In this document: positions 1-49,134 of the stretch, piece by piece | Position numbering within the stretch: position 1 is the first letter of the stretch | Layout: each line of letters begins with the position of its first letter | Source: a virus | Length of the DNA: 49,134 bases | Virus record (IMG/VR): IMGVR_UViG_3300021085_002896 | Location: 1 to 49,134 of that record | Reading direction: 5' to 3' (one strand) | Notes under the pieces: generated by a model | What the model saw: only the letters and a program-made list of their open reading frames with translations | What the model was told of the DNA's origin: nothing | Databases searched by the model: none | Position numbers and translations under genes: made by a program

Positions 1-1377
1 CCTAACTTTTGTGTTGAGTGTTTAGATCCCTTTTCAATGGACGGATGTGCAAACATTATCGTAGAAGAATGTAATGATAATTTATTTAATCCATATAATT
101 TAAGTAAATCTACTAAATTCGTAAAACAAATTACAGGATTAGTAAGCAATATCTTTGGTCATGAAGTAAACTATTTTAGAACTGAACCAGATATGAGAAC
201 AGAAGACGTTACTCTTATGGAATATAGTTTACATGATGTAGTAGATAATAAAAACATAAAGATATTAGTCCCAGGAAATGAATTTCCTGAAGAAAGTATA
301 ACTTTTGATATATTCGGAATGGATTTCGCAGACTTTGAAATTCATATTACTCAAGAAGAATTTGATAGAGCGTTTGGAGAAAGAGATTCTCAAGGAAATT
401 TAATAAAAAGCAGATACCCTAGATCTAAGGATTATATGTATATTCCTATTATTAATAGAATGTATGAAGTTCATACTATAGCTTTAGCCGATGAGTTCAA
501 TAAAACCAATTCATACTGGAGAGTAATGTTGAAGAAATATCAAGAAAGAACTTCAGTTAATAAAAATACGTTTGACGCTGCCACCGACACATTAACAACT
601 GGAATCGAAGAAGTTTTCGGAGAAAGACAAAGGGAAGAGCAGGAGAAAGATACAAATCCTCAGCAATTTAAAACAACATTATCAACGTATAATGATGGAA
701 TTAGAAAATTCTATAATACTTCTCTAGAAATAAAGGATTTTGAATTAAAAAATAGATGGACAATCGTCAGTAAAAATTACTATGACCTATCTACTTTAGC
801 AAATGAAGAACTATGTATAGAGTATGAAATACCTTCCCAATTAGGTATTGGTGAAAATATGGCAATTTCAGGATGGTTTAATCCTAGATTTAATACAGGA
901 TCCGGAGATCATTTCATAATTGGAGATTCGACTGCACTAACAGGATTTAAATCATATATAAATGATTCAGAATTCAAAGTAATGTCTAATGGTAATACCA
1001 TAACGTTTAATCATGGAATAAATTTACAAAAAGAATGGTATGCATTTGTATTGAATATAAGTAATGAATTTTCTTCAATGAGTTTAAGTATTTATAATTT
1101 AAATGAAGTAGGTCTTCCTCAAAATAGTCCTACACAATTAATAGAATTATTTAACGAAGTTAAATCATCAGGAATGATTTGGAATTCAAATTCTAATTTC
1201 CAATTAAGAGGAAATGGAATGTATATGACAAATCTTAGAATATTTGAACAGACTATAGAAGAGGAGCAGAGATCAAACGTATTAAATCAATATGTTGTCA
1301 GAGATAACCAACTTGCGAAGATGATCGATAATGCAATACCTAGTATTGGATTTCAGAAATTCTTTCATTCTAAGTAA
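1..1377 (+). CDS. Neck protein, T4 gp14-like, with C-terminal LamG-like domain (5' partial)
   Basis: The frame is open from base 1 (codons before the ATG at 37 read PNFCVECLDPF), so the gene probably starts upstream of the window. Around residues 125-170 (counted from the ATG at 37) the stretch YMYIPIINRMYEVH resembles the region of T4-like gp14 in which the neck protein contacts the tail. Residues ~235-410 look like a concanavalin/LamG sandwich (ISGWFNPRF, then EWYAFVLNIS), an addition not present in T4 gp14. Position directly before gp16- and gp17-like genes fits the T4 order 14-16-17. Neck assignment is by weak similarity plus synteny; the LamG domain is a fold-level guess. Confidence 0.6.
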   Translation, partial: PNFCVECLDPFSMDGCANIIVEECNDNLFNPYNLSKSTKFVKQITGLVSNIFGHEVNYFRTEPDMRTEDVTLMEYSLHDVVDNKNIKILVPGNEFPEESITFDIFGMDFADFEIHITQEEFDRAFGERDSQGNLIKSRYPRSKDYMYIPIINRMYEVHTIALADEFNKTNSYWRVMLKKYQERTSVNKNTFDAATDTLTTGIEEVFGERQREEQEKDTNPQQFKTTLSTYNDGIRKFYNTSLEIKDFELKNRWTIVSKNYYDLSTLANEELCIEYEIPSQLGIGENMAISGWFNPRFNTGSGDHFIIGDSTALTGFKSYINDSEFKVMSNGNTITFNHGINLQKEWYAFVLNISNEFSSMSLSIYNLNEVGLPQNSPTQLIELFNEVKSSGMIWNSNSNFQLRGNGMYMTNLRIFEQTIEEEQRSNVLNQYVVRDNQLAKMIDNAIPSIGFQKFFHSK

Positions 1378-1381
1378 TTAG

Positions 1382-1391
1382 GATATATAAT
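1382..1391 (+). promoter_or_regulatory. Late-type promoter GATATATAAT
   Basis: GATATATAAT ends 19 nt before the ATG at 1410. The same GATATATA core precedes several other virion genes here, and no AAAC box lies 17 nt upstream. It resembles the single-box T4 late promoter (TATAAATA). Confidence 0.45.
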
Positions 1392-1409
1392 CCTATAAAA
1401 CAATAATTT

Positions 1410-2063
1410 ATGTCAGAAGAAAAGAAGTCAATAAAAGACCAAGCAGAAGATATTAGAAAAGAGCTTGATGAACTTATTGGTGAAAGTGTAGATATAACAG
1501 AGGCTACGGATACTGATCCGGCGTTTCTTCCACTTCAACCAAAGGAAGTTCTTCCATCATTTGGAGAACTTAAAACAAGATCTACTAAAACAGCTAAGAA
1601 AACTATAACAGCTCTTATGAAATTTTATCTTGCAGAAGATATAATTGAAAAAGACGAATATATTGCTGCTAAGAAAAAGATGGATGAGATGACAATGTCT
1701 TCTTTAGTTTATCAATTACAAGCCGGTGAAAGAGCTCTTACAACTCTATTAGAAACTATCGAAGATGGTGAATTAGCTCCAAGAATGTTTGAAGTTCTTG
1801 CAACGTTACAGAAATCAATGCTAGATATTATTAAATCTCAAACAATGTATTTAATGGCAACTGAGGAAAGTGCTAAAAGAATTTCTAGAGATATAGAGAT
1901 TTACAAAAAGAGAGATGATGTTAGAGAAATAGAAGAATCAGGAGGTTCCACTGGTGATTCTGCTGTTCAAAGAGGAACTAAAGACCTTATGAGAATGATT
2001 CGCTCCGGTATTAATGATTCTGAGGTCGAAGATATTGAAGACGTAGAACCTAACGAAGAATAA
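1410..2063 (+). CDS. Terminase small subunit, T4 gp16-like
   Basis: A 217-residue, largely helical, charged protein directly upstream of the large terminase, with 2 nt between its stop and the next ATG. Its C-terminal half (FEVLATLQKSMLDIIKSQ) matches the helical oligomerisation pattern of T4-like gp16. In T4 the protein forms a ring that regulates gp17 ATPase and DNA-end recognition during packaging. It is longer than T4 gp16 (164 aa) and has an acidic C-terminal tail (EVEDIEDVEPNEE). Assigned from position, size and helical pattern. Confidence 0.72.
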   Translation: MSEEKKSIKDQAEDIRKELDELIGESVDITEATDTDPAFLPLQPKEVLPSFGELKTRSTKTAKKTITALMKFYLAEDIIEKDEYIAAKKKMDEMTMSSLVYQLQAGERALTTLLETIEDGELAPRMFEVLATLQKSMLDIIKSQTMYLMATEESAKRISRDIEIYKKRDDVREIEESGGSTGDSAVQRGTKDLMRMIRSGINDSEVEDIEDVEPNEE

Positions 2064-2065
2064 CA

Positions 2066-3892
2066 ATGAGCGATTACGTAGGAGATAATATGTGGATTCC
2101 GAAAGGAGACAAAAACGATCCTGGTCAAAAGCTAGTATGGTCAACTAAGAACGTTAATGACCTTTTAGTAGCATTAGACAAAGGATATCGTCCACAAGTT
2201 TCTATGCCATTTTATGAAGGTAAGCAATTCTTACGTAAAGGTAATATTGTATTTGAATATACTGAAGAAGAAATTGCAGAGTTGGCTAAATGCGCCAATG
2301 ACATTGTTTATTTTGCAGAAAAATATGCAGTAGTAATGACAGATGAAGGTATTCAACAAGTAAAACTTAGAGAATATCAAAAAGAATTATTGCACGATTT
2401 TCAAAATGAAAGATTTAATATTGTTCTTGCTTCTAGGCAAATGGGTAAAACCGTAACAGCTTCTATCTTTAACGCATGGTATTTAACCTTTAATTATGAC
2501 AAGACAACCTTGTTATTAGCTAATAAATCTGACTCAACAAAGGAAATTATAGATAAAGCAAAGGTGGTTATTGAAAACCTTCCTTTCTTTATGAAACCGG
2601 GTATTATCAAGTATGATGTAATGAATGTCCGTTCGGATAATGGATGTCGTTTAGTAGGTCAATCGACTACTGCAAAATCAGGTATTGGTTTTACAATTCA
2701 TAATTTATACCTTGATGAGTTTGCTCACGTTCATCCAACAATAGTAAATTCATTTTATGAAAACGTATATCCAACACTCTCAGCTTCGAAAGTATCAAGA
2801 ATTAACATCACTTCAACTCCAAACGGTTTTAATAAGTTCTATGAAATATACGCAGCTGCCGAAAGAGGAGATAACGAATATAACGCTACGAGAATCGATT
2901 GGTGGCAACACCCAGACAGAGACGATGAATGGTATAAGAGAGAACTTGGTAACCTTGGTTCTGAAGAAGCATTCAATAGACAATATGGAAATGAATTCGT
3001 AAGCTCTTCAAATCTATTATTAAGCCCAATGGTTATGAAAACTATGAGAAAAAATTCACATGAGTTTATTTGGCACGATTTAGAAGATTTTGAAAACATA
3101 CAAATAGATACAAAAGGAGTTTTAGGATTTCATAAAGATTTTGATCCTGAAGGAGCAAAAGAATCTAATAGATTTTATTTGTTTTCAGTAGACATTGCAG
3201 AAGGCAATGGGGGTGATTACTCGGTAATTAATGTTTTCGAAGTAGAACCAATGGAAGATAAGCACATTATTGATGCAGTGACACCGGGTGCAATGTATGA
3301 CTTTTTTAGATTGAATCAAGTTGCAGTCTTTAGATCTAATGAACATGTTATAGAAGATTTTGCAAAGGTTCTATATACATTAGCTGTTGAGATATTTAAT
3401 CCTGAAAATGTTAAGATGATTATAGAATTCAATACATACGGTTCTATCTTATTAAAATATTTACAAACAGTATATCCTTCAAGAAATGAATTTGAAGACG
3501 AAATGGTATTAAGGTTTAAACATAGACATGATTCAAGAGCCTTAAAACCAGGTATAAAATTAAAAGCAGATAACAAATCAGTGTTTTGCCAAAATTTTAA
3601 AAAATTAATTGAAAATAATAGAATAAAAATAAATGACACAGAAACTGTAAATGAAGCAAGTCTTTTCGGTAGTCTTAAAAATGGAAGCTATGGTGCTCAA
3701 ATGGGTAATGATGATATCATTATGACAGGAATCACTGCCACTGAATTTTTTAACACTACAGATTATGCAGATTACATCGAAGAATTGCTAGATTTTATAG
3801 ATCCTGAAAAGTATAAATTAATGGAAACTACTCTATATCAACAAAACGATTCAGCCGGAGATATGCAGTATGATATTTATGATCTTATATAG
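2066..3892 (+). CDS. Terminase large subunit, T4 gp17-like packaging ATPase/nuclease
   Basis: 608 residues, close to T4 gp17 (610). The N-terminal ATPase carries Walker A SRQMGKT (residues 123-129, K128) and Walker B LYLDEFAH (D217, E218). The C-terminal RNase H-fold nuclease has the acidic cluster VDIAEGNGGDYS (D376, D384) and a third acidic motif GNDDIIM (D549/D550). It pumps DNA into the prohead and cuts the concatemer. Near-adjacent to the small subunit and followed by the sheath gene as in T4. All expected catalytic residues are present. Confidence 0.97.
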   Translation: MSDYVGDNMWIPKGDKNDPGQKLVWSTKNVNDLLVALDKGYRPQVSMPFYEGKQFLRKGNIVFEYTEEEIAELAKCANDIVYFAEKYAVVMTDEGIQQVKLREYQKELLHDFQNERFNIVLASRQMGKTVTASIFNAWYLTFNYDKTTLLLANKSDSTKEIIDKAKVVIENLPFFMKPGIIKYDVMNVRSDNGCRLVGQSTTAKSGIGFTIHNLYLDEFAHVHPTIVNSFYENVYPTLSASKVSRINITSTPNGFNKFYEIYAAAERGDNEYNATRIDWWQHPDRDDEWYKRELGNLGSEEAFNRQYGNEFVSSSNLLLSPMVMKTMRKNSHEFIWHDLEDFENIQIDTKGVLGFHKDFDPEGAKESNRFYLFSVDIAEGNGGDYSVINVFEVEPMEDKHIIDAVTPGAMYDFFRLNQVAVFRSNEHVIEDFAKVLYTLAVEIFNPENVKMIIEFNTYGSILLKYLQTVYPSRNEFEDEMVLRFKHRHDSRALKPGIKLKADNKSVFCQNFKKLIENNRIKINDTETVNEASLFGSLKNGSYGAQMGNDDIIMTGITATEFFNTTDYADYIEELLDFIDPEKYKLMETTLYQQNDSAGDMQYDIYDLI

Positions 3893-3913
3893 ACTAAACT
3901 CCAGATTTACACG

Positions 3914-3922
3914 GATATATAG
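3914..3922 (+). promoter_or_regulatory. Late-type promoter GATATATAG
   Basis: GATATATAG lies 33 nt upstream of the sheath ATG, in a ~60-nt AT-rich gap after the terminase stop. A CTAAAC at 3894-3899 sits 16 nt upstream of TATATA, close to but not exactly the class 2 spacing. Confidence 0.45.
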
Positions 3923-3954
3923 ATTAACAAATAAAAAAATAAAATTAAATAACT

Positions 3955-6618
3955 ATGGCACTAAGTCCTCAATTATTACAATTCAAGAGTTCAGGCGTTT
4001 ACAGATTGGAATTTGATAAATCCCAAACTGCTAATATTGACGTTTCTACTCTTAGGCTGGTTGTTGGTCACTCAAGAAAGGGACCTTATAATACACCAGT
4101 ATTAATCGAAAACGTTGAAGCATTCATTCAAGTATATGGAAACATCGACAAGTCGTTAGAGAAAAAAGGAATGTTCTTCCACAGATCAGCTAAGGCTGCT
4201 CTTTCAAGAGGACCTATCCTAGCTCTTAACCTTGCTCATTTTGGAGAAAATGATTTAGCTTCAGCTGCACAAATTTCAACAAATGGATCATATAAAACTG
4301 ATCCCTTAATGGAAAGACCAGCTGGAAACACATGGGTTGAAGGTGATGTAAAAGTCGCTTATGTTGCTCCGGCAATTACTAATACTCTTACACTTGCATC
4401 TCTAACGGTAGCGAGTGGTATATCAGGACAGGGTGTAGAGATCGTTGGAGAAGATTTTACTGGATCTATTTCAACTAACGATTACTTATTACAATCAGAT
4501 GGAACTGTTGCACAAATAACTGGAGTGTCATTCTCTAGTGGAAATACTATGATAGGTATCGCACCTAGTAGTGATGTATTAGATGCATCTTACATTGGAG
4601 CAACTACATTTGATATTTACAATGCAGGAACTGAAGAACAATTATATACAGAAGCAGAATATTTAGCAGACTTTACTATTGCAACATATCCTGAATTAGG
4701 TCACCAAACTGGAGACTATGCTTATGCTAATTTCTTTGACACGGATAAATTCATGATTCCTTCTGACGAAAAAGTATTACAAACACTAGGACAGGATTCT
4801 AATCAAGTTTTAAACTTTGTAAATATTAAACAAACCCCAATCACAGTTTTCACAAGAAAAGCACAAGATACTGCTGGCTTTGATGTTACTGCAAGAGAAT
4901 GGTATGGAGAAGGAAATGTTCCAGCATATTTAGATAATAAAGATTTAATGTCAGATTATATGATTGACGTATTTGTATTCAAAGGTAAATTTGATGCTGC
5001 GGCAATGGACACTGATCCAGTTTATGGATATTACTTTGACAATAAAGGTTTAAGAAAAGAGCTAATAGAACAATTTGCAAACTTAAGACAAGTTGAAATG
5101 ATAGGTTCTTATACAGGTTCAATGCTTCCAGGTTTTAAAGACTTAGAAGGAAGAAACGTATATATCGAAACAATGATTAACGCTGAAGCAAGAAGAACAG
5201 GTTTATTCTGTGCAATTGCTGAAGATTTAGTAACTGACGAATCTGGAGATACTCCAATCGATTTAGTTGGTCACACATTTGACGAAGCCGCTCAAGATCA
5301 AGTAGTATTATCTTACGACATTGCAAATAGAACAATATTATTCCCTGGGTCGGATTTAACATACTCTGCTGATGGAACTAATGCAATATTTACATACACT
5401 GGTGCACTATCTACATTTAATCCTGAAGTTAAAAAAGGAAATTATATCAGAACAGGTGAAAGATTAGCTCTAGTTGAGCAGGTTTCTGTTTCTAAAAACG
5501 AAAGCGAACAAATAGTATGGACTATTAAATTATCAGAAGCGGCTCCTTTAGTTGCCCCTACTGCATTTGTTGAATCTTTAGAAGATGCAGCAGTTTCATA
5601 TACTCCATTCGTATTAAATGGCGCAGATATTGAAGCAGAAACTATTACTTCATGTTTACAGGCTATTTCATTAGGAACAGGATTGGCAACTGGTTTAGTA
5701 GATAAAGATGCAATTGACTTTAGATATATTGTTGATACATTTGGATCTTACGATTTAAATGGATTACAAAATAAAATTCAATTATCTCAATTAGCAAAAG
5801 AAAGACAAAACGCAGCAGCTATATTAAATGCACCAATGGTAAAAGACTTTAAAGAATCTACGGATCCTTCATTTAAAGATCAATTTGGCTCATTTAAAAC
5901 TTCATACATTAAAGATGGAGGTAACTTAGATCAAAATCCAACATCACTATATACATTACCGAGTATCGCAGATGGTGCAAACTTTGCATTCTACTATGGT
6001 CCTGGTCTTATTGTAAGAGAAAATGGAAAAGATTTAATCGTTCCACCAGCTGCTTATGTATCTAATAACTATATTGATAAATACACAGACGCTTTACCAT
6101 GGTCAATTGTCGCTGGTCCTAGAAGAGGTGTTGTTGCTGGAACTAACGTTGCAGGAGCTGAATATTCTTTTGACAAATCAGATAGAGACATTTTAGAGCC
6201 ATTTGGTTATAACCCAATTGTATTCCAAAGAGGAGTTGGTTTAACTATCTTAGGAAATAAAACTGCACAGCAATCTATTAAATCATCACTATCTTCAGCT
6301 CATGTTAGAGAAGTGTTAATTTACATTCAAGATGCAATGGCAGATATCCTTAAGGATTACGTATTCGAATTTAACAATGCACAAACTAGATTAGAAATCA
6401 AAACTCTAGCAGATTCATTAATGGAATCAGTTAGACAAGATGGTGGTGTATATGATTTCAAAAACGTAATGGATCAATCAAATAACACAGGTGAGGTAAT
6501 TGATAACAACATCGGTATCATAGATACATTTGTTGAGCCAGTTAAAGGTTTAGAAATAGTTGTACACAGAACGACGATTTTAAATACTGGTGAAATTTCA
6601 ACAGGAAACTTTAGTTAA
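3955..6618 (+). CDS. Tail sheath protein, T4 gp18-like
   Basis: 887 residues (T4 gp18 is 659), the contractile sheath subunit. The N-terminus (QFKSSGVYRLEFD) and C-terminal domain (PFGYNPIVFQRGVGLTILGN, then AHVREVLIYIQDAM) match the conserved sheath core: the C-terminal β-α fold carries the linker strands, and the middle third (residues ~120-520) is a variable exposed insertion with Ig-like β composition, which explains the extra length. Followed by the tube gene 36 nt downstream, as in other contractile phages. Expected to be a high-abundance virion protein. Confidence 0.93.
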   Translation: MALSPQLLQFKSSGVYRLEFDKSQTANIDVSTLRLVVGHSRKGPYNTPVLIENVEAFIQVYGNIDKSLEKKGMFFHRSAKAALSRGPILALNLAHFGENDLASAAQISTNGSYKTDPLMERPAGNTWVEGDVKVAYVAPAITNTLTLASLTVASGISGQGVEIVGEDFTGSISTNDYLLQSDGTVAQITGVSFSSGNTMIGIAPSSDVLDASYIGATTFDIYNAGTEEQLYTEAEYLADFTIATYPELGHQTGDYAYANFFDTDKFMIPSDEKVLQTLGQDSNQVLNFVNIKQTPITVFTRKAQDTAGFDVTAREWYGEGNVPAYLDNKDLMSDYMIDVFVFKGKFDAAAMDTDPVYGYYFDNKGLRKELIEQFANLRQVEMIGSYTGSMLPGFKDLEGRNVYIETMINAEARRTGLFCAIAEDLVTDESGDTPIDLVGHTFDEAAQDQVVLSYDIANRTILFPGSDLTYSADGTNAIFTYTGALSTFNPEVKKGNYIRTGERLALVEQVSVSKNESEQIVWTIKLSEAAPLVAPTAFVESLEDAAVSYTPFVLNGADIEAETITSCLQAISLGTGLATGLVDKDAIDFRYIVDTFGSYDLNGLQNKIQLSQLAKERQNAAAILNAPMVKDFKESTDPSFKDQFGSFKTSYIKDGGNLDQNPTSLYTLPSIADGANFAFYYGPGLIVRENGKDLIVPPAAYVSNNYIDKYTDALPWSIVAGPRRGVVAGTNVAGAEYSFDKSDRDILEPFGYNPIVFQRGVGLTILGNKTAQQSIKSSLSSAHVREVLIYIQDAMADILKDYVFEFNNAQTRLEIKTLADSLMESVRQDGGVYDFKNVMDQSNNTGEVIDNNIGIIDTFVEPVKGLEIVVHRTTILNTGEISTGNFS

Positions 6619-6621
6619 AAA

Positions 6622-6631
6622 GATATATAAT
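6622..6631 (+). promoter_or_regulatory. Late-type promoter GATATATAAT
   Basis: GATATATAAT ends 23 nt before the tube-protein ATG at 6655. GGAAAC (6604-6609) lies 16 nt before TATAAT, so a class 2-like reading is also possible, one base short. Confidence 0.45.
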
Positions 6632-6654
6632 AAAAAATAAAACAATAAAGACTT

Positions 6655-7209
6655 ATGGCTTTACCACACTATTCACAAGATCAAACTAGTAAGGCGGGTA
6701 GACAATTCGAACCAGTACAAGGAAACTTATTTGAGGTAACTATTTTACCTCCTGCTGGAGTTGCTGACGCACCGCTATTACTTCAACATGTTAACTCTGT
6801 TAGCGGGTTGGAATTATATAAAGCACCTGGAGAGGTAGCACAGAAATACAAATTCTCTTCACGTTCATACGCTGGAATGCCAGATGATACTACACTTACG
6901 GTGGGTATTAACTTTTCGTTAAATTTAAACGAGGCAAACCAAGCTTATTTATATAAAACAATGAGACAATGGTATAACTTAGCTTACGATCCACAGACTG
7001 GTGTAATGGGCTTAAAGAAAGACTATACTGGAACAATCGTAATCGTACAATTCAATAGAGCTGGTGATATTTACAGAACTATAACATTAGAAGATTGCTG
7101 GATTAATTCTGGACTTCCATTCACTAACGATTTAAGTTATGAATCTCCAGAAGCAGCTGCTTTAGAAGTAACATGGAAATGTGATACTTTTAAAGAAGTA
7201 TTAGCTTAA
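6655..7209 (+). CDS. Tail tube protein, T4 gp19-like
   Basis: 184 residues, near T4 gp19 (163). The early segment FEPVQGNLFEVTILPPAGV and the C-terminal SPEAAALEVTWKCDTFKEV follow the tube-protein β-barrel pattern (T4_gp19 family). It polymerises into the inner tube through which DNA passes. Directly follows the sheath and is closed by a strong terminator. Confidence 0.93.
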   Translation: MALPHYSQDQTSKAGRQFEPVQGNLFEVTILPPAGVADAPLLLQHVNSVSGLELYKAPGEVAQKYKFSSRSYAGMPDDTTLTVGINFSLNLNEANQAYLYKTMRQWYNLAYDPQTGVMGLKKDYTGTIVIVQFNRAGDIYRTITLEDCWINSGLPFTNDLSYESPEAAALEVTWKCDTFKEVLA

Positions 7210-7218
7210 TTTATTAAG

Positions 7219-7252
7219 AGTAGGACGGCTTTAATTAGTCCGTCCTATTTTT
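7219..7252 (+). terminator. Intrinsic terminator after tail tube gene
   Basis: Stem TAGGACGG (7221-7228) / CCGTCCTA (7240-7247), 11-nt loop, followed by a T run. Closes the sheath-tube unit. Confidence 0.88.
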
Positions 7253-7286
7253 ATGAAACTAAAATATAATATAATGATATAATAAT

Positions 7287-7505
7287 ATGTCCAGTAAACT
7301 AACTAAGAAATTACAGGTATTACTCTCTGAAGAAGAAGTGTTTATAATAAACAGGATTATACTAAACGAGGCGATTGAAAATGGAGAGAGACCGGTTTCA
7401 GTTTCGGCGTTTATCAGAGACTTAATAAGACAAGAAATAGATAAAAAAAGCGATCTTCAAAAGAGTTGGGATCGAAATAGAATTAAACAACTCAAATCTA
7501 AATAA
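7287..7505 (+). CDS. Small ribbon-helix-helix-type protein
   Basis: 72 residues. The pattern of a short β-strand (KLQVLLSEEEV) followed by two helices with RPVSVSAFIRDLIRQEI between and within them fits MetJ/Arc-type ribbon-helix-helix DNA-binding proteins. Upstream are TGAAAC at 7254 and TATAAT at 7278 with an 18-nt spacer, but the ATG follows TATAAT by only 3 nt. Located between the tube and baseplate genes, so it might regulate late transcription. DNA binding is inferred from fold pattern only. Confidence 0.6.
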   Translation: MSSKLTKKLQVLLSEEEVFIINRIILNEAIENGERPVSVSAFIRDLIRQEIDKKSDLQKSWDRNRIKQLKSK

Positions 7506-7511
7506 TAAAAC

Positions 7512-8474
7512 ATGAGCGAAGACAAAAACAAACCGGTTAACCTTGACGAGCAATATAAAGCTATGATAGAGGATAACGAAAACAATGCACCCGTAGAAGC
7601 TGAAGAACCAGCTGATCTAGGAAAGGTGGATATGAATAAGTTTAAACCACAGGAAGCTAAGGAAGCAGATTTTCATTTAGGATATCATAGTGTTTCTCAT
7701 GCAGAACTTCCTTCAGGTGGAATGTTCTACAATGAAAAATCAGAAATTTCTATTAGAGCTGCAAAAGTTTCAGAAATTAGACACTTTTCTACAGTAGACG
7801 AGAATAATGTACTAGATATTGATGAAAAATTAAATAACATAATTGAATCATGTGTAAGAATTACATCAGGAGCTAAAAGAATGTCTTATAGAGATATTTT
7901 AGAGGAAGATAGATTCTATTTAGTTTTAGCTATTAGAGATCTTACTTTCCCAGAACCTGAAAGCCAATTGACAGTTCCTTATCAAGATAAAAAAGGAGGT
8001 AGACATACGGCTGAGGTAAATAAGAAGTATTTTCAATATTTTAAAATACCAGCAGAATTAGATAAGTATTATGATCAAGAATCTAAGAGTTTTAAAATTG
8101 AAACAAAATCTTTCGGTATAATTGAAATGACTCCACCTAGTATTGGAGTGATGCAAAAAATGACTAAACATATTAAAGATAAGCAGGAAAAAGGAGAAAT
8201 AGCAGATCAATCTATTCTACAAATAATTCCTTACATCGTAAATGATTGGAGACAATATACTGATAAGACTATTTTTAATTTCGAAATGGAAGTTAATGGT
8301 TGGTCAAATAAGAAATATAGTTTAGTATACAAATTAGCAGAAAAATTAAAAGTCGGAATCCAGCCTGAGATGTTGGTACCGCACGAGGATGACGAGGTCC
8401 TCGTTCCGATTGGGTTTCGTGACGGAATCAAATCTTTATTCATTGTTCAAGATCTCTCTGGAGAACTTCTTTAA
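7512..8474 (+). CDS. Baseplate hub / tail-chaperone protein, T4 gp26-like
   Basis: 320 residues. The core (SVSHAELPSGGMFYNEKSE, then VSEIRHFSTVDENNVLDIDE) follows the T4 gp26-type baseplate pattern. The N-terminal ~45 residues are acidic and probably disordered. In T4, 26 is followed by 51; here a gp51-like reading frame overlaps the 3' end in the +1 frame and the tape measure follows, the arrangement of lambda G/GT/H. The last codons are CTT CTT TAA preceded by GGAGAA, a candidate +1 frameshift site. Function from family pattern and synteny. Confidence 0.6.
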   Translation: MSEDKNKPVNLDEQYKAMIEDNENNAPVEAEEPADLGKVDMNKFKPQEAKEADFHLGYHSVSHAELPSGGMFYNEKSEISIRAAKVSEIRHFSTVDENNVLDIDEKLNNIIESCVRITSGAKRMSYRDILEEDRFYLVLAIRDLTFPEPESQLTVPYQDKKGGRHTAEVNKKYFQYFKIPAELDKYYDQESKSFKIETKSFGIIEMTPPSIGVMQKMTKHIKDKQEKGEIADQSILQIIPYIVNDWRQYTDKTIFNFEMEVNGWSNKKYSLVYKLAEKLKVGIQPEMLVPHEDDEVLVPIGFRDGIKSLFIVQDLSGELL

Positions 8475-8691
8475 AACGAAGTTTCATATCTATAGGGTCT
8501 TACATGTACAACCTTCCGAATTGGAAAACATGGATTATTATGAATTTTACTATCTCGTGAAAGATCTAACTGATCATTTACAGAAAGAAAATGAAGCTAA
8601 TAAGGGACAACAGGAACAAAGTGAACAGATGCAACAGAATATGAAAATTCCAAAAATGAATATTCCAAAAATATCAGTTCCTAAATTATAA
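8389..8691 (+). CDS. gp51-like reading frame, probably translated by +1 frameshift from the preceding gene
   Basis: This frame is open from 8350 (after a TAA at 8347) to 8691. The recognisable part is KFHIYRVLHVQPSELEN followed by MDYYEFYYLVKDL and a Q/E-rich tail ending in repeated IPKM/IPKI motifs. It resembles the gp51-type partner (hub assembly chaperone). The ATG at 8389 lies inside the preceding gene with no clear ribosome site; another in-frame ATG is at 8530. The simplest reading is a fusion made by slippage near 8469, giving about 392 residues. Independent initiation cannot be excluded. Confidence 0.55.
   Translation: MTRSSFRLGFVTESNLYSLFKISLENFFKTKFHIYRVLHVQPSELENMDYYEFYYLVKDLTDHLQKENEANKGQQEQSEQMQQNMKIPKMNIPKISVPKL
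8460..8475 (+). promoter_or_regulatory. Candidate +1 programmed frameshift site
   Basis: GGAGAA (8460-8465), three nucleotides, then CTT TAA A (8469-8475). This matches the layout of the bacterial RF2 (prfB) site: Shine-Dalgarno-like run, 3 nt, CUU, stop. P-site tRNA-Leu slipping CUU to UUU would continue at AAA (8473) in the gp51-like frame. Confidence 0.5.
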
Positions 8692-8701
8692 TAAACTTTA
8701 G

Positions 8702-8733
8702 AGGAATAATGGGAACTGTCCCGTTATTCCTTT
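8702..8733 (+). terminator. Intrinsic terminator
   Basis: Long stem AGGAATAATGGGA (8702-8714) / TCCCGTTATTCCT (8719-8731) with loop ACTG and a short T run. Ends the gp26/51 unit. Confidence 0.85.
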
Positions 8734-8734
8734 A

Positions 8735-8750
8735 ATATATAGACTATAAA
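8735..8750 (+). promoter_or_regulatory. Late-type promoter region
   Basis: ATATATAG at 8735-8742 and TATAAA at 8745-8750, 24-32 nt before the ATG at 8774 and directly after a terminator. Confidence 0.4.
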
Positions 8751-8773
8751 CTAAATAAAATTATAAGATTATT

Positions 8774-9004
8774 ATGAAACGTGTAAAAACATATGAAGAA
8801 ATTATTTCCGAAAAACAAGAACTCGGTACCTCATTAATTTTAGAGAATAAATTTAAGAAATTTATGAGTTCACTTGGTCGCCATGCCGTTTCTGCAATAA
8901 TAAGTTATTTTCATGAAAATCCAGATGCCTTAAAGGAAGTTCTAGGTTCTATGAAATCATCAAAAGATCAAGGTGTACAAGGCGCCCTAAAAGAGATCAG
9001 ATAA
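8774..9004 (+). CDS. Small protein with T4-like capsid-targeting N-terminus
   Basis: 76 residues. The N-terminus MKRVKTYEEIISE closely resembles the T4 capsid targeting sequence MKTYQEFIAE carried by internal proteins and Alt. I-S-E fits the T4 gp21 prohead protease rule (I/L)-x-E, so cleavage after residue 13 would leave a ~63-residue basic helical protein. It sits between baseplate and tape-measure genes. Internal head protein is therefore one hypothesis; a tail role is the alternative from position. Confidence 0.5.
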   Translation: MKRVKTYEEIISEKQELGTSLILENKFKKFMSSLGRHAVSAIISYFHENPDALKEVLGSMKSSKDQGVQGALKEIR

Positions 9005-9018
9005 ATTTAGTTTAATCA

Positions 9019-11748
9019 ATGGCCAATAACGCAAAGGACAACATACTGTTATCTCCTTTACAGAGGATAGCTAAGGCAAGTGAAAATACAGACAATAAAA
9101 TGTCTGCTGTCGCGTTAGGCGTAGATGTTCTAATCAAGGGTAGCGATAATGTTAAAAGTATATTAGAAAGACAAACTGATGTATTATTAGATATTAAGAC
9201 TGCAATTACAGATTTACATAATGATATTAAGGGAGGCAAGGCAGCTGGTAAAGCAGGAGGAGAAAAAGGAGGCTTTGGCCTTGGAGGTGCTGCTAAGCTA
9301 GGAATTATGGTAGTGTTAGCCGCTGGCGCTGTTACACTCGCTTCTTATATTATGCAAGGAATTGCTCCAGTTTCGGTTGCTCAGTTAGCAACAGCCATTC
9401 TTATATCACTTGCATTAATTCCATTGGTTAAAGCAATGGTAGAAATGTTAATGTTACTTTCACCCGTCAGAGGGTTGGGTTTCATGGCAGGTAAATTTGC
9501 GATATCTAAATTTGGAGGAGCTGCCGGTAAAAGCGCACTAGGTCCAGGTGGAGATGAAATGTCTAAAAATGGAGCGATGAAAATGGCATTTATGGTTGTA
9601 TTAGGTGCAGCTGTATTAATAACTGTTTCAAGTTATATTTTATCAGCAGTACAACCCGTTCAATTAAAGAAATTAATATCAGCCGCTGTAATAGGATTTG
9701 CACTACAACCCATGGCAATGGCATTTTTAGGTGTCGTAATGGCATTAAAGAAGGGCGGAATAGGAATGGATAAAAATGGAGCAAAAACAATAGCAATGTC
9801 GATGTTAGTTATGGTAGCAATTACACTTGCAATAGCAGGTGTCGCAGGAGCCATGGCCATGATGCCAGAAACCTTTATCGCAGGACCTCCATTAGATTGG
9901 ATTTTTATGACAGGGTTAATGCTTTTTGTTTTTTCAATTCCACTTGCTATAATACTAAGATCGGTCAAAGGATTAAATCTTAAACAAATGATATTTGCTG
10001 CACTTGCAATACCATTAATAGCTTTAGCAATTGCTGGAGTTTCTTACGCAATGGAAGGATTAAGCGGTAATTATGTGGCTCCACCTGCATCATGGACTCT
10101 AAAGGCAGGTTTTGCTCTTTTCATATTTTCTATTCCATTAGTGATGATATTAAGAAGTATTAAAGGAAAAACATTAAAGGAGATACTCTATGCATCTTTA
10201 GCCGTCCCTCTACTTGCGGGTACTATTGTTGCTGTAGCTTTAATGTTTACTTTTTTAGCAAAAGTAAAGGCATATAATGCACCCCCAGCAAAATGGAGTT
10301 TAAAGGTAGGTTTGGCTATGGCAGTATTTGGTATAGCATTTTATTTTATTTCTAAAGCAACTCGAGGAATGGATATAAAGGAAATTGGACTTGCAGCATT
10401 AGCCATGGGATTCATAGCTTTAGGTATATTAGCAGTCGCATTCATATTCCAATATCTACCAGATGAATTTAAAACAGTACCAGTTGAATGGTCATTAAAA
10501 ACAGGATTAGCGGTAGCTATCTTTGGCCTTGGGTTTATGATAGTAGTTAAACTGATGAAAACATTTGGAGTTGGCCTTAAAGACTTGGCAATGGGACTAG
10601 TCGGCATAGCAGCGATTGGTATCGCAGTACTTGCAACTGCATGGATATTCTCAGTTTTACCAGGAAGTTTTGTACCAATACCTATTGAATGGACTATAGG
10701 CGCTGTGTTTGCTATTTCTGCATTTGCAGTTCCACTTGGTGTTGTCGGCTTAATTGCTACGTCAGGTGTAGGTGCAGCAGCACTAGGATTAGGTGCCCTT
10801 GGTATGATATTATTAGCAGGTACTATATGGGCAGTTGCTTGGATATTTAGCAAATTACCAGATTTAGGAGCAATTGGTAAAAATTTCACGGATATGTTAT
10901 TAGCTCCTGTTAACGGAATGATAGATTCATTTGTTAGAATAAAAGAAGAACTTGGAATAGAAAATTTATCAGCCCTAGGCGCCGGTTTAGTTTCAATTGC
11001 AGGCGGTTGGTTAGCATTAGTTGGTGCATTGGCTGGACAAGCAGTTGGTGGACTATTAACTGGCGTAGCTTCAGGTGCCGGAAAGGTGTTAGATTTTGTG
11101 ACTGGTGGGTTGACTAAAACAGATGGACCATTTGAAGTCCTAGATAAATTAATAAGCAGAAAAAAGGGTATTACTAGTTTAGGACCAGCTGTAGCTGCTG
11201 CTGGAAAAGGTTTTGCAGAATTAGCTAAATATCAAAACAAAGGAATTAAAGCTCTTAACGCACTATTACCATTCTCTAACTACAGTAGAGTAGACTACCT
11301 AAGAAGTTCAGCAAAACATGTTGGAACGCTTGCTAAGAATTATGGTTTACTTGCAAAGGAATCTAACAAGATGAATATTGGTGCAATCAACGCAACCACA
11401 AAGATGTTCGATTCTTTACGTAAATTAGCAGAACAGGATAATAATCCAATGAAAGTCCTAGCTGATGATCTATTGAAAGCTGTTGCAGAATTATCAACTG
11501 CAGTTGACGCCCTGGATAAAGCAGTTGCTAGACAAGGTAAAACTTCTGGCGAAGCCACTAGTGTAATTGGTAAGGCACTTAATAAAGTTAAAGATCTAGT
11601 CACGAGCAATACTGCAGAAGTTAAAAAGAATACCCCAACAGGAGGAGCTCCTAAAATGGACCTATCTCCGGTCGTTGACGCTATATCAGAGTTAGAAGAA
11701 ACATTAACCTCATCTGGAATCAAAGTTAAAAAGAATTCAGGTTGGTAA
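9019..11748 (+). CDS. Tape measure protein with ~66-residue hydrophobic repeats
   Basis: 909 residues. The N-terminal ~75 residues are helical, followed by a Gly-rich linker (KGGFGLGGAAKLG). Residues ~95-620 are a series of hydrophobic hairpins, and the C-terminal ~250 residues are helical/coiled coil. Repeat units show a Trp at 294, 359, 426, 491 and 558 (spacing 65, 67, 65, 67) in a P-P/V-x-x-W-[ST]-L-K-x-G-[FL]-A context. Two earlier weaker copies lack the Trp. Length and position after the gp26/51 pair fit a tape measure that sets tail length and may act in membrane passage. Minus-strand open frames here are shadows. Confidence 0.8.
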   Translation: MANNAKDNILLSPLQRIAKASENTDNKMSAVALGVDVLIKGSDNVKSILERQTDVLLDIKTAITDLHNDIKGGKAAGKAGGEKGGFGLGGAAKLGIMVVLAAGAVTLASYIMQGIAPVSVAQLATAILISLALIPLVKAMVEMLMLLSPVRGLGFMAGKFAISKFGGAAGKSALGPGGDEMSKNGAMKMAFMVVLGAAVLITVSSYILSAVQPVQLKKLISAAVIGFALQPMAMAFLGVVMALKKGGIGMDKNGAKTIAMSMLVMVAITLAIAGVAGAMAMMPETFIAGPPLDWIFMTGLMLFVFSIPLAIILRSVKGLNLKQMIFAALAIPLIALAIAGVSYAMEGLSGNYVAPPASWTLKAGFALFIFSIPLVMILRSIKGKTLKEILYASLAVPLLAGTIVAVALMFTFLAKVKAYNAPPAKWSLKVGLAMAVFGIAFYFISKATRGMDIKEIGLAALAMGFIALGILAVAFIFQYLPDEFKTVPVEWSLKTGLAVAIFGLGFMIVVKLMKTFGVGLKDLAMGLVGIAAIGIAVLATAWIFSVLPGSFVPIPIEWTIGAVFAISAFAVPLGVVGLIATSGVGAAALGLGALGMILLAGTIWAVAWIFSKLPDLGAIGKNFTDMLLAPVNGMIDSFVRIKEELGIENLSALGAGLVSIAGGWLALVGALAGQAVGGLLTGVASGAGKVLDFVTGGLTKTDGPFEVLDKLISRKKGITSLGPAVAAAGKGFAELAKYQNKGIKALNALLPFSNYSRVDYLRSSAKHVGTLAKNYGLLAKESNKMNIGAINATTKMFDSLRKLAEQDNNPMKVLADDLLKAVAELSTAVDALDKAVARQGKTSGEATSVIGKALNKVKDLVTSNTAEVKKNTPTGGAPKMDLSPVVDAISELEETLTSSGIKVKKNSGW

Positions 11749-11761
11749 TTCCAACTTTAAC

Positions 11762-11790
11762 TGAAACAACCCCCTCTTATTTAGTATAAT
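11762..11790 (+). promoter_or_regulatory. Class 2 promoter TGAAAC-N17-TATAAT
   Basis: TGAAAC 11762-11767, 17 nt, TATAAT 11785-11790. Followed by a boxA-like GTTCTTTGACA (11797-11807) and the membrane coiled-coil gene. Confidence 0.7.
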
Positions 11791-11833
11791 TAATAGTTCT
11801 TTGACAGCTATGCTTAAAAATAAACATAAGTAT

Positions 11834-12163
11834 ATGGAAACAACTATTATTACATTCGGTCTGGGTGTGGTGCTAACTCTAATTATTTTAGGGACAGTGT
11901 CATTGTTCAGGTCAACTAAAAAAATCGGTGAATTAGATTCGGCGATTAATCACATCGAAAGTGAAATTCAAAATAGAATAGATTCAGTCGAACACTATTT
12001 AGATAATTGCATAGATGATCTAGATAGAAGATTAGATTCTAGAGTAGATAAAGCAATTTCTCAATTTGAGAAAGAAATAGAAGAAATGGATTTAAGATTA
12101 GATAAAATTATTGATAGTTTTAATCTTCAAAAATCCAAAGAAAAGGAAAACATTCCTAATTAA
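11834..12163 (+). CDS. Small membrane-anchored coiled-coil protein
   Basis: About 109 residues from the ATG at 11834; an in-frame ATG at 11810 is the alternative start. One N-terminal transmembrane helix (TFGLGVVLTLIILGTVSLF) is followed by ~75 residues of charged heptad-like sequence with repeated D-x-x-I-D-x-L-D-x-R. Likely an inner-membrane protein with a long α-helical domain. It follows a class 2 promoter and a boxA-like element. A spanin-like or envelope role is possible; function unknown. Confidence 0.65.
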   Translation: METTIITFGLGVVLTLIILGTVSLFRSTKKIGELDSAINHIESEIQNRIDSVEHYLDNCIDDLDRRLDSRVDKAISQFEKEIEEMDLRLDKIIDSFNLQKSKEKENIPN

Positions 12164-12203
12164 TTTAAATAAATAAACATTAACTCATAGTTGTTGAAGA
12201 ATA

Positions 12204-12288
12204 GGAGAAGTGGCAGAGTGGTCGAATGCACTGGTCTTGAAAACCAGCGAACTTCACGGTTCCAGGGGTTCGAATCCCTTCTTCTCCG
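12204..12288 (+). tRNA. tRNA-Ser(UGA)
   Basis: Acceptor GGAGAAG/CTTCTCC, anticodon loop CTTGAAA (TGA), long class II variable arm, T-arm GGGGTTCGAATCCC. CCA not encoded. Confidence 0.95.
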
Positions 12289-12294
12289 CAAATT

Positions 12295-12371
12295 GGCCTG
12301 GTAGTTCAGCTGGTTAGAATGCATGCCTGTCACGCATGAGGTCGCGAGTTCGAGTCTCGTCCAGGCCGCCA
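12295..12371 (+). tRNA. tRNA-Asp(GUC)
   Basis: Acceptor GGCCTGG/CCAGGCC, anticodon loop CTGTCAC (GTC). The 3' CCA is encoded (12369-12371), unlike its neighbours. Confidence 0.95.
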
Positions 12372-12374
12372 CTC

Positions 12375-12400
12375 AAAGCACATGAAACATTGTGCTTTTA
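12375..12400 (+). terminator. Terminator overlapping a class 2 promoter
   Basis: AAAGCAC (12375-12381) / GTGCTTT (12392-12398), loop holding the TGAAAC promoter box. Ends the tRNA-Ser/Asp transcript. Confidence 0.7.
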
Positions 12401-12411
12401 GGGGGTATAAC
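12383..12411 (+). promoter_or_regulatory. Class 2 promoter TGAAAC-N17-TATAAC
   Basis: TGAAAC 12383-12388 (inside the preceding terminator loop), 17 nt, TATAAC 12406-12411, 20 nt before the PspC-like ATG. Confidence 0.65.
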
Positions 12412-12430
12412 TAATAGAAAATAATTTAAA

Positions 12431-12667
12431 ATGAGAAAAGTACACAGAGGTAGTAGAGGAAAGATTGCTGGAATATGTGACGGTTTCGGATATTATTTTG
12501 GAATTGATCCATTAATATTCAGACTTCTATTCATATTAGCTTTCTTTACACCCACAATCCCATCAATATTAATATACATTATATTTTGGTTAATATTGCC
12601 AGCAAATAAAAAAACAAAAACAAATGACAAGAGCGGAACTAGTTCAAAAACTACTAGACGAAAATAA
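12431..12667 (+). CDS. PspC-domain membrane protein
   Basis: 78 residues. VHRGSRGKIAGICDGFGYYF followed by GIDPLIFRLLFIL and a hydrophobic hairpin (PTIPSILIYIIFWLILP) is the PspC domain pattern (PF04024). The first part is a membrane-associated segment, then one transmembrane helix and a basic tail (KKTKTNDK). In bacteria PspC senses or binds the PspA-type envelope stress response; in a phage it may stabilise the membrane or mask stress. Its 3' end overlaps the next small ORF by 44 nt. Confidence 0.85.
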   Translation: MRKVHRGSRGKIAGICDGFGYYFGIDPLIFRLLFILAFFTPTIPSILIYIIFWLILPANKKTKTNDKSGTSSKTTRRK

Positions 12668-12803
12668 GATAACAGCAGCGGAAGCTGTCGTTCTTCTTAC
12701 ACCAGAGGATTCATACACTCGTCCTACAACTTATTTACCTTACCAACCACAGCGAGGAACAGATCCTTATTGGTTTACAACATCGACACATGATAACGCC
12801 TAA
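12624..12803 (+). CDS. Small ORF, 59 aa, unknown
   Basis: ATG at 12624, TAA at 12801. N-terminus MTRAELVQKLLDENKITAAE is helical and SAP- or LEM-like in look; the C-terminus is Tyr/Pro/Thr-rich. It overlaps the PspC-like gene at the 5' end and the nuclease start at the 3' end (14 nt), an arrangement common in this region, which supports it as a real gene. Function not recognised. Confidence 0.6.
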   Translation: MTRAELVQKLLDENKITAAEAVVLLTPEDSYTRPTTYLPYQPQRGTDPYWFTTSTHDNA

Positions 12804-13188
12804 CTACACCTTTAACGCAAAACTAATTAGAGTAGTAGACGGAGATACTGTATGGGCACATGTAGATTTAGGATTTGATATTTGGAAAAAAGTAAACGTT
12901 AGACTACATGGAATCGATACTCCTGAAACTAGGACTAGAGATCTAGTAGAAAAAAGAGCAGGTCTTAAATCTAAAGAAAGACTAGTGCAGTTACTAGAAC
13001 AAGGAAACAATGAATTCGTATTGGTTTCTAAAGAAGTGGATAAATATGGAAGAGCGCTAGGAGAACTATATAATGGTTATCATGAAGTTCATGTCCATGA
13101 AGGTGAAACTAGACCTATATCAATTAGTATAAATCAAGTATTATTAAACGAAGGTTTAGCAAAACCTTATAATGGAGGAAAAAGATAA
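12790..13188 (+). CDS. Staphylococcal nuclease-like (SNase/thermonuclease) protein
   Basis: 132 residues matching a single SNase OB-fold domain. VVDGDTVWAHVD carries the first Ca2+-binding Asp, RLHGIDTPETR has the catalytic Arg and Glu region, and DKYGRALGEL has the second catalytic Arg. No signal peptide, so it should act in the host cytoplasm, perhaps in host DNA breakdown and nucleotide salvage. Separated by 3 nt from the RmlC-like gene. Confidence 0.92.
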   Translation: MITPNYTFNAKLIRVVDGDTVWAHVDLGFDIWKKVNVRLHGIDTPETRTRDLVEKRAGLKSKERLVQLLEQGNNEFVLVSKEVDKYGRALGELYNGYHEVHVHEGETRPISISINQVLLNEGLAKPYNGGKR

Positions 13189-13191
13189 AAT

Positions 13192-13770
13192 ATGAAATCA
13201 AGAAAATTTAGCATTTCAGGATTATTAGAATTAAGACCTGGAAAATTTGAAGATGAAAGAGGAGAGTTTATAGAAACATTCAAATCTTCAAAAATTAAAG
13301 AACTTGGAATTACAGAAGAATTTCTACAAGATAATCAATCTGTTTCTAAGAAAGGAGTATTTAGAGGAATACATTTACAAACCGGAGATAGTGCTCAAGG
13401 AAAATTAGTAAGAGTTTCTAAAGGAGCTGTTGTAGATTTCGCGGTAGATCTTAGACCTGGTTCTCCATCCTATGGAGAATGGACTTATGTATTATTAAGT
13501 GCGCACATAGGAAATCAATTTTGGATTCCAGCCGGATTTGGCCATGCGTTTCTTGCCCTTGAGGATGATACAATCTTTTCATATAAATGTACTAAAGAAT
13601 ATGATAAGAGTGCAGAGGAGTGTCTCCTATGGACCGACAAGGATATAGATCTGACTATAGATAAGAGTATACTTACACAATTCAATATATCAGACATCTT
13701 AGTCTCCGAAAAGGATAAAGAAGGTATTACGCTAAAGGAATATACTAAAAAATATGGCGTACTGGTTTAA
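13192..13770 (+). CDS. rmlC: dTDP-4-dehydrorhamnose 3,5-epimerase-like (RmlC)
   Basis: 192 residues, near the family length of ~180. FQDNQS-type context (LQDNQSVSKKGVFRGIHLQ) places the catalytic His in RGIHLQ, and FWIPAGFGHAFLALEDD is the second cupin motif. The family converts dTDP-4-keto-6-deoxyglucose to the L-lyxo sugar in rhamnose synthesis. RmlD-like and other nucleotide-sugar genes occur elsewhere in the window. Overlaps the next gene by 17 nt. Confidence 0.92.
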   Translation: MKSRKFSISGLLELRPGKFEDERGEFIETFKSSKIKELGITEEFLQDNQSVSKKGVFRGIHLQTGDSAQGKLVRVSKGAVVDFAVDLRPGSPSYGEWTYVLLSAHIGNQFWIPAGFGHAFLALEDDTIFSYKCTKEYDKSAEECLLWTDKDIDLTIDKSILTQFNISDILVSEKDKEGITLKEYTKKYGVLV

Positions 13771-14239
13771 AAGAAAATACAGACAAATTAAAAGAGTCTT
13801 AGATTACTTGCCAATTATTTGGAAAGGTTATGATTTTGATTATAGATACGCAATTGATTTATTTAAACATCAATTAATACGTACTTCTAATTTTATGGAA
13901 TCAGATAGAGCGTATGCCATCGATTCCGATATGAGAGCTAAGAGAATTAAAACCGCTATCGAACTTCTTGATAAAGTTTACGATGAAGAATATGGAATGG
14001 AATACCAAGATCAGATGAAAAAGATTTATGGTGATAACGTATTAGATTGGAACTTTGAAGACACTGGAAGAAGAGATGGAACTTCATATATTAATTATGA
14101 ATACGAGAAGTGGGAAAACAAAGATAAAGTTAAAGAAACCTTTGATAAACTATTTAAACAGTCTAAAGAAAAGCAAATTAAAGCAGAGAAATTAGTATGG
14201 AAATTTATATCCCATAACATCCGAGGATGGTGGGATTAA
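13754..14239 (+). CDS. Conserved phage-type hypothetical protein
   Basis: 161 residues, no membrane segment. The N-terminus is basic and aromatic (MAYWFKRKYRQIKRVLDYLP) and is followed by DFDYRYAIDLFKHQLIRTS and a charged helical C-terminus. Proteins of this pattern are familiar in large phages without a known role. Starts inside the RmlC-like gene, suggesting translational coupling. Confidence 0.75.
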   Translation: MAYWFKRKYRQIKRVLDYLPIIWKGYDFDYRYAIDLFKHQLIRTSNFMESDRAYAIDSDMRAKRIKTAIELLDKVYDEEYGMEYQDQMKKIYGDNVLDWNFEDTGRRDGTSYINYEYEKWENKDKVKETFDKLFKQSKEKQIKAEKLVWKFISHNIRGWWD

Positions 14240-14245
14240 AATAAT

Positions 14246-14310
14246 TTGAAAATAATTGCCTAAATATTTTTTTATCTCAGATATTTTGCTTATATTAGTA
14301 TAGTAATAAT
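14246..14310 (+). promoter_or_regulatory. Class 1 conserved promoter element, copy 1
   Basis: TTGAAAATAA lead, TTTTTTTATCTCAG (14267-14280), ATATTTTGCTTATATTAG, then TATAGTAATAAT. TATATTAG may act as a Bacteroidetes -7 box (TAnnTTTG-like). 16 nt before the next ATG. Confidence 0.75.
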
Positions 14311-14326
14311 CAATAAAGCAAAAGAT

Positions 14327-14554
14327 ATGTCACTTAATTTAAACTTAGAAAAAGCTTGGGTAACCTTCTTAAATGATGGTTGGGAAAGCGTTTGGCATCC
14401 AGTAACAGACGTTCTTGGAAACCATTTAGACTGGTCAGACGAAATCATGGACCATTGTAGAAAACAATTTAATGACTCTGACAATTGGGTTAGTTTTGGA
14501 ATCGCTCCTACTTCTCAAATGTTAATTAAAAACTCAGTAAGAGATAACCTTTAA
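14327..14554 (+). CDS. Small hypothetical protein
   Basis: 75 residues, Trp-rich (VTFLNDGWESVWHP and LDWSDEIMDH), cytoplasmic. First gene behind class 1 promoter copy 1, so probably expressed early. Not recognised. Confidence 0.7.
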   Translation: MSLNLNLEKAWVTFLNDGWESVWHPVTDVLGNHLDWSDEIMDHCRKQFNDSDNWVSFGIAPTSQMLIKNSVRDNL

Positions 14555-14564
14555 AAATATAAAA

Positions 14565-15023
14565 ATGAAAACAGTAATTTTCGATTTAGATGGAACTCTC
14601 GCTCTTATCGACGATAGGAGAGCTATTTCCACAAAAGATAATGGTAAAATGGATTGGGACACTTTCTTCGATCCAGCAAACATTCAATTAGATAAACCGA
14701 ATTGGCCAGTTATTCACATGGCACGACTTCTTAAAAAAGATGGACATCGTGTTGTAATTTTTAGTGGAAGATCTAAAGCTACTAAAGACGCAACGAAAGA
14801 TTGGTTAAACGATCTTGATATTCCATTTGATGTTTTAAAGATGCGACCAACTGCTGGAGGTTTTAAGTTTATGAAAGATGATGTATTAAAGAAAAAGTGG
14901 CTTGATGATTTATTTCCAAACACTGACGATATTACATGTGTCTTTGACGATAGAGATAAAGTAGTTCAAATGTGGAGAGATAATGGTATCACTTGCTTTC
15001 AAGTAGCTGACGGTAATTTTTAA
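14565..15023 (+). CDS. HAD-superfamily phosphatase, polynucleotide kinase 3'-phosphatase-like
   Basis: 152 residues. Motif I FDLDGTLAL (D7, D9), motif II VVIFSGRSK, and motif III/IV around KKKWLDDL and VFDDRDKVVQMWR match the phosphatase half of T4 Pnkp (PseT). The kinase half is absent, so this would remove 3'-phosphates or 2',3'-cyclic phosphates, or act on nucleotides. In T4 this enzyme works with RNA ligase in tRNA repair. The substrate is inferred from family. Confidence 0.85.
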   Translation: MKTVIFDLDGTLALIDDRRAISTKDNGKMDWDTFFDPANIQLDKPNWPVIHMARLLKKDGHRVVIFSGRSKATKDATKDWLNDLDIPFDVLKMRPTAGGFKFMKDDVLKKKWLDDLFPNTDDITCVFDDRDKVVQMWRDNGITCFQVADGNF

Positions 15024-15033
15024 AATAAAAGAT

Positions 15034-15318
15034 ATGAAATTCAAAGATTTAACATTTAACAAACAAACGCACGGTGGCGTAGGAGCTACTGCAAAATTCA
15101 AAGAAGTTACAGTGAGTATTCAGGCTGGTAAGTTTGTTTACAGTAATCCTCGAGAGGATGGCTTAGACTCTACACAATACTCTTCATTCGAAGTTGCTAT
15201 ATGGGAGAACTCCAAAGACGGAAGTTTTGTCACTTCTAAATTTATAGATACTGAAGACGAAGTTGCAGGATGGACTTCTAAAAAAGATATTGATAATCTT
15301 TTACAAAAATTGAAATAA
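15034..15318 (+). CDS. Small hypothetical protein
   Basis: 94 residues, cytoplasmic, β-rich N-terminus (KFKDLTFNKQTHGGVGATAK) and an acidic-basic C-terminus. Overlaps the next ATG by 1 nt (AATAATGG). Not recognised. Confidence 0.7.
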   Translation: MKFKDLTFNKQTHGGVGATAKFKEVTVSIQAGKFVYSNPREDGLDSTQYSSFEVAIWENSKDGSFVTSKFIDTEDEVAGWTSKKDIDNLLQKLK

Positions 15319-15545
15319 TGGGAATAGAAGGATTATTTTTAACGATTTTCTTAGGAGCATTTGCATTCATAATGGGATGGATGAAAGGATGTGAAGACGA
15401 GCAATCGAGAATTAGAGAAGCTTTCAGGTCAGAAGAATATGACTATGAAGGCTTCTTTAACGTTCTTGAAAAATACGAAGAGGAGAAGGAAGCGGCTAAG
15501 CAATGGGCTAAGTTTAATAAAAAAAGAAAAAAAAATCAAAAATAA
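15318..15545 (+). CDS. Small membrane protein
   Basis: 75 residues. N-terminal transmembrane helix (GLFLTIFLGAFAFIMGWM), followed by an acidic segment and a very basic tail ending KKRKKNQK. Part of the class 1 copy 1 unit; its 3' end runs into class 1 copy 2. Function unknown. Confidence 0.7.
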   Translation: MGIEGLFLTIFLGAFAFIMGWMKGCEDEQSRIREAFRSEEYDYEGFFNVLEKYEEEKEAAKQWAKFNKKRKKNQK

Positions 15546-15600
15546 ACAGCCTAGAATTTTTTTATCTCAGATTTTTTGCTTATATTAGTAGAGTAATAAT
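15536..15600 (+). promoter_or_regulatory. Class 1 conserved promoter element, copy 2
   Basis: AATAAACAGCCTAG, TTTTTTTATCTCAG, TTTTTTGCTTATATTAG, TAGAGTAATAAT; 17 nt before the ATG at 15618. Overlaps the end of the preceding gene. Confidence 0.75.
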
Positions 15601-15617
15601 TAATAAAAGAAACCATT

Positions 15618-15818
15618 ATGGCAGAATTAAAAAACAAACAATATATGTTCACCTTTGAAGGTGGCGGTTGGAACACAGTGTGGGCCAAAACTAAACGCGG
15701 TGCAATTAAAGCCGCTCTTAAAGAATACAAAGATTCAGATTCTTTGAATCCTCGTATTGATTCTTTTCATAAAGCTACCGAAGAAGGTCTTCGTGTTGCA
15801 ATGTCTCTTTTCTACTAA
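15618..15818 (+). CDS. Small hypothetical protein
   Basis: 66 residues. YMFTFEGGGWNTVWAKTKRG and AIKAALKEYKDS resemble small β-α proteins found repeatedly in phages, possibly a nucleic-acid or partner-binding module. First gene behind class 1 copy 2. Function unknown. Confidence 0.7.
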   Translation: MAELKNKQYMFTFEGGGWNTVWAKTKRGAIKAALKEYKDSDSLNPRIDSFHKATEEGLRVAMSLFY

Positions 15819-15828
15819 AAAAAATAAA

Positions 15829-16173
15829 ATGAATAAACTACAATCACTCAAATGCGTTGAAGTAACTTCACAGACGCAAGCCGACAATGGAACTATTTGT
15901 TACCACGATCCTATCACGAATACTGACTATCTTTCTTATGAAAGTGGATATATTCGTAGAGCATATACTCGTAATTACGAAAATTACAAAGGATATGAAT
16001 GGTCTCATCGAACGATCTATCAATTAAATCCTACTAAGAAATCAATGCATGAATGGAATGGAACCACATGGCCTTCAACTGAAAGGATTATGATCGAAGA
16101 TCCAAGCGAGCGTTTAGACAGACTTGCAAAAGCCGTAGTTAACTATAGAAAAACTCTTAGTAAGAATGCGTAA
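15829..16173 (+). CDS. Hypothetical protein
   Basis: 114 residues from the ATG at 15829; the frame extends upstream but this ATG follows the preceding stop by 10 nt in the usual context. Contains many Tyr/Ser/Thr residues (TNTDYLSYESGYIRRAYTRN) and a helical C-terminus. No membrane segment. Not recognised. Confidence 0.65.
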   Translation: MNKLQSLKCVEVTSQTQADNGTICYHDPITNTDYLSYESGYIRRAYTRNYENYKGYEWSHRTIYQLNPTKKSMHEWNGTTWPSTERIMIEDPSERLDRLAKAVVNYRKTLSKNA

Positions 16174-16282
16174 ACTAAAACATACACTTAAGCAGATTGA
16201 TAGCGTAGACATCGTCCTAATTACTGCATTTGGACTTTATATGATTCTACTTGTTTCTAACCTTTTAAAAATGGTAAACTAA
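16166..16282 (+). CDS. Tiny membrane protein, 38 aa
   Basis: ATG at 16166 overlaps the preceding gene by 8 nt; TAA at 16280-16282 overlaps the next ATG (TAATG). A basic N-terminus is followed by a single transmembrane helix (IVLITAFGLYMILLVSNLL). The overlapping frame on both sides supports it. Confidence 0.6.
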   Translation: MRKLKHTLKQIDSVDIVLITAFGLYMILLVSNLLKMVN

Positions 16283-16515
16283 TGAGATATACAGTAACAT
16301 TTGAAGTATACATTGATGCAGATAACGATAAACATGCTCTTTCAAAGGGTGAACTTATCGCTGACAATCAAGAAAATAAGTACGGCCAATCATGGGACGT
16401 AACACAATTACACCAAACTCCTTTCGCTTCCTTTAACACAAAGAAAGTAGATATTCAAAAACTTAGAACGGAGCAAATGATTAAATCAATAGAAGAAGAT
16501 CCATTACCATTTTAA
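16282..16515 (+). CDS. Small hypothetical protein
   Basis: 77 residues; YTVTFEVYIDADNDKHALSK suggests a ferredoxin-like or small αβ fold. Ends with an acidic motif EEDPLPF. Translationally linked to the ORF before it. Not recognised. Confidence 0.7.
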   Translation: MRYTVTFEVYIDADNDKHALSKGELIADNQENKYGQSWDVTQLHQTPFASFNTKKVDIQKLRTEQMIKSIEEDPLPF

Positions 16516-16516
16516 T

Positions 16517-16696
16517 ATGATGACCTATTTGTACATTGGCGTTTTATTCTCTTTATTTTTACACATATCTCATGATATTCAGTCGAAATATATTGAAGAC
16601 TATGATGGAAAAAGATTTACCCTTTTAGAATCTATTTTCTTGACACTAGCATGGCCATTTTACTTATTTCATTTTATCAAAGGATTTTTCGAATAA
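16517..16696 (+). CDS. Small two-helix membrane protein, 59 aa
   Basis: ATG at 16517, stop at 16694. Two hydrophobic segments (MTYLYIGVLFSLFLHI and IFLTLAWPFYLFHFI) separated by a charged loop (QSKYIEDYDGKRFT). Follows the previous stop by 1 nt. Role unknown; a holin-like or envelope role is conceivable. Confidence 0.6.
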   Translation: MMTYLYIGVLFSLFLHISHDIQSKYIEDYDGKRFTLLESIFLTLAWPFYLFHFIKGFFE

Positions 16697-16721
16697 ACTT
16701 TTTGTAAAACCCATATATAAA
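16693..16721 (+). promoter_or_regulatory. Class 2-like promoter ATAAAC-N17-TATAAA
   Basis: ATAAAC 16693-16698, 17 nt, TATAAA 16716-16721. The certain start of the Fpg gene follows by only 4 nt, so any transcript would be nearly leaderless. Confidence 0.4.
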
Positions 16722-16725
16722 TAAT

Positions 16726-17559
16726 ATGCCAGAATTAGCAGAATTAAAATTTACAGCAGACTACGTCAATCAAGTATCAGAAGGTGCAAACTATGTTAAT
16801 GTTTCTAAAAACCCAGAACATAAGTGCGAAGACCTCGATATTCCATTTAAATCTTTCAGAGTTAAGGCAGAATCTAAGGGAAAGGAAATGGTCCTTATGA
16901 TTTTAGATAATAATTCAGATCAGATTATTCCTATTAGAATGACAATGGGAATGAGTGGATATTTTAAACTTACTAATTCAGGACAAGAACCTAAGCACTC
17001 ACATCTAAAATTTAATAGAAGGGATGGAACTACACTCTCATTTGTAGATGTTCGCCGATTTGGCAAGTGGAAACAAGGGTTATGGTGGAATGATACACGA
17101 GGAGAGGATCCAACGACCTCCTTTGATTCTTTTTGGAAAGATATAATGACTAATCTAACGTCACGCGCTTTCAAGAAACCACTCTATGAAGTCCTGATGA
17201 ACCAAAAATATTTTAATGGAATAGGCAATTACTTAAGAGCAGAGATAATTTTTAGAGCAGGTGACGTAGATCCTTTTTTACCAGCAGGAATGCAACTAGC
17301 TAAATATCCTAAAATACTAGAACTATGTAAAGATATCCCAATGTTAGCATACGCAAAAGGAGGAGGAAGCATTAGGGATTGGGATAATCCTTTCGGAGAA
17401 AATGCAGTTCAAGAAAGATTTATGTTATGTTACGGTAATAGTGAAATGTCAAAAAGAAAAGATAGAAACGGAAGGATGTTTTGGTATGATCCTAAATGGG
17501 ACAATGTTCCTACAAGTAGAGACGATTTAAAAGAATATTTCCATGGCGATAGAAGCTAA
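16726..17559 (+). CDS. Formamidopyrimidine-DNA glycosylase-like (Fpg/MutM), zinc-less
   Basis: 277 residues. The N-terminus MPELAE supplies the catalytic N-terminal Pro plus Glu2 and Glu5 (MPELPE in MutM), which fixes the start codon. MTMGMSGYFKL, SFVDVRRFGKW and KYFNGIGNYLRAEIIFRAGD are the family H2TH and wedge motifs. The C-terminal zinc finger Cys set is missing (RNGRMFWYDPKWD replaces it), as in zincless relatives. Removes oxidised purines by base excision. Overlaps the next ORF by 17 nt. Confidence 0.9.
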   Translation: MPELAELKFTADYVNQVSEGANYVNVSKNPEHKCEDLDIPFKSFRVKAESKGKEMVLMILDNNSDQIIPIRMTMGMSGYFKLTNSGQEPKHSHLKFNRRDGTTLSFVDVRRFGKWKQGLWWNDTRGEDPTTSFDSFWKDIMTNLTSRAFKKPLYEVLMNQKYFNGIGNYLRAEIIFRAGDVDPFLPAGMQLAKYPKILELCKDIPMLAYAKGGGSIRDWDNPFGENAVQERFMLCYGNSEMSKRKDRNGRMFWYDPKWDNVPTSRDDLKEYFHGDRS

Positions 17560-17728
17560 GAAGTGGCTTAACGAAAACGAATGGCCAGATAATAATATAG
17601 ACAGTGATGCATTTTCTCATTACACTAAAATGAGTAGTATCATGGAACAATATGCCAGAGAATATCATGCTAAGAAATTAGAAGAAGCTCGAAAAAAAGA
17701 AGTAACACAATTTAAAAAGTTCTTATGA
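17543..17728 (+). CDS. Small hypothetical protein
   Basis: 61 residues, helical, charged, with an aromatic N-terminus (KKWLNENEWPDNN). Overlaps both the glycosylase gene before it and the oxidoreductase gene after it (4 nt). Not recognised. Confidence 0.6.
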   Translation: MAIEAKKWLNENEWPDNNIDSDAFSHYTKMSSIMEQYAREYHAKKLEEARKKEVTQFKKFL

Positions 17729-18357
17729 AGAAACTAGAACGCATGCAAAACTTAATCGTAGTTGGACATCCTGATAAAAAATCATTTTGTTACAACGGAA
17801 TTTTTAAAACAATCCAAGAATCTCTATTAGATAGTGATTACCTAAATGAAATACAGGTAATAGATTTATATAGAGATGATTTTTCTCAGCCAAGAAAAGA
17901 TCTTATTAAGGAATATCAAGATGCTGTAACATGGGCGGATAGAATTTACTTCGTATCCCCTGTTTGGTGGTTTAGATTAACACCCAGAATGGAAATATTC
18001 TTTGACGAAGTATTTACCCCAGGTTTTGCATATAAGTTTGTTCCCCTTTTCGGAGCATACGCATATCCAAAGCCATTCTTGAGTGACAAAAAGGTAAGGA
18101 CATATATAACCCATGGAGCTCCTTCATTACCGGTAAGAACTCTATATTTAAACTCAGTTAAATTACGTTTAGTGATGGGAGTATTTACATTTGTATTTGG
18201 ATGGAATATTTCAAGATGGTTAAAGACAAAACAATTTTGGTCAGTTCCCTTCGTGAGCGATTCAAAAAGAAAGAAATATTTAGACAGAGTTAAAAAAGAT
18301 ATTAAGAGAGATCTTAAAAAACATCAAACATTACCTATGCAACATGAAAGTATATAG
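17725..18357 (+). CDS. Flavodoxin-like NAD(P)H oxidoreductase
   Basis: 210 residues of the NAD(P)H dehydrogenase (quinone)/KefF-type flavodoxin-2 family. NLIVVGHPDKKSFCYNGIF is the FMN phosphate loop, WADRIYFVSPVWWFRLTPRM the second FMN loop, and FTPGFAYKF the third family motif. Likely two-electron reduction of quinones or redox-active compounds. A shorter relative is at 31508. Start could be MQNLIVV at 17743 rather than 17725. Confidence 0.85.
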   Translation: MKKLERMQNLIVVGHPDKKSFCYNGIFKTIQESLLDSDYLNEIQVIDLYRDDFSQPRKDLIKEYQDAVTWADRIYFVSPVWWFRLTPRMEIFFDEVFTPGFAYKFVPLFGAYAYPKPFLSDKKVRTYITHGAPSLPVRTLYLNSVKLRLVMGVFTFVFGWNISRWLKTKQFWSVPFVSDSKRKKYLDRVKKDIKRDLKKHQTLPMQHESI

Positions 18358-18595
18358 ACCCACAAAAGAAATGAGAATTAATCCACTTTCCTTACAGGAG
18401 GGAGGATCTACGGTAACGGTGATTTACGATAATTACGCCGTTGAATTTACAAACATCAAATCTCCTTATTCGTATATTTCTTCTATTCGCTTTGCTAAAC
18501 GCAATGATATTTCTCTTAGAGGTTTTTTAATAAACGGTGAAGTATATGACATGTGTAGTGGTAATAAAGAAACAAAAATAAATAAATCAGTATAA
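18344..18595 (+). CDS. Small hypothetical protein
   Basis: 83 residues, β-rich (STVTVIYDNYAVEFTNIK), starts within the end of the oxidoreductase gene. Ends just before the class 2-like box of the next gene. Not recognised. Confidence 0.65.
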   Translation: MKVYRPTKEMRINPLSLQEGGSTVTVIYDNYAVEFTNIKSPYSYISSIRFAKRNDISLRGFLINGEVYDMCSGNKETKINKSV

Positions 18596-18596
18596 T
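18568..18596 (+). promoter_or_regulatory. Class 2 promoter AGAAAC-N17-TATAAT
   Basis: AGAAAC 18568-18573, 17 nt, TATAAT 18591-18596; the epimerase ATG is at 18602, implying a leaderless or near-leaderless mRNA. Confidence 0.5.
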
Positions 18597-18601
18597 ATTA
18601 T

Positions 18602-19495
18602 ATGAAAAACGTATTAGTCACAGGTGGTGCAGGATTTGTCGGAAGCAACCTCATTAAACACCTACAGGAAACCTACCCAAAAATTAAAATAACTTCATTA
18701 GATAATTACTTTACAGGAAAAGAAGAAAATCATGTTCCAGGTGCAACTTATTATAGAGGACATACTTGGGAAGCAGATACTATTTTTGAAAAATTAACAG
18801 AAGAAGAATATTTTGATACAGTATTCCACTTTGGAGAATATAGTAGGATTGTTCAATCGTTTGAAGATATTGATTTTGTTCATAGGTCTATTCTATCTGG
18901 AACACCTGTTATATTAGAACTATGTAGAAAATGGAATTCAAAGTTAATTTATTCTGCATCTAGTTCTAAATTCGGTAACAACGGTGAAGATGAGAATCTT
19001 TCTCCTTATGCTTGGATGAAATCTAAGATGGTAGAATTAATCAAAAACTATAATACATGGTATGATCTTCAATATGAGATCTGTTATTTCTTTAATGTAT
19101 ATGGACCTGGTCAAATTACATCAGGCGATTATGCAACAGTTGTCGGTATTTTTGAAAGACAATTTAAAGCAGGCGAAAAGTGTTCAGTAGTTTCTCCTGG
19201 AAATCAAAGTAGAGACTTTACACATGTTGAAGACGTAGTTACAGCACTTGGATTAGCAGCACAGAGAAAAGACAATCATGAATGGCACTTGAGAAGTGGA
19301 GTTAATACTACAATGATAGAATTAGCAGAAATGTATGGCGATTGGGTAATGATTCCTGAAAGAAGAGGTGAAAGGTTTACAAGTGAAGACTTCCCATCAG
19401 ATACTGAAGAAAAATTAGGCTGGAAACCAACGTGGAAATTACAAGATTGGGTAAATTTAGTAACATCATCAAAACAAGAAAAAATTAATGCATAA
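18602..19495 (+). CDS. NAD-dependent nucleotide-sugar epimerase/dehydratase (extended SDR)
   Basis: 297 residues. VTGGAGFVGSNL is the NAD-binding GxxGxxG, and SPYAWMKSK supplies the YxxxK catalytic pair with upstream Ser residues (SASSSKFG). FFNVYGPGQ and PGNQSRDFTHVEDV are GalE/Gmd-type substrate motifs. Probably interconverts a UDP-, GDP- or CDP-linked sugar; the exact substrate cannot be told. Overlaps the next gene by 8 nt. Confidence 0.9.
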   Translation: MKNVLVTGGAGFVGSNLIKHLQETYPKIKITSLDNYFTGKEENHVPGATYYRGHTWEADTIFEKLTEEEYFDTVFHFGEYSRIVQSFEDIDFVHRSILSGTPVILELCRKWNSKLIYSASSSKFGNNGEDENLSPYAWMKSKMVELIKNYNTWYDLQYEICYFFNVYGPGQITSGDYATVVGIFERQFKAGEKCSVVSPGNQSRDFTHVEDVVTALGLAAQRKDNHEWHLRSGVNTTMIELAEMYGDWVMIPERRGERFTSEDFPSDTEEKLGWKPTWKLQDWVNLVTSSKQEKINA

Positions 19496-19979
19496 AAAAG
19501 GTAAAATAGTATTAGTAGGAAAGGCAGCTGCCGGAAAAGATTATTTAAGAACTAGATATGAAAATAGAGGTTTCGTTTTTGGAGTCTCTTATACTACTCG
19601 TCCTCCTCGTAAGAAGGCAAACGAACAAGAAGGAGTAGACTACTATTTTGTAAACGAAGATAGCTTTAAAAATATGATCGATAATGATGAATTCGTTGAG
19701 TATCAAAAATTTAACGGATGGTATTACGGAATCACAAAGGAAGAATTTGAAAGATGTGACGTAATGATTTTAAACGCGGAAGCAGTCGATTTATTAAATG
19801 AAGAATATCGAAGCAGATGCTTTGTAACTTATATAGATATACCAATTGAAGTAAGAAGATCAAGAATTGTTGAAAGAAACGATCCAGACGACAATTTCGA
19901 AAGAAGAATACAGGCAGATGAAGATCAATTTAGAAACTTTTCTAATTTTGATTGTAGAATAACTAACCACAACTTTTAA
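19488..19979 (+). CDS. Guanylate kinase-like nucleotide kinase
   Basis: 163 residues. P-loop GKAAAGKDYL is atypical (GKD in place of GKS/T), as in some phage dNMP kinases. SYTTRPPRKKANEQEGVDYY and FVEYQKFNGWYYGITKE are the GMP-binding motifs of guanylate kinase, but the protein is ~40 residues shorter than Gmk. Likely phosphorylates GMP/dGMP or a related nucleotide. Confidence 0.85.
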   Translation: MHKKGKIVLVGKAAAGKDYLRTRYENRGFVFGVSYTTRPPRKKANEQEGVDYYFVNEDSFKNMIDNDEFVEYQKFNGWYYGITKEEFERCDVMILNAEAVDLLNEEYRSRCFVTYIDIPIEVRRSRIVERNDPDDNFERRIQADEDQFRNFSNFDCRITNHNF

Positions 19980-20001
19980 AACAACAATAAATAATAATAA
20001 G

Positions 20002-20514
20002 ATGGCAGATTTAAAGATGAACTTATCACAACTAGAAACAAAGAGAGACGAACTTATCAAAGAAATTGATGCGACTTCAAAGGATATGACTAATAAAACC
20101 TATGATGTTGATTTTATAAGTAACTCTAATATTAACAAAACATTATCTCATCTAGATAAAAATTACAAATGGACAGTTAAGAATGCTGCTCTTTTAATTA
20201 ATCTTTACGAAGCTCTAAAGGCTGAAAAAACTAGAATTTCAAAAGAAGGTGGAGATGCGATAGTAGCCCTAAAAACAGTTCCACTTAATACACTATATAG
20301 TGCTCTGACAACACTTGAAGGAACAGGTGTATCTCAGGCAAAAGCATTTACAACTCTTCTTACGCAAGTTGGTTTCAATATTAGTGAAGCCATGAAAACT
20401 ATGCAGGAATCAAATAAAGAAATACAAACTCTTCATGTTTCTTTAGCTGAAGTTGAAAAAGAAATAGAAGAGAATAACGTAGAAACAGTAACACCGGATG
20501 AAGTTAGCAAGTAA
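20002..20514 (+). CDS. Coiled-coil hypothetical protein
   Basis: 170 residues, mostly α-helical with coiled-coil segments at both ends (LSQLETKRDELIKEID, LAEVEKEIEENNVE). Cytoplasmic. Overlaps the next gene by 17 nt and may act with it. Not recognised. Confidence 0.75.
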   Translation: MADLKMNLSQLETKRDELIKEIDATSKDMTNKTYDVDFISNSNINKTLSHLDKNYKWTVKNAALLINLYEALKAEKTRISKEGGDAIVALKTVPLNTLYSALTTLEGTGVSQAKAFTTLLTQVGFNISEAMKTMQESNKEIQTLHVSLAEVEKEIEENNVETVTPDEVSK

Positions 20515-21013
20515 ATCTAAAAACAGATTAGAACTCTTAGACGTAATTCAAGAAGGAATTACGGTCGAAGATACGACCCTATCTGTTGAAAAGATTAAGC
20601 AATTAGCCTATCCTAGCCTTTTAGAAAAGGTAAGTGGATGGGTTACTGAAAAGAAAGGTTTTAGTGGAGGTCTTGCAAAAGAGAAAGCTAAAACAATGAT
20701 TAAATTTGATAGTAGTAAAACAACAGGTGCAAGGAGTATGCATTTTATGGGAACTACTAACAAGCCCACTCTTACCGTAGAGAGTGCTGGAATTAAGGTT
20801 GCTATAGAATTTATTAAAGGAGATAGAGGCTCAGATTTAAGAGAAGCTATCGGACAATCAATGATATACTCAACGGCGTATGATTTTGTAATGTGTGTAT
20901 TTTTAGATTCAACCGATGATAAAAGAATTAAAGGAGGATCTTCTTCAATCACAGAACATTATTTTTTAAACAACCTTTGGGATAATTTTAACGTAAAGTT
21001 TACATTAGTATAA
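20498..21013 (+). CDS. PD-(D/E)XK-like hypothetical nuclease
   Basis: 171 residues. The C-terminal half has the pattern of a PD-(D/E)XK core: IKVAIEFIKGDRG (E-x-x-K) followed by DLREAIGQSMIYSTAYDFVM, resembling the Q-containing helix of restriction-like nucleases. An upstream acidic residue for the first metal ligand is not clear. Assigned only by fold pattern. Confidence 0.5.
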   Translation: MKLASKSKNRLELLDVIQEGITVEDTTLSVEKIKQLAYPSLLEKVSGWVTEKKGFSGGLAKEKAKTMIKFDSSKTTGARSMHFMGTTNKPTLTVESAGIKVAIEFIKGDRGSDLREAIGQSMIYSTAYDFVMCVFLDSTDDKRIKGGSSSITEHYFLNNLWDNFNVKFTLV

Positions 21014-21023
21014 CAAACCATAT

Positions 21024-21554
21024 ATGCAAATATTCGTAACATCAAACCAACAGTTTGGGAGACCTGGGGCTATCAAGAAGTATGATAGACCCTTTTCTTC
21101 GCTAGAAGAAATGAACAAAACATTAACAGAGAACTGGAACCTTACAGTTTCACCTGAAGATGTAGTATATGTTTTAGGTAATTTTGGATGGGATCCAACT
21201 ACCGTAGAGAATTGTATTAATACACTAAATGGCCATATATATTTTATAGAAGGAGAATTTGATAAAGCGACTGTTGATGTTTCTATGCTTCCTAACGCAG
21301 ATAAGAAGATGGAAGAAATAGGACAAATAGACTTTTTACCAGAAATGGACGCGTGTATGTCTTATTGGCCTCTTTCAATTTGGCCTGGTAAATACTTATT
21401 AAGCGGTCATCCTTCTAAGAAAATTAAAACAAGTCCTTCTAAAAAGATAATTAATGTATCATGTGATCAATGGTCTTATAAACCAGTTAATATAAAATCA
21501 CTGATCGGGCTGTTTGAGGAAAATAATTTGAAAAAAAGTGAAAATAAACAGTAA
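21024..21554 (+). CDS. Metallophosphoesterase-fold protein lacking metal ligands (pseudoenzyme)
   Basis: 176 residues colinear with phage calcineurin-like phosphoesterases (TSDTHFG, LGDF, GNHD, HYPL, GHSH, VDVWDYKPV). Here the motifs read TSNQQFG (N8, Q10), VLGNFG (N53), EGEFD (E78, F79), SYWPL (Y114), SGHPS (only H129 kept) and CDQWSYKPV. Nearly all metal ligands are replaced while the scaffold is kept, so hydrolysis is unlikely. It may be a decoy, inhibitor or ligand sensor. Immediately upstream of class 1 copy 3. Confidence 0.75.
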   Translation: MQIFVTSNQQFGRPGAIKKYDRPFSSLEEMNKTLTENWNLTVSPEDVVYVLGNFGWDPTTVENCINTLNGHIYFIEGEFDKATVDVSMLPNADKKMEEIGQIDFLPEMDACMSYWPLSIWPGKYLLSGHPSKKIKTSPSKKIINVSCDQWSYKPVNIKSLIGLFEENNLKKSENKQ

Positions 21555-21602
21555 AAAGTTTTTTTATCTCAGATATTTTGCTTATATTAGCTTAGTAATA
21601 AT
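21539..21602 (+). promoter_or_regulatory. Class 1 conserved promoter element, copy 3
   Basis: AAAATAAACAG, TTTTTTTATCTCAG, ATATTTTGCTTATATTAG, CTTAGTAATAAT; drives the sigma-factor gene at 21625. Confidence 0.78.
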
Positions 21603-21624
21603 TAATTAATAAAAAACATAACGT

Positions 21625-22224
21625 ATGTCTACCTACAAACAACTAACTCAAAACTTTCTAGAAACAGGATCAGATCAAGACTTCGCAGCTCTTTACAATA
21701 AGATAAAGCCAGGTCTAACTTCTTATATTTATAAGATAGTTAAAGATCGTGAAATGGCCGAAGACATCGCAGTTAATACTTTAACTAAGATGTGGACTAA
21801 AATCGAACAATATAACCCAAGCTATGGAATTACTACTTGGTTATATAGAATCGCATTTAACGACTCTTTAGGTTATATTAAGAAAAGAAATCAAACTACG
21901 TCTTTGAGTAAATTATCAGAATATGGCGTAGAAGTAAGTGGCACTGGATCAGTTTCAAATACTCTAAAGGATTTAGTCTTAGATCACGAAGAAAAAACTG
22001 AACAGGATTATCTAGAAGAAGATGATGCTCTTCAAGACAAATACATTAAAACCTTAGAAGCTATGCAAAATCTAAAAGAAATGTATAGAGATATTCTAGT
22101 GGACAGAATGGTAAATCATATGAAATATGACCAACTAGCAATTAAATATAAACTCCCGCTACAAACTATTAAAAATAGAATTCGTAGAGGTAAAGCTTTA
22201 ATCGTTGAAGCTGTAGAAAAATAA
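21625..22224 (+). CDS. ECF-like RNA polymerase sigma factor
   Basis: 199 residues with σ2 (residues ~15-90: LYNKIKPGLTSYIYKIVKDR, then EDIAVNTLTKMWTKI and ITTWLYRIAFNDSLGYIKKR) and σ4 (residues ~140-195: LKEMYRDILVDRMVNHMKYD, then LPLQTIKNRIRRGKALIVEA) and no σ3. An acidic linker joins them. This would redirect host core polymerase to phage promoters, the role of gp55 in T4, though the architecture is ECF-type. Its own promoter is class 1; a class 2 motif with AAAC at -35 fits ECF preference. Confidence 0.88.
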   Translation: MSTYKQLTQNFLETGSDQDFAALYNKIKPGLTSYIYKIVKDREMAEDIAVNTLTKMWTKIEQYNPSYGITTWLYRIAFNDSLGYIKKRNQTTSLSKLSEYGVEVSGTGSVSNTLKDLVLDHEEKTEQDYLEEDDALQDKYIKTLEAMQNLKEMYRDILVDRMVNHMKYDQLAIKYKLPLQTIKNRIRRGKALIVEAVEK

Positions 22225-22243
22225 ATATGAAAGGAAGCACAAC

Positions 22244-22444
22244 ATGCAAGAAGGAAAGAAGAATGATCCAGAGTTTGTGTTCTGTTATTGGGACGAATTT
22301 AAACCTAACGTAGAAAAAGATGATAGTAGTAGTTTACAAAAAGAGCAAGACGGCAAAGAAATTATACATGACAGTGTTCGAAAACGAAGCAACACCGGAC
22401 AGGATAATAAATGCGAAAGCAAGAAAGCCCCTAATTCCGAATGA
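22244..22444 (+). CDS. Small hypothetical protein, acidic
   Basis: 66 residues. PEFVFCYWDEFKPNVEKDD is followed by a low-complexity charged stretch. Its last ~25 codons overlap the start of the next frame and look less protein-like. Either two overlapping genes or one gene with a frameshift. Confidence 0.45.
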   Translation: MQEGKKNDPEFVFCYWDEFKPNVEKDDSSSLQKEQDGKEIIHDSVRKRSNTGQDNKCESKKAPNSE

Positions 22445-22532
22445 ATATGAAATCGTAGAATTAGGAATGGGATCAAGTTTTATTAAGTGGTATAAAGACA
22501 AGCATAAAATTAAAAAACATGAATTGGCGTAA
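22368..22532 (+). CDS. Small hypothetical protein
   Basis: 54 residues from the ATG at 22368 (frame extends upstream to 22320). MTVFENEATPDRIINAKARK and EYEIVELGMGSSFIKWYKDK look genuinely coded, whereas the competing frame does not over this span. Cytoplasmic, basic C-terminus. Unknown function. Confidence 0.55.
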   Translation: MTVFENEATPDRIINAKARKPLIPNEYEIVELGMGSSFIKWYKDKHKIKKHELA

Positions 22533-22659
22533 TCAAATTGACGAATGGGACGAAGAACTTTATGAAGATCGTCCTAGGAAGGGTAAATTGCCTAAAATGA
22601 AAGACGTTGAAAAATCGCTAGCAAGCAAAAAAAGAAAAGATATTGAAAATAAACAGTAA
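22519..22659 (+). CDS. Small hypothetical protein, 46 aa
   Basis: ATG at 22519 overlaps the previous stop by 14 nt. Sequence is highly charged: WRNQIDEWDEELYEDRPRKG then a lysine-rich tail. Its 3' end forms the first bases of class 1 copy 4. Confidence 0.5.
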   Translation: MNWRNQIDEWDEELYEDRPRKGKLPKMKDVEKSLASKKRKDIENKQ

Positions 22660-22706
22660 AAAGTTTTTTTATCTCAGTTTTTTTGCTTATATTAGATAAG
22701 TAATTA
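22643..22706 (+). promoter_or_regulatory. Class 1 conserved promoter element, copy 4
   Basis: TTGAAAATAAACAG, TTTTTTTATCTCAG, TTTTTTTGCTTATATTAG, ATAAGTAATTAA; 12 nt before the ATG at 22719. Confidence 0.75.
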
Positions 22707-22718
22707 ATTAAACAAGTA

Positions 22719-23276
22719 ATGAATCATCAAGAAACATCAATAGAAAAATTAGAATCAGCTCCTCAAAGTACAACTGAGAAGGCAATCGATACTCTATTTT
22801 CTGTACTATGTTCTTCTTCTAAAAAAAGCAAGAAGATAGTTTATGTGGATATGGATGGCGTCTTAGTAGATTTACATGCAAAACTCAGAGAATATCCTGA
22901 AGACGTTGTAAAATCTCTAGGAAACGATATTGATAAATTACCTGCTCTTTTCCTCGATCCTCCTCCAATGGAAGGTGCGATTGAAGCTTTTAACATTCTT
23001 TGTTCTTTATTCGATGTGTATATTTTATCAACTGCACCATGGGATAATCCTGAAGCTTTAATGCACAAAAGACTATGGGTTGAAAAGCATCTAGGAAAAA
23101 ATGCATATAAAAGATTAATCCTTTCTCACAATAAACATTTAAATGTTGGAGACTTTTTAATCGATGATAGAACTGCAAACGGAGCTGGTCAATTTACAGG
23201 AGAACATATTCATTTTGGAACAGATAAGTGGCCAGATTGGAAGGCTACATTAGATTATCTTATACCTCACGCTTAA
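22719..23276 (+). CDS. 5'(3')-deoxyribonucleotidase (HAD, NT5C-like)
   Basis: 185 residues with an N-terminal extension of ~38. VYVDMDGVLVDLHAKL is the HAD motif I (DMDGV) of the NT5C family, PMEGAIEAF and YILSTAPWDNPEAL the cap/motif II, and KRLILSHNKHLN plus DFLIDDRTANGAGQF motifs III and IV. It dephosphorylates (deoxy)nucleoside monophosphates, adjusting phage nucleotide pools. Converges on the minus-strand gene, overlapping it by 17 nt. Confidence 0.92.
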   Translation: MNHQETSIEKLESAPQSTTEKAIDTLFSVLCSSSKKSKKIVYVDMDGVLVDLHAKLREYPEDVVKSLGNDIDKLPALFLDPPPMEGAIEAFNILCSLFDVYILSTAPWDNPEALMHKRLWVEKHLGKNAYKRLILSHNKHLNVGDFLIDDRTANGAGQFTGEHIHFGTDKWPDWKATLDYLIPHA

Positions 23277-23637
23277 ATATAAGCTTAATCCAGTTATATC
23301 TTTTTCTGGATTCTAAGTATTTATAATTCTTTTCATTGGCATACGCCTCTCTTTCAAATGAGATGTTACGATATGCTCCGGTTCCATAGATGAACAATTT
23401 TATAAACCATTCAGTAACATATAAAATATAGAAAGGAATCACTAGAAGTTCTTCCTGCTGCTTTATATGTATAGATTCATGATTAATAATCCTCTTCGCT
23501 CTTCCTCTCCACCATTTACCAGAATCATACTTTTCTCTTAGAACGATAAAGGGCCAAAGGGTAATTCCTCCAATTGACATAAACCAGCTTACTGCGTTTA
23601 AAAATCTGTCACTATATTTAATAATTGGTGTTTTCAT
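23260..23637 (-). CDS. HExxH membrane-associated putative metallopeptidase
   Basis: The only minus-strand gene. 125 residues from the ATG at 23635-23637; an upstream in-frame ATG at 23670 is also possible. IINHESIHIKQQEELL supplies an HExxH (HESIH), and FEREAYANEKN offers the third Glu ligand about 35 residues on, a zincin arrangement. Hydrophobic segments flank it (FLNAVSWFMSIGGITLWPF, LLVIPFYILYVTEWFIKLFI). A membrane-linked peptidase is likely; the substrate is unknown. Sequence just upstream on this strand contains TATATA-type boxes. Confidence 0.65.
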   Translation of the reverse strand: MKTPIIKYSDRFLNAVSWFMSIGGITLWPFIVLREKYDSGKWWRGRAKRIINHESIHIKQQEELLVIPFYILYVTEWFIKLFIYGTGAYRNISFEREAYANEKNYKYLESRKRYNWIKLIFKREV

Positions 23638-23663
23638 ATAGTATATATCAGATATATAACCTA

Positions 23664-23701
23664 AGCCCACGTCAGAGCGCTGACATTTAACTTCTTGGGC
23701 A
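23664..23701. other. Nested inverted repeat between divergent genes
   Basis: GTCAG/CTGAC (23671-23684, loop AGCG) inside outer arms AGCCCA (23664-23669) / TGGGC (23696-23700). Lies between the divergent starts of the HExxH gene and the secreted-protein gene; may be an operator or RNA hairpin. Confidence 0.4.
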
Positions 23702-23729
23702 GAAATCTATTAAACACTTATTTTTACAC

Positions 23730-25355
23730 ATGATGAAACGTATATTCATCGCATTGCTCATATTTCATGGGTTCTTGACCTATGGCCAATGCGATCTTGC
23801 TATTACAGACTTTAACTTTACAACAGGGGATCTTGCTATAGAAGTTATTAACTCAGAAAACTGCGGTTGTAACGACCTTACCGATATTGAAACTACATGT
23901 AATGCGTCGGGTAGTAGTTCTATTCAAAATAATGAGACTGTAAGCCATATTGTTTTAGGATTACACTCACCCGGGTATGATTACAACTGGGGATGTACTT
24001 CTGCAAATAACCATCCAGGATGGACTTTTAAAAATAAAAGTTTTTTTGGTAATTCTGTTCTAGAAACAGGAGACACATGGAATACTAATATCTATGATTT
24101 TTGGGATATTAATAACAATTGCTGGGCAGATATTTTATCCAATGAAGAAATGTGCGTAGAATTAGTAATTTGGCAAATTAATCTATCTCAAACTTCTTTA
24201 GTTGAAGATGGAGGATGGGCAGTTAATCCAAACACGGGAAATCAAACTCAAAATTATCCAGATTTTAATATTTTAGATAATAGTGTAGCACAGTGTCCAC
24301 CTCCACTCGGGCCAGATGCTATTGTAAATAATATTCAAATTCAAACAGGATGTATTGGAGATCTTCCAGTTTATAATGTACAATATACCGTTGTTAATAT
24401 TGGTGAAGAACCTATTACCGATTACTGTATTGAATTATGGAATGAAGATTATTATCAATGCTTTGACAGTGATTTATTTGGTAATTATGAAATTCCGCCA
24501 GGTGAGGGTCAATTATTTACTACTCAATTTTTTGAATTTACTGGCGTTCCGGGTGGATTTTTTGTAGTTTCAGTAGATAATGTTAATGATGAAATTATCA
24601 CTGGCAATAATAACACAACTGTCTATTATCCTGATGAATGGGAAACCTGTCCAGATGTATGTGAACCAGATACTGTTGAAGTTCTAACGTATATTTACCA
24701 GATAGATTCTATTTTCACCACCATATATGAAACAGATACTCTTTTTGTTGAATTACCTAATGATACTATTATTGAATATGTAGACAATTTTATTACTGAT
24801 ACTCTTTATGTAGAAACCATTGACACAGTATACGTTGATGTTGAAGTTTTCGTTGAGGTTTTTATCACCGATACTATTACTGAAATTGAGTACATTACAG
24901 AATATGTTACTGACACTCTTTTTATTACAACTGTCGATACAGTTGAAGTTATTGTATATGAATTCTTAACAGATACGGTTTATGAGTATATTTCTATTGA
25001 TTGTGAAACTGGATTAGAATGTATTGATGATCCTGGATTAACTTGCCCAGATTGGACTTCAGTTTATCTTCCAAATACATTTACACCAAATAATGATGGT
25101 TTAAATGATACATGGCAAATGGTTTATGATTTAGAATGTTGGGTCGATGTAGAATTTAAAATATTTAATAGATGGGGTGACATGATCTATTCAGGTATGG
25201 GTGATTATTACGATTCATATCCTTATTGGGATGGAAGTGTAAATGGTGGTAATCACTATGCATCTGATGGCGTTTACACATATACGTTCTACGCAAGAAA
25301 ATTAAACTCAACCGAAATCTTTCAAAGACACGGACATATAACAATATTTAGATAA
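23730..25355 (+). CDS. Secreted protein with C-terminal type IX sorting domain (CHU_C/gliding-associated)
   Basis: 541 residues. An N-terminal signal peptide (KRIFIALLIFHGFLTYGQ, cleavage before CDL) is followed by Cys-rich β domains and a CARDB-like segment (~residues 190-300). Residues ~310-430 are a low-complexity stretch of repeated TDTL/DTVY units rich in Thr, Asp, Val and Ile. The C-terminal ~95 residues (YLPNTFTPNNDGLNDTW, FKIFNRWGDMIY, DGVYTYTFYARK) are the CHU_C gliding-motility-associated domain, a type B sorting signal for type IX secretion. Most likely exported by the host and anchored or released at its surface. Confidence 0.85.
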   Translation: MMKRIFIALLIFHGFLTYGQCDLAITDFNFTTGDLAIEVINSENCGCNDLTDIETTCNASGSSSIQNNETVSHIVLGLHSPGYDYNWGCTSANNHPGWTFKNKSFFGNSVLETGDTWNTNIYDFWDINNNCWADILSNEEMCVELVIWQINLSQTSLVEDGGWAVNPNTGNQTQNYPDFNILDNSVAQCPPPLGPDAIVNNIQIQTGCIGDLPVYNVQYTVVNIGEEPITDYCIELWNEDYYQCFDSDLFGNYEIPPGEGQLFTTQFFEFTGVPGGFFVVSVDNVNDEIITGNNNTTVYYPDEWETCPDVCEPDTVEVLTYIYQIDSIFTTIYETDTLFVELPNDTIIEYVDNFITDTLYVETIDTVYVDVEVFVEVFITDTITEIEYITEYVTDTLFITTVDTVEVIVYEFLTDTVYEYISIDCETGLECIDDPGLTCPDWTSVYLPNTFTPNNDGLNDTWQMVYDLECWVDVEFKIFNRWGDMIYSGMGDYYDSYPYWDGSVNGGNHYASDGVYTYTFYARKLNSTEIFQRHGHITIFR

Positions 25356-25356
25356 C

Positions 25357-25722
25357 ATGAAATCATTACTTATTTCCTTATTATTTCTTTTACCATTTTA
25401 CACAGTAGCACAATGCAATCAACATGTTTTTTCCTCAGTCGGAGCTGAGAAATGGACTAACTTCCAATATCAAGACTGCGATGGATGGAATCATTACTTT
25501 GGTCTTCCCGCTGGAGGATATACTATAATCTTTTGTGCAGATATTGGCACCGCTTTTGTTTTAAATGGGGATGGATTTGTATTTCCTTTGGCGAATGAAC
25601 ACCCCAATTACGCTTCCTGTATTCAACCAGAAACTGAATGTGAAGGTGATTTTGATGGAGATGGAATAGTAGGAGCAGAGGATCTTCTTACCTTTTTATC
25701 AAACTACGGTATGTGTGAATAA
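25357..25722 (+). CDS. Small secreted protein with dockerin-like Ca-binding C-terminus
   Basis: 121 residues. Signal peptide KSLLISLLFLLPFYTVAQ, mature N-terminus CNQHVF. The C-terminus DFDGDGIVGAEDLLTFLSNY has the D-x-D-x-D-G pattern of one dockerin/EF-hand-like loop, often found in flavobacterial exported proteins. Begins 1 nt after the larger secreted protein, so the two are likely co-expressed and may act together outside the cell. Confidence 0.75.
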   Translation: MKSLLISLLFLLPFYTVAQCNQHVFSSVGAEKWTNFQYQDCDGWNHYFGLPAGGYTIIFCADIGTAFVLNGDGFVFPLANEHPNYASCIQPETECEGDFDGDGIVGAEDLLTFLSNYGMCE

Positions 25723-25734
25723 ATTTCATTTTTT

Positions 25735-25799
25735 TTGAAAATAAACAGCTAAAAGTTTTTTTATCTCAGAATTTTTGCTTATATTAGTATAGTAATAAT
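25735..25799 (+). promoter_or_regulatory. Class 1 conserved promoter element, copy 5
   Basis: TTGAAAATAAACAGCTAAAA, GTTTTTTTATCTCAG, AATTTTTGCTTATATTAG, TATAGTAATAAT; 18 nt before the ATG at 25818. Confidence 0.77.
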
Positions 25800-25817
25800 T
25801 AATAAAAGAAACAAACC

Positions 25818-26105
25818 ATGTACAAAGAACTTTCAAGCAGAAACAAAACATTACTTTTAAACGGAGCAAAAACAACAGGATCCTTTACGGAAGGATATTC
25901 CTACATCGAAGAAAGCCTATATAGTGACGAAGCTAGTGAGCTTTATTCTTTTTGCGAATGGATCGACAATATTATTGGAGGTGCAGGCCCTGCAAACATT
26001 GAAACTCTATGGTTAGGATTTAAATATCCCGAAGTAGATGCATTTTCTGAATCTTGTGTCTATATAAAAAAGCAGATGGACAGAATTAAAGCATACTCTA
26101 TATAA
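25818..26105 (+). CDS. Hypothetical protein
   Basis: 95 residues, cytoplasmic, acidic (YIEESLYSDEASELYSF). First gene behind class 1 copy 5; stop overlaps the next ATG (ATAATG). Not recognised. Confidence 0.7.
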   Translation: MYKELSSRNKTLLLNGAKTTGSFTEGYSYIEESLYSDEASELYSFCEWIDNIIGGAGPANIETLWLGFKYPEVDAFSESCVYIKKQMDRIKAYSI

Positions 26106-26464
26106 TGAAAACATATAAAATTCAAAGACAACCTCCATTCCGAGATTTTGCGATAGTTAAAACCTTAAGTGGAACTTATGTGTGCCCTGGATGGCATCCC
26201 GTTGAACCTGGAACTACACGAGAGCAGATAATCTTAGTAGAACCTGAAGACGCTCCAGTTATTAACAAACCTGTTAAAAAGTTAGTCACAAATCAAGTGA
26301 AACAAACTAAAACTTTCAAAGTATTATCTAGTAACGGTAAGTCATATTACAATGTTCAATTTAATGGTAAAGATTGGAGTTGTGATTGTCCCGCAAGTAA
26401 TTTCTTTCGAGGTCCTTGTAAACACATTAAGGCAAAGAAAGAAGAATTAATAATTTCTAAATAA
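26105..26464 (+). CDS. SWIM-type zinc finger protein
   Basis: 119 residues. The C-terminal ~50 residues carry WSCDCPASNFFRGPCKHIK, matching the SWIM motif C-x-C-x(n)-C-x-H. SWIM domains bind nucleic acid or proteins. The N-terminal half (FRDFAIVKTLSGTYVCPGWH) looks like a small β domain. Starts by 1-nt overlap with the preceding gene. Confidence 0.78.
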   Translation: MKTYKIQRQPPFRDFAIVKTLSGTYVCPGWHPVEPGTTREQIILVEPEDAPVINKPVKKLVTNQVKQTKTFKVLSSNGKSYYNVQFNGKDWSCDCPASNFFRGPCKHIKAKKEELIISK

Positions 26465-26469
26465 TTTAT

Positions 26470-26649
26470 ATGAAAAAAGTTTTAAGTATTTTAAAAAGCA
26501 TTGTAAGAGGATTGTCAAACCAATATTTCAGATTAATGGGATTTTTATGGATTTTTGCATCTTTTGCCTATATTGGAGACCCTGAATTCTGGACAGTTTT
26601 AGGGTTTGGGACTGTATTTACAGGTATTCAAAGTATTATTGAAAAATAG
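26470..26649 (+). CDS. Small membrane protein, 59 aa
   Basis: ATG at 26470, TAG at 26647. Basic N-terminus (KKVLSILKSIVRG), then two hydrophobic segments (RLMGFLWIFASFAYI, FWTVLGFGTVFTGI). Last gene of the class 1 copy 5 unit. Unknown. Confidence 0.6.
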   Translation: MKKVLSILKSIVRGLSNQYFRLMGFLWIFASFAYIGDPEFWTVLGFGTVFTGIQSIIEK

Positions 26650-26736
26650 TAAGATAATAATCAATAAATGGTAATTATCCAAGAGTAAAACAGATAAATA
26701 CTCTATAACAATTTTAAAAAAATCATAATTTTTAAT

Positions 26737-27264
26737 ATGGCATTACAAATAGGTGGGCAAATTAGCCTTTCAAATATTACCGCAGAAATGGGACAAATTA
26801 ATTCAAACGTTAGTTTGGGTGGTTTATCAACTCATTCAACTCTAAATGATCAGAGTCCAAGTAAACCGAATGAATCACAGCCACATGCTATGTCTGAGTT
26901 CTTTGCTTATGACCATTCCTACTCAAGTCTTAAAAATCTTATGGGAAGTTCAGAAGTTTCCACACGTGTTAAATGGTTTGATGTATGTTTAGAAGATATG
27001 AAATTCTTCTACTTCCATAATGGAACCGGTAAATTACCGTTAGTTGGAAATTATATTTACACAAATCAAGATGGGTCGTTGACCGGGACTGCTCACATTA
27101 AAATACAAGGTGCTGAAGATTTCGATAAAGCAGAAACTGTTATAGCAACAGTTTCAGGTGGAAGAGTTACATCGATTAATTCATGTGAAGGTATTGGAGA
27201 AGGACCGAACGAGCCAGGTTTGGATCCAGGACCAAGTGAACCAGAAGATCCATTCGGAAGATAG
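26737..27264 (+). CDS. Probable virion surface protein
   Basis: 175 residues. The N-terminus (IGGQISLSNITAEMGQINS, then SLGGLSTHSTLN and HAMSEFFAYDH) has the pattern of short structural/adhesin proteins common in flavobacterial phages, in which small S-L-x-x-L-S and SEF-Y-DH motifs recur. C-terminus is Pro/Gly/Glu-rich. No signal peptide. Followed by a strong terminator. Structural role inferred. Confidence 0.55.
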   Translation: MALQIGGQISLSNITAEMGQINSNVSLGGLSTHSTLNDQSPSKPNESQPHAMSEFFAYDHSYSSLKNLMGSSEVSTRVKWFDVCLEDMKFFYFHNGTGKLPLVGNYIYTNQDGSLTGTAHIKIQGAEDFDKAETVIATVSGGRVTSINSCEGIGEGPNEPGLDPGPSEPEDPFGR

Positions 27265-27297
27265 GACAAATAATATAGCTATTATTTAACATTAAAG

Positions 27298-27327
27298 AAA
27301 GTGAGATTTATTCTCACTTTTTTTTTG
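27298..27327 (+). terminator. Intrinsic terminator
   Basis: AAAGTGAG (27298-27305) / CTCACTTT (27313-27320), 7-nt loop, followed by a T run. Separates the virion gene from the tRNA unit. Confidence 0.9.
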
Positions 27328-27335
27328 CTAAACAG

Positions 27336-27364
27336 TGAAACAAACACACCCTCCCTGATATAAA
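27336..27364 (+). promoter_or_regulatory. Class 2 promoter TGAAAC-N17-TATAAA
   Basis: TGAAAC 27336-27341, 17 nt, TATAAA 27359-27364; probable promoter of the tRNA array, directly after a terminator. Confidence 0.7.
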
Positions 27365-27373
27365 TACAGTAAC

Positions 27374-27475
27374 ATGAACAAATTGAAAATCAAATTGAAA
27401 ATGTGGATTATAGAAAAAACTATTCCAATTTGGTTTAGAGGTTTAAAGAAGCCTCGTTTGTGGAACGTTCTTTGA
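27374..27475 (+). CDS. Possible 33-aa leader peptide
   Basis: ATG at 27374, TGA at 27473. Basic and amphipathic (KLKIKLKMWIIEKTIPIWF). It ends within a boxA-like element (ACGTTCTTTGAA, 27467-27478). May be a small peptide or only untranslated leader of the tRNA transcript. Confidence 0.35.
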   Translation: MNKLKIKLKMWIIEKTIPIWFRGLKKPRLWNVL

Positions 27476-27478
27476 ATT
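27467..27478 (+). promoter_or_regulatory. boxA-like antitermination element
   Basis: ACGTTCTTTGAA, 20 nt before tRNA-Leu, in the leader of a stable-RNA transcript. Similar to boxA of bacterial rRNA leaders (GYTCTTTRANA). Confidence 0.5.
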
Positions 27479-27498
27479 ATAGGTTGTAAGTACTAAAT

Positions 27499-27584
27499 GC
27501 TCGAGTGGTGGAATTGGTAGACACGATGGACTTAAAATCCATTGAGCAGTAATGTTCGTGCGGGTTCAAGTCCCGCCTCGAGTA
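27499..27584 (+). tRNA. tRNA-Leu(UAA)
   Basis: Acceptor GCTCGAG/CTCGAGT, anticodon loop CTTAAAA (TAA), long variable arm, T-arm GCGGGTTCAAGTCCCGC. CCA not encoded. Confidence 0.95.
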
Positions 27585-27590
27585 CAACAT

Positions 27591-27704
27591 AGAAAAGCAA
27601 GAGATAAAGGTAAACTCCATATACACTATGGTCCGGCCGAAACAGCGTATCGAATTCTAACAAGGAGACTGACGAGTCTCGCGCTTAAGGGTAGCTTCTT
27701 TTCT
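27591..27704 (+). ncRNA. Structured RNA within tRNA array
   Basis: No convincing ORF. Outer arms AGAAAAG (27591-27597) / CTTTTCT (27698-27704), hairpin CCATA/TATGG around 27617-27631, hairpin GAGACT (27665-27670) / AGTCTC (27675-27680) with loop GACG, and AGCG (27644-27647) / CGCT (27682-27685). Placed between tRNA-Leu and tRNA-Arg like the stable RNAs C and D of the T4 tRNA cluster. Confidence 0.55.
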
Positions 27705-27738
27705 TTATAATTCACAAATCAAATTAAACTTAACGAAT

Positions 27739-27812
27739 GGACCAGTAGCTCAGCTGGATAGAGCATCTGCCTTCTAAGCAGACGGTCACAGGTTCGAATC
27801 CTGTCTGGTTCA
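27739..27812 (+). tRNA. tRNA-Arg(UCU)
   Basis: Acceptor GGACCAG/CTGGTTC, anticodon loop CTTCTAA (TCT), T-arm ACAGGTTCGAATCCTGT. Reads AGA, a codon used heavily here. Confidence 0.95.
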
Positions 27813-27816
27813 CTAT

Positions 27817-27890
27817 GGACTTTTAGCTCAGTTGGTCAGAGCACCGCACTCATAATGCGTAGGTCGTAGGTTCGAGCCCTACAAGGTCCA
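27817..27890 (+). tRNA. tRNA-Met(CAU), elongator type
   Basis: Acceptor GGACTTT/AAGGTCC, anticodon loop CTCATAA. The anticodon arm resembles bacterial elongator tRNA-Met; an Ile2 (lysidine) identity cannot be fully excluded. Confidence 0.9.
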
Positions 27891-27894
27891 CTTA

Positions 27895-27967
27895 GATCTC
27901 TTAGCTCAGTTGGTAGAGCATCACACTTTTAATGTGAGGGTCCAGGGTTCGAGCCCCTGAGGGATCA
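27895..27967 (+). tRNA. tRNA-Lys(UUU)
   Basis: Acceptor GATCTCT/AGGGATC, anticodon loop CTTTTAA (TTT), T-arm CAGGGTTCGAGCCCCTG. Confidence 0.95.
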
Positions 27968-27976
27968 CGAATATAT

Positions 27977-28050
27977 ACTCTTGTAGCTCAATCGGTTAGA
28001 GCAGGATCCTTATACGATCAAGGTTGTGGGTTCAAATCCCGTCGAGAGTA
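27977..28050 (+). tRNA. tRNA-Ile(UAU)
   Basis: Acceptor ACTCTTG/CGAGAGT, 7-nt loop CTTATAC gives anticodon TAT, which reads AUA. Bacteria normally use CAU with lysidine for AUA. The top pair of the anticodon stem is mismatched (G-A). Confidence 0.85.
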
Positions 28051-28058
28051 CCTTTAAT

Positions 28059-28301
28059 ATGAAAGAATTTAACAAAGAAGAAATTAATAGAATAATAGAA
28101 ATGGCATGGGAAGACAGAACCCCGTTTAGTGCTATAGAATTCCAGTTCGGTATTAAAGAAAATGATGTTAGAAAAATAATGAGATCTAACATGAAAGAAT
28201 CTTCATTTAAGATGTGGAGAAAAAGGGTTAAGGGTAGAAAAACCAAACACACATATTCTCCTTCTGATTTTAGATTTAAATCAAGCAACCAAAAAAAGTA
28301 A
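28059..28301 (+). CDS. DUF2805/TIGR03643 family protein
   Basis: 80 residues from the ATG at 28059. INRIIEMAWEDRTPFSAIEF, GIKENDVRKIMRSNMK and SSFKMWRKRVKGRKTKH match the TIGR03643/DUF2805 family, with a helix-turn-helix-like N-terminus. A small chromosomal-type protein of unknown function, known from bacteria. Immediately after the tRNA array and probably transcribed with it. Confidence 0.88.
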   Translation: MKEFNKEEINRIIEMAWEDRTPFSAIEFQFGIKENDVRKIMRSNMKESSFKMWRKRVKGRKTKHTYSPSDFRFKSSNQKK

Positions 28302-28308
28302 ATCTAAA

Positions 28309-28662
28309 ATGGACAAGAAAGAAATAATAAAAATGTGGAATCAGTTTAGAAGGTGGTTTATTTCTAAAGTCTTAAAAAAGAAAATAACATTTACTAGTGA
28401 CGATTGGACGGGAACAGTATATGTTACTTTAGTACCTGGTGGCGGAACTAAAATGACATATACTAGAGGAAATAATGCACTACCAGAAGGAATTAGAAAT
28501 AGAGCATTTGTTTTTTGTCATTCTGAGACAGCATCACATATTCCTGAAGGATATTGTAAATTCCTATATACAATAGAAGTTCCAGAGGGATGGACAAACT
28601 CAGGTCAGCAGTATACCATTACTAAATACGTAAAACCTACTGATCTAAGAAGAGGTAGATAG
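28309..28662 (+). CDS. Hypothetical protein
   Basis: 117 residues. A basic helical N-terminus (KEIIKMWNQFRRWFISKVLK) precedes a β-rich domain (FTSDDWTGTVYVTLVPGGG). Cytoplasmic; follows DUF2805 by 7 nt. Not recognised. Confidence 0.7.
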   Translation: MDKKEIIKMWNQFRRWFISKVLKKKITFTSDDWTGTVYVTLVPGGGTKMTYTRGNNALPEGIRNRAFVFCHSETASHIPEGYCKFLYTIEVPEGWTNSGQQYTITKYVKPTDLRRGR

Positions 28663-28663
28663 T

Positions 28664-28692
28664 TTAAACATTTTCTAAATTCTATGTATAAA
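28664..28692 (+). promoter_or_regulatory. Class 2-like promoter TTAAAC-N17-TATAAA
   Basis: TTAAAC 28664-28669, 17 nt, TATAAA 28687-28692. The ATG at 28697 is 4 nt further, so the true start may be the in-frame ATG at 28715. Confidence 0.5.
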
Positions 28693-28696
28693 TACC

Positions 28697-28921
28697 ATGA
28701 CAGGAACAGAATACATGGATTTATCCATAGAAAATACATTTAACGTACTAACAGGAGCTCAAACCTTCGAAGAAATATTACAAAACGCAACAGAACCACC
28801 TATATTTTTTATAGAACCAGGTGAAGGCCTAGATAATGACCAAATAGACGTAATGATAGAACATTATGAATATTTTGAACAGTATGAGAAGTGTAGCCTT
28901 TTACTTAAAATGAAATCTTAA
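28697..28921 (+). CDS. Small acidic hypothetical protein
   Basis: 74 residues (68 if starting at 28715: MDLSIENTFNVLTG). Strongly acidic, with PPIFFIEPGEGLDNDQIDVM followed by HYEYFEQYEKC. Such small acidic helical proteins often inhibit host enzymes; that is only a possibility here. Confidence 0.6.
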   Translation: MTGTEYMDLSIENTFNVLTGAQTFEEILQNATEPPIFFIEPGEGLDNDQIDVMIEHYEYFEQYEKCSLLLKMKS

Positions 28922-29029
28922 TAATATATCATTCTACTATTTTACGTAAAATGACTCTTACGAGTCTATTTATGAATATATAAGTTATATGAATGCACAA
29001 CGTGTTCATTCTTAAAAATAGTGAAAGTC
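28922..29029 (+). other. Leader region with small hairpins
   Basis: Gene-free. Contains GACTC/GAGTC (28953-28966), a TATATAAG at 28977-28984, and GAATG/CATTC (28990-29010) before the holin candidate. Confidence 0.35.
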
Positions 29030-29308
29030 ATGAAAAAACTTATAAGTTGGATTAGCCAAATCTTACGAGATGAAAGAGGCAATCCATCATCAAAAAGAGT
29101 TGTTGGTGTACTCGCTGGTCTTAGTTTATGTGTTACATTAATAATGAACCAATTTACTGATATAGCAATAGCGCCCTCAGACACACTAGTTAATGCAGTT
29201 GCTGCCCTTGCTTTCGGAGCCTTGGGTTTATCTTCAGCTGATAAGATTTGGGGTAAACTCCAAGGAAAAGAAGAAGCTAAAGAAGAAGCTAAAGAGGAAG
29301 AACTTTAA
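29030..29308 (+). CDS. Holin-like small membrane protein
   Basis: 92 residues from the ATG at 29030. ISWISQILRDERGNPSSKRV is an amphipathic N-terminus, then two hydrophobic helices (VVGVLAGLSLCVTLIMNQF and AVAALAFGALGLSSADKIW) and an acidic repeat EEAKEEAKEEE. This pattern is frequent in Bacteroidetes prophages as a putative holin. The endolysin lies far away at 46759. Followed by a strong terminator. Confidence 0.6.
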   Translation: MKKLISWISQILRDERGNPSSKRVVGVLAGLSLCVTLIMNQFTDIAIAPSDTLVNAVAALAFGALGLSSADKIWGKLQGKEEAKEEAKEEEL

Positions 29309-29341
29309 GAAAGAAGCGTAAGCGATTAGCATAATCTAAAT

Positions 29342-29368
29342 AAAAGGACAGAGAAATCTGTCCTTTTT
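29342..29368 (+). terminator. Intrinsic terminator
   Basis: AAAAGGACAG (29342-29351) / CTGTCCTTTTT (29358-29368). Confidence 0.9.
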
Positions 29369-29402
29369 ACGTTATATTCATTAAGATATAATTAATCGTA
29401 TA

Positions 29403-29431
29403 TGAAACATTTATATCCCGATGAATATAAT
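29403..29431 (+). promoter_or_regulatory. Class 2 promoter TGAAAC-N17-TATAAT
   Basis: TGAAAC 29403-29408, 17 nt, TATAAT 29426-29431, 19 nt before the phosphomannomutase ATG. Preceded by a terminator. Confidence 0.72.
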
Positions 29432-29450
29432 TAGTAATTAAATTAGTAAA

Positions 29451-30242
29451 ATGATAGCACATGTATTCGACGTAGATGGGACACTAACCCCCAGCAGACT
29501 TTCAATAGATCCTAATTTTAAAAAATACTTTTTAAAATGGATGAAAGATAAAACTGTAATATTCGTAACAGGATCAGATAAAGATAAAACAATTGAGCAA
29601 ATAGGATTAGATGTATGGAATGAAGCAACAGCATGCATGCAATCATGTGGAAATCATATCTTTGTTAAAGGAAAAGAGGTTTCTAGAAATTCTTGGAAGG
29701 CTGATGAAGGACTAATTGCTTTGTTAGAACAGTTCTTAGTAATTTCTAAATATAGAAAAAGGACCTCAAATCACATTGAACACAGAATAGGACTTTGTAA
29801 TTTTTCAGTAATTGGAAGAGATTGTTCCCAACGAGAAAGAGAAGACTACGCAGAATGGGATGATTTCAATAAGGAACGATTAGACATGGCACAACTTATC
29901 AATGAAAACTTTCCTGAATTAGAGGCCTCAGTGGGTGGTCAAATATCAATAGATATACATCCTAAAGGAGCAAACAAGAGTCAAGCTAAGAAATGGATCT
30001 TAGAAAATATAGGAGAAGATACGGTTATTAGATTTTATGGAGATAAAACAGAAAAAGGAGGAAATGATTATGATCTTGCTAACGTTTTAAAATTACCTCA
30101 CGAAGTATTTCAGGTTAAAGATTGGGAACATACTTATAGAATATTAAAAGACAATAAGAAAAGAGATAAATGGCTCGTAGACCAATACAATAGAAATAGA
30201 TCTTCAAAAGATCATATTAATAATATCAACGACATAAAATAA
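29451..30242 (+). CDS. Phosphomannomutase, eukaryotic (HAD) type
   Basis: 263 residues, the size of the PMM family. FDVDGTLTPSRLSID is the motif I (D8, D10), VFVTGSDK-type IFVTGSDKDKT motif II, RIGLCNFSVIGR the substrate-binding RxGxxxxSPxGR, and GGQISIDIHPKGANKSQA plus FYGDKTEKGGNDYDLA the late motifs. Converts mannose-6-P to mannose-1-P for GDP-mannose. Stop overlaps the next ATG. Confidence 0.92.
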   Translation: MIAHVFDVDGTLTPSRLSIDPNFKKYFLKWMKDKTVIFVTGSDKDKTIEQIGLDVWNEATACMQSCGNHIFVKGKEVSRNSWKADEGLIALLEQFLVISKYRKRTSNHIEHRIGLCNFSVIGRDCSQREREDYAEWDDFNKERLDMAQLINENFPELEASVGGQISIDIHPKGANKSQAKKWILENIGEDTVIRFYGDKTEKGGNDYDLANVLKLPHEVFQVKDWEHTYRILKDNKKRDKWLVDQYNRNRSSKDHINNINDIK

Positions 30243-30361
30243 TGGTTATAAAGATAATATTAGTTGCATTTATAATATCATGGGTTGGAATAATCTATTC
30301 AATAATAACCGCTCCTTTAGTTGATGAGAACGGTAATATCATTAAAGAAGAGGATAAATAG
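30242..30361 (+). CDS. Tiny membrane protein, 39 aa
   Basis: ATG overlaps the previous stop (TAATGG). A single transmembrane helix (IKIILVAFIISWVGIIYSII) and an acidic tail (NIIKEEDK). Stop is 3 nt before the oxygenase start. Confidence 0.55.
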   Translation: MVIKIILVAFIISWVGIIYSIITAPLVDENGNIIKEEDK

Positions 30362-30364
30362 AAT

Positions 30365-30958
30365 ATGAAAGCACATACTTTTAAAACCCCTGAAAATCAG
30401 GCTACTGATTTTTATTATTTCGACAATGGGTTTGATTCAGAAGAATTACACAGAATATCTAAAATGGTAGGAGAACTTCCGTTCTATAATGCTACTACGG
30501 CTTCTGGTGAAATAGACGCTAGAAAATCTAAATTAAAATGGATTCCACAAACTAAAGAATGGGATTGGCTTTATGAAAAGCTAATGACGTTTGCGGAAAT
30601 AGCAAATAATGAAATGTGGGGTTTTGATTTGATATCGGCACCAGAAAATATACAATATACGGAATATCATGGAACTAACATGGGTGAATATGGATGGCAT
30701 CAAGATATTGGGCCAAATGAATTATCTTCTAGGAAAGTTTCTATAACAGTTCAATTGTCAGATGATAACGAATATGAAGGTGGAGAATTATTATTTTGGA
30801 TGGGTGGAAATAGTCTTGAAAATAATAATTTAATAGCACCAAGAGGAAAAGGAACTGTTGTTTTATTTCCAAGCTATATGGTACATGCGGTTAAGCCGGT
30901 AACTAAAGGAATAAGAAAGTCATTTGTCCTATGGTTAGGAGGAGGACATTATAAATAA
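30365..30958 (+). CDS. 2-oxoglutarate/Fe(II)-dependent dioxygenase
   Basis: 197 residues of the prolyl 4-hydroxylase-like fold. GWHQD gives the Fe ligands H112 and D114, YMVHAV gives H174, and GIRKSFVLW gives R184 that binds 2-oxoglutarate. Catalyses oxidative hydroxylation or demethylation; substrate unknown. Such enzymes are common in marine phages. Confidence 0.9.
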   Translation: MKAHTFKTPENQATDFYYFDNGFDSEELHRISKMVGELPFYNATTASGEIDARKSKLKWIPQTKEWDWLYEKLMTFAEIANNEMWGFDLISAPENIQYTEYHGTNMGEYGWHQDIGPNELSSRKVSITVQLSDDNEYEGGELLFWMGGNSLENNNLIAPRGKGTVVLFPSYMVHAVKPVTKGIRKSFVLWLGGGHYK

Positions 30959-30962
30959 ACAG

Positions 30963-31067
30963 ATGGCAGACCCAGAAGAAGAATATGACGACATTGAAAA
31001 TACCGAATACGATAGTATATCAATAAACAAACCCAAGGAATATAACGATGATGATTATGACTACTAA
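30963..31067 (+). CDS. Tiny acidic ORF, 34 aa
   Basis: ATG at 30963, TAA at 31065. Extremely acidic and tyrosine-rich (DPEEEYDDIENTEYD). Close spacing on both sides is the main support. Confidence 0.4.
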   Translation: MADPEEEYDDIENTEYDSISINKPKEYNDDDYDY

Positions 31068-31068
31068 T

Positions 31069-31461
31069 ATGGAATTAATATCAACACACCCGGTAAAAAA
31101 ATCAGATCTGGGTTTTCATGGAAATCTTTTTGGAGGTAAATTATTAGCATGGGTAGATGCAGCAGGCGCTTCGTACGCATCCCAAGTGTGCGATACTCCT
31201 CGTATGGTAACAGTTCTTATAGACGAATGTGTTTTTAAAAAACCTGCGAAAGAAGGCCATTTACTTAAAATATATGGCGCAGTCAAGGCTATAGGAAAAA
31301 CTTCAATCACACTTGCAATAGAAGCAAGATCACATAACGTCTATGATGGACGGCAGGCTATTATTCTTGCAACAAGTATTAAATTTGTCAGGATAGACGA
31401 ACAAGGAGAACCAATTCCTGTTAGTCAAAAAGTTAAAAATAAATTCAAAAAGAATAACTAA
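31069..31461 (+). CDS. Acyl-CoA thioesterase-like (hotdog fold)
   Basis: About 130 residues from the ATG at 31069; in-frame ATGs at 31048, 31051 and 31057 lie inside the preceding acidic ORF. HGNLFGGKLLAWVDAAGASY is the YciA/BACH-type hotdog motif with the helix and catalytic Asp, and TVLIDECVFKKPAKEG is the second motif. Hydrolyses acyl-CoAs; in a phage perhaps modulating lipid metabolism. Confidence 0.88.
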   Translation: MELISTHPVKKSDLGFHGNLFGGKLLAWVDAAGASYASQVCDTPRMVTVLIDECVFKKPAKEGHLLKIYGAVKAIGKTSITLAIEARSHNVYDGRQAIILATSIKFVRIDEQGEPIPVSQKVKNKFKKNN

Positions 31462-31474
31462 ATCGAAGGTGTTC

Positions 31475-31484
31475 TGATATATAC
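31475..31484 (+). promoter_or_regulatory. Late-type promoter TGATATATAC
   Basis: TGATATATAC 24 nt before the ATG at 31508. Same core as other late-type boxes. Confidence 0.35.
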
Positions 31485-31507
31485 CTTAAACAAATTATAA
31501 CCAAAGA

Positions 31508-31996
31508 ATGAAAGCACTTATCGTAATTGCACAACCAGATATGAATAGTTTCGAACAGACTACAATGTTAAGAACTATTGCAAGAGTATTTGACGTATTA
31601 GAAATAAAACATGAAGTATTAGATCTTTATGTAAACGGAAAAGTAGGTCCTGAGGCTAAGCCGAAAAATTTTAATTTAAGAGTTAAAAATGCAACACATG
31701 TTTATATCATCGCAAATTCTGCATGGTTACCTTTAGTTGATTTATTCTTAGAACCATTCGATTTTGAAGGAAAGCATATTGAAGCTATGATTTCTCATAA
31801 TAGATCTAAAAGTATTTGGAGATGGTTAAGTTCTGAATTAAGATTGGCTCAATCTGCATTTGGTTCTTCTATCAAGAAATTATTCAAAATTAAAGCGAGT
31901 CACCTATGGGATGTAGATGAACTTACTAGACTTGAGAAAACAAATTATATTAAACAGATTAGAGAAGAAATCTTAAATGATTTCGATGCAAAGTAA
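31508..31996 (+). CDS. Flavodoxin-like fold protein
   Basis: 162 residues. KALIVIAQPDMNSFEQTTML resembles the FMN phosphate loop of the oxidoreductase at 17725 and THVYIIANSAWLPLVDLFLE its second loop, but the typical PxWW is replaced by SAWLPL, so cofactor binding may be altered. Probably a diverged paralogue. Followed by a terminator. Confidence 0.65.
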   Translation: MKALIVIAQPDMNSFEQTTMLRTIARVFDVLEIKHEVLDLYVNGKVGPEAKPKNFNLRVKNATHVYIIANSAWLPLVDLFLEPFDFEGKHIEAMISHNRSKSIWRWLSSELRLAQSAFGSSIKKLFKIKASHLWDVDELTRLEKTNYIKQIREEILNDFDAK

Positions 31997-32016
31997 TCTA
32001 TTTTATAGTACATCAG

Positions 32017-32044
32017 AAGGGAATAAAGCAATTTATTCCTTTTT
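32017..32044 (+). terminator. Intrinsic terminator
   Basis: GGGAATAAA (32019-32027) / TTTATTCC (32032-32039) with loop GCAA and a T run. Confidence 0.85.
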
Positions 32045-32065
32045 GGGGACTAAATTTAAAATAAA

Positions 32066-32130
32066 TTGAAAATAAACAGCTAAAAGTTTTTTTATCTCAG
32101 ATTTTTTGCTTATATTAGTATAGTAATAAT
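32066..32130 (+). promoter_or_regulatory. Class 1 conserved promoter element, copy 6
   Basis: TTGAAAATAAACAGCTAAAA, GTTTTTTTATCTCAG, TTTTTTGCTTATATTAG, TATAGTAATAAT; ATG at 32145 follows by 14 nt. Confidence 0.77.
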
Positions 32131-32144
32131 CAAACAAACAAAAT

Positions 32145-32468
32145 ATGTCAAACATCCTAACATTCGTACTTAGAAACTCTATGGGAGATTCAACAAACAA
32201 TGGTCTATCTTCAAGAGAAGACTCTATTATTCTGCACTATGGCCCTGATGCCGATTTAGCAGATTTAACCTTAATTCCAGATGATGAATTGGTTTTAGTA
32301 GAAAGACAGTTATTCGGAAAGGAAGCATGGTATGCAGTTCCTGCTGGATTATACAAGAACAATAAACACACAATGTTTGGCGGCAATTTTATTCACACTT
32401 CAGACTCAAGATTTCCATCTTCTGCACCGATTGCAGTTCATGACAGAGTAGAATCTAATAACTATTAA
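32145..32468 (+). CDS. Hypothetical protein
   Basis: 107 residues, cytoplasmic, mixed αβ (LILHYGPDAD-like region, then LTLIPDDELVLVERQLFG). First gene behind class 1 copy 6 and 1 nt from the ligase gene, so co-transcribed with it. Not recognised. Confidence 0.7.
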   Translation: MSNILTFVLRNSMGDSTNNGLSSREDSIILHYGPDADLADLTLIPDDELVLVERQLFGKEAWYAVPAGLYKNNKHTMFGGNFIHTSDSRFPSSAPIAVHDRVESNNY

Positions 32469-32469
32469 T

Positions 32470-33762
32470 ATGAAAGAATTAAAACTTACACAAGAATTTG
32501 TAAACGAATCTAATTCAACAAATTCAAACACGGACAAGATTAACGTAATCAAGAAGTATTCTAATCAACCAGATGTTCTTAAGGTGCTGCAGTATACATA
32601 CGACACGTTTAAACAGTATTATGTTACTTCAAAAAACTGTAAGAAGAGAAGTGATCTAGTGCTTCCTTTCGGATCTTATACTGATATCTTCTCTTTGTTA
32701 GATGCATTGAGTTCTCGACAAATCACTGGTCATTCTGCGATTGAAGCGGTGAATACATTTGTAGAAGAGAATAAAGAATACTCTGATCTTATTTGGAATA
32801 TCATTGATGGAAACCTAAAAACTAGGTCAACTATTTCTATGATTAATAAAGTTGTACCAAGTTTAATTCCAACCTTTGACGTAGCGCTCGCTCAAGCGTA
32901 TGACGAGAAGACCAAGAAGAAAGTAGATTGGAATGACGGATGGTATGTTAGTCGTAAACTAGATGGTGTTAGATGTCTAGCAATTATTGATGATAAAGGA
33001 GATGTTAATTTCTATAGTAGAGCAGGAAAAGAATTTACAACACTAGATTCTTTGAAACCTTCTATCCAAAGATTAGGTCTTACGAATATGGTGTTTGATG
33101 GTGAAGTTTGTATGGTAGATGAAAATGGAAATGAAGATTTCCAAGGTATCATTAAGCAAATTAAAAGAAAAGATCATACTATTACAAATCCATTTTATCA
33201 TATCTTTGATTTATTGACCATTAAAGAATTTAACGATAAAGAATCTATTACCTCTTTTAGTGAAAGACAATCTAACCTTAGAGCGTATGTTTTAGATGGC
33301 GATCAATTTATTAGCCACCTTGTTCAAACGCTAGGAGATGATCTTGTTATGGAAAGAATGATGGAATTATCAAAAGAAGGAGGATGGGAAGGACTAATGC
33401 TTCGTAAGAATACCACATATCAAGGAAAAAGAAGTGCAGATGTTCTTAAAGTTAAGAAATTCTATGATGATGAATATTATGTAGTTGACTTAGAAAACGC
33501 ATTAAATAGAGTAATCGTCAATGGAAAGGAAGTTGAAGAATTGATGCTTAAAAACGTAGTCATTGAACATAAGGGAAGTAGAGTTCAGGTGGGTTCTGGT
33601 TTTTCTCATGAACAAAAAAGATTTTACTTTGAAAACCCTGATAAAATTTTAGGAAAACAAATCACAGTTCAGTATTTTGAAGAAACTACAAATCAGCATG
33701 GAGAACACTCTCTTAGGTTCCCAGTAATTAAAGCAGTTTATGAAACTAAAAGAAGTTTTTAA
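32470..33762 (+). CDS. ATP-dependent DNA ligase, T4-like
   Basis: 430 residues (T4 gp30 has 487). Motif I SRKLDGVR has the adenylated K163; IFDLLTIKEF, GGWEGLMLRK and DVLKVKKF are motifs III-V; the N-terminal helical domain and the C-terminal OB domain (GKQITVQYFEETTNQ) are as in the family. Joins nicks in replication and repair. The N-terminus MKELKLTQEFVNES superficially recalls a capsid-targeting sequence but aligns with the normal start of T4 ligase. Confidence 0.95.
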   Translation: MKELKLTQEFVNESNSTNSNTDKINVIKKYSNQPDVLKVLQYTYDTFKQYYVTSKNCKKRSDLVLPFGSYTDIFSLLDALSSRQITGHSAIEAVNTFVEENKEYSDLIWNIIDGNLKTRSTISMINKVVPSLIPTFDVALAQAYDEKTKKKVDWNDGWYVSRKLDGVRCLAIIDDKGDVNFYSRAGKEFTTLDSLKPSIQRLGLTNMVFDGEVCMVDENGNEDFQGIIKQIKRKDHTITNPFYHIFDLLTIKEFNDKESITSFSERQSNLRAYVLDGDQFISHLVQTLGDDLVMERMMELSKEGGWEGLMLRKNTTYQGKRSADVLKVKKFYDDEYYVVDLENALNRVIVNGKEVEELMLKNVVIEHKGSRVQVGSGFSHEQKRFYFENPDKILGKQITVQYFEETTNQHGEHSLRFPVIKAVYETKRSF

Positions 33763-33765
33763 GTT

Positions 33766-34716
33766 ATGTTAAATAAGGATTATGATTTAAATCGAAAGCA
33801 ACTCCATTGGAAATTTAGACCTGATGATGGATTATTCTATAAACCTAAACCACCATGGGAACACCATGACACGCACTTTAAAGAATTCAGAGTTGAATAC
33901 GATTCTCTTTGGAGAAGTGGTTTAGCATATATTGCGTATGGAGATAAAGATATTAAACAAGGAATTTTAAATTGTTTTAGGCCTTATATTATAGGAGAAG
34001 ATAGAGATCCTTCTAAAACAATGTATCAGGCAAGTAGAGCGTCTAATCGTTTTGGTGAAGATGACGTATCAAGGGATCAGGTAATTCTCGCTTTGTCTTC
34101 TTTAGAATTCAACGATGACACCGAAGAGGTTATGGAAATATGTAGCAAACTTCCGTTTCGATTAAGTAGAAGATTCTTAATGACACCTACGATGTGGTTT
34201 TGGGTTAAATATCTTGCGACGAGAAAACAGGGATGGAAGAATGCCTTTGCATTTATGCAAACCCTTGAACATTTAATTCAAATTCCACTCACTAAATTTT
34301 TAAGATGGATTAGTGGTGCTACAAAACCTATTCCTCTTCCGCATAATCAACATACTAAATTACCGTATAAAGAAGGATGGAGATGGAAGATATATCAGAC
34401 AATCGGATATCCAGAATATGGTCTTCATTTTGCTGCATGGCAATATTACACGGTGCCATTCTATGGAGTTTTAGGTAAACTAAACAGATGGTTAATGAAG
34501 TGGCAGATGGAAGATTCAAATCTTCTTTTAAGATTACTCCTAGGAGGAAAGGATCTTACAATAAGTGAAGTTAAACATTTCAAACCAACAAATACTTTCA
34601 TGTGGCAAAGAAGGCACGATGCAAGAACAGCATGGATATATGAGCTCAAACCGGAAGAATATGAGTTTAATAATTTAGAAAAAGATATCCTAGGAAGAAT
34701 AAAAAACATTTACTAA
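33766..34716 (+). CDS. Hypothetical protein
   Basis: 316 residues, Trp/aromatic-rich (KQLHWKFRPDDG, LFYKPKPPWEHHDTHF). A central basic helical section ends in FLRWISGATKPIPLPHNQH. No convincing signal peptide. Follows the ligase by 3 nt. No recognised family. Confidence 0.75.
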   Translation: MLNKDYDLNRKQLHWKFRPDDGLFYKPKPPWEHHDTHFKEFRVEYDSLWRSGLAYIAYGDKDIKQGILNCFRPYIIGEDRDPSKTMYQASRASNRFGEDDVSRDQVILALSSLEFNDDTEEVMEICSKLPFRLSRRFLMTPTMWFWVKYLATRKQGWKNAFAFMQTLEHLIQIPLTKFLRWISGATKPIPLPHNQHTKLPYKEGWRWKIYQTIGYPEYGLHFAAWQYYTVPFYGVLGKLNRWLMKWQMEDSNLLLRLLLGGKDLTISEVKHFKPTNTFMWQRRHDARTAWIYELKPEEYEFNNLEKDILGRIKNIY

Positions 34717-34730
34717 AAATAAAGTATAAT
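34702..34730 (+). promoter_or_regulatory. Class 2-like promoter AAAAAC-N17-TATAAT
   Basis: AAAAAC 34702-34707, 17 nt, TATAAT 34725-34730, 15 nt before the RmlD-like ATG. Confidence 0.5.
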
Positions 34731-34745
34731 TATTAAATAAATTAA

Positions 34746-35447
34746 ATGACAATAGTTTTAGGAGACGGTTTATTAGCATCAGAACTTATAGGACAAACTG
34801 GATGGTCCTATCTTTCAAGAAAACAAGACTTTTTAAATTTCAATAGTCTTAGTAGTATTATTAATTTAATTCCAAAGGAATGCACTACGATAGTTAATTG
34901 TATTGCATATACAGATACTTATTCTGATGATAAATCTAAAATGCTTCAGACTAATTATCATTCGGTTGCAAATTTAGTTGAATTCTGTAACCATCGAGGA
35001 ATAAAACTAATTCACTATTCCACAGATTATGTGTATGCTGGTTCGAACTCAAATGCAAGCGAAGAAGATATTCCTATTCCTGACAAAACATGGTATGCAT
35101 ATTCTAAATTATTAGCAGATGAACATATTATTAGACATTCAGATAATTATTTAATAGTAAGAGGAAGTCACAGGATTAATCCATTCCCTTACGCAACTGC
35201 ATGGAACGATCAGATAGGAAATTTCGATGACGTAGACATATTAGTAAATCAGTGGCTTAAATTAATCAAAGCAGAACAAAAGGGCCTATGGAATATAGGA
35301 ACACCCTCAAAGAGTGTATATGAATATGCATCTAGAGAAAAAGATGTCGATTCTGCCCCAGCGCCTGATCATTTTCCAAAGGACACAACGATGGATCTTA
35401 CGAAGTTGAATACCTTTCTTGAAACTTTATCTCAAAACGAAATATAA
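34746..35447 (+). CDS. RmlD-like dTDP-4-dehydrorhamnose reductase/SDR
   Basis: 233 residues, shorter than RmlD (~290). GDGLLASELIGQTGW is a GxGxxG-like NAD(P) site, VNCIAYTDTYSDD and STDYVYAGSNSN the family motifs, and WYAYSKLLAD gives YxxxK. The C-terminus is truncated relative to RmlD. Likely last step of a deoxysugar pathway, with the RmlC-like protein at 13192. Confidence 0.82.
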   Translation: MTIVLGDGLLASELIGQTGWSYLSRKQDFLNFNSLSSIINLIPKECTTIVNCIAYTDTYSDDKSKMLQTNYHSVANLVEFCNHRGIKLIHYSTDYVYAGSNSNASEEDIPIPDKTWYAYSKLLADEHIIRHSDNYLIVRGSHRINPFPYATAWNDQIGNFDDVDILVNQWLKLIKAEQKGLWNIGTPSKSVYEYASREKDVDSAPAPDHFPKDTTMDLTKLNTFLETLSQNEI

Positions 35448-35452
35448 TAGAC

Positions 35453-35725
35453 ATGCCGAGAGAGATTAAATATACCGTATGTTCAGGATGTATCGAAGAT
35501 TTTCCTTCAGATGATTTATATACGGTAACTAGATATATGAATCGAGCGAATCCAGATTCTAAAAACATGTATTCAACTCCATATTGTGAAGATTGTATAG
35601 AAAACGGCAAAGAACATTACGTAGACATTAAAGAAGAACCTAAAAGAATTTTAAAGGAGAGAGCAAGGGCTGAAAGAGCAAAGGCAAAAAAGAAAAAAAC
35701 TACCAAGAAAAATGCAAAGAAATAA
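35453..35725 (+). CDS. Small zinc-ribbon protein
   Basis: 90 residues. Two CxxC pairs (VCSGCIEDF and PYCEDCIENG) spaced ~35 residues suggest a zinc ribbon. The C-terminus is a lysine/alanine-rich tail that ends with KKTTKKNAKK, likely DNA- or RNA-binding. Overlaps the next gene by 14 nt. Confidence 0.7.
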   Translation: MPREIKYTVCSGCIEDFPSDDLYTVTRYMNRANPDSKNMYSTPYCEDCIENGKEHYVDIKEEPKRILKERARAERAKAKKKKTTKKNAKK

Positions 35726-36179
35726 AATAGGAATTACGTGTTCTACGTTTGATCTGTTCCATGCAGGTCATGTAAAGATGCTAGAGGAAGCTAAGAAAGA
35801 GTGTGATTATCTAATAGTTGCCCTACAAACAGATCCCTCGATTGATCGACCTGATTCCAAGAACCCTCCAATTCAAACCTTAGTCGAAAGATATATTCAA
35901 GTTAAGGCTTGTAAATATGTAGACGAAATAGTTCCTTATCAAACAGAGAAAGATTTAGAAGATATTTTTGCAAGCTTCGATTTAGATTGTAGAATATTAG
36001 GTATCGAATATAAGAATAAAGATTTTACTGGAAAAGATACATGTTTAAAGAGAGGAATTGAAATCATATATAATAAAAGAGATCATGGTTTTTCAAGCAC
36101 TGAGCTAAGATCTAGAGTCTGGGAAGTAGAACATTTAAAAAGTTTAGAATTAATTGAAAAAAAATTCAATAAAAGTTGA
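35712..36179 (+). CDS. Cytidylyltransferase-like nucleotidyltransferase (TagD/RfaE type)
   Basis: 155 residues. GITCSTFDLFHAGHVKMLEE carries the HxGH motif and HGFSSTELRSRV the ISSTxxR motif of glycerol-3-P cytidylyltransferase-like enzymes. Couples CTP (or ATP) to a phosphorylated sugar or alcohol, supporting a nucleotide-sugar or lipid pathway. Substrate unknown. Confidence 0.88.
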   Translation: MQRNKIGITCSTFDLFHAGHVKMLEEAKKECDYLIVALQTDPSIDRPDSKNPPIQTLVERYIQVKACKYVDEIVPYQTEKDLEDIFASFDLDCRILGIEYKNKDFTGKDTCLKRGIEIIYNKRDHGFSSTELRSRVWEVEHLKSLELIEKKFNKS

Positions 36180-36205
36180 AACTAAATTAAAGATAACGGT
36201 ATAAT
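36177..36205 (+). promoter_or_regulatory. Class 2 promoter TGAAAC-N17-TATAAT
   Basis: TGAAAC 36177-36182 (overlapping the previous stop), 17 nt, TATAAT 36200-36205. Likely serves the histone-like gene and the structured RNA. Confidence 0.72.
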
Positions 36206-36241
36206 TACCGAATAACAATTAAATATTAAAAATTCAAAGAA

Positions 36242-36424
36242 ATGACAAATTTATTGACACAAATCCAAGAAACCCTGGATTCAATTCAGGACGACGCTAC
36301 TAAGTTTAACGAAAAAGGAAACAAAGCAGCAGGAACAAGAGTAAGAAAAGGAATGCAAGCTATCAAAGCGTTAGCGCAAGATGTAAGAGTTGCAGTTTCT
36401 GAAGCAAATAAAGCAAAAGTCTAA
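36242..36424 (+). CDS. Histone H1-like protein, Bacteroidetes type
   Basis: 60 residues. DDATKFNEKGNKAAGTRVRK followed by GMQAIKALAQDVRVAVSEAN is the conserved core of the small histone H1-like proteins of Bacteroidetes. Basic, helical, DNA-binding. It may compact phage DNA or displace the host version. Followed without a terminator by the structured RNA. Confidence 0.9.
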   Translation: MTNLLTQIQETLDSIQDDATKFNEKGNKAAGTRVRKGMQAIKALAQDVRVAVSEANKAKV

Positions 36425-36439
36425 GGTTATATACTAACC

Positions 36440-36912
36440 AAGGAAAACGTTCTTTAACATATTGTAGAAGGCACATTACCAGATTGATCATCTAGAATGT
36501 GAGTGTATTGCCGAAAAAATCCTAATGGAAAGAGGGATTAAGGCACACTAAGACACCGAACAAGTTTCGGCTCGATTGCAGAAGTGAGTAATCGAGACTC
36601 GACAGAGTAGATAGTGGTAGATCGGAATAGATAAATCTAAACTGATTTTTCCGAGAGCATTGCAAGCAGCCGAAAGGAATCCTTGCCGTAAACTGACTGA
36701 ATAATCCTATCTTATAGGGGATAAAGTACAACTAAAGCCATTGTGGCGCTATAACGAGATTAACCATCTTGAGTAGAACTTGAAATAATAGTAAAGTTAG
36801 TTGGTATGCAGTATATCATACAATAAGACGATCTTCTAAGGCTAGTATACCTTAGTACACGATCCTTCTATGTTATAACCCAGAACCTAGTGAAAGCTAG
36901 GTTCTTAGGGGG
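36440..36912 (+). ncRNA. Candidate large structured RNA (~480 nt) with boxA-like start
   Basis: No sustained ORF between 36425 and 36939. CGTTCTTTAACA (36449-36460) is boxA-like. Hairpins: CACATT 36472/AATGTG 36496; AATCC 36518/GGATT 36535; CCGAA 36556/TTCGG 36566; CTCGATT 36571/AATCGAG 36590; TCGGAA 36622/TTCCGA 36649; GCAAG 36662/CTTGC 36682; CCTAT 36706/ATAGG 36714; GTATG 36804/CATAC 36817; CTAAGG 36836/CCTTAG 36850; AGAACCTAG 36882/CTAGGTTCT 36897. Large phage RNAs such as GOLLD or ROOL are the nearest concept; no match is claimed. Confidence 0.6.
36449..36460 (+). promoter_or_regulatory. boxA-like antitermination element
   Basis: CGTTCTTTAACA followed by TATTG, like the boxA in leaders of Bacteroidetes rRNA operons. 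Lies at the 5' end of the large structured RNA. Confidence 0.55.
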
Positions 36913-36939
36913 TAAGTAATGATAAAAACAGTTTAAATC

Positions 36940-37083
36940 ATGAACAGTGAACAGTCAAACAACGGAAACACTCAGATAAACCACGAAAGAGCAAGTCTGA
37001 ATAGTAGAGTTTCTAGGTTTAGAATTCTTGGTCAAACCAAGAAAGTACAATGGGACGGTAGAAGAAGAAACCGAACTATTTAA
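36940..37083 (+). CDS. Small basic ORF, 47 aa
   Basis: ATG at 36940, TAA at 37081. N-terminus polar, C-terminus strongly basic (KKVQWDGRRRNRTI). Sits just after the structured RNA and 13 nt before MarC. Possibly nucleic-acid binding. Not recognised. Confidence 0.5.
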   Translation: MNSEQSNNGNTQINHERASLNSRVSRFRILGQTKKVQWDGRRRNRTI

Positions 37084-37096
37084 ATATTATTAAAAG

Positions 37097-37699
37097 ATGG
37101 AACTAATCTTAAACGTTCTTACGGTTTTTTTAACCCTGTTTGCGGTTATCGATATGCCAGGTAATGTACCACTAATCATCAAGCTTAGAAAGGAGAATGG
37201 TGAAATAGAATCGGCGAAGGCTACGTTAATCGCAATATGCATTATGATATCTTTCCTATTTGTAGGTAAAACCCTCTTCATGTTATTAGGTATTGAAACA
37301 TTCCACTTTGCATTAGCAGGTGCAATGCTTCTTCTTTATTTTGGTGTAAAGATGGTTTTAGGAATCGAATCCAGTGCCGAGACAGAACCTATGCCAGCAA
37401 CTATATTTCCAATAGCATTTCCAATTATAGCAGGACCAGGAACCTTATCAACTATCATGTCCTTAACACAAGATCTTTCAGATTTGGTAATTATTATAGG
37501 AATAGTTTTAAACGCAATAGTAATTTACGTATTTTTAAAATCTGCAGACTGGATTCAACGTAAAGTTGGTGTAATAGGAATTACAATAATGGAAAGAGTT
37601 TTTGGTATTATTCTTATCGCAATAGGTATGAAAATCTTAATCACTTCCCTAGTTTTAAGCATTAATGACGTTAATGCCTCCTTAGTCACCAATATCTAG
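37097..37699 (+). CDS. MarC/UPF0056 family integral membrane protein
   Basis: 200 residues, six hydrophobic segments, family length. FLTLFAVIDMPGNVPLIIKL and FPIAFPIIAGPGTLSTIMSL are the two half-repeat motifs (D-x-x-G-N-x-P and P-x-x-x-GPG). MarC proteins are inner-membrane proteins with unclear transport roles. Chromosomal-type cargo in a phage. Followed by a late-type box. Confidence 0.93.
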   Translation: MELILNVLTVFLTLFAVIDMPGNVPLIIKLRKENGEIESAKATLIAICIMISFLFVGKTLFMLLGIETFHFALAGAMLLLYFGVKMVLGIESSAETEPMPATIFPIAFPIIAGPGTLSTIMSLTQDLSDLVIIIGIVLNAIVIYVFLKSADWIQRKVGVIGITIMERVFGIILIAIGMKILITSLVLSINDVNASLVTNI

Positions 37700-37710
37700 A
37701 TATATAAATA
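37699..37710 (+). promoter_or_regulatory. Late-type promoter GATATATAAATA
   Basis: Contains the exact T4 late consensus TATAAATA; ATG at 37732 follows by 21 nt. Overlaps the MarC stop. Confidence 0.5.
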
Positions 37711-37731
37711 AATAAAATAAACGACTTAACA

Positions 37732-37926
37732 ATGAAAAAGAAAATGATTGCATTGTCGTTAAGTTTAATTTTATTATCTAGCTGTGGATCAAGCAAATCT
37801 ACTTCTGACTCTCAATATGAATCTGAGCCAATTACTGAACAGGAGCATCATGAGAAGGTTCTAAATGGACTCTTATTTACGATTATAGTTTTTGCTATAT
37901 TTAGTGCAATAGGAAATAAACCTTAA
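37732..37926 (+). CDS. Small lipoprotein with C-terminal transmembrane segment
   Basis: 64 residues. Lipobox signal (ALSLSLILLSSCG, Cys19), a short acidic linker, then a transmembrane segment (GLLFTIIVFAIFSAIG). The lipoprotein-plus-TM architecture is that of a unimolecular spanin, but it is very short for one. A superinfection-exclusion lipoprotein is an alternative. Confidence 0.7.
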   Translation: MKKKMIALSLSLILLSSCGSSKSTSDSQYESEPITEQEHHEKVLNGLLFTIIVFAIFSAIGNKP

Positions 37927-37937
37927 CTACAATTTAT

Positions 37938-38000
37938 TTGAAAATAAACTGCCCGAAATTTTTTTATTTCGGGTTTTTTAGTTATATTAGTATAGTAATT
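37938..38000 (+). promoter_or_regulatory. Class 1 conserved promoter element, copy 7, with terminator stem
   Basis: Conserved flanks (TTGAAAATAAAC and TTATATTAG TATAGTAAT) but the middle is a perfect stem CCCGAAAT (37952-37959) / ATTTCGGG (37966-37973) followed by T6. It reads as terminator plus promoter. Confidence 0.65.
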
Positions 38001-38014
38001 AAAAAAGCAAATAA

Positions 38015-38563
38015 ATGAAATGCATTAGTTGCAAAGTAATCATACCAGAACAAAGACTTAAAATGCTTCCAAATACAAAGGAATGTGTTGAATGCTCAAG
38101 TGAAGAAGCCAAGGGAGCGGTCGACATAGTCTATCATAAAACTGGTAATACAATACAGATAATGGATAAAGCTCAAGCAGATGCCATTAATAAGTCTGCA
38201 CGTAGATCTGGATTCGGTTCTTTAAGAGCGATGAAAGGTGGAAGTGGAGGAGGAGATATGAAAGTTACACTTGGAACTACTTCAATTATTCCAAGACAAT
38301 CTACTCGAGAAGATTTTGAAATTACAGGAAAGAAGATGATGGAAATGATGGAATGGAAAGATCGAGAAGGAATCATCCAATATTTAAATAATAGACTGAA
38401 TCAAAGATCTATTAATAGTTCTCAATTTAGACAACTCAATGACATCTTAAATCAGTTTATGCCAGAAGAAAAGAAACCAATCGAAGAGAAGGAAGAAATA
38501 AAGATGGATGACGATATACAATGGGCATTCAAGAATTGGAAAAATAGTAGATCATTTAAATAA
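38015..38563 (+). CDS. DksA/TraR-type zinc finger protein
   Basis: 182 residues. The N-terminal ~35 residues (CISCKVIIPEQRLKMLPNTK, then ECVECSSEE) match the DksA/TraR C4 zinc finger. The rest is Gly/Arg-rich and helical (SGFGSLRAMKGGSGGGDM). DksA-like proteins act through the RNA polymerase secondary channel, but the coiled-coil domain is not clear here. First gene behind class 1 copy 7. Confidence 0.7.
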   Translation: MKCISCKVIIPEQRLKMLPNTKECVECSSEEAKGAVDIVYHKTGNTIQIMDKAQADAINKSARRSGFGSLRAMKGGSGGGDMKVTLGTTSIIPRQSTREDFEITGKKMMEMMEWKDREGIIQYLNNRLNQRSINSSQFRQLNDILNQFMPEEKKPIEEKEEIKMDDDIQWAFKNWKNSRSFK

Positions 38564-38569
38564 ACTAAT

Positions 38570-38740
38570 ATGAAAATAACTAAGAAGATCAAATCAAAAC
38601 TGTTAACGTATCTATTTAACGATTGGGTAACCACTGAAGAAGATGTGGAAACTCTGTATTTAACTAAGATGATGATTGAGAATAGGACTAATAAAATCTG
38701 TCCTCCTAAACAAGTAATTGGATTTAGAGCAAATCGCTAA
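38570..38740 (+). CDS. Small hypothetical protein, 56 aa
   Basis: ATG at 38570, TAA at 38738. Basic N-terminus (MKITKKIKSKLLTYLFND) and helical body (TEEDVETLYLTKMMIENR). Follows the DksA-like gene by 6 nt. Not recognised. Confidence 0.55.
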   Translation: MKITKKIKSKLLTYLFNDWVTTEEDVETLYLTKMMIENRTNKICPPKQVIGFRANR

Positions 38741-38745
38741 ATTTT

Positions 38746-38774
38746 ATAAACCTTTTCGAAAAAGGTTATATAAT
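38746..38774 (+). promoter_or_regulatory. Class 2-like promoter ATAAAC-N17-TATAAT
   Basis: ATAAAC 38746-38751, 17 nt, TATAAT 38769-38774. The hairpin AACCTTTT/AAAAGGTT (38749-38767) lies between the boxes. Probable start of the second tRNA array. Confidence 0.55.
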
Positions 38775-38811
38775 ACCTAATTAAAGTTCTTACATTTATT
38801 GAAATTTTCAT

Positions 38812-38885
38812 GGGGAATTAGCTCAGCTGGCTAGAGCGCCTGCCTTGCACGCAGGAGGTCATCGGTTCGACTCCGATATTCTCCA
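38812..38885 (+). tRNA. tRNA-Ala(UGC)
   Basis: Acceptor GGGGAAT/ATTCTCC, anticodon loop CTTGCAC (TGC), T-arm TCGGTTCGACTCCGA. Confidence 0.95.
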
Positions 38886-38893
38886 CGATGGAA

Positions 38894-38956
38894 TTCCTAA
38901 CCTACTTAATTGAAAGGTATGGAAGCCAAAAAGGATCAGATCACCCTGATCCTTTT
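38894..38956 (+). ncRNA. Two-hairpin element between tRNAs
   Basis: TTCC..ACCT (38894-38903) pairs with AGGT..GGAA (38916-38925) with a small internal loop. It is followed by AAAAGGATCAG (38929-38939) / CTGATCCTTTT (38946-38956), a terminator-like stem 4 nt before tRNA-Gly. May be a processing or attenuation element. Confidence 0.45.
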
Positions 38957-38960
38957 AAAA

Positions 38961-39032
38961 GCGAGATTAGCTCAGCGGTAGAGCATCTGTTTACCAAGTA
39001 GAGGGTCGAGAGTTCGAATCTCTTATCTCGCT
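38961..39032 (+). tRNA. tRNA-Gly(ACC), unusual anticodon
   Basis: Acceptor GCGAGAT/ATCTCGC, discriminator T as in bacterial tRNA-Gly. Anticodon stem TCTGT/GTAGA and loop TTACCAA give anticodon ACC; the loop otherwise equals the common TTGCCAA of tRNA-Gly(GCC). A34 in glycine tRNAs is rare in bacteria. Confidence 0.85.
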
Positions 39033-39034
39033 CT

Positions 39035-39111
39035 ATGGAGATTAAGAAAATTATTGCAAGCAGACTGCTATCTAAGTCTGGGCCCCCGTCCAATAATTGA
39101 TTAATCTCCAT
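39035..39111 (+). ncRNA. Compact three-stem RNA in tRNA array
   Basis: P1 ATGGAGATTAA (39035-39045) / TTAATCTCCAT (39101-39111), 11 bp perfect. P2 AATTATTG (39049-39056) / CAATAATT (39091-39098), 8 bp. P3 CAGACT (39061-39066) / AGTCTG (39075-39080), 8-nt loop GCTATCTA. Junction strand GGCCCCCGTC (39081-39090) is unpaired. 7 nt before tRNA-Gln. No ORF. Confidence 0.7.
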
Positions 39112-39118
39112 TTTAAAT

Positions 39119-39191
39119 TGTGCTGTGGTGTAACTGGCAACACGTCGCGTTTTGGTCGCGAAGAGTCGGGGTTCGATCCCCTGCGGCACAA
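39119..39191 (+). tRNA. tRNA-Gln(UUG)
   Basis: Acceptor TGTGCTG/CGGCACA, anticodon loop TTTTGGT (TTG), T-arm GGGGTTCGATCCCC. Confidence 0.93.
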
Positions 39192-39210
39192 CATAATCAT
39201 ATTGTTATTA

Positions 39211-39239
39211 AAAGAGGTTTCAGAAATGAAACCTTTTTT
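39211..39239 (+). terminator. Terminator whose 3' arm is a class 2 promoter box
   Basis: AGGTTTC (39215-39221) / GAAACCT (39228-39234) plus T run. GAAAC of the 3' arm is also the -35-like box. Confidence 0.8.
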
Positions 39240-39255
39240 CGTTGGGTAGTATAAA
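39227..39255 (+). promoter_or_regulatory. Class 2 promoter TGAAAC-N17-TATAAA
   Basis: TGAAAC 39227-39232, 17 nt, TATAAA 39250-39255. Upstream of the small ORF and the outer-membrane protein gene. Confidence 0.65.
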
Positions 39256-39275
39256 CCCTTACAAAAACAAAAACA

Positions 39276-39365
39276 ATGAATTTAACTTCATTAAACAAAT
39301 CTGTCAAAAATCAAACGACAGTAACTTTTATTATTAATCCTAGAAACCTACAGAGCGTAGACTAA
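39276..39365 (+). CDS. Possible 29-aa peptide
   Basis: ATG at 39276, TAA at 39363 (NLTSLNKSVKNQTTVTFIIN). 21 nt after the class 2 promoter, but very short; may be leader sequence only. Confidence 0.3.
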   Translation: MNLTSLNKSVKNQTTVTFIINPRNLQSVD

Positions 39366-39397
39366 TAGAAGTTTTATATTAACCAAATTAATTTATT

Positions 39398-39814
39398 ATG
39401 AAAAATTATATTTTAACACTAGCCATTGCGGCGCTTACAACGTTTGGTGCAAATGCACAGAACACAAAAGGAGACTGGTATGTTGGTACCGGTGATATTA
39501 CTAACACGGCTTGGACTGAATTATCAATCCAACCGACAATAGGTTATGCTTTTTCTGACAACTACATGGTTGGAATGAACTTAACACAAGCTGACTCAAC
39601 TGAAGACATGTCTTTAGGTTTAGAGGGAAGGTATTTCCATAAAGGATTTTTCGGATATGTTGCACTAAACGATTTTGATTTCGATCAAGCTCAATTAGGT
39701 GTAGGTAGAATGTTCGAATTCCACAAAGGAGCAATGTTTGTAGACCCAAAAATCGTTTACGATTTAGGAGCTGAAACTACTAACCTTCAAATTGGATTTG
39801 GTTTAAAGTTCTAA
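39398..39814 (+). CDS. Small outer-membrane β-barrel protein
   Basis: 138 residues. Signal peptide (LTLAIAALTTFGANA, mature N-terminus QNTKGD). The rest is alternating β-strands (IGYAFSDNYMVGMNLTQ, FFGYVALNDFDFDQAQLGVG) ending in ...QIGFGLKF with a terminal Phe, the outer-membrane barrel signature. About 118 mature residues allow a small barrel of perhaps eight strands. Could modify the host surface, as Lom or OmpX-like phage proteins do. Confidence 0.82.
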   Translation: MKNYILTLAIAALTTFGANAQNTKGDWYVGTGDITNTAWTELSIQPTIGYAFSDNYMVGMNLTQADSTEDMSLGLEGRYFHKGFFGYVALNDFDFDQAQLGVGRMFEFHKGAMFVDPKIVYDLGAETTNLQIGFGLKF

Positions 39815-39838
39815 ACTAAAATTCAATTTGGTTATTAT

Positions 39839-39871
39839 AAAGCCCAGGTTTCTAGGATCCTGGGCTTTTTT
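39839..39871 (+). terminator. Intrinsic terminator
   Basis: AAAGCCCAGG (39839-39848) / CCTGGGCTTT (39859-39868) plus T run. Confidence 0.9.
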
Positions 39872-39872
39872 A

Positions 39873-39901
39873 TGAAACAATATATAGGTATATTGTATAA
39901 G
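39873..39901 (+). promoter_or_regulatory. Class 2 promoter TGAAAC-N17-TATAAG
   Basis: TGAAAC 39873-39878, 17 nt, TATAAG 39896-39901. Starts the pseudoknotted RNA/tRNA-Glu transcript, directly after a terminator. Confidence 0.68.
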
Positions 39902-39923
39902 TATTGACTGTCAGTCAAGATTT

Positions 39924-40015
39924 AGAGAGGTAGTGAAGCTGTCATTATTGTAATACCAAAAGCAAGGGTTCGTTTATTACATTGACAGGAACCCCGAAAG
40001 ACCCGAAGCCTCTCT
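39924..40015 (+). ncRNA. Pseudoknotted structured RNA
   Basis: P1 AGAGAGG (39924-39930) / CCTCTCT (40009-40015). P2 CTGTCA (39939-39944) / TGACAG (39983-39988). P3 TGTAATA (39949-39955) / TATTACA (39975-39981). Loop GGGTTC (39966-39971) pairs with GAACCC (39989-39994) outside P2, making a 6-bp H-type pseudoknot. No ORF. Five nt before tRNA-Glu, under a class 2 promoter. Confidence 0.72.
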
Positions 40016-40020
40016 TATTC

Positions 40021-40092
40021 GCTCCGTTCGTCTAACGGTTAGGACATTAGGTTTTCATCCTAAAAATAGGAGTTCGATTCTCCTACGGAGTA
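40021..40092 (+). tRNA. tRNA-Glu(UUC)
   Basis: Acceptor GCTCCGT/ACGGAGT, anticodon loop TTTTCAT (TTC), T-arm GGAGTTCGATTCTCC. Confidence 0.95.
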
Positions 40093-40098
40093 CAATTT

Positions 40099-40144
40099 AA
40101 AAGTTTTCATATTCTATAACGCATATATAGAGTATGAAACTTTC
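40099..40144 (+). terminator. Long hairpin overlapping a class 2 promoter
   Basis: AAAGTTTTCATA (40099-40110) / TATGAAACTTT (40133-40143), inner CTATA/TATAG. Its 3' arm holds TGAAAC. Confidence 0.6.
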
Positions 40145-40163
40145 TCTTTATAGAAGGTATAAT
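40135..40163 (+). promoter_or_regulatory. Class 2 promoter TGAAAC-N17-TATAAT
   Basis: TGAAAC 40135-40140 (in the hairpin arm), 17 nt, TATAAT 40158-40163, 27 nt before the dehydrogenase ATG. Confidence 0.7.
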
Positions 40164-40190
40164 TACTAATTAATAACTAATTTCAAATAG

Positions 40191-41063
40191 ATGACAAATA
40201 TAGGTATTGTAGGCCAAGGTTTTGTAGGTTCTGCTGTTAAAGCGGGCTTGGAAACAGAATTTAATGTTTTAACGTATGATAAATTCGTTGAAGAAAAAAC
40301 AAACTCAACTCTCTTAAACATCGTATCTAAATGTGATGTAATTTTTGTATGTGTTCCAACTCCAATGGACATGTCAACTGGTGAATGCCATATCGGTATT
40401 GTAGAATCAGTAGTAAGAGATATTGATAGACTATGTATTGACTTAAACGTTGTTCCAACGCTTGTAGTTAAATCAACCGTTCCTCCTGGAACAATCGACG
40501 GTTTAAATGATCTCGTTGCACAACACTGTAACGTTACTTTTAATCCTGAATTCTTAACAGAAGCAAATGCAGTTAATGATTTTATTAATCAAAATAGAAT
40601 TGTATTAGGTGGTGACAAAATGGCTTTACGCCCAGTTGTTGAAATATTTGAATCAGCTTTTCCTGGAGTTCCAATTAAAGTAACTACAGCTGCAACTGCG
40701 GAAATGGTTAAATACACTACGAATTGCTTCTTAGCAACTAAAGTTAGTTTTGCTAATGAAATCTACGATATCTGTAGACATTCTCATATTGATTATAATG
40801 AAATGGTAGATATTGCAAAACTAGATACAAGATTAGGTAATTCACATTGGATGGTTCCTGGTCCTGATGGTGATAGAGGTTATGGTGGACACTGTTTCCC
40901 TAAAGACATGACAGCATTAAGATATATTGCAAGTCAAATGCCAGTTGCTACACCTACATTAGATGGTGCTTCTAAAACAAACTCAAACGTAAGAAAGGAT
41001 TTAGATTGGGAAGAACAAGAAGGAAGAGCAGTAATCAATACTAAAGTTGAAGCTAAAATTTAA
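40191..41063 (+). CDS. UDP-glucose/GDP-mannose 6-dehydrogenase-like, short form
   Basis: 290 residues. GIVGQGFVGSAV is the NAD site, KSTVPPGTID and NPEFLTEANAVND the family motifs, and GYGGHCFPKD carries the catalytic Cys (C235). The C-terminal UDP-binding domain is mostly missing (full-length enzymes have ~390-440), so it may be a minimal form or an altered enzyme. Would supply uronic acid sugars. Confidence 0.9.
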   Translation: MTNIGIVGQGFVGSAVKAGLETEFNVLTYDKFVEEKTNSTLLNIVSKCDVIFVCVPTPMDMSTGECHIGIVESVVRDIDRLCIDLNVVPTLVVKSTVPPGTIDGLNDLVAQHCNVTFNPEFLTEANAVNDFINQNRIVLGGDKMALRPVVEIFESAFPGVPIKVTTAATAEMVKYTTNCFLATKVSFANEIYDICRHSHIDYNEMVDIAKLDTRLGNSHWMVPGPDGDRGYGGHCFPKDMTALRYIASQMPVATPTLDGASKTNSNVRKDLDWEEQEGRAVINTKVEAKI

Positions 41064-41065
41064 AC

Positions 41066-41245
41066 ATGGGAAAGAATAAACCAGATAACTTCGAGGGAAG
41101 AACAAAGGAATGGGATGAAAACCAATGGCAAGGTAGATCTAAACAACAAGTTGAAACAAACTATAGATTAATGGATATAACAGTTGCTACAGGCTTAATC
41201 TGCTTTATAGGAATTATGATATATAGACTAATAACTACATTGTAA
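41066..41245 (+). CDS. Small tail-anchored membrane protein, 59 aa
   Basis: ATG at 41066, TAA at 41243. Charged N-terminal half (PDNFEGRTKEWDENQWQGRS) and one C-terminal transmembrane helix (ITVATGLICFIGIMIYRLI). Two nt from the dehydrogenase stop and 2 nt before thioredoxin. Confidence 0.6.
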   Translation: MGKNKPDNFEGRTKEWDENQWQGRSKQQVETNYRLMDITVATGLICFIGIMIYRLITTL

Positions 41246-41247
41246 TT

Positions 41248-41520
41248 ATGGAACTTTTAAAACAAGTAAAAACAGGAACCCATTTTGTAAAATTTTATGC
41301 AAACTGGTGTGGTCCATGTAAGATGGCAACCAAAGTTTTAGAGAAATGGCAACCTGACACGGATGTCAATATTATTGATATTAATATAGACCAGCACCCG
41401 GACATAGCACAAGAATACATGGTAAGAAGTATTCCTGCCATTATTGTTTTCAAAGATGGAAACCTAATTGATAGAGTAACGGGAATTCCTAAACCAGAAT
41501 TCTTAAGCAAACACGAATAA
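41248..41520 (+). CDS. Thioredoxin
   Basis: 90 residues. FVKFYANWCGPCKMATKVLE has the active site C21-G-P-C24, and VRSIPAIIVFKDGNLIDRVT the conserved cis-Pro strand. Slightly shorter than standard thioredoxins (~105). Reduces disulphides; in phages a processivity or ribonucleotide reductase partner. Linked to the next gene by 1 nt. Confidence 0.93.
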   Translation: MELLKQVKTGTHFVKFYANWCGPCKMATKVLEKWQPDTDVNIIDINIDQHPDIAQEYMVRSIPAIIVFKDGNLIDRVTGIPKPEFLSKHE

Positions 41521-41521
41521 T

Positions 41522-41956
41522 ATGAAAGATTTTTTACTATTTTGGCCAAGATTCATAAAGGAATCTTATTTTATGTATAAGTATAGAAAAATTGCTAACA
41601 GCTTAGCACCTGAACTTGCAGAAGTTGGGTGTAGGGTAGATTGGCTTGGTAGAATTTATACTGTAGTTAATATTAAGGAAGAATTTAGAGCTCAACCAGA
41701 TTTAGTTCAACAATCAATTGTATTTCAAGCGCTAGCGAAACCCAATGAAGTTCTTCTTAAGAATGGTTTATCAGATGTAACATATCCTGAAATTGAAAAA
41801 ATTAAAGGAAGCGATGGCTACTTAGTCATCATGTACCCTGAAAACGATAACTTTAATTTACGATCATTCATAGTTAATACAATACCTACTGTAATTATCG
41901 TGTATGGTTTAACATGGATCCCTTCTCTAGTAAGATGGGTTCAAACTTTATTTTAA
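41522..41956 (+). CDS. Membrane-anchored hypothetical protein
   Basis: 144 residues. A C-terminal hydrophobic helix (SFIVNTIPTVIIVYGLTWIP) and a helical N-terminal domain with LAEVGCRVDWLGRIYTVVNI. Stop overlaps the next ATG (TAATG). Not recognised. Confidence 0.7.
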   Translation: MKDFLLFWPRFIKESYFMYKYRKIANSLAPELAEVGCRVDWLGRIYTVVNIKEEFRAQPDLVQQSIVFQALAKPNEVLLKNGLSDVTYPEIEKIKGSDGYLVIMYPENDNFNLRSFIVNTIPTVIIVYGLTWIPSLVRWVQTLF

Positions 41957-42702
41957 TGAGTGAACAAATAAGTAGAGTAGAAATAAAGGGCAAAAGGCAT
42001 TATCAAGTCAAGAAAGATAATGACATCATAGGAACGTTCCCTTCAGTAACGACAATTCTCAGTGCAACTTCAGATAAAAGTGGTCTTGTAAAATGGCGTA
42101 AAAGGGTAGGGGAAGAAGAAGCAAACCGAATCTCAACACTTTCAATGAACCGTGGTACAGTTATGCACCGCCTAGTTGAGTTATATAAGCCATTACCAGG
42201 TGACAAGAAAGAGAAGCTAAACCAGCTTAAAGAACTAGCGAAGACAGATGAAGAGATCATAGAGTTTGATCAGGAATTTATTAATGAAGGATGGACAATG
42301 TTCTATAAATTCTATACGAATTCTAGTCAATATTTTGATAGAGTAGAAAAGGTTATAGAATCAGAATCATTTCTTTGGTCTTCTAAAGGAGGAGGTTATG
42401 CAGGAACCGTCGATAACATTTCTAAAATGGTAGACGGAACAATACAAATTATAGATTATAAGAATTCTAGAAAACCAAAAAGAGAAGATTGGATTCAGGA
42501 CTATTATATACAGGCCGCGGCATACTATGTTGCATATTGGGAAAGAACAGGAACAAAGGCAGATGGAATAGAAATATGGATCGCTAATGAAATAGATTAT
42601 TGTCCTCAGACATTTACCCTTTCAGCTGAAGATATTAAATATTATTTTAAAGAATTTACAAATAGATTAAATAAGTATAAAGAACAATTAGAAGAAGCAT
42701 GA
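41956..42702 (+). CDS. PD-(D/E)XK exonuclease, MGME1/RecB-like
   Basis: 248 residues from the ATG at 41956. GGGYAGTVDNISKM supplies the first Asp, IQIIDYKNSRKPKREDW the D-x-K, and QDYYIQAAAYYVAYWE the Q-x-x-x-Y motif of RecB-type nucleases; the order resembles mitochondrial exonuclease MGME1. Likely processes single-stranded ends in replication or recombination. Overlaps the next start by 4 nt. Confidence 0.87.
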   Translation: MSEQISRVEIKGKRHYQVKKDNDIIGTFPSVTTILSATSDKSGLVKWRKRVGEEEANRISTLSMNRGTVMHRLVELYKPLPGDKKEKLNQLKELAKTDEEIIEFDQEFINEGWTMFYKFYTNSSQYFDRVEKVIESESFLWSSKGGGYAGTVDNISKMVDGTIQIIDYKNSRKPKREDWIQDYYIQAAAYYVAYWERTGTKADGIEIWIANEIDYCPQTFTLSAEDIKYYFKEFTNRLNKYKEQLEEA

Positions 42703-43769
42703 AAAGAAACAAAGAATTTTTATACAATTACCTAAACGCATACGCACCAGTTGCGCAAGAAACAGAAGGACAAAAGATATGGACTGATTACATCACTCCA
42801 TTTTCTGATTTCATATATACTGATGCATACGGAACATCGTATGGTGTTAAGAAAGGAACCAATGAAGGTTCAAAAACTAGAAAAGTGGTTATAGAAGCAC
42901 ACTGTGACGAGATAGCATGGATTATTACAAACATCGAGGAAACTGGAATGATTAGAGTTAAAAGACACGGTGGCTCTGATAACATGATTGCACCTTCTAA
43001 AACTGTAATGATACATACACATAAAGGTAAAAAGGTTAGAGGTTTATTTGGTTGGCCAGCAATTCATACAAGAAAGAAATATACCGATATGGGATATGAC
43101 CAACATGAATTATGGGTTGACACGGGTCTTAAAGATAAAAAAGCAGTAACTAAAGCTGGCGTAGAAATAGGAAATCTAATTACTTTCGATACTCAATTAG
43201 AAGAGATTGGAGACTATTATGTAGGAAGATCTTTAGATAATAAAATTGGAGGATATATTATCGCAGAAGCTTTAAGATTACTTCATGAAACTAATACCAA
43301 ATTACCTTATGATTTATATGTAGTAAACTCTGTTCAAGAAGAAGTAGGTTTACACGGTGCTAAGAAAATAGCTAAACATTTACAGGCTGATTTAGCACTC
43401 GTACATGATGTTTGCCATAATACGAATACGCCTAAGATTGATAAAGCTAAAGACGGTGATAATAAAGGCGGATTAGGTCCATGTCTAGAATACACGGCAC
43501 AGAATCATAGAGGTATTAATAAGATGCTAAGAAAAATATCAAAGAAACATAAGATCCCTGTTCAATTAACAGTAGGTTCTATGGGTAATGATACAATGGC
43601 ATTCTTTATGGAGAATACACCAACTGCTATTTTAGCAACACCCTTAAAATACATGCATACTACGGTTGAAATGGCTCATAAAGATGATGTCCAATCATGT
43701 ATTCAGATGTTTGTTATATTCCTACAGGAGTTAACAATAAAGAACATTGACAAGATTAATAACAAATAA
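42699..43769 (+). CDS. M42-family metallo-aminopeptidase
   Basis: 356 residues, family length. Metal ligands and catalytic residues in order: H68 in EAHCDE, D180 in RSLDNK, E214/E215 in VQEEVG, D237 in HDV, H320 in YMHTTVE. M42 enzymes form dodecameric cytosolic aminopeptidases. A full, apparently intact copy in a phage is unusual. May recycle peptides or trim a host factor. Confidence 0.93.
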   Translation: MKRNKEFLYNYLNAYAPVAQETEGQKIWTDYITPFSDFIYTDAYGTSYGVKKGTNEGSKTRKVVIEAHCDEIAWIITNIEETGMIRVKRHGGSDNMIAPSKTVMIHTHKGKKVRGLFGWPAIHTRKKYTDMGYDQHELWVDTGLKDKKAVTKAGVEIGNLITFDTQLEEIGDYYVGRSLDNKIGGYIIAEALRLLHETNTKLPYDLYVVNSVQEEVGLHGAKKIAKHLQADLALVHDVCHNTNTPKIDKAKDGDNKGGLGPCLEYTAQNHRGINKMLRKISKKHKIPVQLTVGSMGNDTMAFFMENTPTAILATPLKYMHTTVEMAHKDDVQSCIQMFVIFLQELTIKNIDKINNK

Positions 43770-43770
43770 A

Positions 43771-43780
43771 GATATATAAA
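43771..43780 (+). promoter_or_regulatory. Late-type promoter GATATATAAA
   Basis: GATATATAAA ends 21 nt before the ATG at 43802. Downstream genes include the capsid-targeted protein, fitting late expression. Confidence 0.5.
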
Positions 43781-43801
43781 CAATAATAAAACAATAACAT
43801 T

Positions 43802-44089
43802 ATGAATAAATTAGATACATTTTTATCAAAACACGGATCTAAAATCATTATCGCTCTTTTAGTATTAACTTACTTCAAATCATGTGGTATTGATTCAGAG
43901 GTTGAAAAGGTAAAAAAGGAACTTAGACAAGTTGAAGCAGAAGTAGATACTTTAGCATCTCAAATTGTTAATGAAGCTGAAATGATCAAGCTTATTAAAG
44001 AAGTTCCAGCTTGGAAAACTCTAAGAATTGAAGAAATCTCTGATAAAGAAAGAATTTCAATCAATGCATTAGAAGAAAAAGAAAATTAA
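43802..44089 (+). CDS. Small membrane coiled-coil protein
   Basis: 95 residues. Short N-terminal membrane segment (SKIIIALLVLTYFKSCGI-like), then coiled coil (VEKVKKELRQVEAEVDTLAS). Similar in plan to the protein at 11834. Possible spanin-like or envelope role; 4 nt from the next start. Confidence 0.65.
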   Translation: MNKLDTFLSKHGSKIIIALLVLTYFKSCGIDSEVEKVKKELRQVEAEVDTLASQIVNEAEMIKLIKEVPAWKTLRIEEISDKERISINALEEKEN

Positions 44090-44093
44090 GAAA

Positions 44094-45158
44094 ATGAAAC
44101 ATGTAAAATTGTTTGAAGCATTTGCAGCTTCACAGAAATTAAACGAGGCATTTAGCTCACAAATACTTAGAAATTTATTTAGTGGAGGTGGTGTACACAG
44201 TACATTGCCTAAAGCAGTATATGGTAAAACCAAAATAGCACTAGATAAAATACAAGATGATGATTTAATTGTAACAACACCAAAGGATGCGTATGGCGCT
44301 AAAGGTAAAAACACAATTACTTTCTACATTTCTGATAACGAAAAGGTTAACCCATACGCAGATCCCGAGTCATCGAAACGTGATCACATTATCCCAGGAA
44401 ATGAATACGTGCTATGCGTTGCTGATGAAAATAATAAATTCTTTATCGATAGAAAGCTAAAAATAGATCTTCCTAAACACCAAAAAATGTCAGGAAAATA
44501 TCTTAATCCTAGGAGTTTAGCAACAGATAAGGAAAGAGGCGAAGAAACTATAGGTATTAATAAGACAAATAAAGGATATCAAGGAACTGGTCTTATTAGT
44601 GTAAAAAGAATCGTAGATGTTGCAGATAGAGCTGTTATCATTGATGTTGATTCATTACAGCAAAGATATTCGACAATAGACAAGATAGAACAGAGAGATT
44701 CTGAAAAAGTTGGAGCCATTGCATATAAAAACGATAGAGACTTTAAATCTGAGAACTTAAAAAGATATGAAGACATTTTACAGGCCGGTGCTACTAAACT
44801 TCCTTTAGGTAAAATGGTTAAGGATGCTATTGATGATTTAACTGAGCAAATTAAAGATGGTATAAAAGAATTTGGAAAGGTAGGAAAGGATGATAATGTT
44901 ACTATAGGTAGTGCATCAAACGGCAAAGAAGTGACAATTTCACATGCATCTAGTCATATGTCAAGAATTCTTAGTATTTTCAGAAAGTACCAATATAGTA
45001 TTGACGGTCAAAAAAAATCAAAAGATAAATATGGAGATGCACCAACATGGTATGATGAGGATATCTTGAAACATGCACACGAACTTAAGATTGAAATACA
45101 AAGGATAGAAGATTTCGATTATGCATACCGACATTATCGCCAGCGATATGGGAATTAG
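44094..45158 (+). CDS. Probable internal head protein with capsid-targeting N-terminus
   Basis: 354 residues. The N-terminus MKHVKLFEAFAASQKLNE resembles T4 capsid targeting sequences (MKTYQEFIAE) and L-N-E fits the gp21 protease rule (I/L)-x-E, predicting cleavage before residue 19. The body is charged, helical at the C-terminus (HELKIEIQRIEDFDYAYRHY), with no membrane segment and no recognised enzyme. Behind a late-type promoter with its neighbour. If correct, it would be packaged and injected with the DNA. Confidence 0.55.
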   Translation: MKHVKLFEAFAASQKLNEAFSSQILRNLFSGGGVHSTLPKAVYGKTKIALDKIQDDDLIVTTPKDAYGAKGKNTITFYISDNEKVNPYADPESSKRDHIIPGNEYVLCVADENNKFFIDRKLKIDLPKHQKMSGKYLNPRSLATDKERGEETIGINKTNKGYQGTGLISVKRIVDVADRAVIIDVDSLQQRYSTIDKIEQRDSEKVGAIAYKNDRDFKSENLKRYEDILQAGATKLPLGKMVKDAIDDLTEQIKDGIKEFGKVGKDDNVTIGSASNGKEVTISHASSHMSRILSIFRKYQYSIDGQKKSKDKYGDAPTWYDEDILKHAHELKIEIQRIEDFDYAYRHYRQRYGN

Positions 45159-45197
45159 TCCTTTCTTGTAATCATAAAATAAAAAGAAGATTAAAAC

Positions 45198-45422
45198 ATG
45201 GCAGAACAAAAAAAATCAGTAGGATTAGGCGATTCAATTGCAAAAATTACAAATGCAACAGGAATCGATAAAATGGCAGAAGGTGTTGCGAAGGCGATGG
45301 GTCGTAAAGATTGTGGCTGTAAAAAGAGACAAGAGAAATTAAATCAAATGTTTCCTTATAACAACGGACCTGAGCCAACACAAGGAGAGGATGCTCCAAA
45401 GGGAGATACACCTCAGCATTAA
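45198..45422 (+). CDS. Small conserved marine-phage-type protein
   Basis: 74 residues. SVGLGDSIAKITNATGIDKM followed by CGCKKRQEKLNQMFPYN is a pattern I recognise from flavobacterial phages ("GLGDxIAKxT..CGCxxRQxxLNxxFPY"), with paired Cys that could bind metal. Function unknown. Confidence 0.7.
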   Translation: MAEQKKSVGLGDSIAKITNATGIDKMAEGVAKAMGRKDCGCKKRQEKLNQMFPYNNGPEPTQGEDAPKGDTPQH

Positions 45423-45441
45423 TAAAAATTAAATATTAGTT

Positions 45442-46308
45442 ATGGAACAAATAAAGAATAAATGGGTGAATGGTTTTATCATAGGAACCTTCGTATCCCT
45501 ATATCTTTTAGTATCGATAATTTCAACTATTCACGTAATAGATTTTTTTGAATTATCAAACCCAAAGTGGCTAGCAATATCATTAGCAATAGGATTTGAA
45601 TTAGGAGCAGCGGCTTCTTTAGCAGCTATTATTACATTAGATAAAATGAATAAAACTCTAGTATGGGCCTTATTCTTAGTAATTACTGCTATGCAAATGC
45701 AAGGAAACATGTATTATGCATTTATCAATATGGGAGATTTTACAACATGGTCAGAATTATTTAACCTAATAGAAGAGGAACCATTATATCAGAAGAGAGT
45801 ATTATCTTTTGTTTCCGGTGCCATTCTTCCATTAGTTGCGCTTGGATTTATTAAATCTTTAGTAGATTATATTAAACCAGCAGATGATTCACCGGTTTTA
45901 GAAGAAGCTTCTATTGAAAAAAAAACTGAAGTAGACAGTAGCTGGAAATCAGAAGATATTCTAGACAAACCTACAAGTGCAGCTCCAGCTCACACCGAAG
46001 GAATGTCAGTTGATGATATCAAAGCATGGCAAGATGTTGGAGATAAATTAGCAGAAGAAGTCGAGGACGAATGGGACGAAGATCACGCGCTTGATATGGT
46101 TATGAATGACATGGTTAAAGATATGGATATTCAAGATTTTGAAGCAGATCAAGAATCTAGACCTAATCTTTTAGAAAAGCAACCACAGACTAATATTCCT
46201 GCAAAGGGTTTTATCAATAGACCCACTGAAACCACAAGTGTAACTCTAGAAGGTGGTAAGGGAAATATACAGAGAAAGATTAGAGAAGAAAGAAAAATAA
46301 ATAAGTAA
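45442..46308 (+). CDS. Four-helix membrane protein with acidic cytosolic tail
   Basis: 288 residues. Four hydrophobic helices in the first ~150 residues (NGFIIGTFVSLYLLVSIIST, WLAISLAIGFELGAAASLAA, TLVWALFLVITAMQMQGNMY, FVSGAILPLVALGFIKSLV), then ~130 residues of acidic, disordered tail (DEWDEDHALDMVMND). Stop overlaps the next ATG. Function unknown. Confidence 0.75.
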   Translation: MEQIKNKWVNGFIIGTFVSLYLLVSIISTIHVIDFFELSNPKWLAISLAIGFELGAAASLAAIITLDKMNKTLVWALFLVITAMQMQGNMYYAFINMGDFTTWSELFNLIEEEPLYQKRVLSFVSGAILPLVALGFIKSLVDYIKPADDSPVLEEASIEKKTEVDSSWKSEDILDKPTSAAPAHTEGMSVDDIKAWQDVGDKLAEEVEDEWDEDHALDMVMNDMVKDMDIQDFEADQESRPNLLEKQPQTNIPAKGFINRPTETTSVTLEGGKGNIQRKIREERKINK

Positions 46309-46742
46309 TGATAAAAAGAATTCCAATAAGACTTCCCTCGTTTTATATTTCTAAAAAGATAGAGACGAGTGCATTTAAGACTGCGTTGGCTTCAACATAT
46401 CAAACAGCATATAGGTTATATCTAATAACCAATGGAATTAAAGATTTTATCGAATTCATAGAATATGAAGGAGATGATTATTTTATAAGAGCTGCTGTCA
46501 AAACTCAAGCAAGCTTTATCGGAGAGGCTAAAGAACAGGTTCATGCTGTAAAGCATCTTAGTCCTCTTATTAAGAACAAACCACTTTATACTATTAAATG
46601 TTCTATCACATGCAAAAAAACCAACAAGGAATTATATGTATGCGATAAATTTTCAAAGAAACCTATGCAAATCTATGATCAAATAGAAGAATGCATCGAA
46701 GATATTAAAATCATCACGGGTCTAGAATTACTACGACCTTAA
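46308..46742 (+). CDS. Hypothetical protein
   Basis: 144 residues, cytoplasmic, basic N-terminus (KRIPIRLPSFYISKKIETS) and a mixed αβ body. Starts by overlap with the membrane protein and precedes the endolysin by 16 nt. Not recognised. Confidence 0.7.
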   Translation: MIKRIPIRLPSFYISKKIETSAFKTALASTYQTAYRLYLITNGIKDFIEFIEYEGDDYFIRAAVKTQASFIGEAKEQVHAVKHLSPLIKNKPLYTIKCSITCKKTNKELYVCDKFSKKPMQIYDQIEECIEDIKIITGLELLRP

Positions 46743-46758
46743 AAAATAAATTAACATA

Positions 46759-47694
46759 ATGATACTTAAGAATGGATCTAAAGGAAAAGAAGTTAAAGAA
46801 CTTCAAAGATTTTTGGATATACAGGCAGATGGAATATTCGGCCCAGGAACTGAAAGACACGTTAAAAAATGGCAAGCCGAAAACAATCTTGTTGTTGACG
46901 GTATTGTCGGTCCTGCCACTTGGGATGCTATGGGTTTGGCTACAACTGATGATTCAGAAAAAATCTACGAAACAGAAGAAGGACTTATAATAAATAAAAG
47001 TTATTTGCCTAAGGGTGAGTACTTAAAAGGACCAACTAAAAAGGAATTCTTATTCTTACACCATACTGCAGGATGGAATAATCCATATAGAACTATTGAA
47101 CACTGGGGTAGAGACACGAGAGGAAGAGTTGCAACAGAATTCTGCATAGGAGGTCAATCGATTAAGGGTAATGATGATATGTATGATGGTGAAGTAGTAC
47201 AAGCTTTTCCAGAAGGAGGCTATGGATGGCACCTAGGAAAGAACGGATCCCAGTATATGCATAATCATTCGGTAGGAATCGAAGTAAACAACTTTGGATA
47301 TTTAACAAAGGGAGGTTATAAGAAGAAGGTTAATGGAAAAAGAACATGGATAGAAAAAGATCCAAATAGCTTTTACACTTATGCTGGAACTAGAGCAGAC
47401 GAATCTCAAATCGTAGAATGTTCCTTTAAAGGATATGATTATTGGCACAAATATACGGATGCTCAGATAGAATCTTTAAGGCTTCTTATTTTACATATAG
47501 GTGATAGAGATGGAATTGACGTGAGAGTTGGGTTACCTACATTAATTAAAACAATGGGTGCTAAGGCTTTCGAATGGAACGAAGATGCATATTATGGTAA
47601 AGTAAAGGGATTATGGACACATACTAATACAAAGAAAGGAAAATTCGATATGTTTCCTCAGCAAGAATTGTTAGATATGTTAACTAGTCTATAA
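46759..47694 (+). CDS. Endolysin: peptidoglycan-binding + N-acetylmuramoyl-L-alanine amidase
   Basis: 311 residues. Residues ~1-60 are a PG_binding_1 domain (GSKGKEVKELQRFLDIQADG, FGPGT). Residues ~95-290 are an Amidase_2 domain: FLHHTAGW gives the zinc His, HNHSVGIEVNNFG the second motif, and a third ligand lies further on. Cleaves the amide between MurNAc and L-Ala. No signal peptide, so a holin is needed (candidate at 29030). Followed by a terminator. Confidence 0.93.
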   Translation: MILKNGSKGKEVKELQRFLDIQADGIFGPGTERHVKKWQAENNLVVDGIVGPATWDAMGLATTDDSEKIYETEEGLIINKSYLPKGEYLKGPTKKEFLFLHHTAGWNNPYRTIEHWGRDTRGRVATEFCIGGQSIKGNDDMYDGEVVQAFPEGGYGWHLGKNGSQYMHNHSVGIEVNNFGYLTKGGYKKKVNGKRTWIEKDPNSFYTYAGTRADESQIVECSFKGYDYWHKYTDAQIESLRLLILHIGDRDGIDVRVGLPTLIKTMGAKAFEWNEDAYYGKVKGLWTHTNTKKGKFDMFPQQELLDMLTSL

Positions 47695-47708
47695 ATAATA
47701 AAACTAAT

Positions 47709-47734
47709 AAAGCTCAGTCTATCTGGGCTTTTTT
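47709..47734 (+). terminator. Intrinsic terminator
   Basis: AAAGCTCAG (47709-47717) / CTGGGCTTT (47723-47731) plus T run. Confidence 0.85.
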
Positions 47735-47745
47735 AGGGTCTTCTG

Positions 47746-47774
47746 TGAAACTATTGCCATTTAACTAGTATAAT
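47746..47774 (+). promoter_or_regulatory. Class 2 promoter TGAAAC-N17-TATAAT
   Basis: TGAAAC 47746-47751, 17 nt, TATAAT 47769-47774, 20 nt before the ATG at 47795 and right after a terminator. Confidence 0.72.
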
Positions 47775-47794
47775 ATATCTAAAGACTTAATAAA

Positions 47795-47995
47795 ATGAAT
47801 AAGATGATGAACAAGATTAACACATTCAAGAAATTCTTTAATAACTGGTACCCAGTAATTTTAGCATTTGCATGCCTTCTATATTCCGTGACTTATGGAG
47901 TATTAGGTTACACAGAAGAAGCTCAGTATTCGGCACACTGGCCAGGAACTATCCTCCTCTTTGCGATAGCAATTAGACAAAGACGAAACACATGA
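47795..47995 (+). CDS. Small membrane protein
   Basis: 66 residues. Two hydrophobic stretches (WYPVILAFACLLYSVTYGVL, WPGTILLFAIAI) with a short polar turn and a basic end (RQRRNT). Overlaps the next start by 4 nt. Unknown. Confidence 0.7.
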   Translation: MNKMMNKINTFKKFFNNWYPVILAFACLLYSVTYGVLGYTEEAQYSAHWPGTILLFAIAIRQRRNT

Positions 47996-48273
47996 ATCTA
48001 GGATTCTTTATTATGGGTGGACTGATATTTTCAGTTTACATCTATTTTACAATTTGGAACATCTTCTACGGTGCTAGAAAACAGAGAGAAGAAAACTATC
48101 CTAACTATTACGATAGACATGGTCAGATGGGAGAACCTAAGGCTGATGATATGGATATGGACGGTATGGGAAACTTTAGTAGATTTCCAGTTAATAAAGA
48201 ACTAGAGAATCTTAGAACTAAGAAAGTTAAGAAAACTAGAAAGTCTAAAAATATTAAAGAAGAGGTAAAATAA
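47992..48273 (+). CDS. Small membrane-anchored protein
   Basis: 93 residues. N-terminal transmembrane helix (GFFIMGGLIFSVYIYFTIWN), followed by a polar Met/Asp-rich middle (DDMDMDGMGNF) and a strongly basic tail. Co-transcribed with the preceding gene. Unknown. Confidence 0.65.
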   Translation: MNLGFFIMGGLIFSVYIYFTIWNIFYGARKQREENYPNYYDRHGQMGEPKADDMDMDGMGNFSRFPVNKELENLRTKKVKKTRKSKNIKEEVK

Positions 48274-48324
48274 ACAGCTAAAAGTTTTTTTATCTCAGAT
48301 TTTTTGCTTATATTAGCTATATAA
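48268..48324 (+). promoter_or_regulatory. Class 1 conserved promoter element, copy 8
   Basis: AAATAAACAGCTAAAA, GTTTTTTTATCTCAG, TTTTTTGCTTATATTAG, then CTATATAACAAAT rather than TAGTAATAAT. Overlaps the preceding stop; 16 nt before the next ATG. Confidence 0.75.
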
Positions 48325-48340
48325 CAAATACTTATTAAAT

Positions 48341-48832
48341 ATGCTAGAATATAAAAACAGATACGGAGACGTATATACGTTTACAAAACAAGAAGATGGT
48401 TCAGTTCTTTGGGAAGGTTCTTTTGAACACTGTAGGTTTGGAAGTTCTAATGATTATAAATTAGCATATCAGAATTATTGCAAAGATAGTTCCGGTATGG
48501 GAATTACACCGATGCATATTGAAGATTTCAAAGAAGCAATTCATGAAGCAGTGTATGATGAAAACGATCGATATGTAGGACCTAGTGTTATTGGAAAACA
48601 ATATCAAAAAATGGTAAAGTCAAATCCATGGATTAGTATGGTAGATCCGAGTGGAGGTCCTTACTTAAATGAACACATGGACTTAGGTAACTTCTTCAGC
48701 GATGAGTTTGATGGACTATGTATTAGATCATTTGAACCAATAGAAACAGGATATAAAATTAATACTTACGGTAAATTCGATCACCTGGCGGAGACGAAAA
48801 TCATTGGAGGGATAATTAATACAGCTGAATAG
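48341..48832 (+). CDS. Hypothetical protein
   Basis: 163 residues, cytoplasmic, mixed αβ (YTFTKQEDGSVLWEGSFEHC). First gene behind class 1 copy 8. Not recognised. Confidence 0.7.
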   Translation: MLEYKNRYGDVYTFTKQEDGSVLWEGSFEHCRFGSSNDYKLAYQNYCKDSSGMGITPMHIEDFKEAIHEAVYDENDRYVGPSVIGKQYQKMVKSNPWISMVDPSGGPYLNEHMDLGNFFSDEFDGLCIRSFEPIETGYKINTYGKFDHLAETKIIGGIINTAE

Positions 48833-48834
48833 AG

Positions 48835-49017
48835 ATGACACTAAAAGATTTATATCAGCATTGTATTGATAAAGCAAAAGAATATCCTAATCTATCCAAT
48901 GATATTCTTTCATTCTATGACCTCGCAGAGATGGAAGTTGAAGATGGAGGTAGTACCGAACATGAGTGTGAATTAGCACTAAGCGATATTGATGAATTAA
49001 TTAAAGAAAACCTTTAA
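48835..49017 (+). CDS. Small helical hypothetical protein
   Basis: 60 residues, acidic (EMEVEDGGSTEHECELALSD). Two nt from the preceding stop. Not recognised. Confidence 0.6.
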   Translation: MTLKDLYQHCIDKAKEYPNLSNDILSFYDLAEMEVEDGGSTEHECELALSDIDELIKENL

Positions 49018-49029
49018 CACCAAAGAGAA

Positions 49030-49134
49030 ATGAGTGAAGTAAATCCAAATTACAATCCACAAGCAGATTTTGACAACTTTGGTGAAGAGATGGAACACAT
49101 CGTTAAGACAACACCTAAAGAGGTGCTAAAAAAG
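49030..49134 (+). CDS. Start of a gene running off the window (3' partial)
   Basis: 35 codons from the ATG at 49030 with no stop before the window end (SEVNPNYNPQADFDNFGEEM). Too short to identify. Confidence 0.5.
   Translation, partial: MSEVNPNYNPQADFDNFGEEMEHIVKTTPKEVLKK

Follow-up and report, generated by a model that had tools for sequence, protein, structure and literature searches.

Probable middle promoters and a proposed three-step sigma cascade in a T4-like phage of probable Bacteroidota

Known phage sigma cascades and the present system

In the Bacillus phage SPO1, early transcription is carried out with the host sigma factor. In the excerpts of the literature on which we draw here and below, its middle and late sigma factors, gp28 and gp34, are both encoded by the phage (PMC9429907), and a single phage sigma factor serves the late genes of 7-11, or the middle and late genes of phiEco32 (PMC8948821). 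The 7-11 factor gp47, in which region 4 is present, reads a two-box promoter, GTAAtg-16-aCTA, and phiEco32 gp36, in which region 4 is absent, a one-box promoter (PMC8948821). The T4 late box is TATAAAT (PMC3037559), the SigW promoter is TGAAAC-N16,17-CGTA (PMC2375139), and TAnnTTTG is an element of the promoters of the Bacteroidota primary sigma factor (PMC7366714). The accessible part of a review covering Bacteroidota phages reports sigma genes; promoter classes were not seen in it. Phage sigma cascades are already known from SPO1, phiEco32 and 7-11, and the system proposed here would be a variant of those.

The window that we analysed is the whole stretch of 49,134 nucleotides of virus record IMGVR_UViG_3300021085_002896, in which an earlier note had listed 14 sites of the form AAAC-N17-TATAA. 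It is likely that these sites are middle promoters of a T4-like Bacteroidota phage, read by the host core polymerase with a phage-encoded ECF-type sigma factor (gene 21625) within a three-step cascade. Early promoters would be read with the host primary sigma factor, one of them yielding the ECF sigma factor; region 4 of the latter would then engage TGAAAC, and its region 2 TATAAw 17 nt downstream, before replication, recombination and nucleotide-metabolism genes, tRNAs and the gene of a gp55-like late sigma factor; and this last, which gave no match to region 4, would read GATATATA before virion genes. Sequence evidence establishes that there are three motif classes and that they are conserved, how the boxes are ordered before both sigma genes and what the sigma factors are; which protein reads which box, the timing and the host group are inferred, in the absence of transcript data.

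As in SPO1, the middle and late sigma factors are both phage-encoded, but here the middle one is of ECF type and the late one resembles T4 gp55, and the phage has terminase relatives that include Bacteroidota phages. As in phiEco32 and 7-11, a phage factor of the sigma-70 family would redirect the host polymerase, but here there are two such factors, the gene of the one-box factor appears to be under two-box promoters, and the boxes differ. T4 shares the gp55-like late sigma factor and the single-box late promoter; MotA and AsiA, however, were found only in T4 among the nine records scanned (four of them from IMG/VR and possibly incomplete) and not in eight relatives, and here the middle promoter is a two-box TGAAAC promoter and the late box is GATATATA. 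Bacillus subtilis SigW, the closest solved relative of the ECF protein by sequence, has the same -35 box and a spacer of 16-17 nt, but here the -10 box is TATAAw, not CGTA, and the sigma factor is phage-encoded and would serve phage genes. What emerges is a testable transcription plan, drawn from sequence alone, for environmental phages of probable Bacteroidota, in which a sigma family is linked to its boxes and co-variation is seen in one case; ECF promoter recognition is therefore open to study through natural pairs.

The middle class and the ECF-type sigma factor proposed to read it

An exact pattern scan found AAAC-N17-TATAA at all 14 listed coordinates (Table 1) and at one further site, 35420, that had been missed, giving 15 sites on the + strand and none on the other. 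The full TGAAAC-N17-TATAA occurs 10 times on + (nine listed sites and 35420) and never on -. In Markov simulations of order 1, 3 and 5 (200 each), the mean was 0.05-0.09 for the TGAAAC form (never more than 1) and 1.0-1.3 for the AAAC form (never more than 6), so that a lone weak AAAC-only site needs positional support. The spacer, said in the earlier note to be invariant, proved to be nearly fixed at 17 nt, not strictly so: TGAAAC-TATAA also occurs on + three times with N18 (7254, 13104 and 41152; one case is intergenic, its -10 box lying outside the called ORFs) and once each with N10 and N12, and AAAC-TATAA seven times with N12, four with N18, three with N13 and 0-2 times with the rest. Of the 15 sites, 13 have TATAAw as their -10 box, and a position-weight matrix (PWM) added one site, 19932.

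The earlier note had also proposed a comparison of intergenic and coding matches. Counting AAAC-N17-TATAA sites whose -10 box lies outside called ORFs, we found 13 of 15 to be intergenic in a window that is 90% coding, with none on the opposite strand; the figures are 24 of 32 for a relative of 178 kb (94% coding, 2 on the opposite strand) and 23 of 32 for one of 180 kb (92% coding, 0). The sites precede genes and tRNAs, as had been claimed, but the claim extended to structured RNAs, and none other than tRNAs was found by Rfam at gathering scores. Terminators just 5' of some middle sites were noticed by eye only. TAnnTTTG, as a -7 element, is present at none of the 15 sites, and a separate host-like class exists in the same phages; this agrees with the proposed distinction from the Bacteroidota housekeeping promoter and supports a phage-specific promoter class.

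The product of gene 21625, which had been called ECF-like, is a genuine ECF-type sigma factor. It matches Pfam Sigma70_r2 over cut-off (8.9e-11) and r4_2 at 9.4e-6 (25.6 bits vs a cut-off of 25.7); its best PDB match by sequence is SigW (1e-9; 1.2e-12 by profile), and it aligns full-length to SigW, AlgU and sigmaE. The first 20 Foldseek matches of its AlphaFold model (pLDDT 82.7) are all ECF sigma factors, with full-length rmsd of 12-18 A and the two domains differently placed. It has regions 2 and 4 only, in about 200 aa, as an ECF factor should, and the AAC-containing -35 box equals a known ECF box, TGAAAC being the published SigW -35 box, which bears out the suggestion that it fits ECF targets; the assignment of box to protein is inferred. 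Because CGTA is absent 15-18 nt after TGAAAC on either strand of the window (0 matches to TGAAAC-N15..18-CGTA), the middle -10 box differs from that of the nearest characterised ECF factor, SigW, and we therefore do not place the 21625 protein in the SigW subgroup. Its binding to core polymerase, its reading of TGAAAC-N17-TATAA promoters and initiation there are inferred, with no expression data.

Proposed early and late classes and the two sigma genes

The earlier note did not contain the early class, the late class, the gp55 link or the leaderless subset. Early elements consist of an A/T-rich upstream tract, a T-run and a TAnATTw-type -7 box; they resemble the Bacteroidota TAnnTTTG, which the early class of phage PTm1 matches, and GCTTATATTAG has 7 exact copies on + in the window and 0 on -. 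Of 55 distinct sequences upstream of the ECF gene, 51 hold an early-type box (5 hold the reversed pattern) and none the middle motif. Before gp55, AAAC-N17-TATA is present at 74 of 77 loci. Of the 35 distinct gp55 upstreams, 33 carry it and none carries it reversed, one more has it with N18 (two relatives overall), and 8 have a loose early-type box (3 reversed). In this gp55 alignment, whose box letters were fixed by the search itself, the spacer columns vary (0.1-1.8 bits). On these counts, the middle sigma gene would stand under an early promoter and the late sigma gene under a middle promoter.

Between the terminase gene and the tail sheath gene, GATATATA is present at all 80 loci and in every one of the 46 distinct stretches (0 reversed), and AAAC-N17-TATA in 2 of these 46. 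No conserved upstream (-35) box was found among 63 GATATATA sites; a single-box late promoter without a -35 element is what a gp55-type factor would require, the assignment to gp55 being inferred. The T4 late box TATAAAT(A), searched as TATAAATA, is not strand-enriched (6/4 in the window, 17/25 and 16/28 in relatives G008 and G015). The gp55-like sigma factor of G008 matches phrog_234 (E 2e-10), and the gp55 profile has matches in 9 of 9 genomes, T4 included (control, 2.5e-70), those in MaF61 (0.0018) and PTm1 (0.0056) being weak. No match to it was found in the window fragment, nor did the gp55-like factor match the PDB by sequence or a region 4.

Among selected G008 genes, the middle class includes those for thymidylate synthase, single-strand binding protein, clamp loader, dCMP deaminase, endonuclease and gp55, as well as SbcC, with its box 213 nt away; the late class includes head protease, major head protein and tail tube (selection from G008) and tail sheath (window). 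Two middle-class genes match virion families: one, of a minor coat family, also has a late box, and the other, a head maturation protease, is also similar to ClpP-type protease families. The distance from box to ATG is bimodal: among 116 gene families downstream of middle boxes, 15 have the ATG at 4-5 nt and 9 at 6-12 nt, and among 112 downstream of late boxes the numbers are 15 and 1. The minority of middle and late promoters with ATG 4-5 nt past the -10 box is predicted to give leaderless mRNAs, whose translation as such is inferred.

Table 1. Positions of the ECF gene and of proposed early, middle and late promoter elements in the window
Feature	Position	Strand	Basis and context
ECF-type sigma gene, proposed middle sigma	21625..22224	+	199 aa; Pfam, PDB, AlphaFold/Foldseek
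Early (host-type) element	21530..21597	+	GCTTATATTAG; directly 5' of ECF sigma gene
Early element	14238..14305	+	GCTTATATTAG class, PWM
Early element	15528..15595	+	GCTTATATTAG class, PWM
Early element	22635..22702	+	GCTTATATTAG class, PWM
Early element	25727..25794	+	GCTTATATTAG class, PWM
Early element	32058..32125	+	GCTTATATTAG class, PWM
Early element	37930..37997	+	PWM only
Early element	48256..48323	+	GCTTATATTAG class, PWM
Middle TGAAAC-N17-TATAAT	11762..11790	+	exact pattern; PWM 26.0
Middle TGAAAC-N17-TATAAC	12383..12411	+	exact pattern; PWM
Middle ATAAAC-N17-TATAAA	16693..16721	+	ATG 4 nt after box, predicted leaderless; before Fapy/Nei-type glycosylase gene 16726
Middle AGAAAC-N17-TATAAT	18568..18596	+	ATG 5 nt after box; before epimerase gene 18602
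Middle AGAAAC-N17-TAGAAT	19932..19960	+	PWM only, 27.3; before ORF 20002
Middle TGAAAC-N17-TATAAA	27336..27364	+	before tRNA array 27499-28052
Middle TTAAAC-N17-TATAAA	28664..28692	+	ATG 4 nt after box
Middle TGAAAC-N17-TATAAT	29403..29431	+	before phosphomannomutase-like gene 29451
Middle AAAAAC-N17-TATAAT	34702..34730	+	before epimerase gene 34746
Middle TGAAAC-N17-TATAAT	35420..35448	+	missed earlier; overlaps 3' end of ORF 34746; ATG 4 nt after box
Middle TGAAAC-N17-TATAAT	36177..36205	+	exact pattern
Middle ATAAAC-N17-TATAAT	38746..38774	+	before tRNA-Ala 38812
Middle TGAAAC-N17-TATAAA	39227..39255	+	5' of ORF 39398
Middle TGAAAC-N17-TATAAG	39873..39901	+	before tRNA-Glu 40021
Middle TGAAAC-N17-TATAAT	40135..40163	+	before UDP-glucose dehydrogenase gene 40191
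Middle TGAAAC-N17-TATAAT	47746..47774	+	exact pattern
Late box GATATATA	1382..1389	+	before ORF 1410; G008 counterpart weakly matches terminase small subunit, E 7e-4
Late box GATATATA	3914..3921	+	before tail sheath gene 3955
Late box GATATATA	6622..6629	+	before ORF 6655; G008 counterpart matches tail tube
Late box	8734..8741	+	PWM only
Late box	23651..23658	+	before CHU_C (type IX secretion signal) gene 23730; divergent copy on -
Late box	26693..26700	+	PWM only; before ORF 26737
Late box GATATATA	31476..31483	+	pattern, PWM
Late box GATATATA	37699..37706	+	pattern, PWM
Late box GATATATA	41218..41225	+	pattern, PWM
Late box GATATATA	43771..43778	+	pattern, PWM

Conservation, exceptions and rival explanations

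All of the 30 related IMG/VR records tested (15 of 17 ECF loci, 15 of 80 terminase loci; close strains not removed) carry the middle motif, which has 219 matches there, its reversed pattern having 3. A further 18 ECF-bearing records were picked from 80, and 17 of these have it (95 matches vs 0 reversed); the ECF-bearing G036 (45.8 kb) has no exact match. Region 2 was scanned for in 17 related IMG/VR records, of which five, all possibly fragments, carry the motif without an ECF match (no region 2 match in G016, G019, G024 and G029, a gp55-like match only in G017). LR756501, LR756502, LR745206 and Lak-A1 have a sigma-70 region 2 over cut-off, but no N17 peak. In MaF61, the ECF factor is diverged (HMM E 1.4e-5) and TGCAAC-N15-GCATT is found at 28 places, with no other spacer among 11 to 20; one copy precedes its gp55-like gene, itself weakly assigned (tblastn E 3e-5, besides the profile match). 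PTm1, whose host also belongs to the Bacteroidota and whose terminase is related, has no ECF factor by HMM, and no TGAAAC-type class was found in it. These comparisons support a promoter class that appears to accompany the ECF factor across related phages and to co-vary with it in MaF61. The main anomaly, and an unexplained exception, is PAU, with 22 TGAAAC-N17-TATAA sites, no ECF factor by HMM, an RpoD-like sigma factor of 362 aa in its place and no middle motif upstream of its gp55 gene.

Identical boxes and spacing without an ECF factor in PAU, together with a -10 TATAA unlike that of SigW, would be expected if the middle promoters were read by some other factor common to all these phages, either an alternative sigma factor of the host or a phage activator, not recognised as such, that works with the host sigma, the ECF factor acting elsewhere. 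We consider this unlikely, as it must contend with the presence of the class in 17 of 18 further ECF-bearing records, with MaF61, where a diverged ECF factor goes with a change in both boxes and spacer, with PTm1, which shows neither, with the 15 sites lacking TAnnTTTG, with the identity of TGAAAC to a published ECF box and with the failure to find MotA or AsiA in the eight relatives. It is more doubtful still that both TATAA-type boxes are read by the gp55-like sigma factor, which occurs in each of the 9 genomes scanned, that of PAU among them, and that a separate protein binds TGAAAC and the promoter before gp55 serves autoregulation: TATAAw and GATATATA do look alike, but late boxes have no conserved -35 element, the two classes differ in gene content, PTm1 has a (weak) gp55-like match yet no TGAAAC class, and the corresponding MaF61 class ends in GCATT. 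That the sites are no promoters at all, but copies of some binding site or a chance product of base composition in A+T-rich intergenic DNA, can practically be set aside, since only the AAAC-only sites are weak alone (about 1 expected; AAAC-N12-TATAA 7 times), and the strand bias, the fixed spacing, the fixed start-codon distance in a subset and the recurrence of the motif before the same gene, gp55, with a changing spacer are hard to reconcile with it.

It is possible, though we suggest it only tentatively, that in a T4-like lineage a dedicated ECF middle sigma took the place of sigma appropriation by MotA/AsiA, its boxes and spacer evolving with it (TGAAAC-N17-TATAA vs TGCAAC-N15-GCATT), that PAU has undergone a sigma swap, and that a leaderless set is marked by a fixed 4-nt gap from -10 box to ATG in both the middle and the late class. 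The PAU promoters would then be read by an unrelated RpoD-like phage sigma factor, and the class would thus have outlived the swap. The records of both MaF61 and PAU name a bacterial host, and the predictions for these two phages are therefore testable in culture.

The two-box class and its distance to start codons

All 14 AAAC-N17-TATAA sites that an earlier note had listed in the window are real, and we found a fifteenth (35420) which it had overlooked, so that the two-box class is confirmed as an observation. The window holds 15 such sites on the plus strand (expected 1.0-1.3) and 10 of the stricter form TGAAAC-N17-TATAA (expected 0.05-0.09), with no match of either on the minus strand; a matrix scan for the class returned 16 elements, all on the plus strand. 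The spacer had been called invariant, which was too strong: among spacers of 10-25 nt, N17 dominates for TGAAAC (10 sites), but three copies have N18, one N10 and one N12, and AAAC alone stands 12 nt from TATAA at 7 places. Called ORFs do not cover the -10 box at 13 of the 15 sites, nor at 24 of 32 and 23 of 32 in two long relatives, the coding share being 90-94% in each of these three sequences. All 30 related records tested contain the same motif, as do 17 of 18 additional records picked for having an ECF sigma gene; near-identical strains are among these records. The Bacteroidota housekeeping promoter TAnnTTTG was ruled out as its source by a check of the sites, and the class is indeed distinct from it. 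The interpretation as promoters is supported by comparison, without experimental evidence.

Among the products of the window, a 49-kb IMG/VR virus record, are a terminase large subunit, a tail sheath and an ATP-dependent DNA ligase; the record also carries 11 tRNAs. In a phage collection, the closest relatives listed for its terminase are uncultured megaphages, Tenacibaculum phage PTm1, phage PAU and Flavobacterium phage MaF61, with Prevotella Lak phages lower in the same listing. From these relatives, and from the type IX secretion signal on one encoded protein, we infer a Bacteroidota host. The virus also carries a MarC-family membrane protein gene and four sugar-nucleotide genes (see the table), all four preceded by putative middle promoters; the purpose of this set is not known.

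The spacing between -10 box and ATG is bimodal. In the window and the relative used for gene content (G008), whose contents overlap, it is 4-5 nt at 13 of 54 TGAAAC-class sites, never 6-14 nt, and at least 15 nt at the rest. For the late class defined below, 8 of 47 are at 4 nt, one at 6 nt and the rest at 20 nt or more, and none of 24 early elements is below 18 nt. Counted by rough downstream gene family, 4-5 nt occurs in 15 of 116 middle and 15 of 112 late cases, and 6-12 nt in 9 and 1. At the same loci the ATG stands at 4 nt for 47 of 300 AAAC-N17-TATAAN against 82 of 8150 of all TATAAN. Minor peaks, possibly due to repeated loci, also appeared in two wrong-spacer controls (16 of 149 at 3 nt for spacers 21-22; 5 of 30 at 6 nt for spacers 13, 14, 21 and 22). 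Since the ATG follows so closely in a subset, we predict that these promoters give leaderless mRNAs, whose translation is inferred. About 3.7% of 5' leaders are shorter than 10 nt in Bacteroides thetaiotaomicron, according to the accessible part of PMC7366714.

Positions of elements and genes in the window and in compared phages
Sequence	Feature	Position	Strand	Remark
Window	Middle sites at short distance	16693, 18568, 28664, 35420	+	ATG 4-5 nt after -10 box
Window	Host-like element	21580		Immediately upstream of ECF sigma gene
Window	ECF-type sigma gene	21625..22224	+	Proposed middle sigma
Window	Late box	23651	+	Precedes gene with CHU_C type IX secretion C-terminal signal
Window	Late box, one copy	within 23630-23760	-	Precedes small ORF; ATG 4 nt past box
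Window	Phosphomannomutase-like gene	29451-30242
Window	UDP-glucose/GDP-mannose dehydrogenase gene	40191-41063
Window	Epimerase genes	18602, 34746
Window	MarC-family gene	37097-37699		Pfam E 1.8e-32
MaF61 (PQ858689)	ECF-like protein gene	67707-68411		234 aa, annotated hypothetical; family HMM E 1.4e-5
PAU (JQ362498)	RpoD-like sigma gene	94-1182		Start of record
MT774375 (crAss-like cr50_1)	'Sigma-W factor' gene	41511-42068		Distantly similar to window ECF

Two further classes and their proposed order

Intergenic k-mer counts in two relatives, made without the TGAAAC motif, yielded a second class, GATATATA (44 of 182 stretches, against 1 reversed), the proposed late class, for which we found no conserved upstream box. 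The T4 late box TATAAATA was rejected in this role, as it shows no strand enrichment. The third, host-like class, proposed as early, is a long element; its 3' end reads GCTTATATTAG in the window, and relatives have TATATTTAC there. Matrix scans of the window gave 8 host-like elements, all on the plus strand, and 10 late elements on the plus and 2 on the minus strand; two of the late boxes are divergent and overlap. In PTm1 the counterpart of the host-like element is TATATTTG (57 on the plus strand, 18 on the minus), which agrees with the Bacteroidota -7 box in the portion of PMC7366714 available. Intergenic early elements of a 234-kb IMG/VR record (G026), compared by eye, have the conserved upstream parts TTAACA and TTTTACCG/TTTCCCG against TTTTTTTATCTCAG in the window; the early class thus differs between relatives, the -7-like box being kept. 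We excluded matrices that drifted: that of the N18 class (to unrelated motifs in the window with G008, and in PAU) and the late matrix for G026 (to the early class).

The sigma genes themselves suggest the order. Upstream of the ECF gene (79 usable loci from the best 80 of 113 IMG/VR relatives, one being too short), a host-like box occurs in 51 of 55 distinct sequences (5 of 55 reversed) and a TGAAAC-type motif in none; in two of the four exceptions the start seems to have been miscalled, the box being at the extreme end of the upstream. A homologue of the late sigma gp55 (phrog_234) was found in all nine genomes scanned, T4 serving as positive control, weakly in PTm1 and MaF61; a PDB sequence search with the gp55 alignment found no sigma match. 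Its upstreams (77 usable among the best 80 of at least 439 loci, three being too short) carry AAAC-N17-TATA in 33 of 35 distinct sequences and N18 in one more, with none in the reversed control, ending 27-60 nt ahead of the matched protein start. Over 29 distinct copies, the information in the spacer columns is 0.1-1.8 bits, the box letters being preset by the search. Between the terminase and tail sheath genes, GATATATA is present at 80 of 80 loci (the best 80 of 419 relatives) and in 46 of 46 distinct 120-nt stretches, with none reversed. Because distinctness was judged by exact sequence over 90-120 nt, related strains are counted repeatedly.

Gene content, for the genes selected in G008, agrees with this order. 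The late class precedes head protease, major head protein and tail tube genes there, and the tail sheath gene in the window. Downstream of the TGAAAC class are thymidylate synthase, single-strand binding protein, clamp loader, dCMP deaminase, gp55, an endonuclease, an epimerase and an ATP-dependent protease family, with DprA-like (which also has a late box) and SbcC (213 nt away) as qualified cases. Two virion-type families are found there as well: a minor coat family, which has a late box in addition, and a head maturation protease family with similarity to ClpP-type proteases too. The host-like class precedes mainly unknown small proteins, besides a DnaB-like protein, a nucleotidase and the ECF sigma. 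PHROGs matched 28 of 50 proteins submitted (late 8 of 20, middle 16 of 20, early 4 of 10).

The ECF sigma factor and comparison between phages

The earlier note had read the 21625 product as an ECF-like sigma, and this holds: its sequence matches models of region 2 and of region 4, the match to the latter falling slightly under the Pfam cut-off. Its predicted structure (pLDDT 82.7, pTM 0.46) has ECF sigmas as the first 20 of 20 structural matches. Full-length superposition is poor (rmsd 12-18 A) owing to a different placement of the two domains; taken alone, region 4 fits that of sigmaE on its -35 DNA at 0.9 A over 62 columns (E 0.048). Invariant residues in 32 relatives include TTWLYRI in region 2 and QT-KNRI-RG in region 4. 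By sequence, the closest solved relative is SigW, whose promoter is given as TGAAAC-N16,17-CGTA in the accessible text of PMC2375139; its -35 box agrees with that of our class, whereas the -10 box differs. No recent donor could be identified, as the bacterial relatives (49 loci, from a collection of 84,980 species) reach at best 44% identity over short stretches only. The PF04542 scan covered 28 records, 17 from IMG/VR, so that not all of the 48 IMG/VR records of the motif set were scanned.

The boxes appear to change with the sigma. An ECF relative is present in LR756500, where tblastn aligns 97% of the protein at 33.5% identity, and 11 of the 29 TGAAAC-N12..22-TATAA matches in that sequence are at N17 (16 reversed matches over all spacers); the share is 3 of 31 in LR756501, 3 of 19 in LR756502, 0 of 17 in LR745206 and 0 of 35 in Lak-A1. 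MaF61, with its ECF-like protein, has TGAAAC-N17-TATAA once and TGCAAC-N15-GCATT at 28 places, genome-wide and on both strands, and no copy has a spacer of 11-14 or 16-20 nt. A called gene start follows within 100 nt on the same strand at 20 of the 28, one copy being ahead of the gp55-like gene, and six other sequences contain the pattern 0 or 1 times. We found neither an ECF sigma nor such a two-box dyad in PTm1, and no TGAAAC class at N17 in T4. The 'sigma-W factor' of a crAss-like phage is distantly similar to the window ECF, and TGAAAC-N17-TATAA is absent from that genome.

MotA/AsiA was found only in T4 (1 of 9 records). The novelty seems to lie in how these parts are combined in T4-like phages, with a middle sigma of ECF type standing in for MotA/AsiA ahead of a late sigma of gp55 type, and different boxes where the ECF has diverged. 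Middle and late sigmas encoded by one phage are known from SPO1 (PMC9429907, in part), and sigma-70 family phage sigmas with one-box or two-box promoters from phiEco32 and 7-11 (PMC8948821, likewise in part). The phiEco32-like phage SU10 is described as having an 'ECF sigma factor' (excerpt of PMC4281155), and the accessible part of a jumbo phage review (PMC7824862) reports minimal and RpoD-like sigmas plus gp33 in the present phage group, suggested to recruit host polymerase. The available portion of PMC3498285 gives no consensus. Among the papers listed, judged by title and opening abstract and with subscription journals mostly out of scope, we recognised none on T4-like Bacteroidota phages that describes classes of promoters or a cascade with an ECF sigma.

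PAU is the exception among the phages tested: it has 22 TGAAAC-N17-TATAA on the plus strand and 0 on the minus, and no ECF sigma was found in it. The boxes would be read either by its own RpoD-like sigma or by some unknown factor that the phages share. An IMG/VR scan gave no relatives for the MaF61 ECF-like protein, and the PAU sigma matched nothing there but PAU, so that each case rests on one genome. PAU also has a separate late-type box, TATACATA, with 50 copies on the plus strand and 2 on the minus.

Follow-up and report, generated by a model that had tools for sequence, protein, structure and literature searches.

What is the small RNA that appears to be encoded directly upstream of a tRNA-Glu gene in the viral record IMGVR_UViG_3300021085_002896, and what might it do for the phage? 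The stretch of DNA analysed (the window) comprises 49,134 nucleotides, positions 1 to 49,134 of that record, and its gene content and sequence style point to a phage of a Bacteroidota host. A structured RNA element of only 92 nt can be read on the plus strand at window 39924-40015, with four helices, every one perfectly paired. The outer stem P1 (7 bp) is formed by AGAGAGG (39924-39930) and CCTCTCT (40009-40015), and is followed by a conserved junction UAGUGAAG (39931-39938), which agrees with the consensus of the form A relatives described below. P2 (6 bp) pairs CTGTCA (39939-39944; family consensus CUGUUAGG) with TGACAG (39983-39988), P3 (7 bp) pairs TGTAATA (39949-39955) with TATTACA (39975-39981), and a 6-bp pseudoknot, which shows covariation in the family, joins GGGTTC (39966-39971) to GAACCC (39989-39994). 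The best-conserved block, CAGGAACCCCGAAAGACCCGAAG (39986-40008), recurs unchanged, or with few changes, in many relatives. A tRNA-Glu (UUC), called by ARAGORN and Rfam at 40021-40093 on the same strand, starts 6 nt 3' of the element. A sequence-only reading had proposed this compact RNA, with its three stems of 7, 6 and 7 bp, 6-bp pseudoknot and position upstream of tRNA-Glu, and all of these features are borne out.

The pseudoknot-free fold of the element has a free energy of -22.4 kcal/mol, compared with -16.7 kcal/mol for shuffled sequences, a modest difference (z -1.89); folding alone is therefore insufficient, and the case is made by comparison with homologues. BLAST of the window region recovers essentially only tRNA-Glu. 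The element matches no family in Rfam 15, none reaching the gathering threshold, and permissive Rfam scans of the window and of a consensus-like relative give only chance matches (best E 0.5-2.4, far below the cut-offs). Relatives were identified by a pattern search of viral contigs, using the pseudoknot strand GGGTTC, a gap and GAACCCCGAAA. The copies recovered resemble each other in flanking blocks far outside the pattern, and the use of a consensus-like copy (L012) as query led to copies in named phages. A wider pattern matches at least 120 stretches in viral contigs, whereas a nearly identical pattern has only 9 matches among bacterial and archaeal genomes totalling 257 billion bases, on which grounds the family looks essentially phage-borne. 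At least 124 distinct copies were parsed, forming 70 clusters at 80% identity and lying almost all in phage contigs, and the named carriers include KVP40, RaK2, E. coli phage mogra, Proteus phage Stubb, PM2 and Erwinia phage pEp_SNUABM_01. One phage locus (L242) contains two model matches on the minus strand, at 3505-3635 and 3955-4058, with about 450 nt between them. The knotted phage RNA family is apparently undescribed, no description of it being found in the open-licence literature, although subscription papers or preprints could contain one. The HRIMA motifs, which are almost exclusively metatranscriptomic (PMC10085705), were considered as the same family and judged to be different, being set apart by their description.

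In the family core, P3 closes an 18-nt loop of the form GAAnAA-(pseudoknot 5' strand)-nnn-AGUA; P2 and the block CAAACCAG, or its variant CAAACGAG, come next. They are followed by the 3' strand of the pseudoknot, by GAAAnACCC, whose GAAA can be replaced by a small extra stem, and lastly by P1 and GCUGUUAGG (or GCUCUUAGG). The GAA facing AGUA looks like a bulged-G (loop E) motif. Across the copies, covariation is seen in P2, P3 and the pseudoknot. In 42 sequences of the majority form (form B), standard pairs occupy 96.2% of pair cells, with 203 double changes, and the covariation score is 0.608, whereas shuffles give 0.115 and slid partners 0.05-0.11. The test of the pseudoknot is non-circular, as the selecting patterns did not include its 3' strand and copies were kept if the CTGTTAGG strand was present. 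Pairing extends to 6 of 6 positions in 34 of 40 copies and to 5 of 6 in the other six, with a mean of 5.85 pairs versus 4.36 with shuffled partners, and compensated variants include GGGACA/GTCCC, GGGGCA/TGCCCC, TGGATT/AATCCA and AAGCATT/AATGCTT. The modest stability of the window fold (z only -1.9) would suit a chance structure in an intergenic spacer, but this reading, which retains next to no probability, is refuted by homology (covariance-model E=1.1e-13 for the window element) and by the covariation score of 0.608 against its controls. The earlier suggestions that the fold is unlikely by chance, and that related phage tRNA arrays be searched for co-varying copies, have thus been followed to a positive result despite the weak thermodynamics, as the structure recurs with covariation.

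The core occurs in circularly permuted forms: form A is opened at P1 and includes the window copy, while form B is opened at the P2/P3 junction. Reading of L087, L154 and L174 suggests a third permutation, opened at the small extra stem. Some 35 columns vary in neither form A nor form B across phages of unrelated hosts, partly by selection, since the collecting patterns include conserved blocks. That a fixed core is circularly permuted suggests a function that lies in the fold itself. In L087, a T run follows the outer stem, and the motif seems to be built into an intrinsic terminator. In L131 and L168, a leader sequence ACCAAAACAAA is present on both sides of the motif, as would result from insertion of the motif into a gene leader or from its duplication together with one.

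The membership of the window copy was assessed with covariance model R1, built from 20 form A copies with the window and its closest relatives left out. This model matches window 39923-40020 (48.9 bits, E=1.1e-13), and P1, P2, P3 and the loop-to-junction pseudoknot are all present in the window copy. It also matches L053 (E=3.8e-18) and L056 (E=6.5e-17), both of which have the 3' block of the window copy, and L053 likewise adjoins a tRNA-Glu. In the window copy, the AGUA part of the GAA/AGUA loop signature and the internal loop UUAG/CAAA have diverged or been lost, and the internal loop has also diverged in L053 and L056, the nearest relatives of this copy. Despite the lost loop signatures, P2 and P3 of the window copy are perfectly paired with different sequences. 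Judged by its sequence, the window copy is a divergent member or subtype of the family.

The window RNA had also been credited with its own class 2 promoter, a claim that is not supported: a promoter consensus scan 5' of the element finds none, and comparison of the upstream sequence within the window reveals no convincing second copy. The region of the claimed promoter contains a perfect palindrome TTGACTGTCAGTCAA (39904-39918). Further upstream on the plus strand, a terminator-like hairpin read by eye, AAGCCCAGG...CCTGGGCTT (39840-39867), is followed by a T run and would end the upstream unit, separating the RNA from the upstream gene; the terminator scan allows loops of at most 8, and the hairpin therefore carries no score. 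A candidate second copy of the element at window 28206-28249 was rejected, being weak (E=0.14), apparently in coding sequence and devoid of the 3' half. Several other plus-strand features of the window were recorded. The spacer between tRNA-Gly and tRNA-Gln (39034-39116), with outer stem GGAGATTAA...TTAATCTCC, folds strongly (-27.0 kcal/mol, z -4.9) and is possibly another array RNA; it has no BLAST relative among the fetched loci. The spacer between tRNA-Ala and tRNA-Gly (38888-38958) contains an 11-bp hairpin AAAAGGATCAG...CTGATCCTTTT (z -5.0) that looks like a terminator. A long in-array spacer between tRNA-Leu and tRNA-Arg (27594-27720) contains GAGACTGACGAGTCTC and CCGAAAC, has no excess folding stability (z -0.1) and has no relative among the fetched loci. 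ARAGORN assigns the anticodon ACC, which is uncommon in bacteria and phages, to the tRNA-Gly at 38961-39033.

Across the family, 36 of the 124 copies have a tRNA gene no more than 30 nt away, on the same strand in every case and on the opposite strand in none, with gaps of 2-13 nt to a downstream tRNA and mostly less than 10 nt to an upstream one. As a control, 5% of random placements fall within 60 nt of a tRNA (first set of loci). The neighbouring tRNAs carry 23 different anticodons. For example, the mogra copy (100456-100536) lies between tRNA-Met and tRNA-Arg, the KVP40 copy is flanked by tRNA-His and tRNA-Cys, the RaK2 copy is 3' of an unannotated tRNA-Gly, the Erwinia phage pEp_SNUABM_01 copy has tRNA-Gly on one side and tRNA-Glu on the other, the PM2 copy is at the head of the tRNA cluster, and the Stubb copy is 5' of tRNA-Ile. 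Most of these named-phage copies have no annotated feature of their own in the record listings. The other 88 copies are more than 30 nt from any tRNA gene, 26 of them with a tRNA elsewhere in the fetched locus, giving 62 copies in all with a tRNA in the fetched locus. An ORF starts within 200 nt downstream of 65 of these 88 copies, and within 30 nt of many; a shared function or family was sought among the downstream ORFs and is absent, the ORFs being mutually unrelated. In L123, a sequence resembling the 5' part of a tRNA-Leu (GTGTGGCGGAATTGGTAGACGCGC) lies at 20-95 on the plus strand, immediately 5' of a form B copy. The motif may conceivably interrupt a tRNA-Leu here, but ARAGORN calls no such tRNA, and the locus has its start only a short way upstream.

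A hint to a function comes from at least four phage RNase P RNAs in which a copy of the motif stands where the specificity domain would be expected, found in L027 (12720-13005, minus strand, RNase P model E=1e-15), L130 (5365-5646, plus strand, E=1.5e-11), L151 (376-650, plus strand, E=1.7e-14) and L271 (1280-1560, minus strand, E=8e-7). These align with bacterial or archaeal RNase P models from end to end, including conserved regions I and V, with scores that are below the Rfam curated cut-offs. L270 probably encodes a fifth, near its low end on the minus strand, which aligns with conserved segments of the other four and is matched by none of the models. The RNase P RNAs with the motif are in or near tRNA arrays, and those of L027 and L130 directly adjoin a tRNA. 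It is well established that the specificity domain of known RNase P binds the tRNA elbow (for a review, PMC4919913). The sequence and pseudoknotted fold of the motif differ from those of the canonical J11/12-P12-J12/11 module of this domain (RF00010 and related), as far as the Rfam alignments show. No RNase P RNA is detectable with the models in most of the carriers searched, and the window record has no RF00010 match; the window copy is not within an RNase P RNA and, unlike the specificity domain, is free-standing. The idea that every carrier encodes an RNase P RNA is rejected as far as the model detects. A literature search found no description of RNase P RNAs from phages in which another module replaces the specificity domain, and such an RNA would be notable in itself.

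Our tentatively preferred reading, which is possible rather than probable, is that the family is a modular tRNA-binding RNA, the core of which recognises the general tRNA body (the elbow) and not one species. The core, comprising the P2 helix, the P3 hairpin with its conserved loop and the loop-to-junction pseudoknot, would grip the tRNA elbow. In some phages it would take the role of specificity domain in an RNase P RNA that the phage encodes, and elsewhere, including the window, as a free-standing piece of the tRNA-array transcript, which would engage the adjacent pre-tRNA or other tRNAs and help their folding, processing or protection. The place in RNase P RNA, the same-strand siting beside many tRNAs and the conservation across hosts argue for a universal partner, for which tRNA is the most economical candidate; the 23 anticodons among the neighbours fit a general rather than a tRNA-specific partner, and the roughly 35 invariant columns in phages of unrelated hosts likewise fit a universal one. 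Placement in tRNA arrays and at the specificity-domain position hints at tRNA binding, short of proof, and it is from these two contexts that we infer the binding, the elbow recognition and the effect on processing or protection. Against tRNA binding, the specificity-domain position might tolerate any stable hairpin, most copies (88 of 124) are more than 30 nt from a tRNA gene, the model detects no RNase P RNA in the window or in most of the carriers searched, and the conserved core is partly lost in the window copy. Known binders of the tRNA elbow are the T-box stem I, the ribosomal L1 stalk and the RNase P specificity domain. The broader proposition, that phages use an interchangeable module to grip tRNA, folded unlike these known elbow binders and occurring in several permuted forms both as an RNase P domain and as a free-standing array RNA, is conceivable and is advanced with greater reserve.

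Somewhat unlikely, though the strongest of the rivals, is the reading that the motif is a general-purpose element for RNA stability or processing: a compact knot would keep exonucleases out or hold adjacent RNAs apart, with no specific ligand. It would then be used where tRNAs begin and end, in 5' untranslated regions, and inside RNase P RNA as a rigid scaffold. The very diverse surroundings of the copies and the mutually unrelated downstream ORFs are consistent with such an element, as is the compact fold with its pseudoknot near both ends. However, the roughly 35 invariant positions exceed the needs of a mechanical block, and the tRNA-recognising position of the motif in RNase P RNA is left unexplained.

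A new class of self-cleaving ribozyme, processing tRNA-array and other phage transcripts, is improbable. The motif is small, pseudoknotted and circularly permuted, has no fixed gene association, and is tRNA-adjacent, as is reported for the HDV-like theta ribozymes of gut phages (PMC10879173), which are likewise small pseudoknotted RNAs. However, HDV-type models do not match the motif, which has one pseudoknot with a different helix order, and no known Rfam ribozyme model matches. Cleavage would also break the RNase P RNAs within which five copies lie, and a small ribozyme would be expected to have fewer invariant positions. More improbable still is a cis-regulatory sensor located in 5' untranslated regions, whether a riboswitch or a T-box-like sensor of tRNA, the array copies being relics: it would account for the ORF starts within 200 nt downstream of 65 of the 88 copies away from tRNAs, but these ORFs have no common family, a dense phage genome puts any intergenic element upstream of some gene, and T-box and riboswitch models all fail to match.

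Returning to tRNA arrays as the setting of the preferred tRNA-binding module, several known phage RNAs invite comparison. The position of the window RNA had been likened to that of the stable RNAs C and D of the T4 tRNA cluster. The likeness in position stands, as rnaC (species 1) and rnaD (species 2) are likewise small RNAs of unannotated function in a phage tRNA cluster, whereas homology does not, since neither R1 nor the second covariance model, R2, gives a match in NC_000866 69000-74500. The T5 stable RNAs (RNAI, RNAIII, RNAIV, RNA1, RNA2, RNA2H and RNA3) are likewise stable, of unassigned function and located between tRNA genes, and were rejected as homologues, as neither model is significant in AY543070 20000-45000. 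GOLLD RNA (RF02032) is also a structured RNA of phage tRNA arrays, and shares an array with the motif in L130, but it is about 400 nt or more in length with a different sequence, compared with about 90 nt for the motif.

The function of the stable RNAs in phage tRNA clusters, including T4 RNAs C and D and the T5 RNAs, is a decades-old puzzle. The family reported here supplies such array RNAs across many phage groups, with covariation in each helix of the core and with tractable carriers, such as mogra, a T4-like phage that grows on E. coli K-12. It also brings an extra clue to the puzzle of the array RNAs, in that phage RNase P RNAs can contain the same module.
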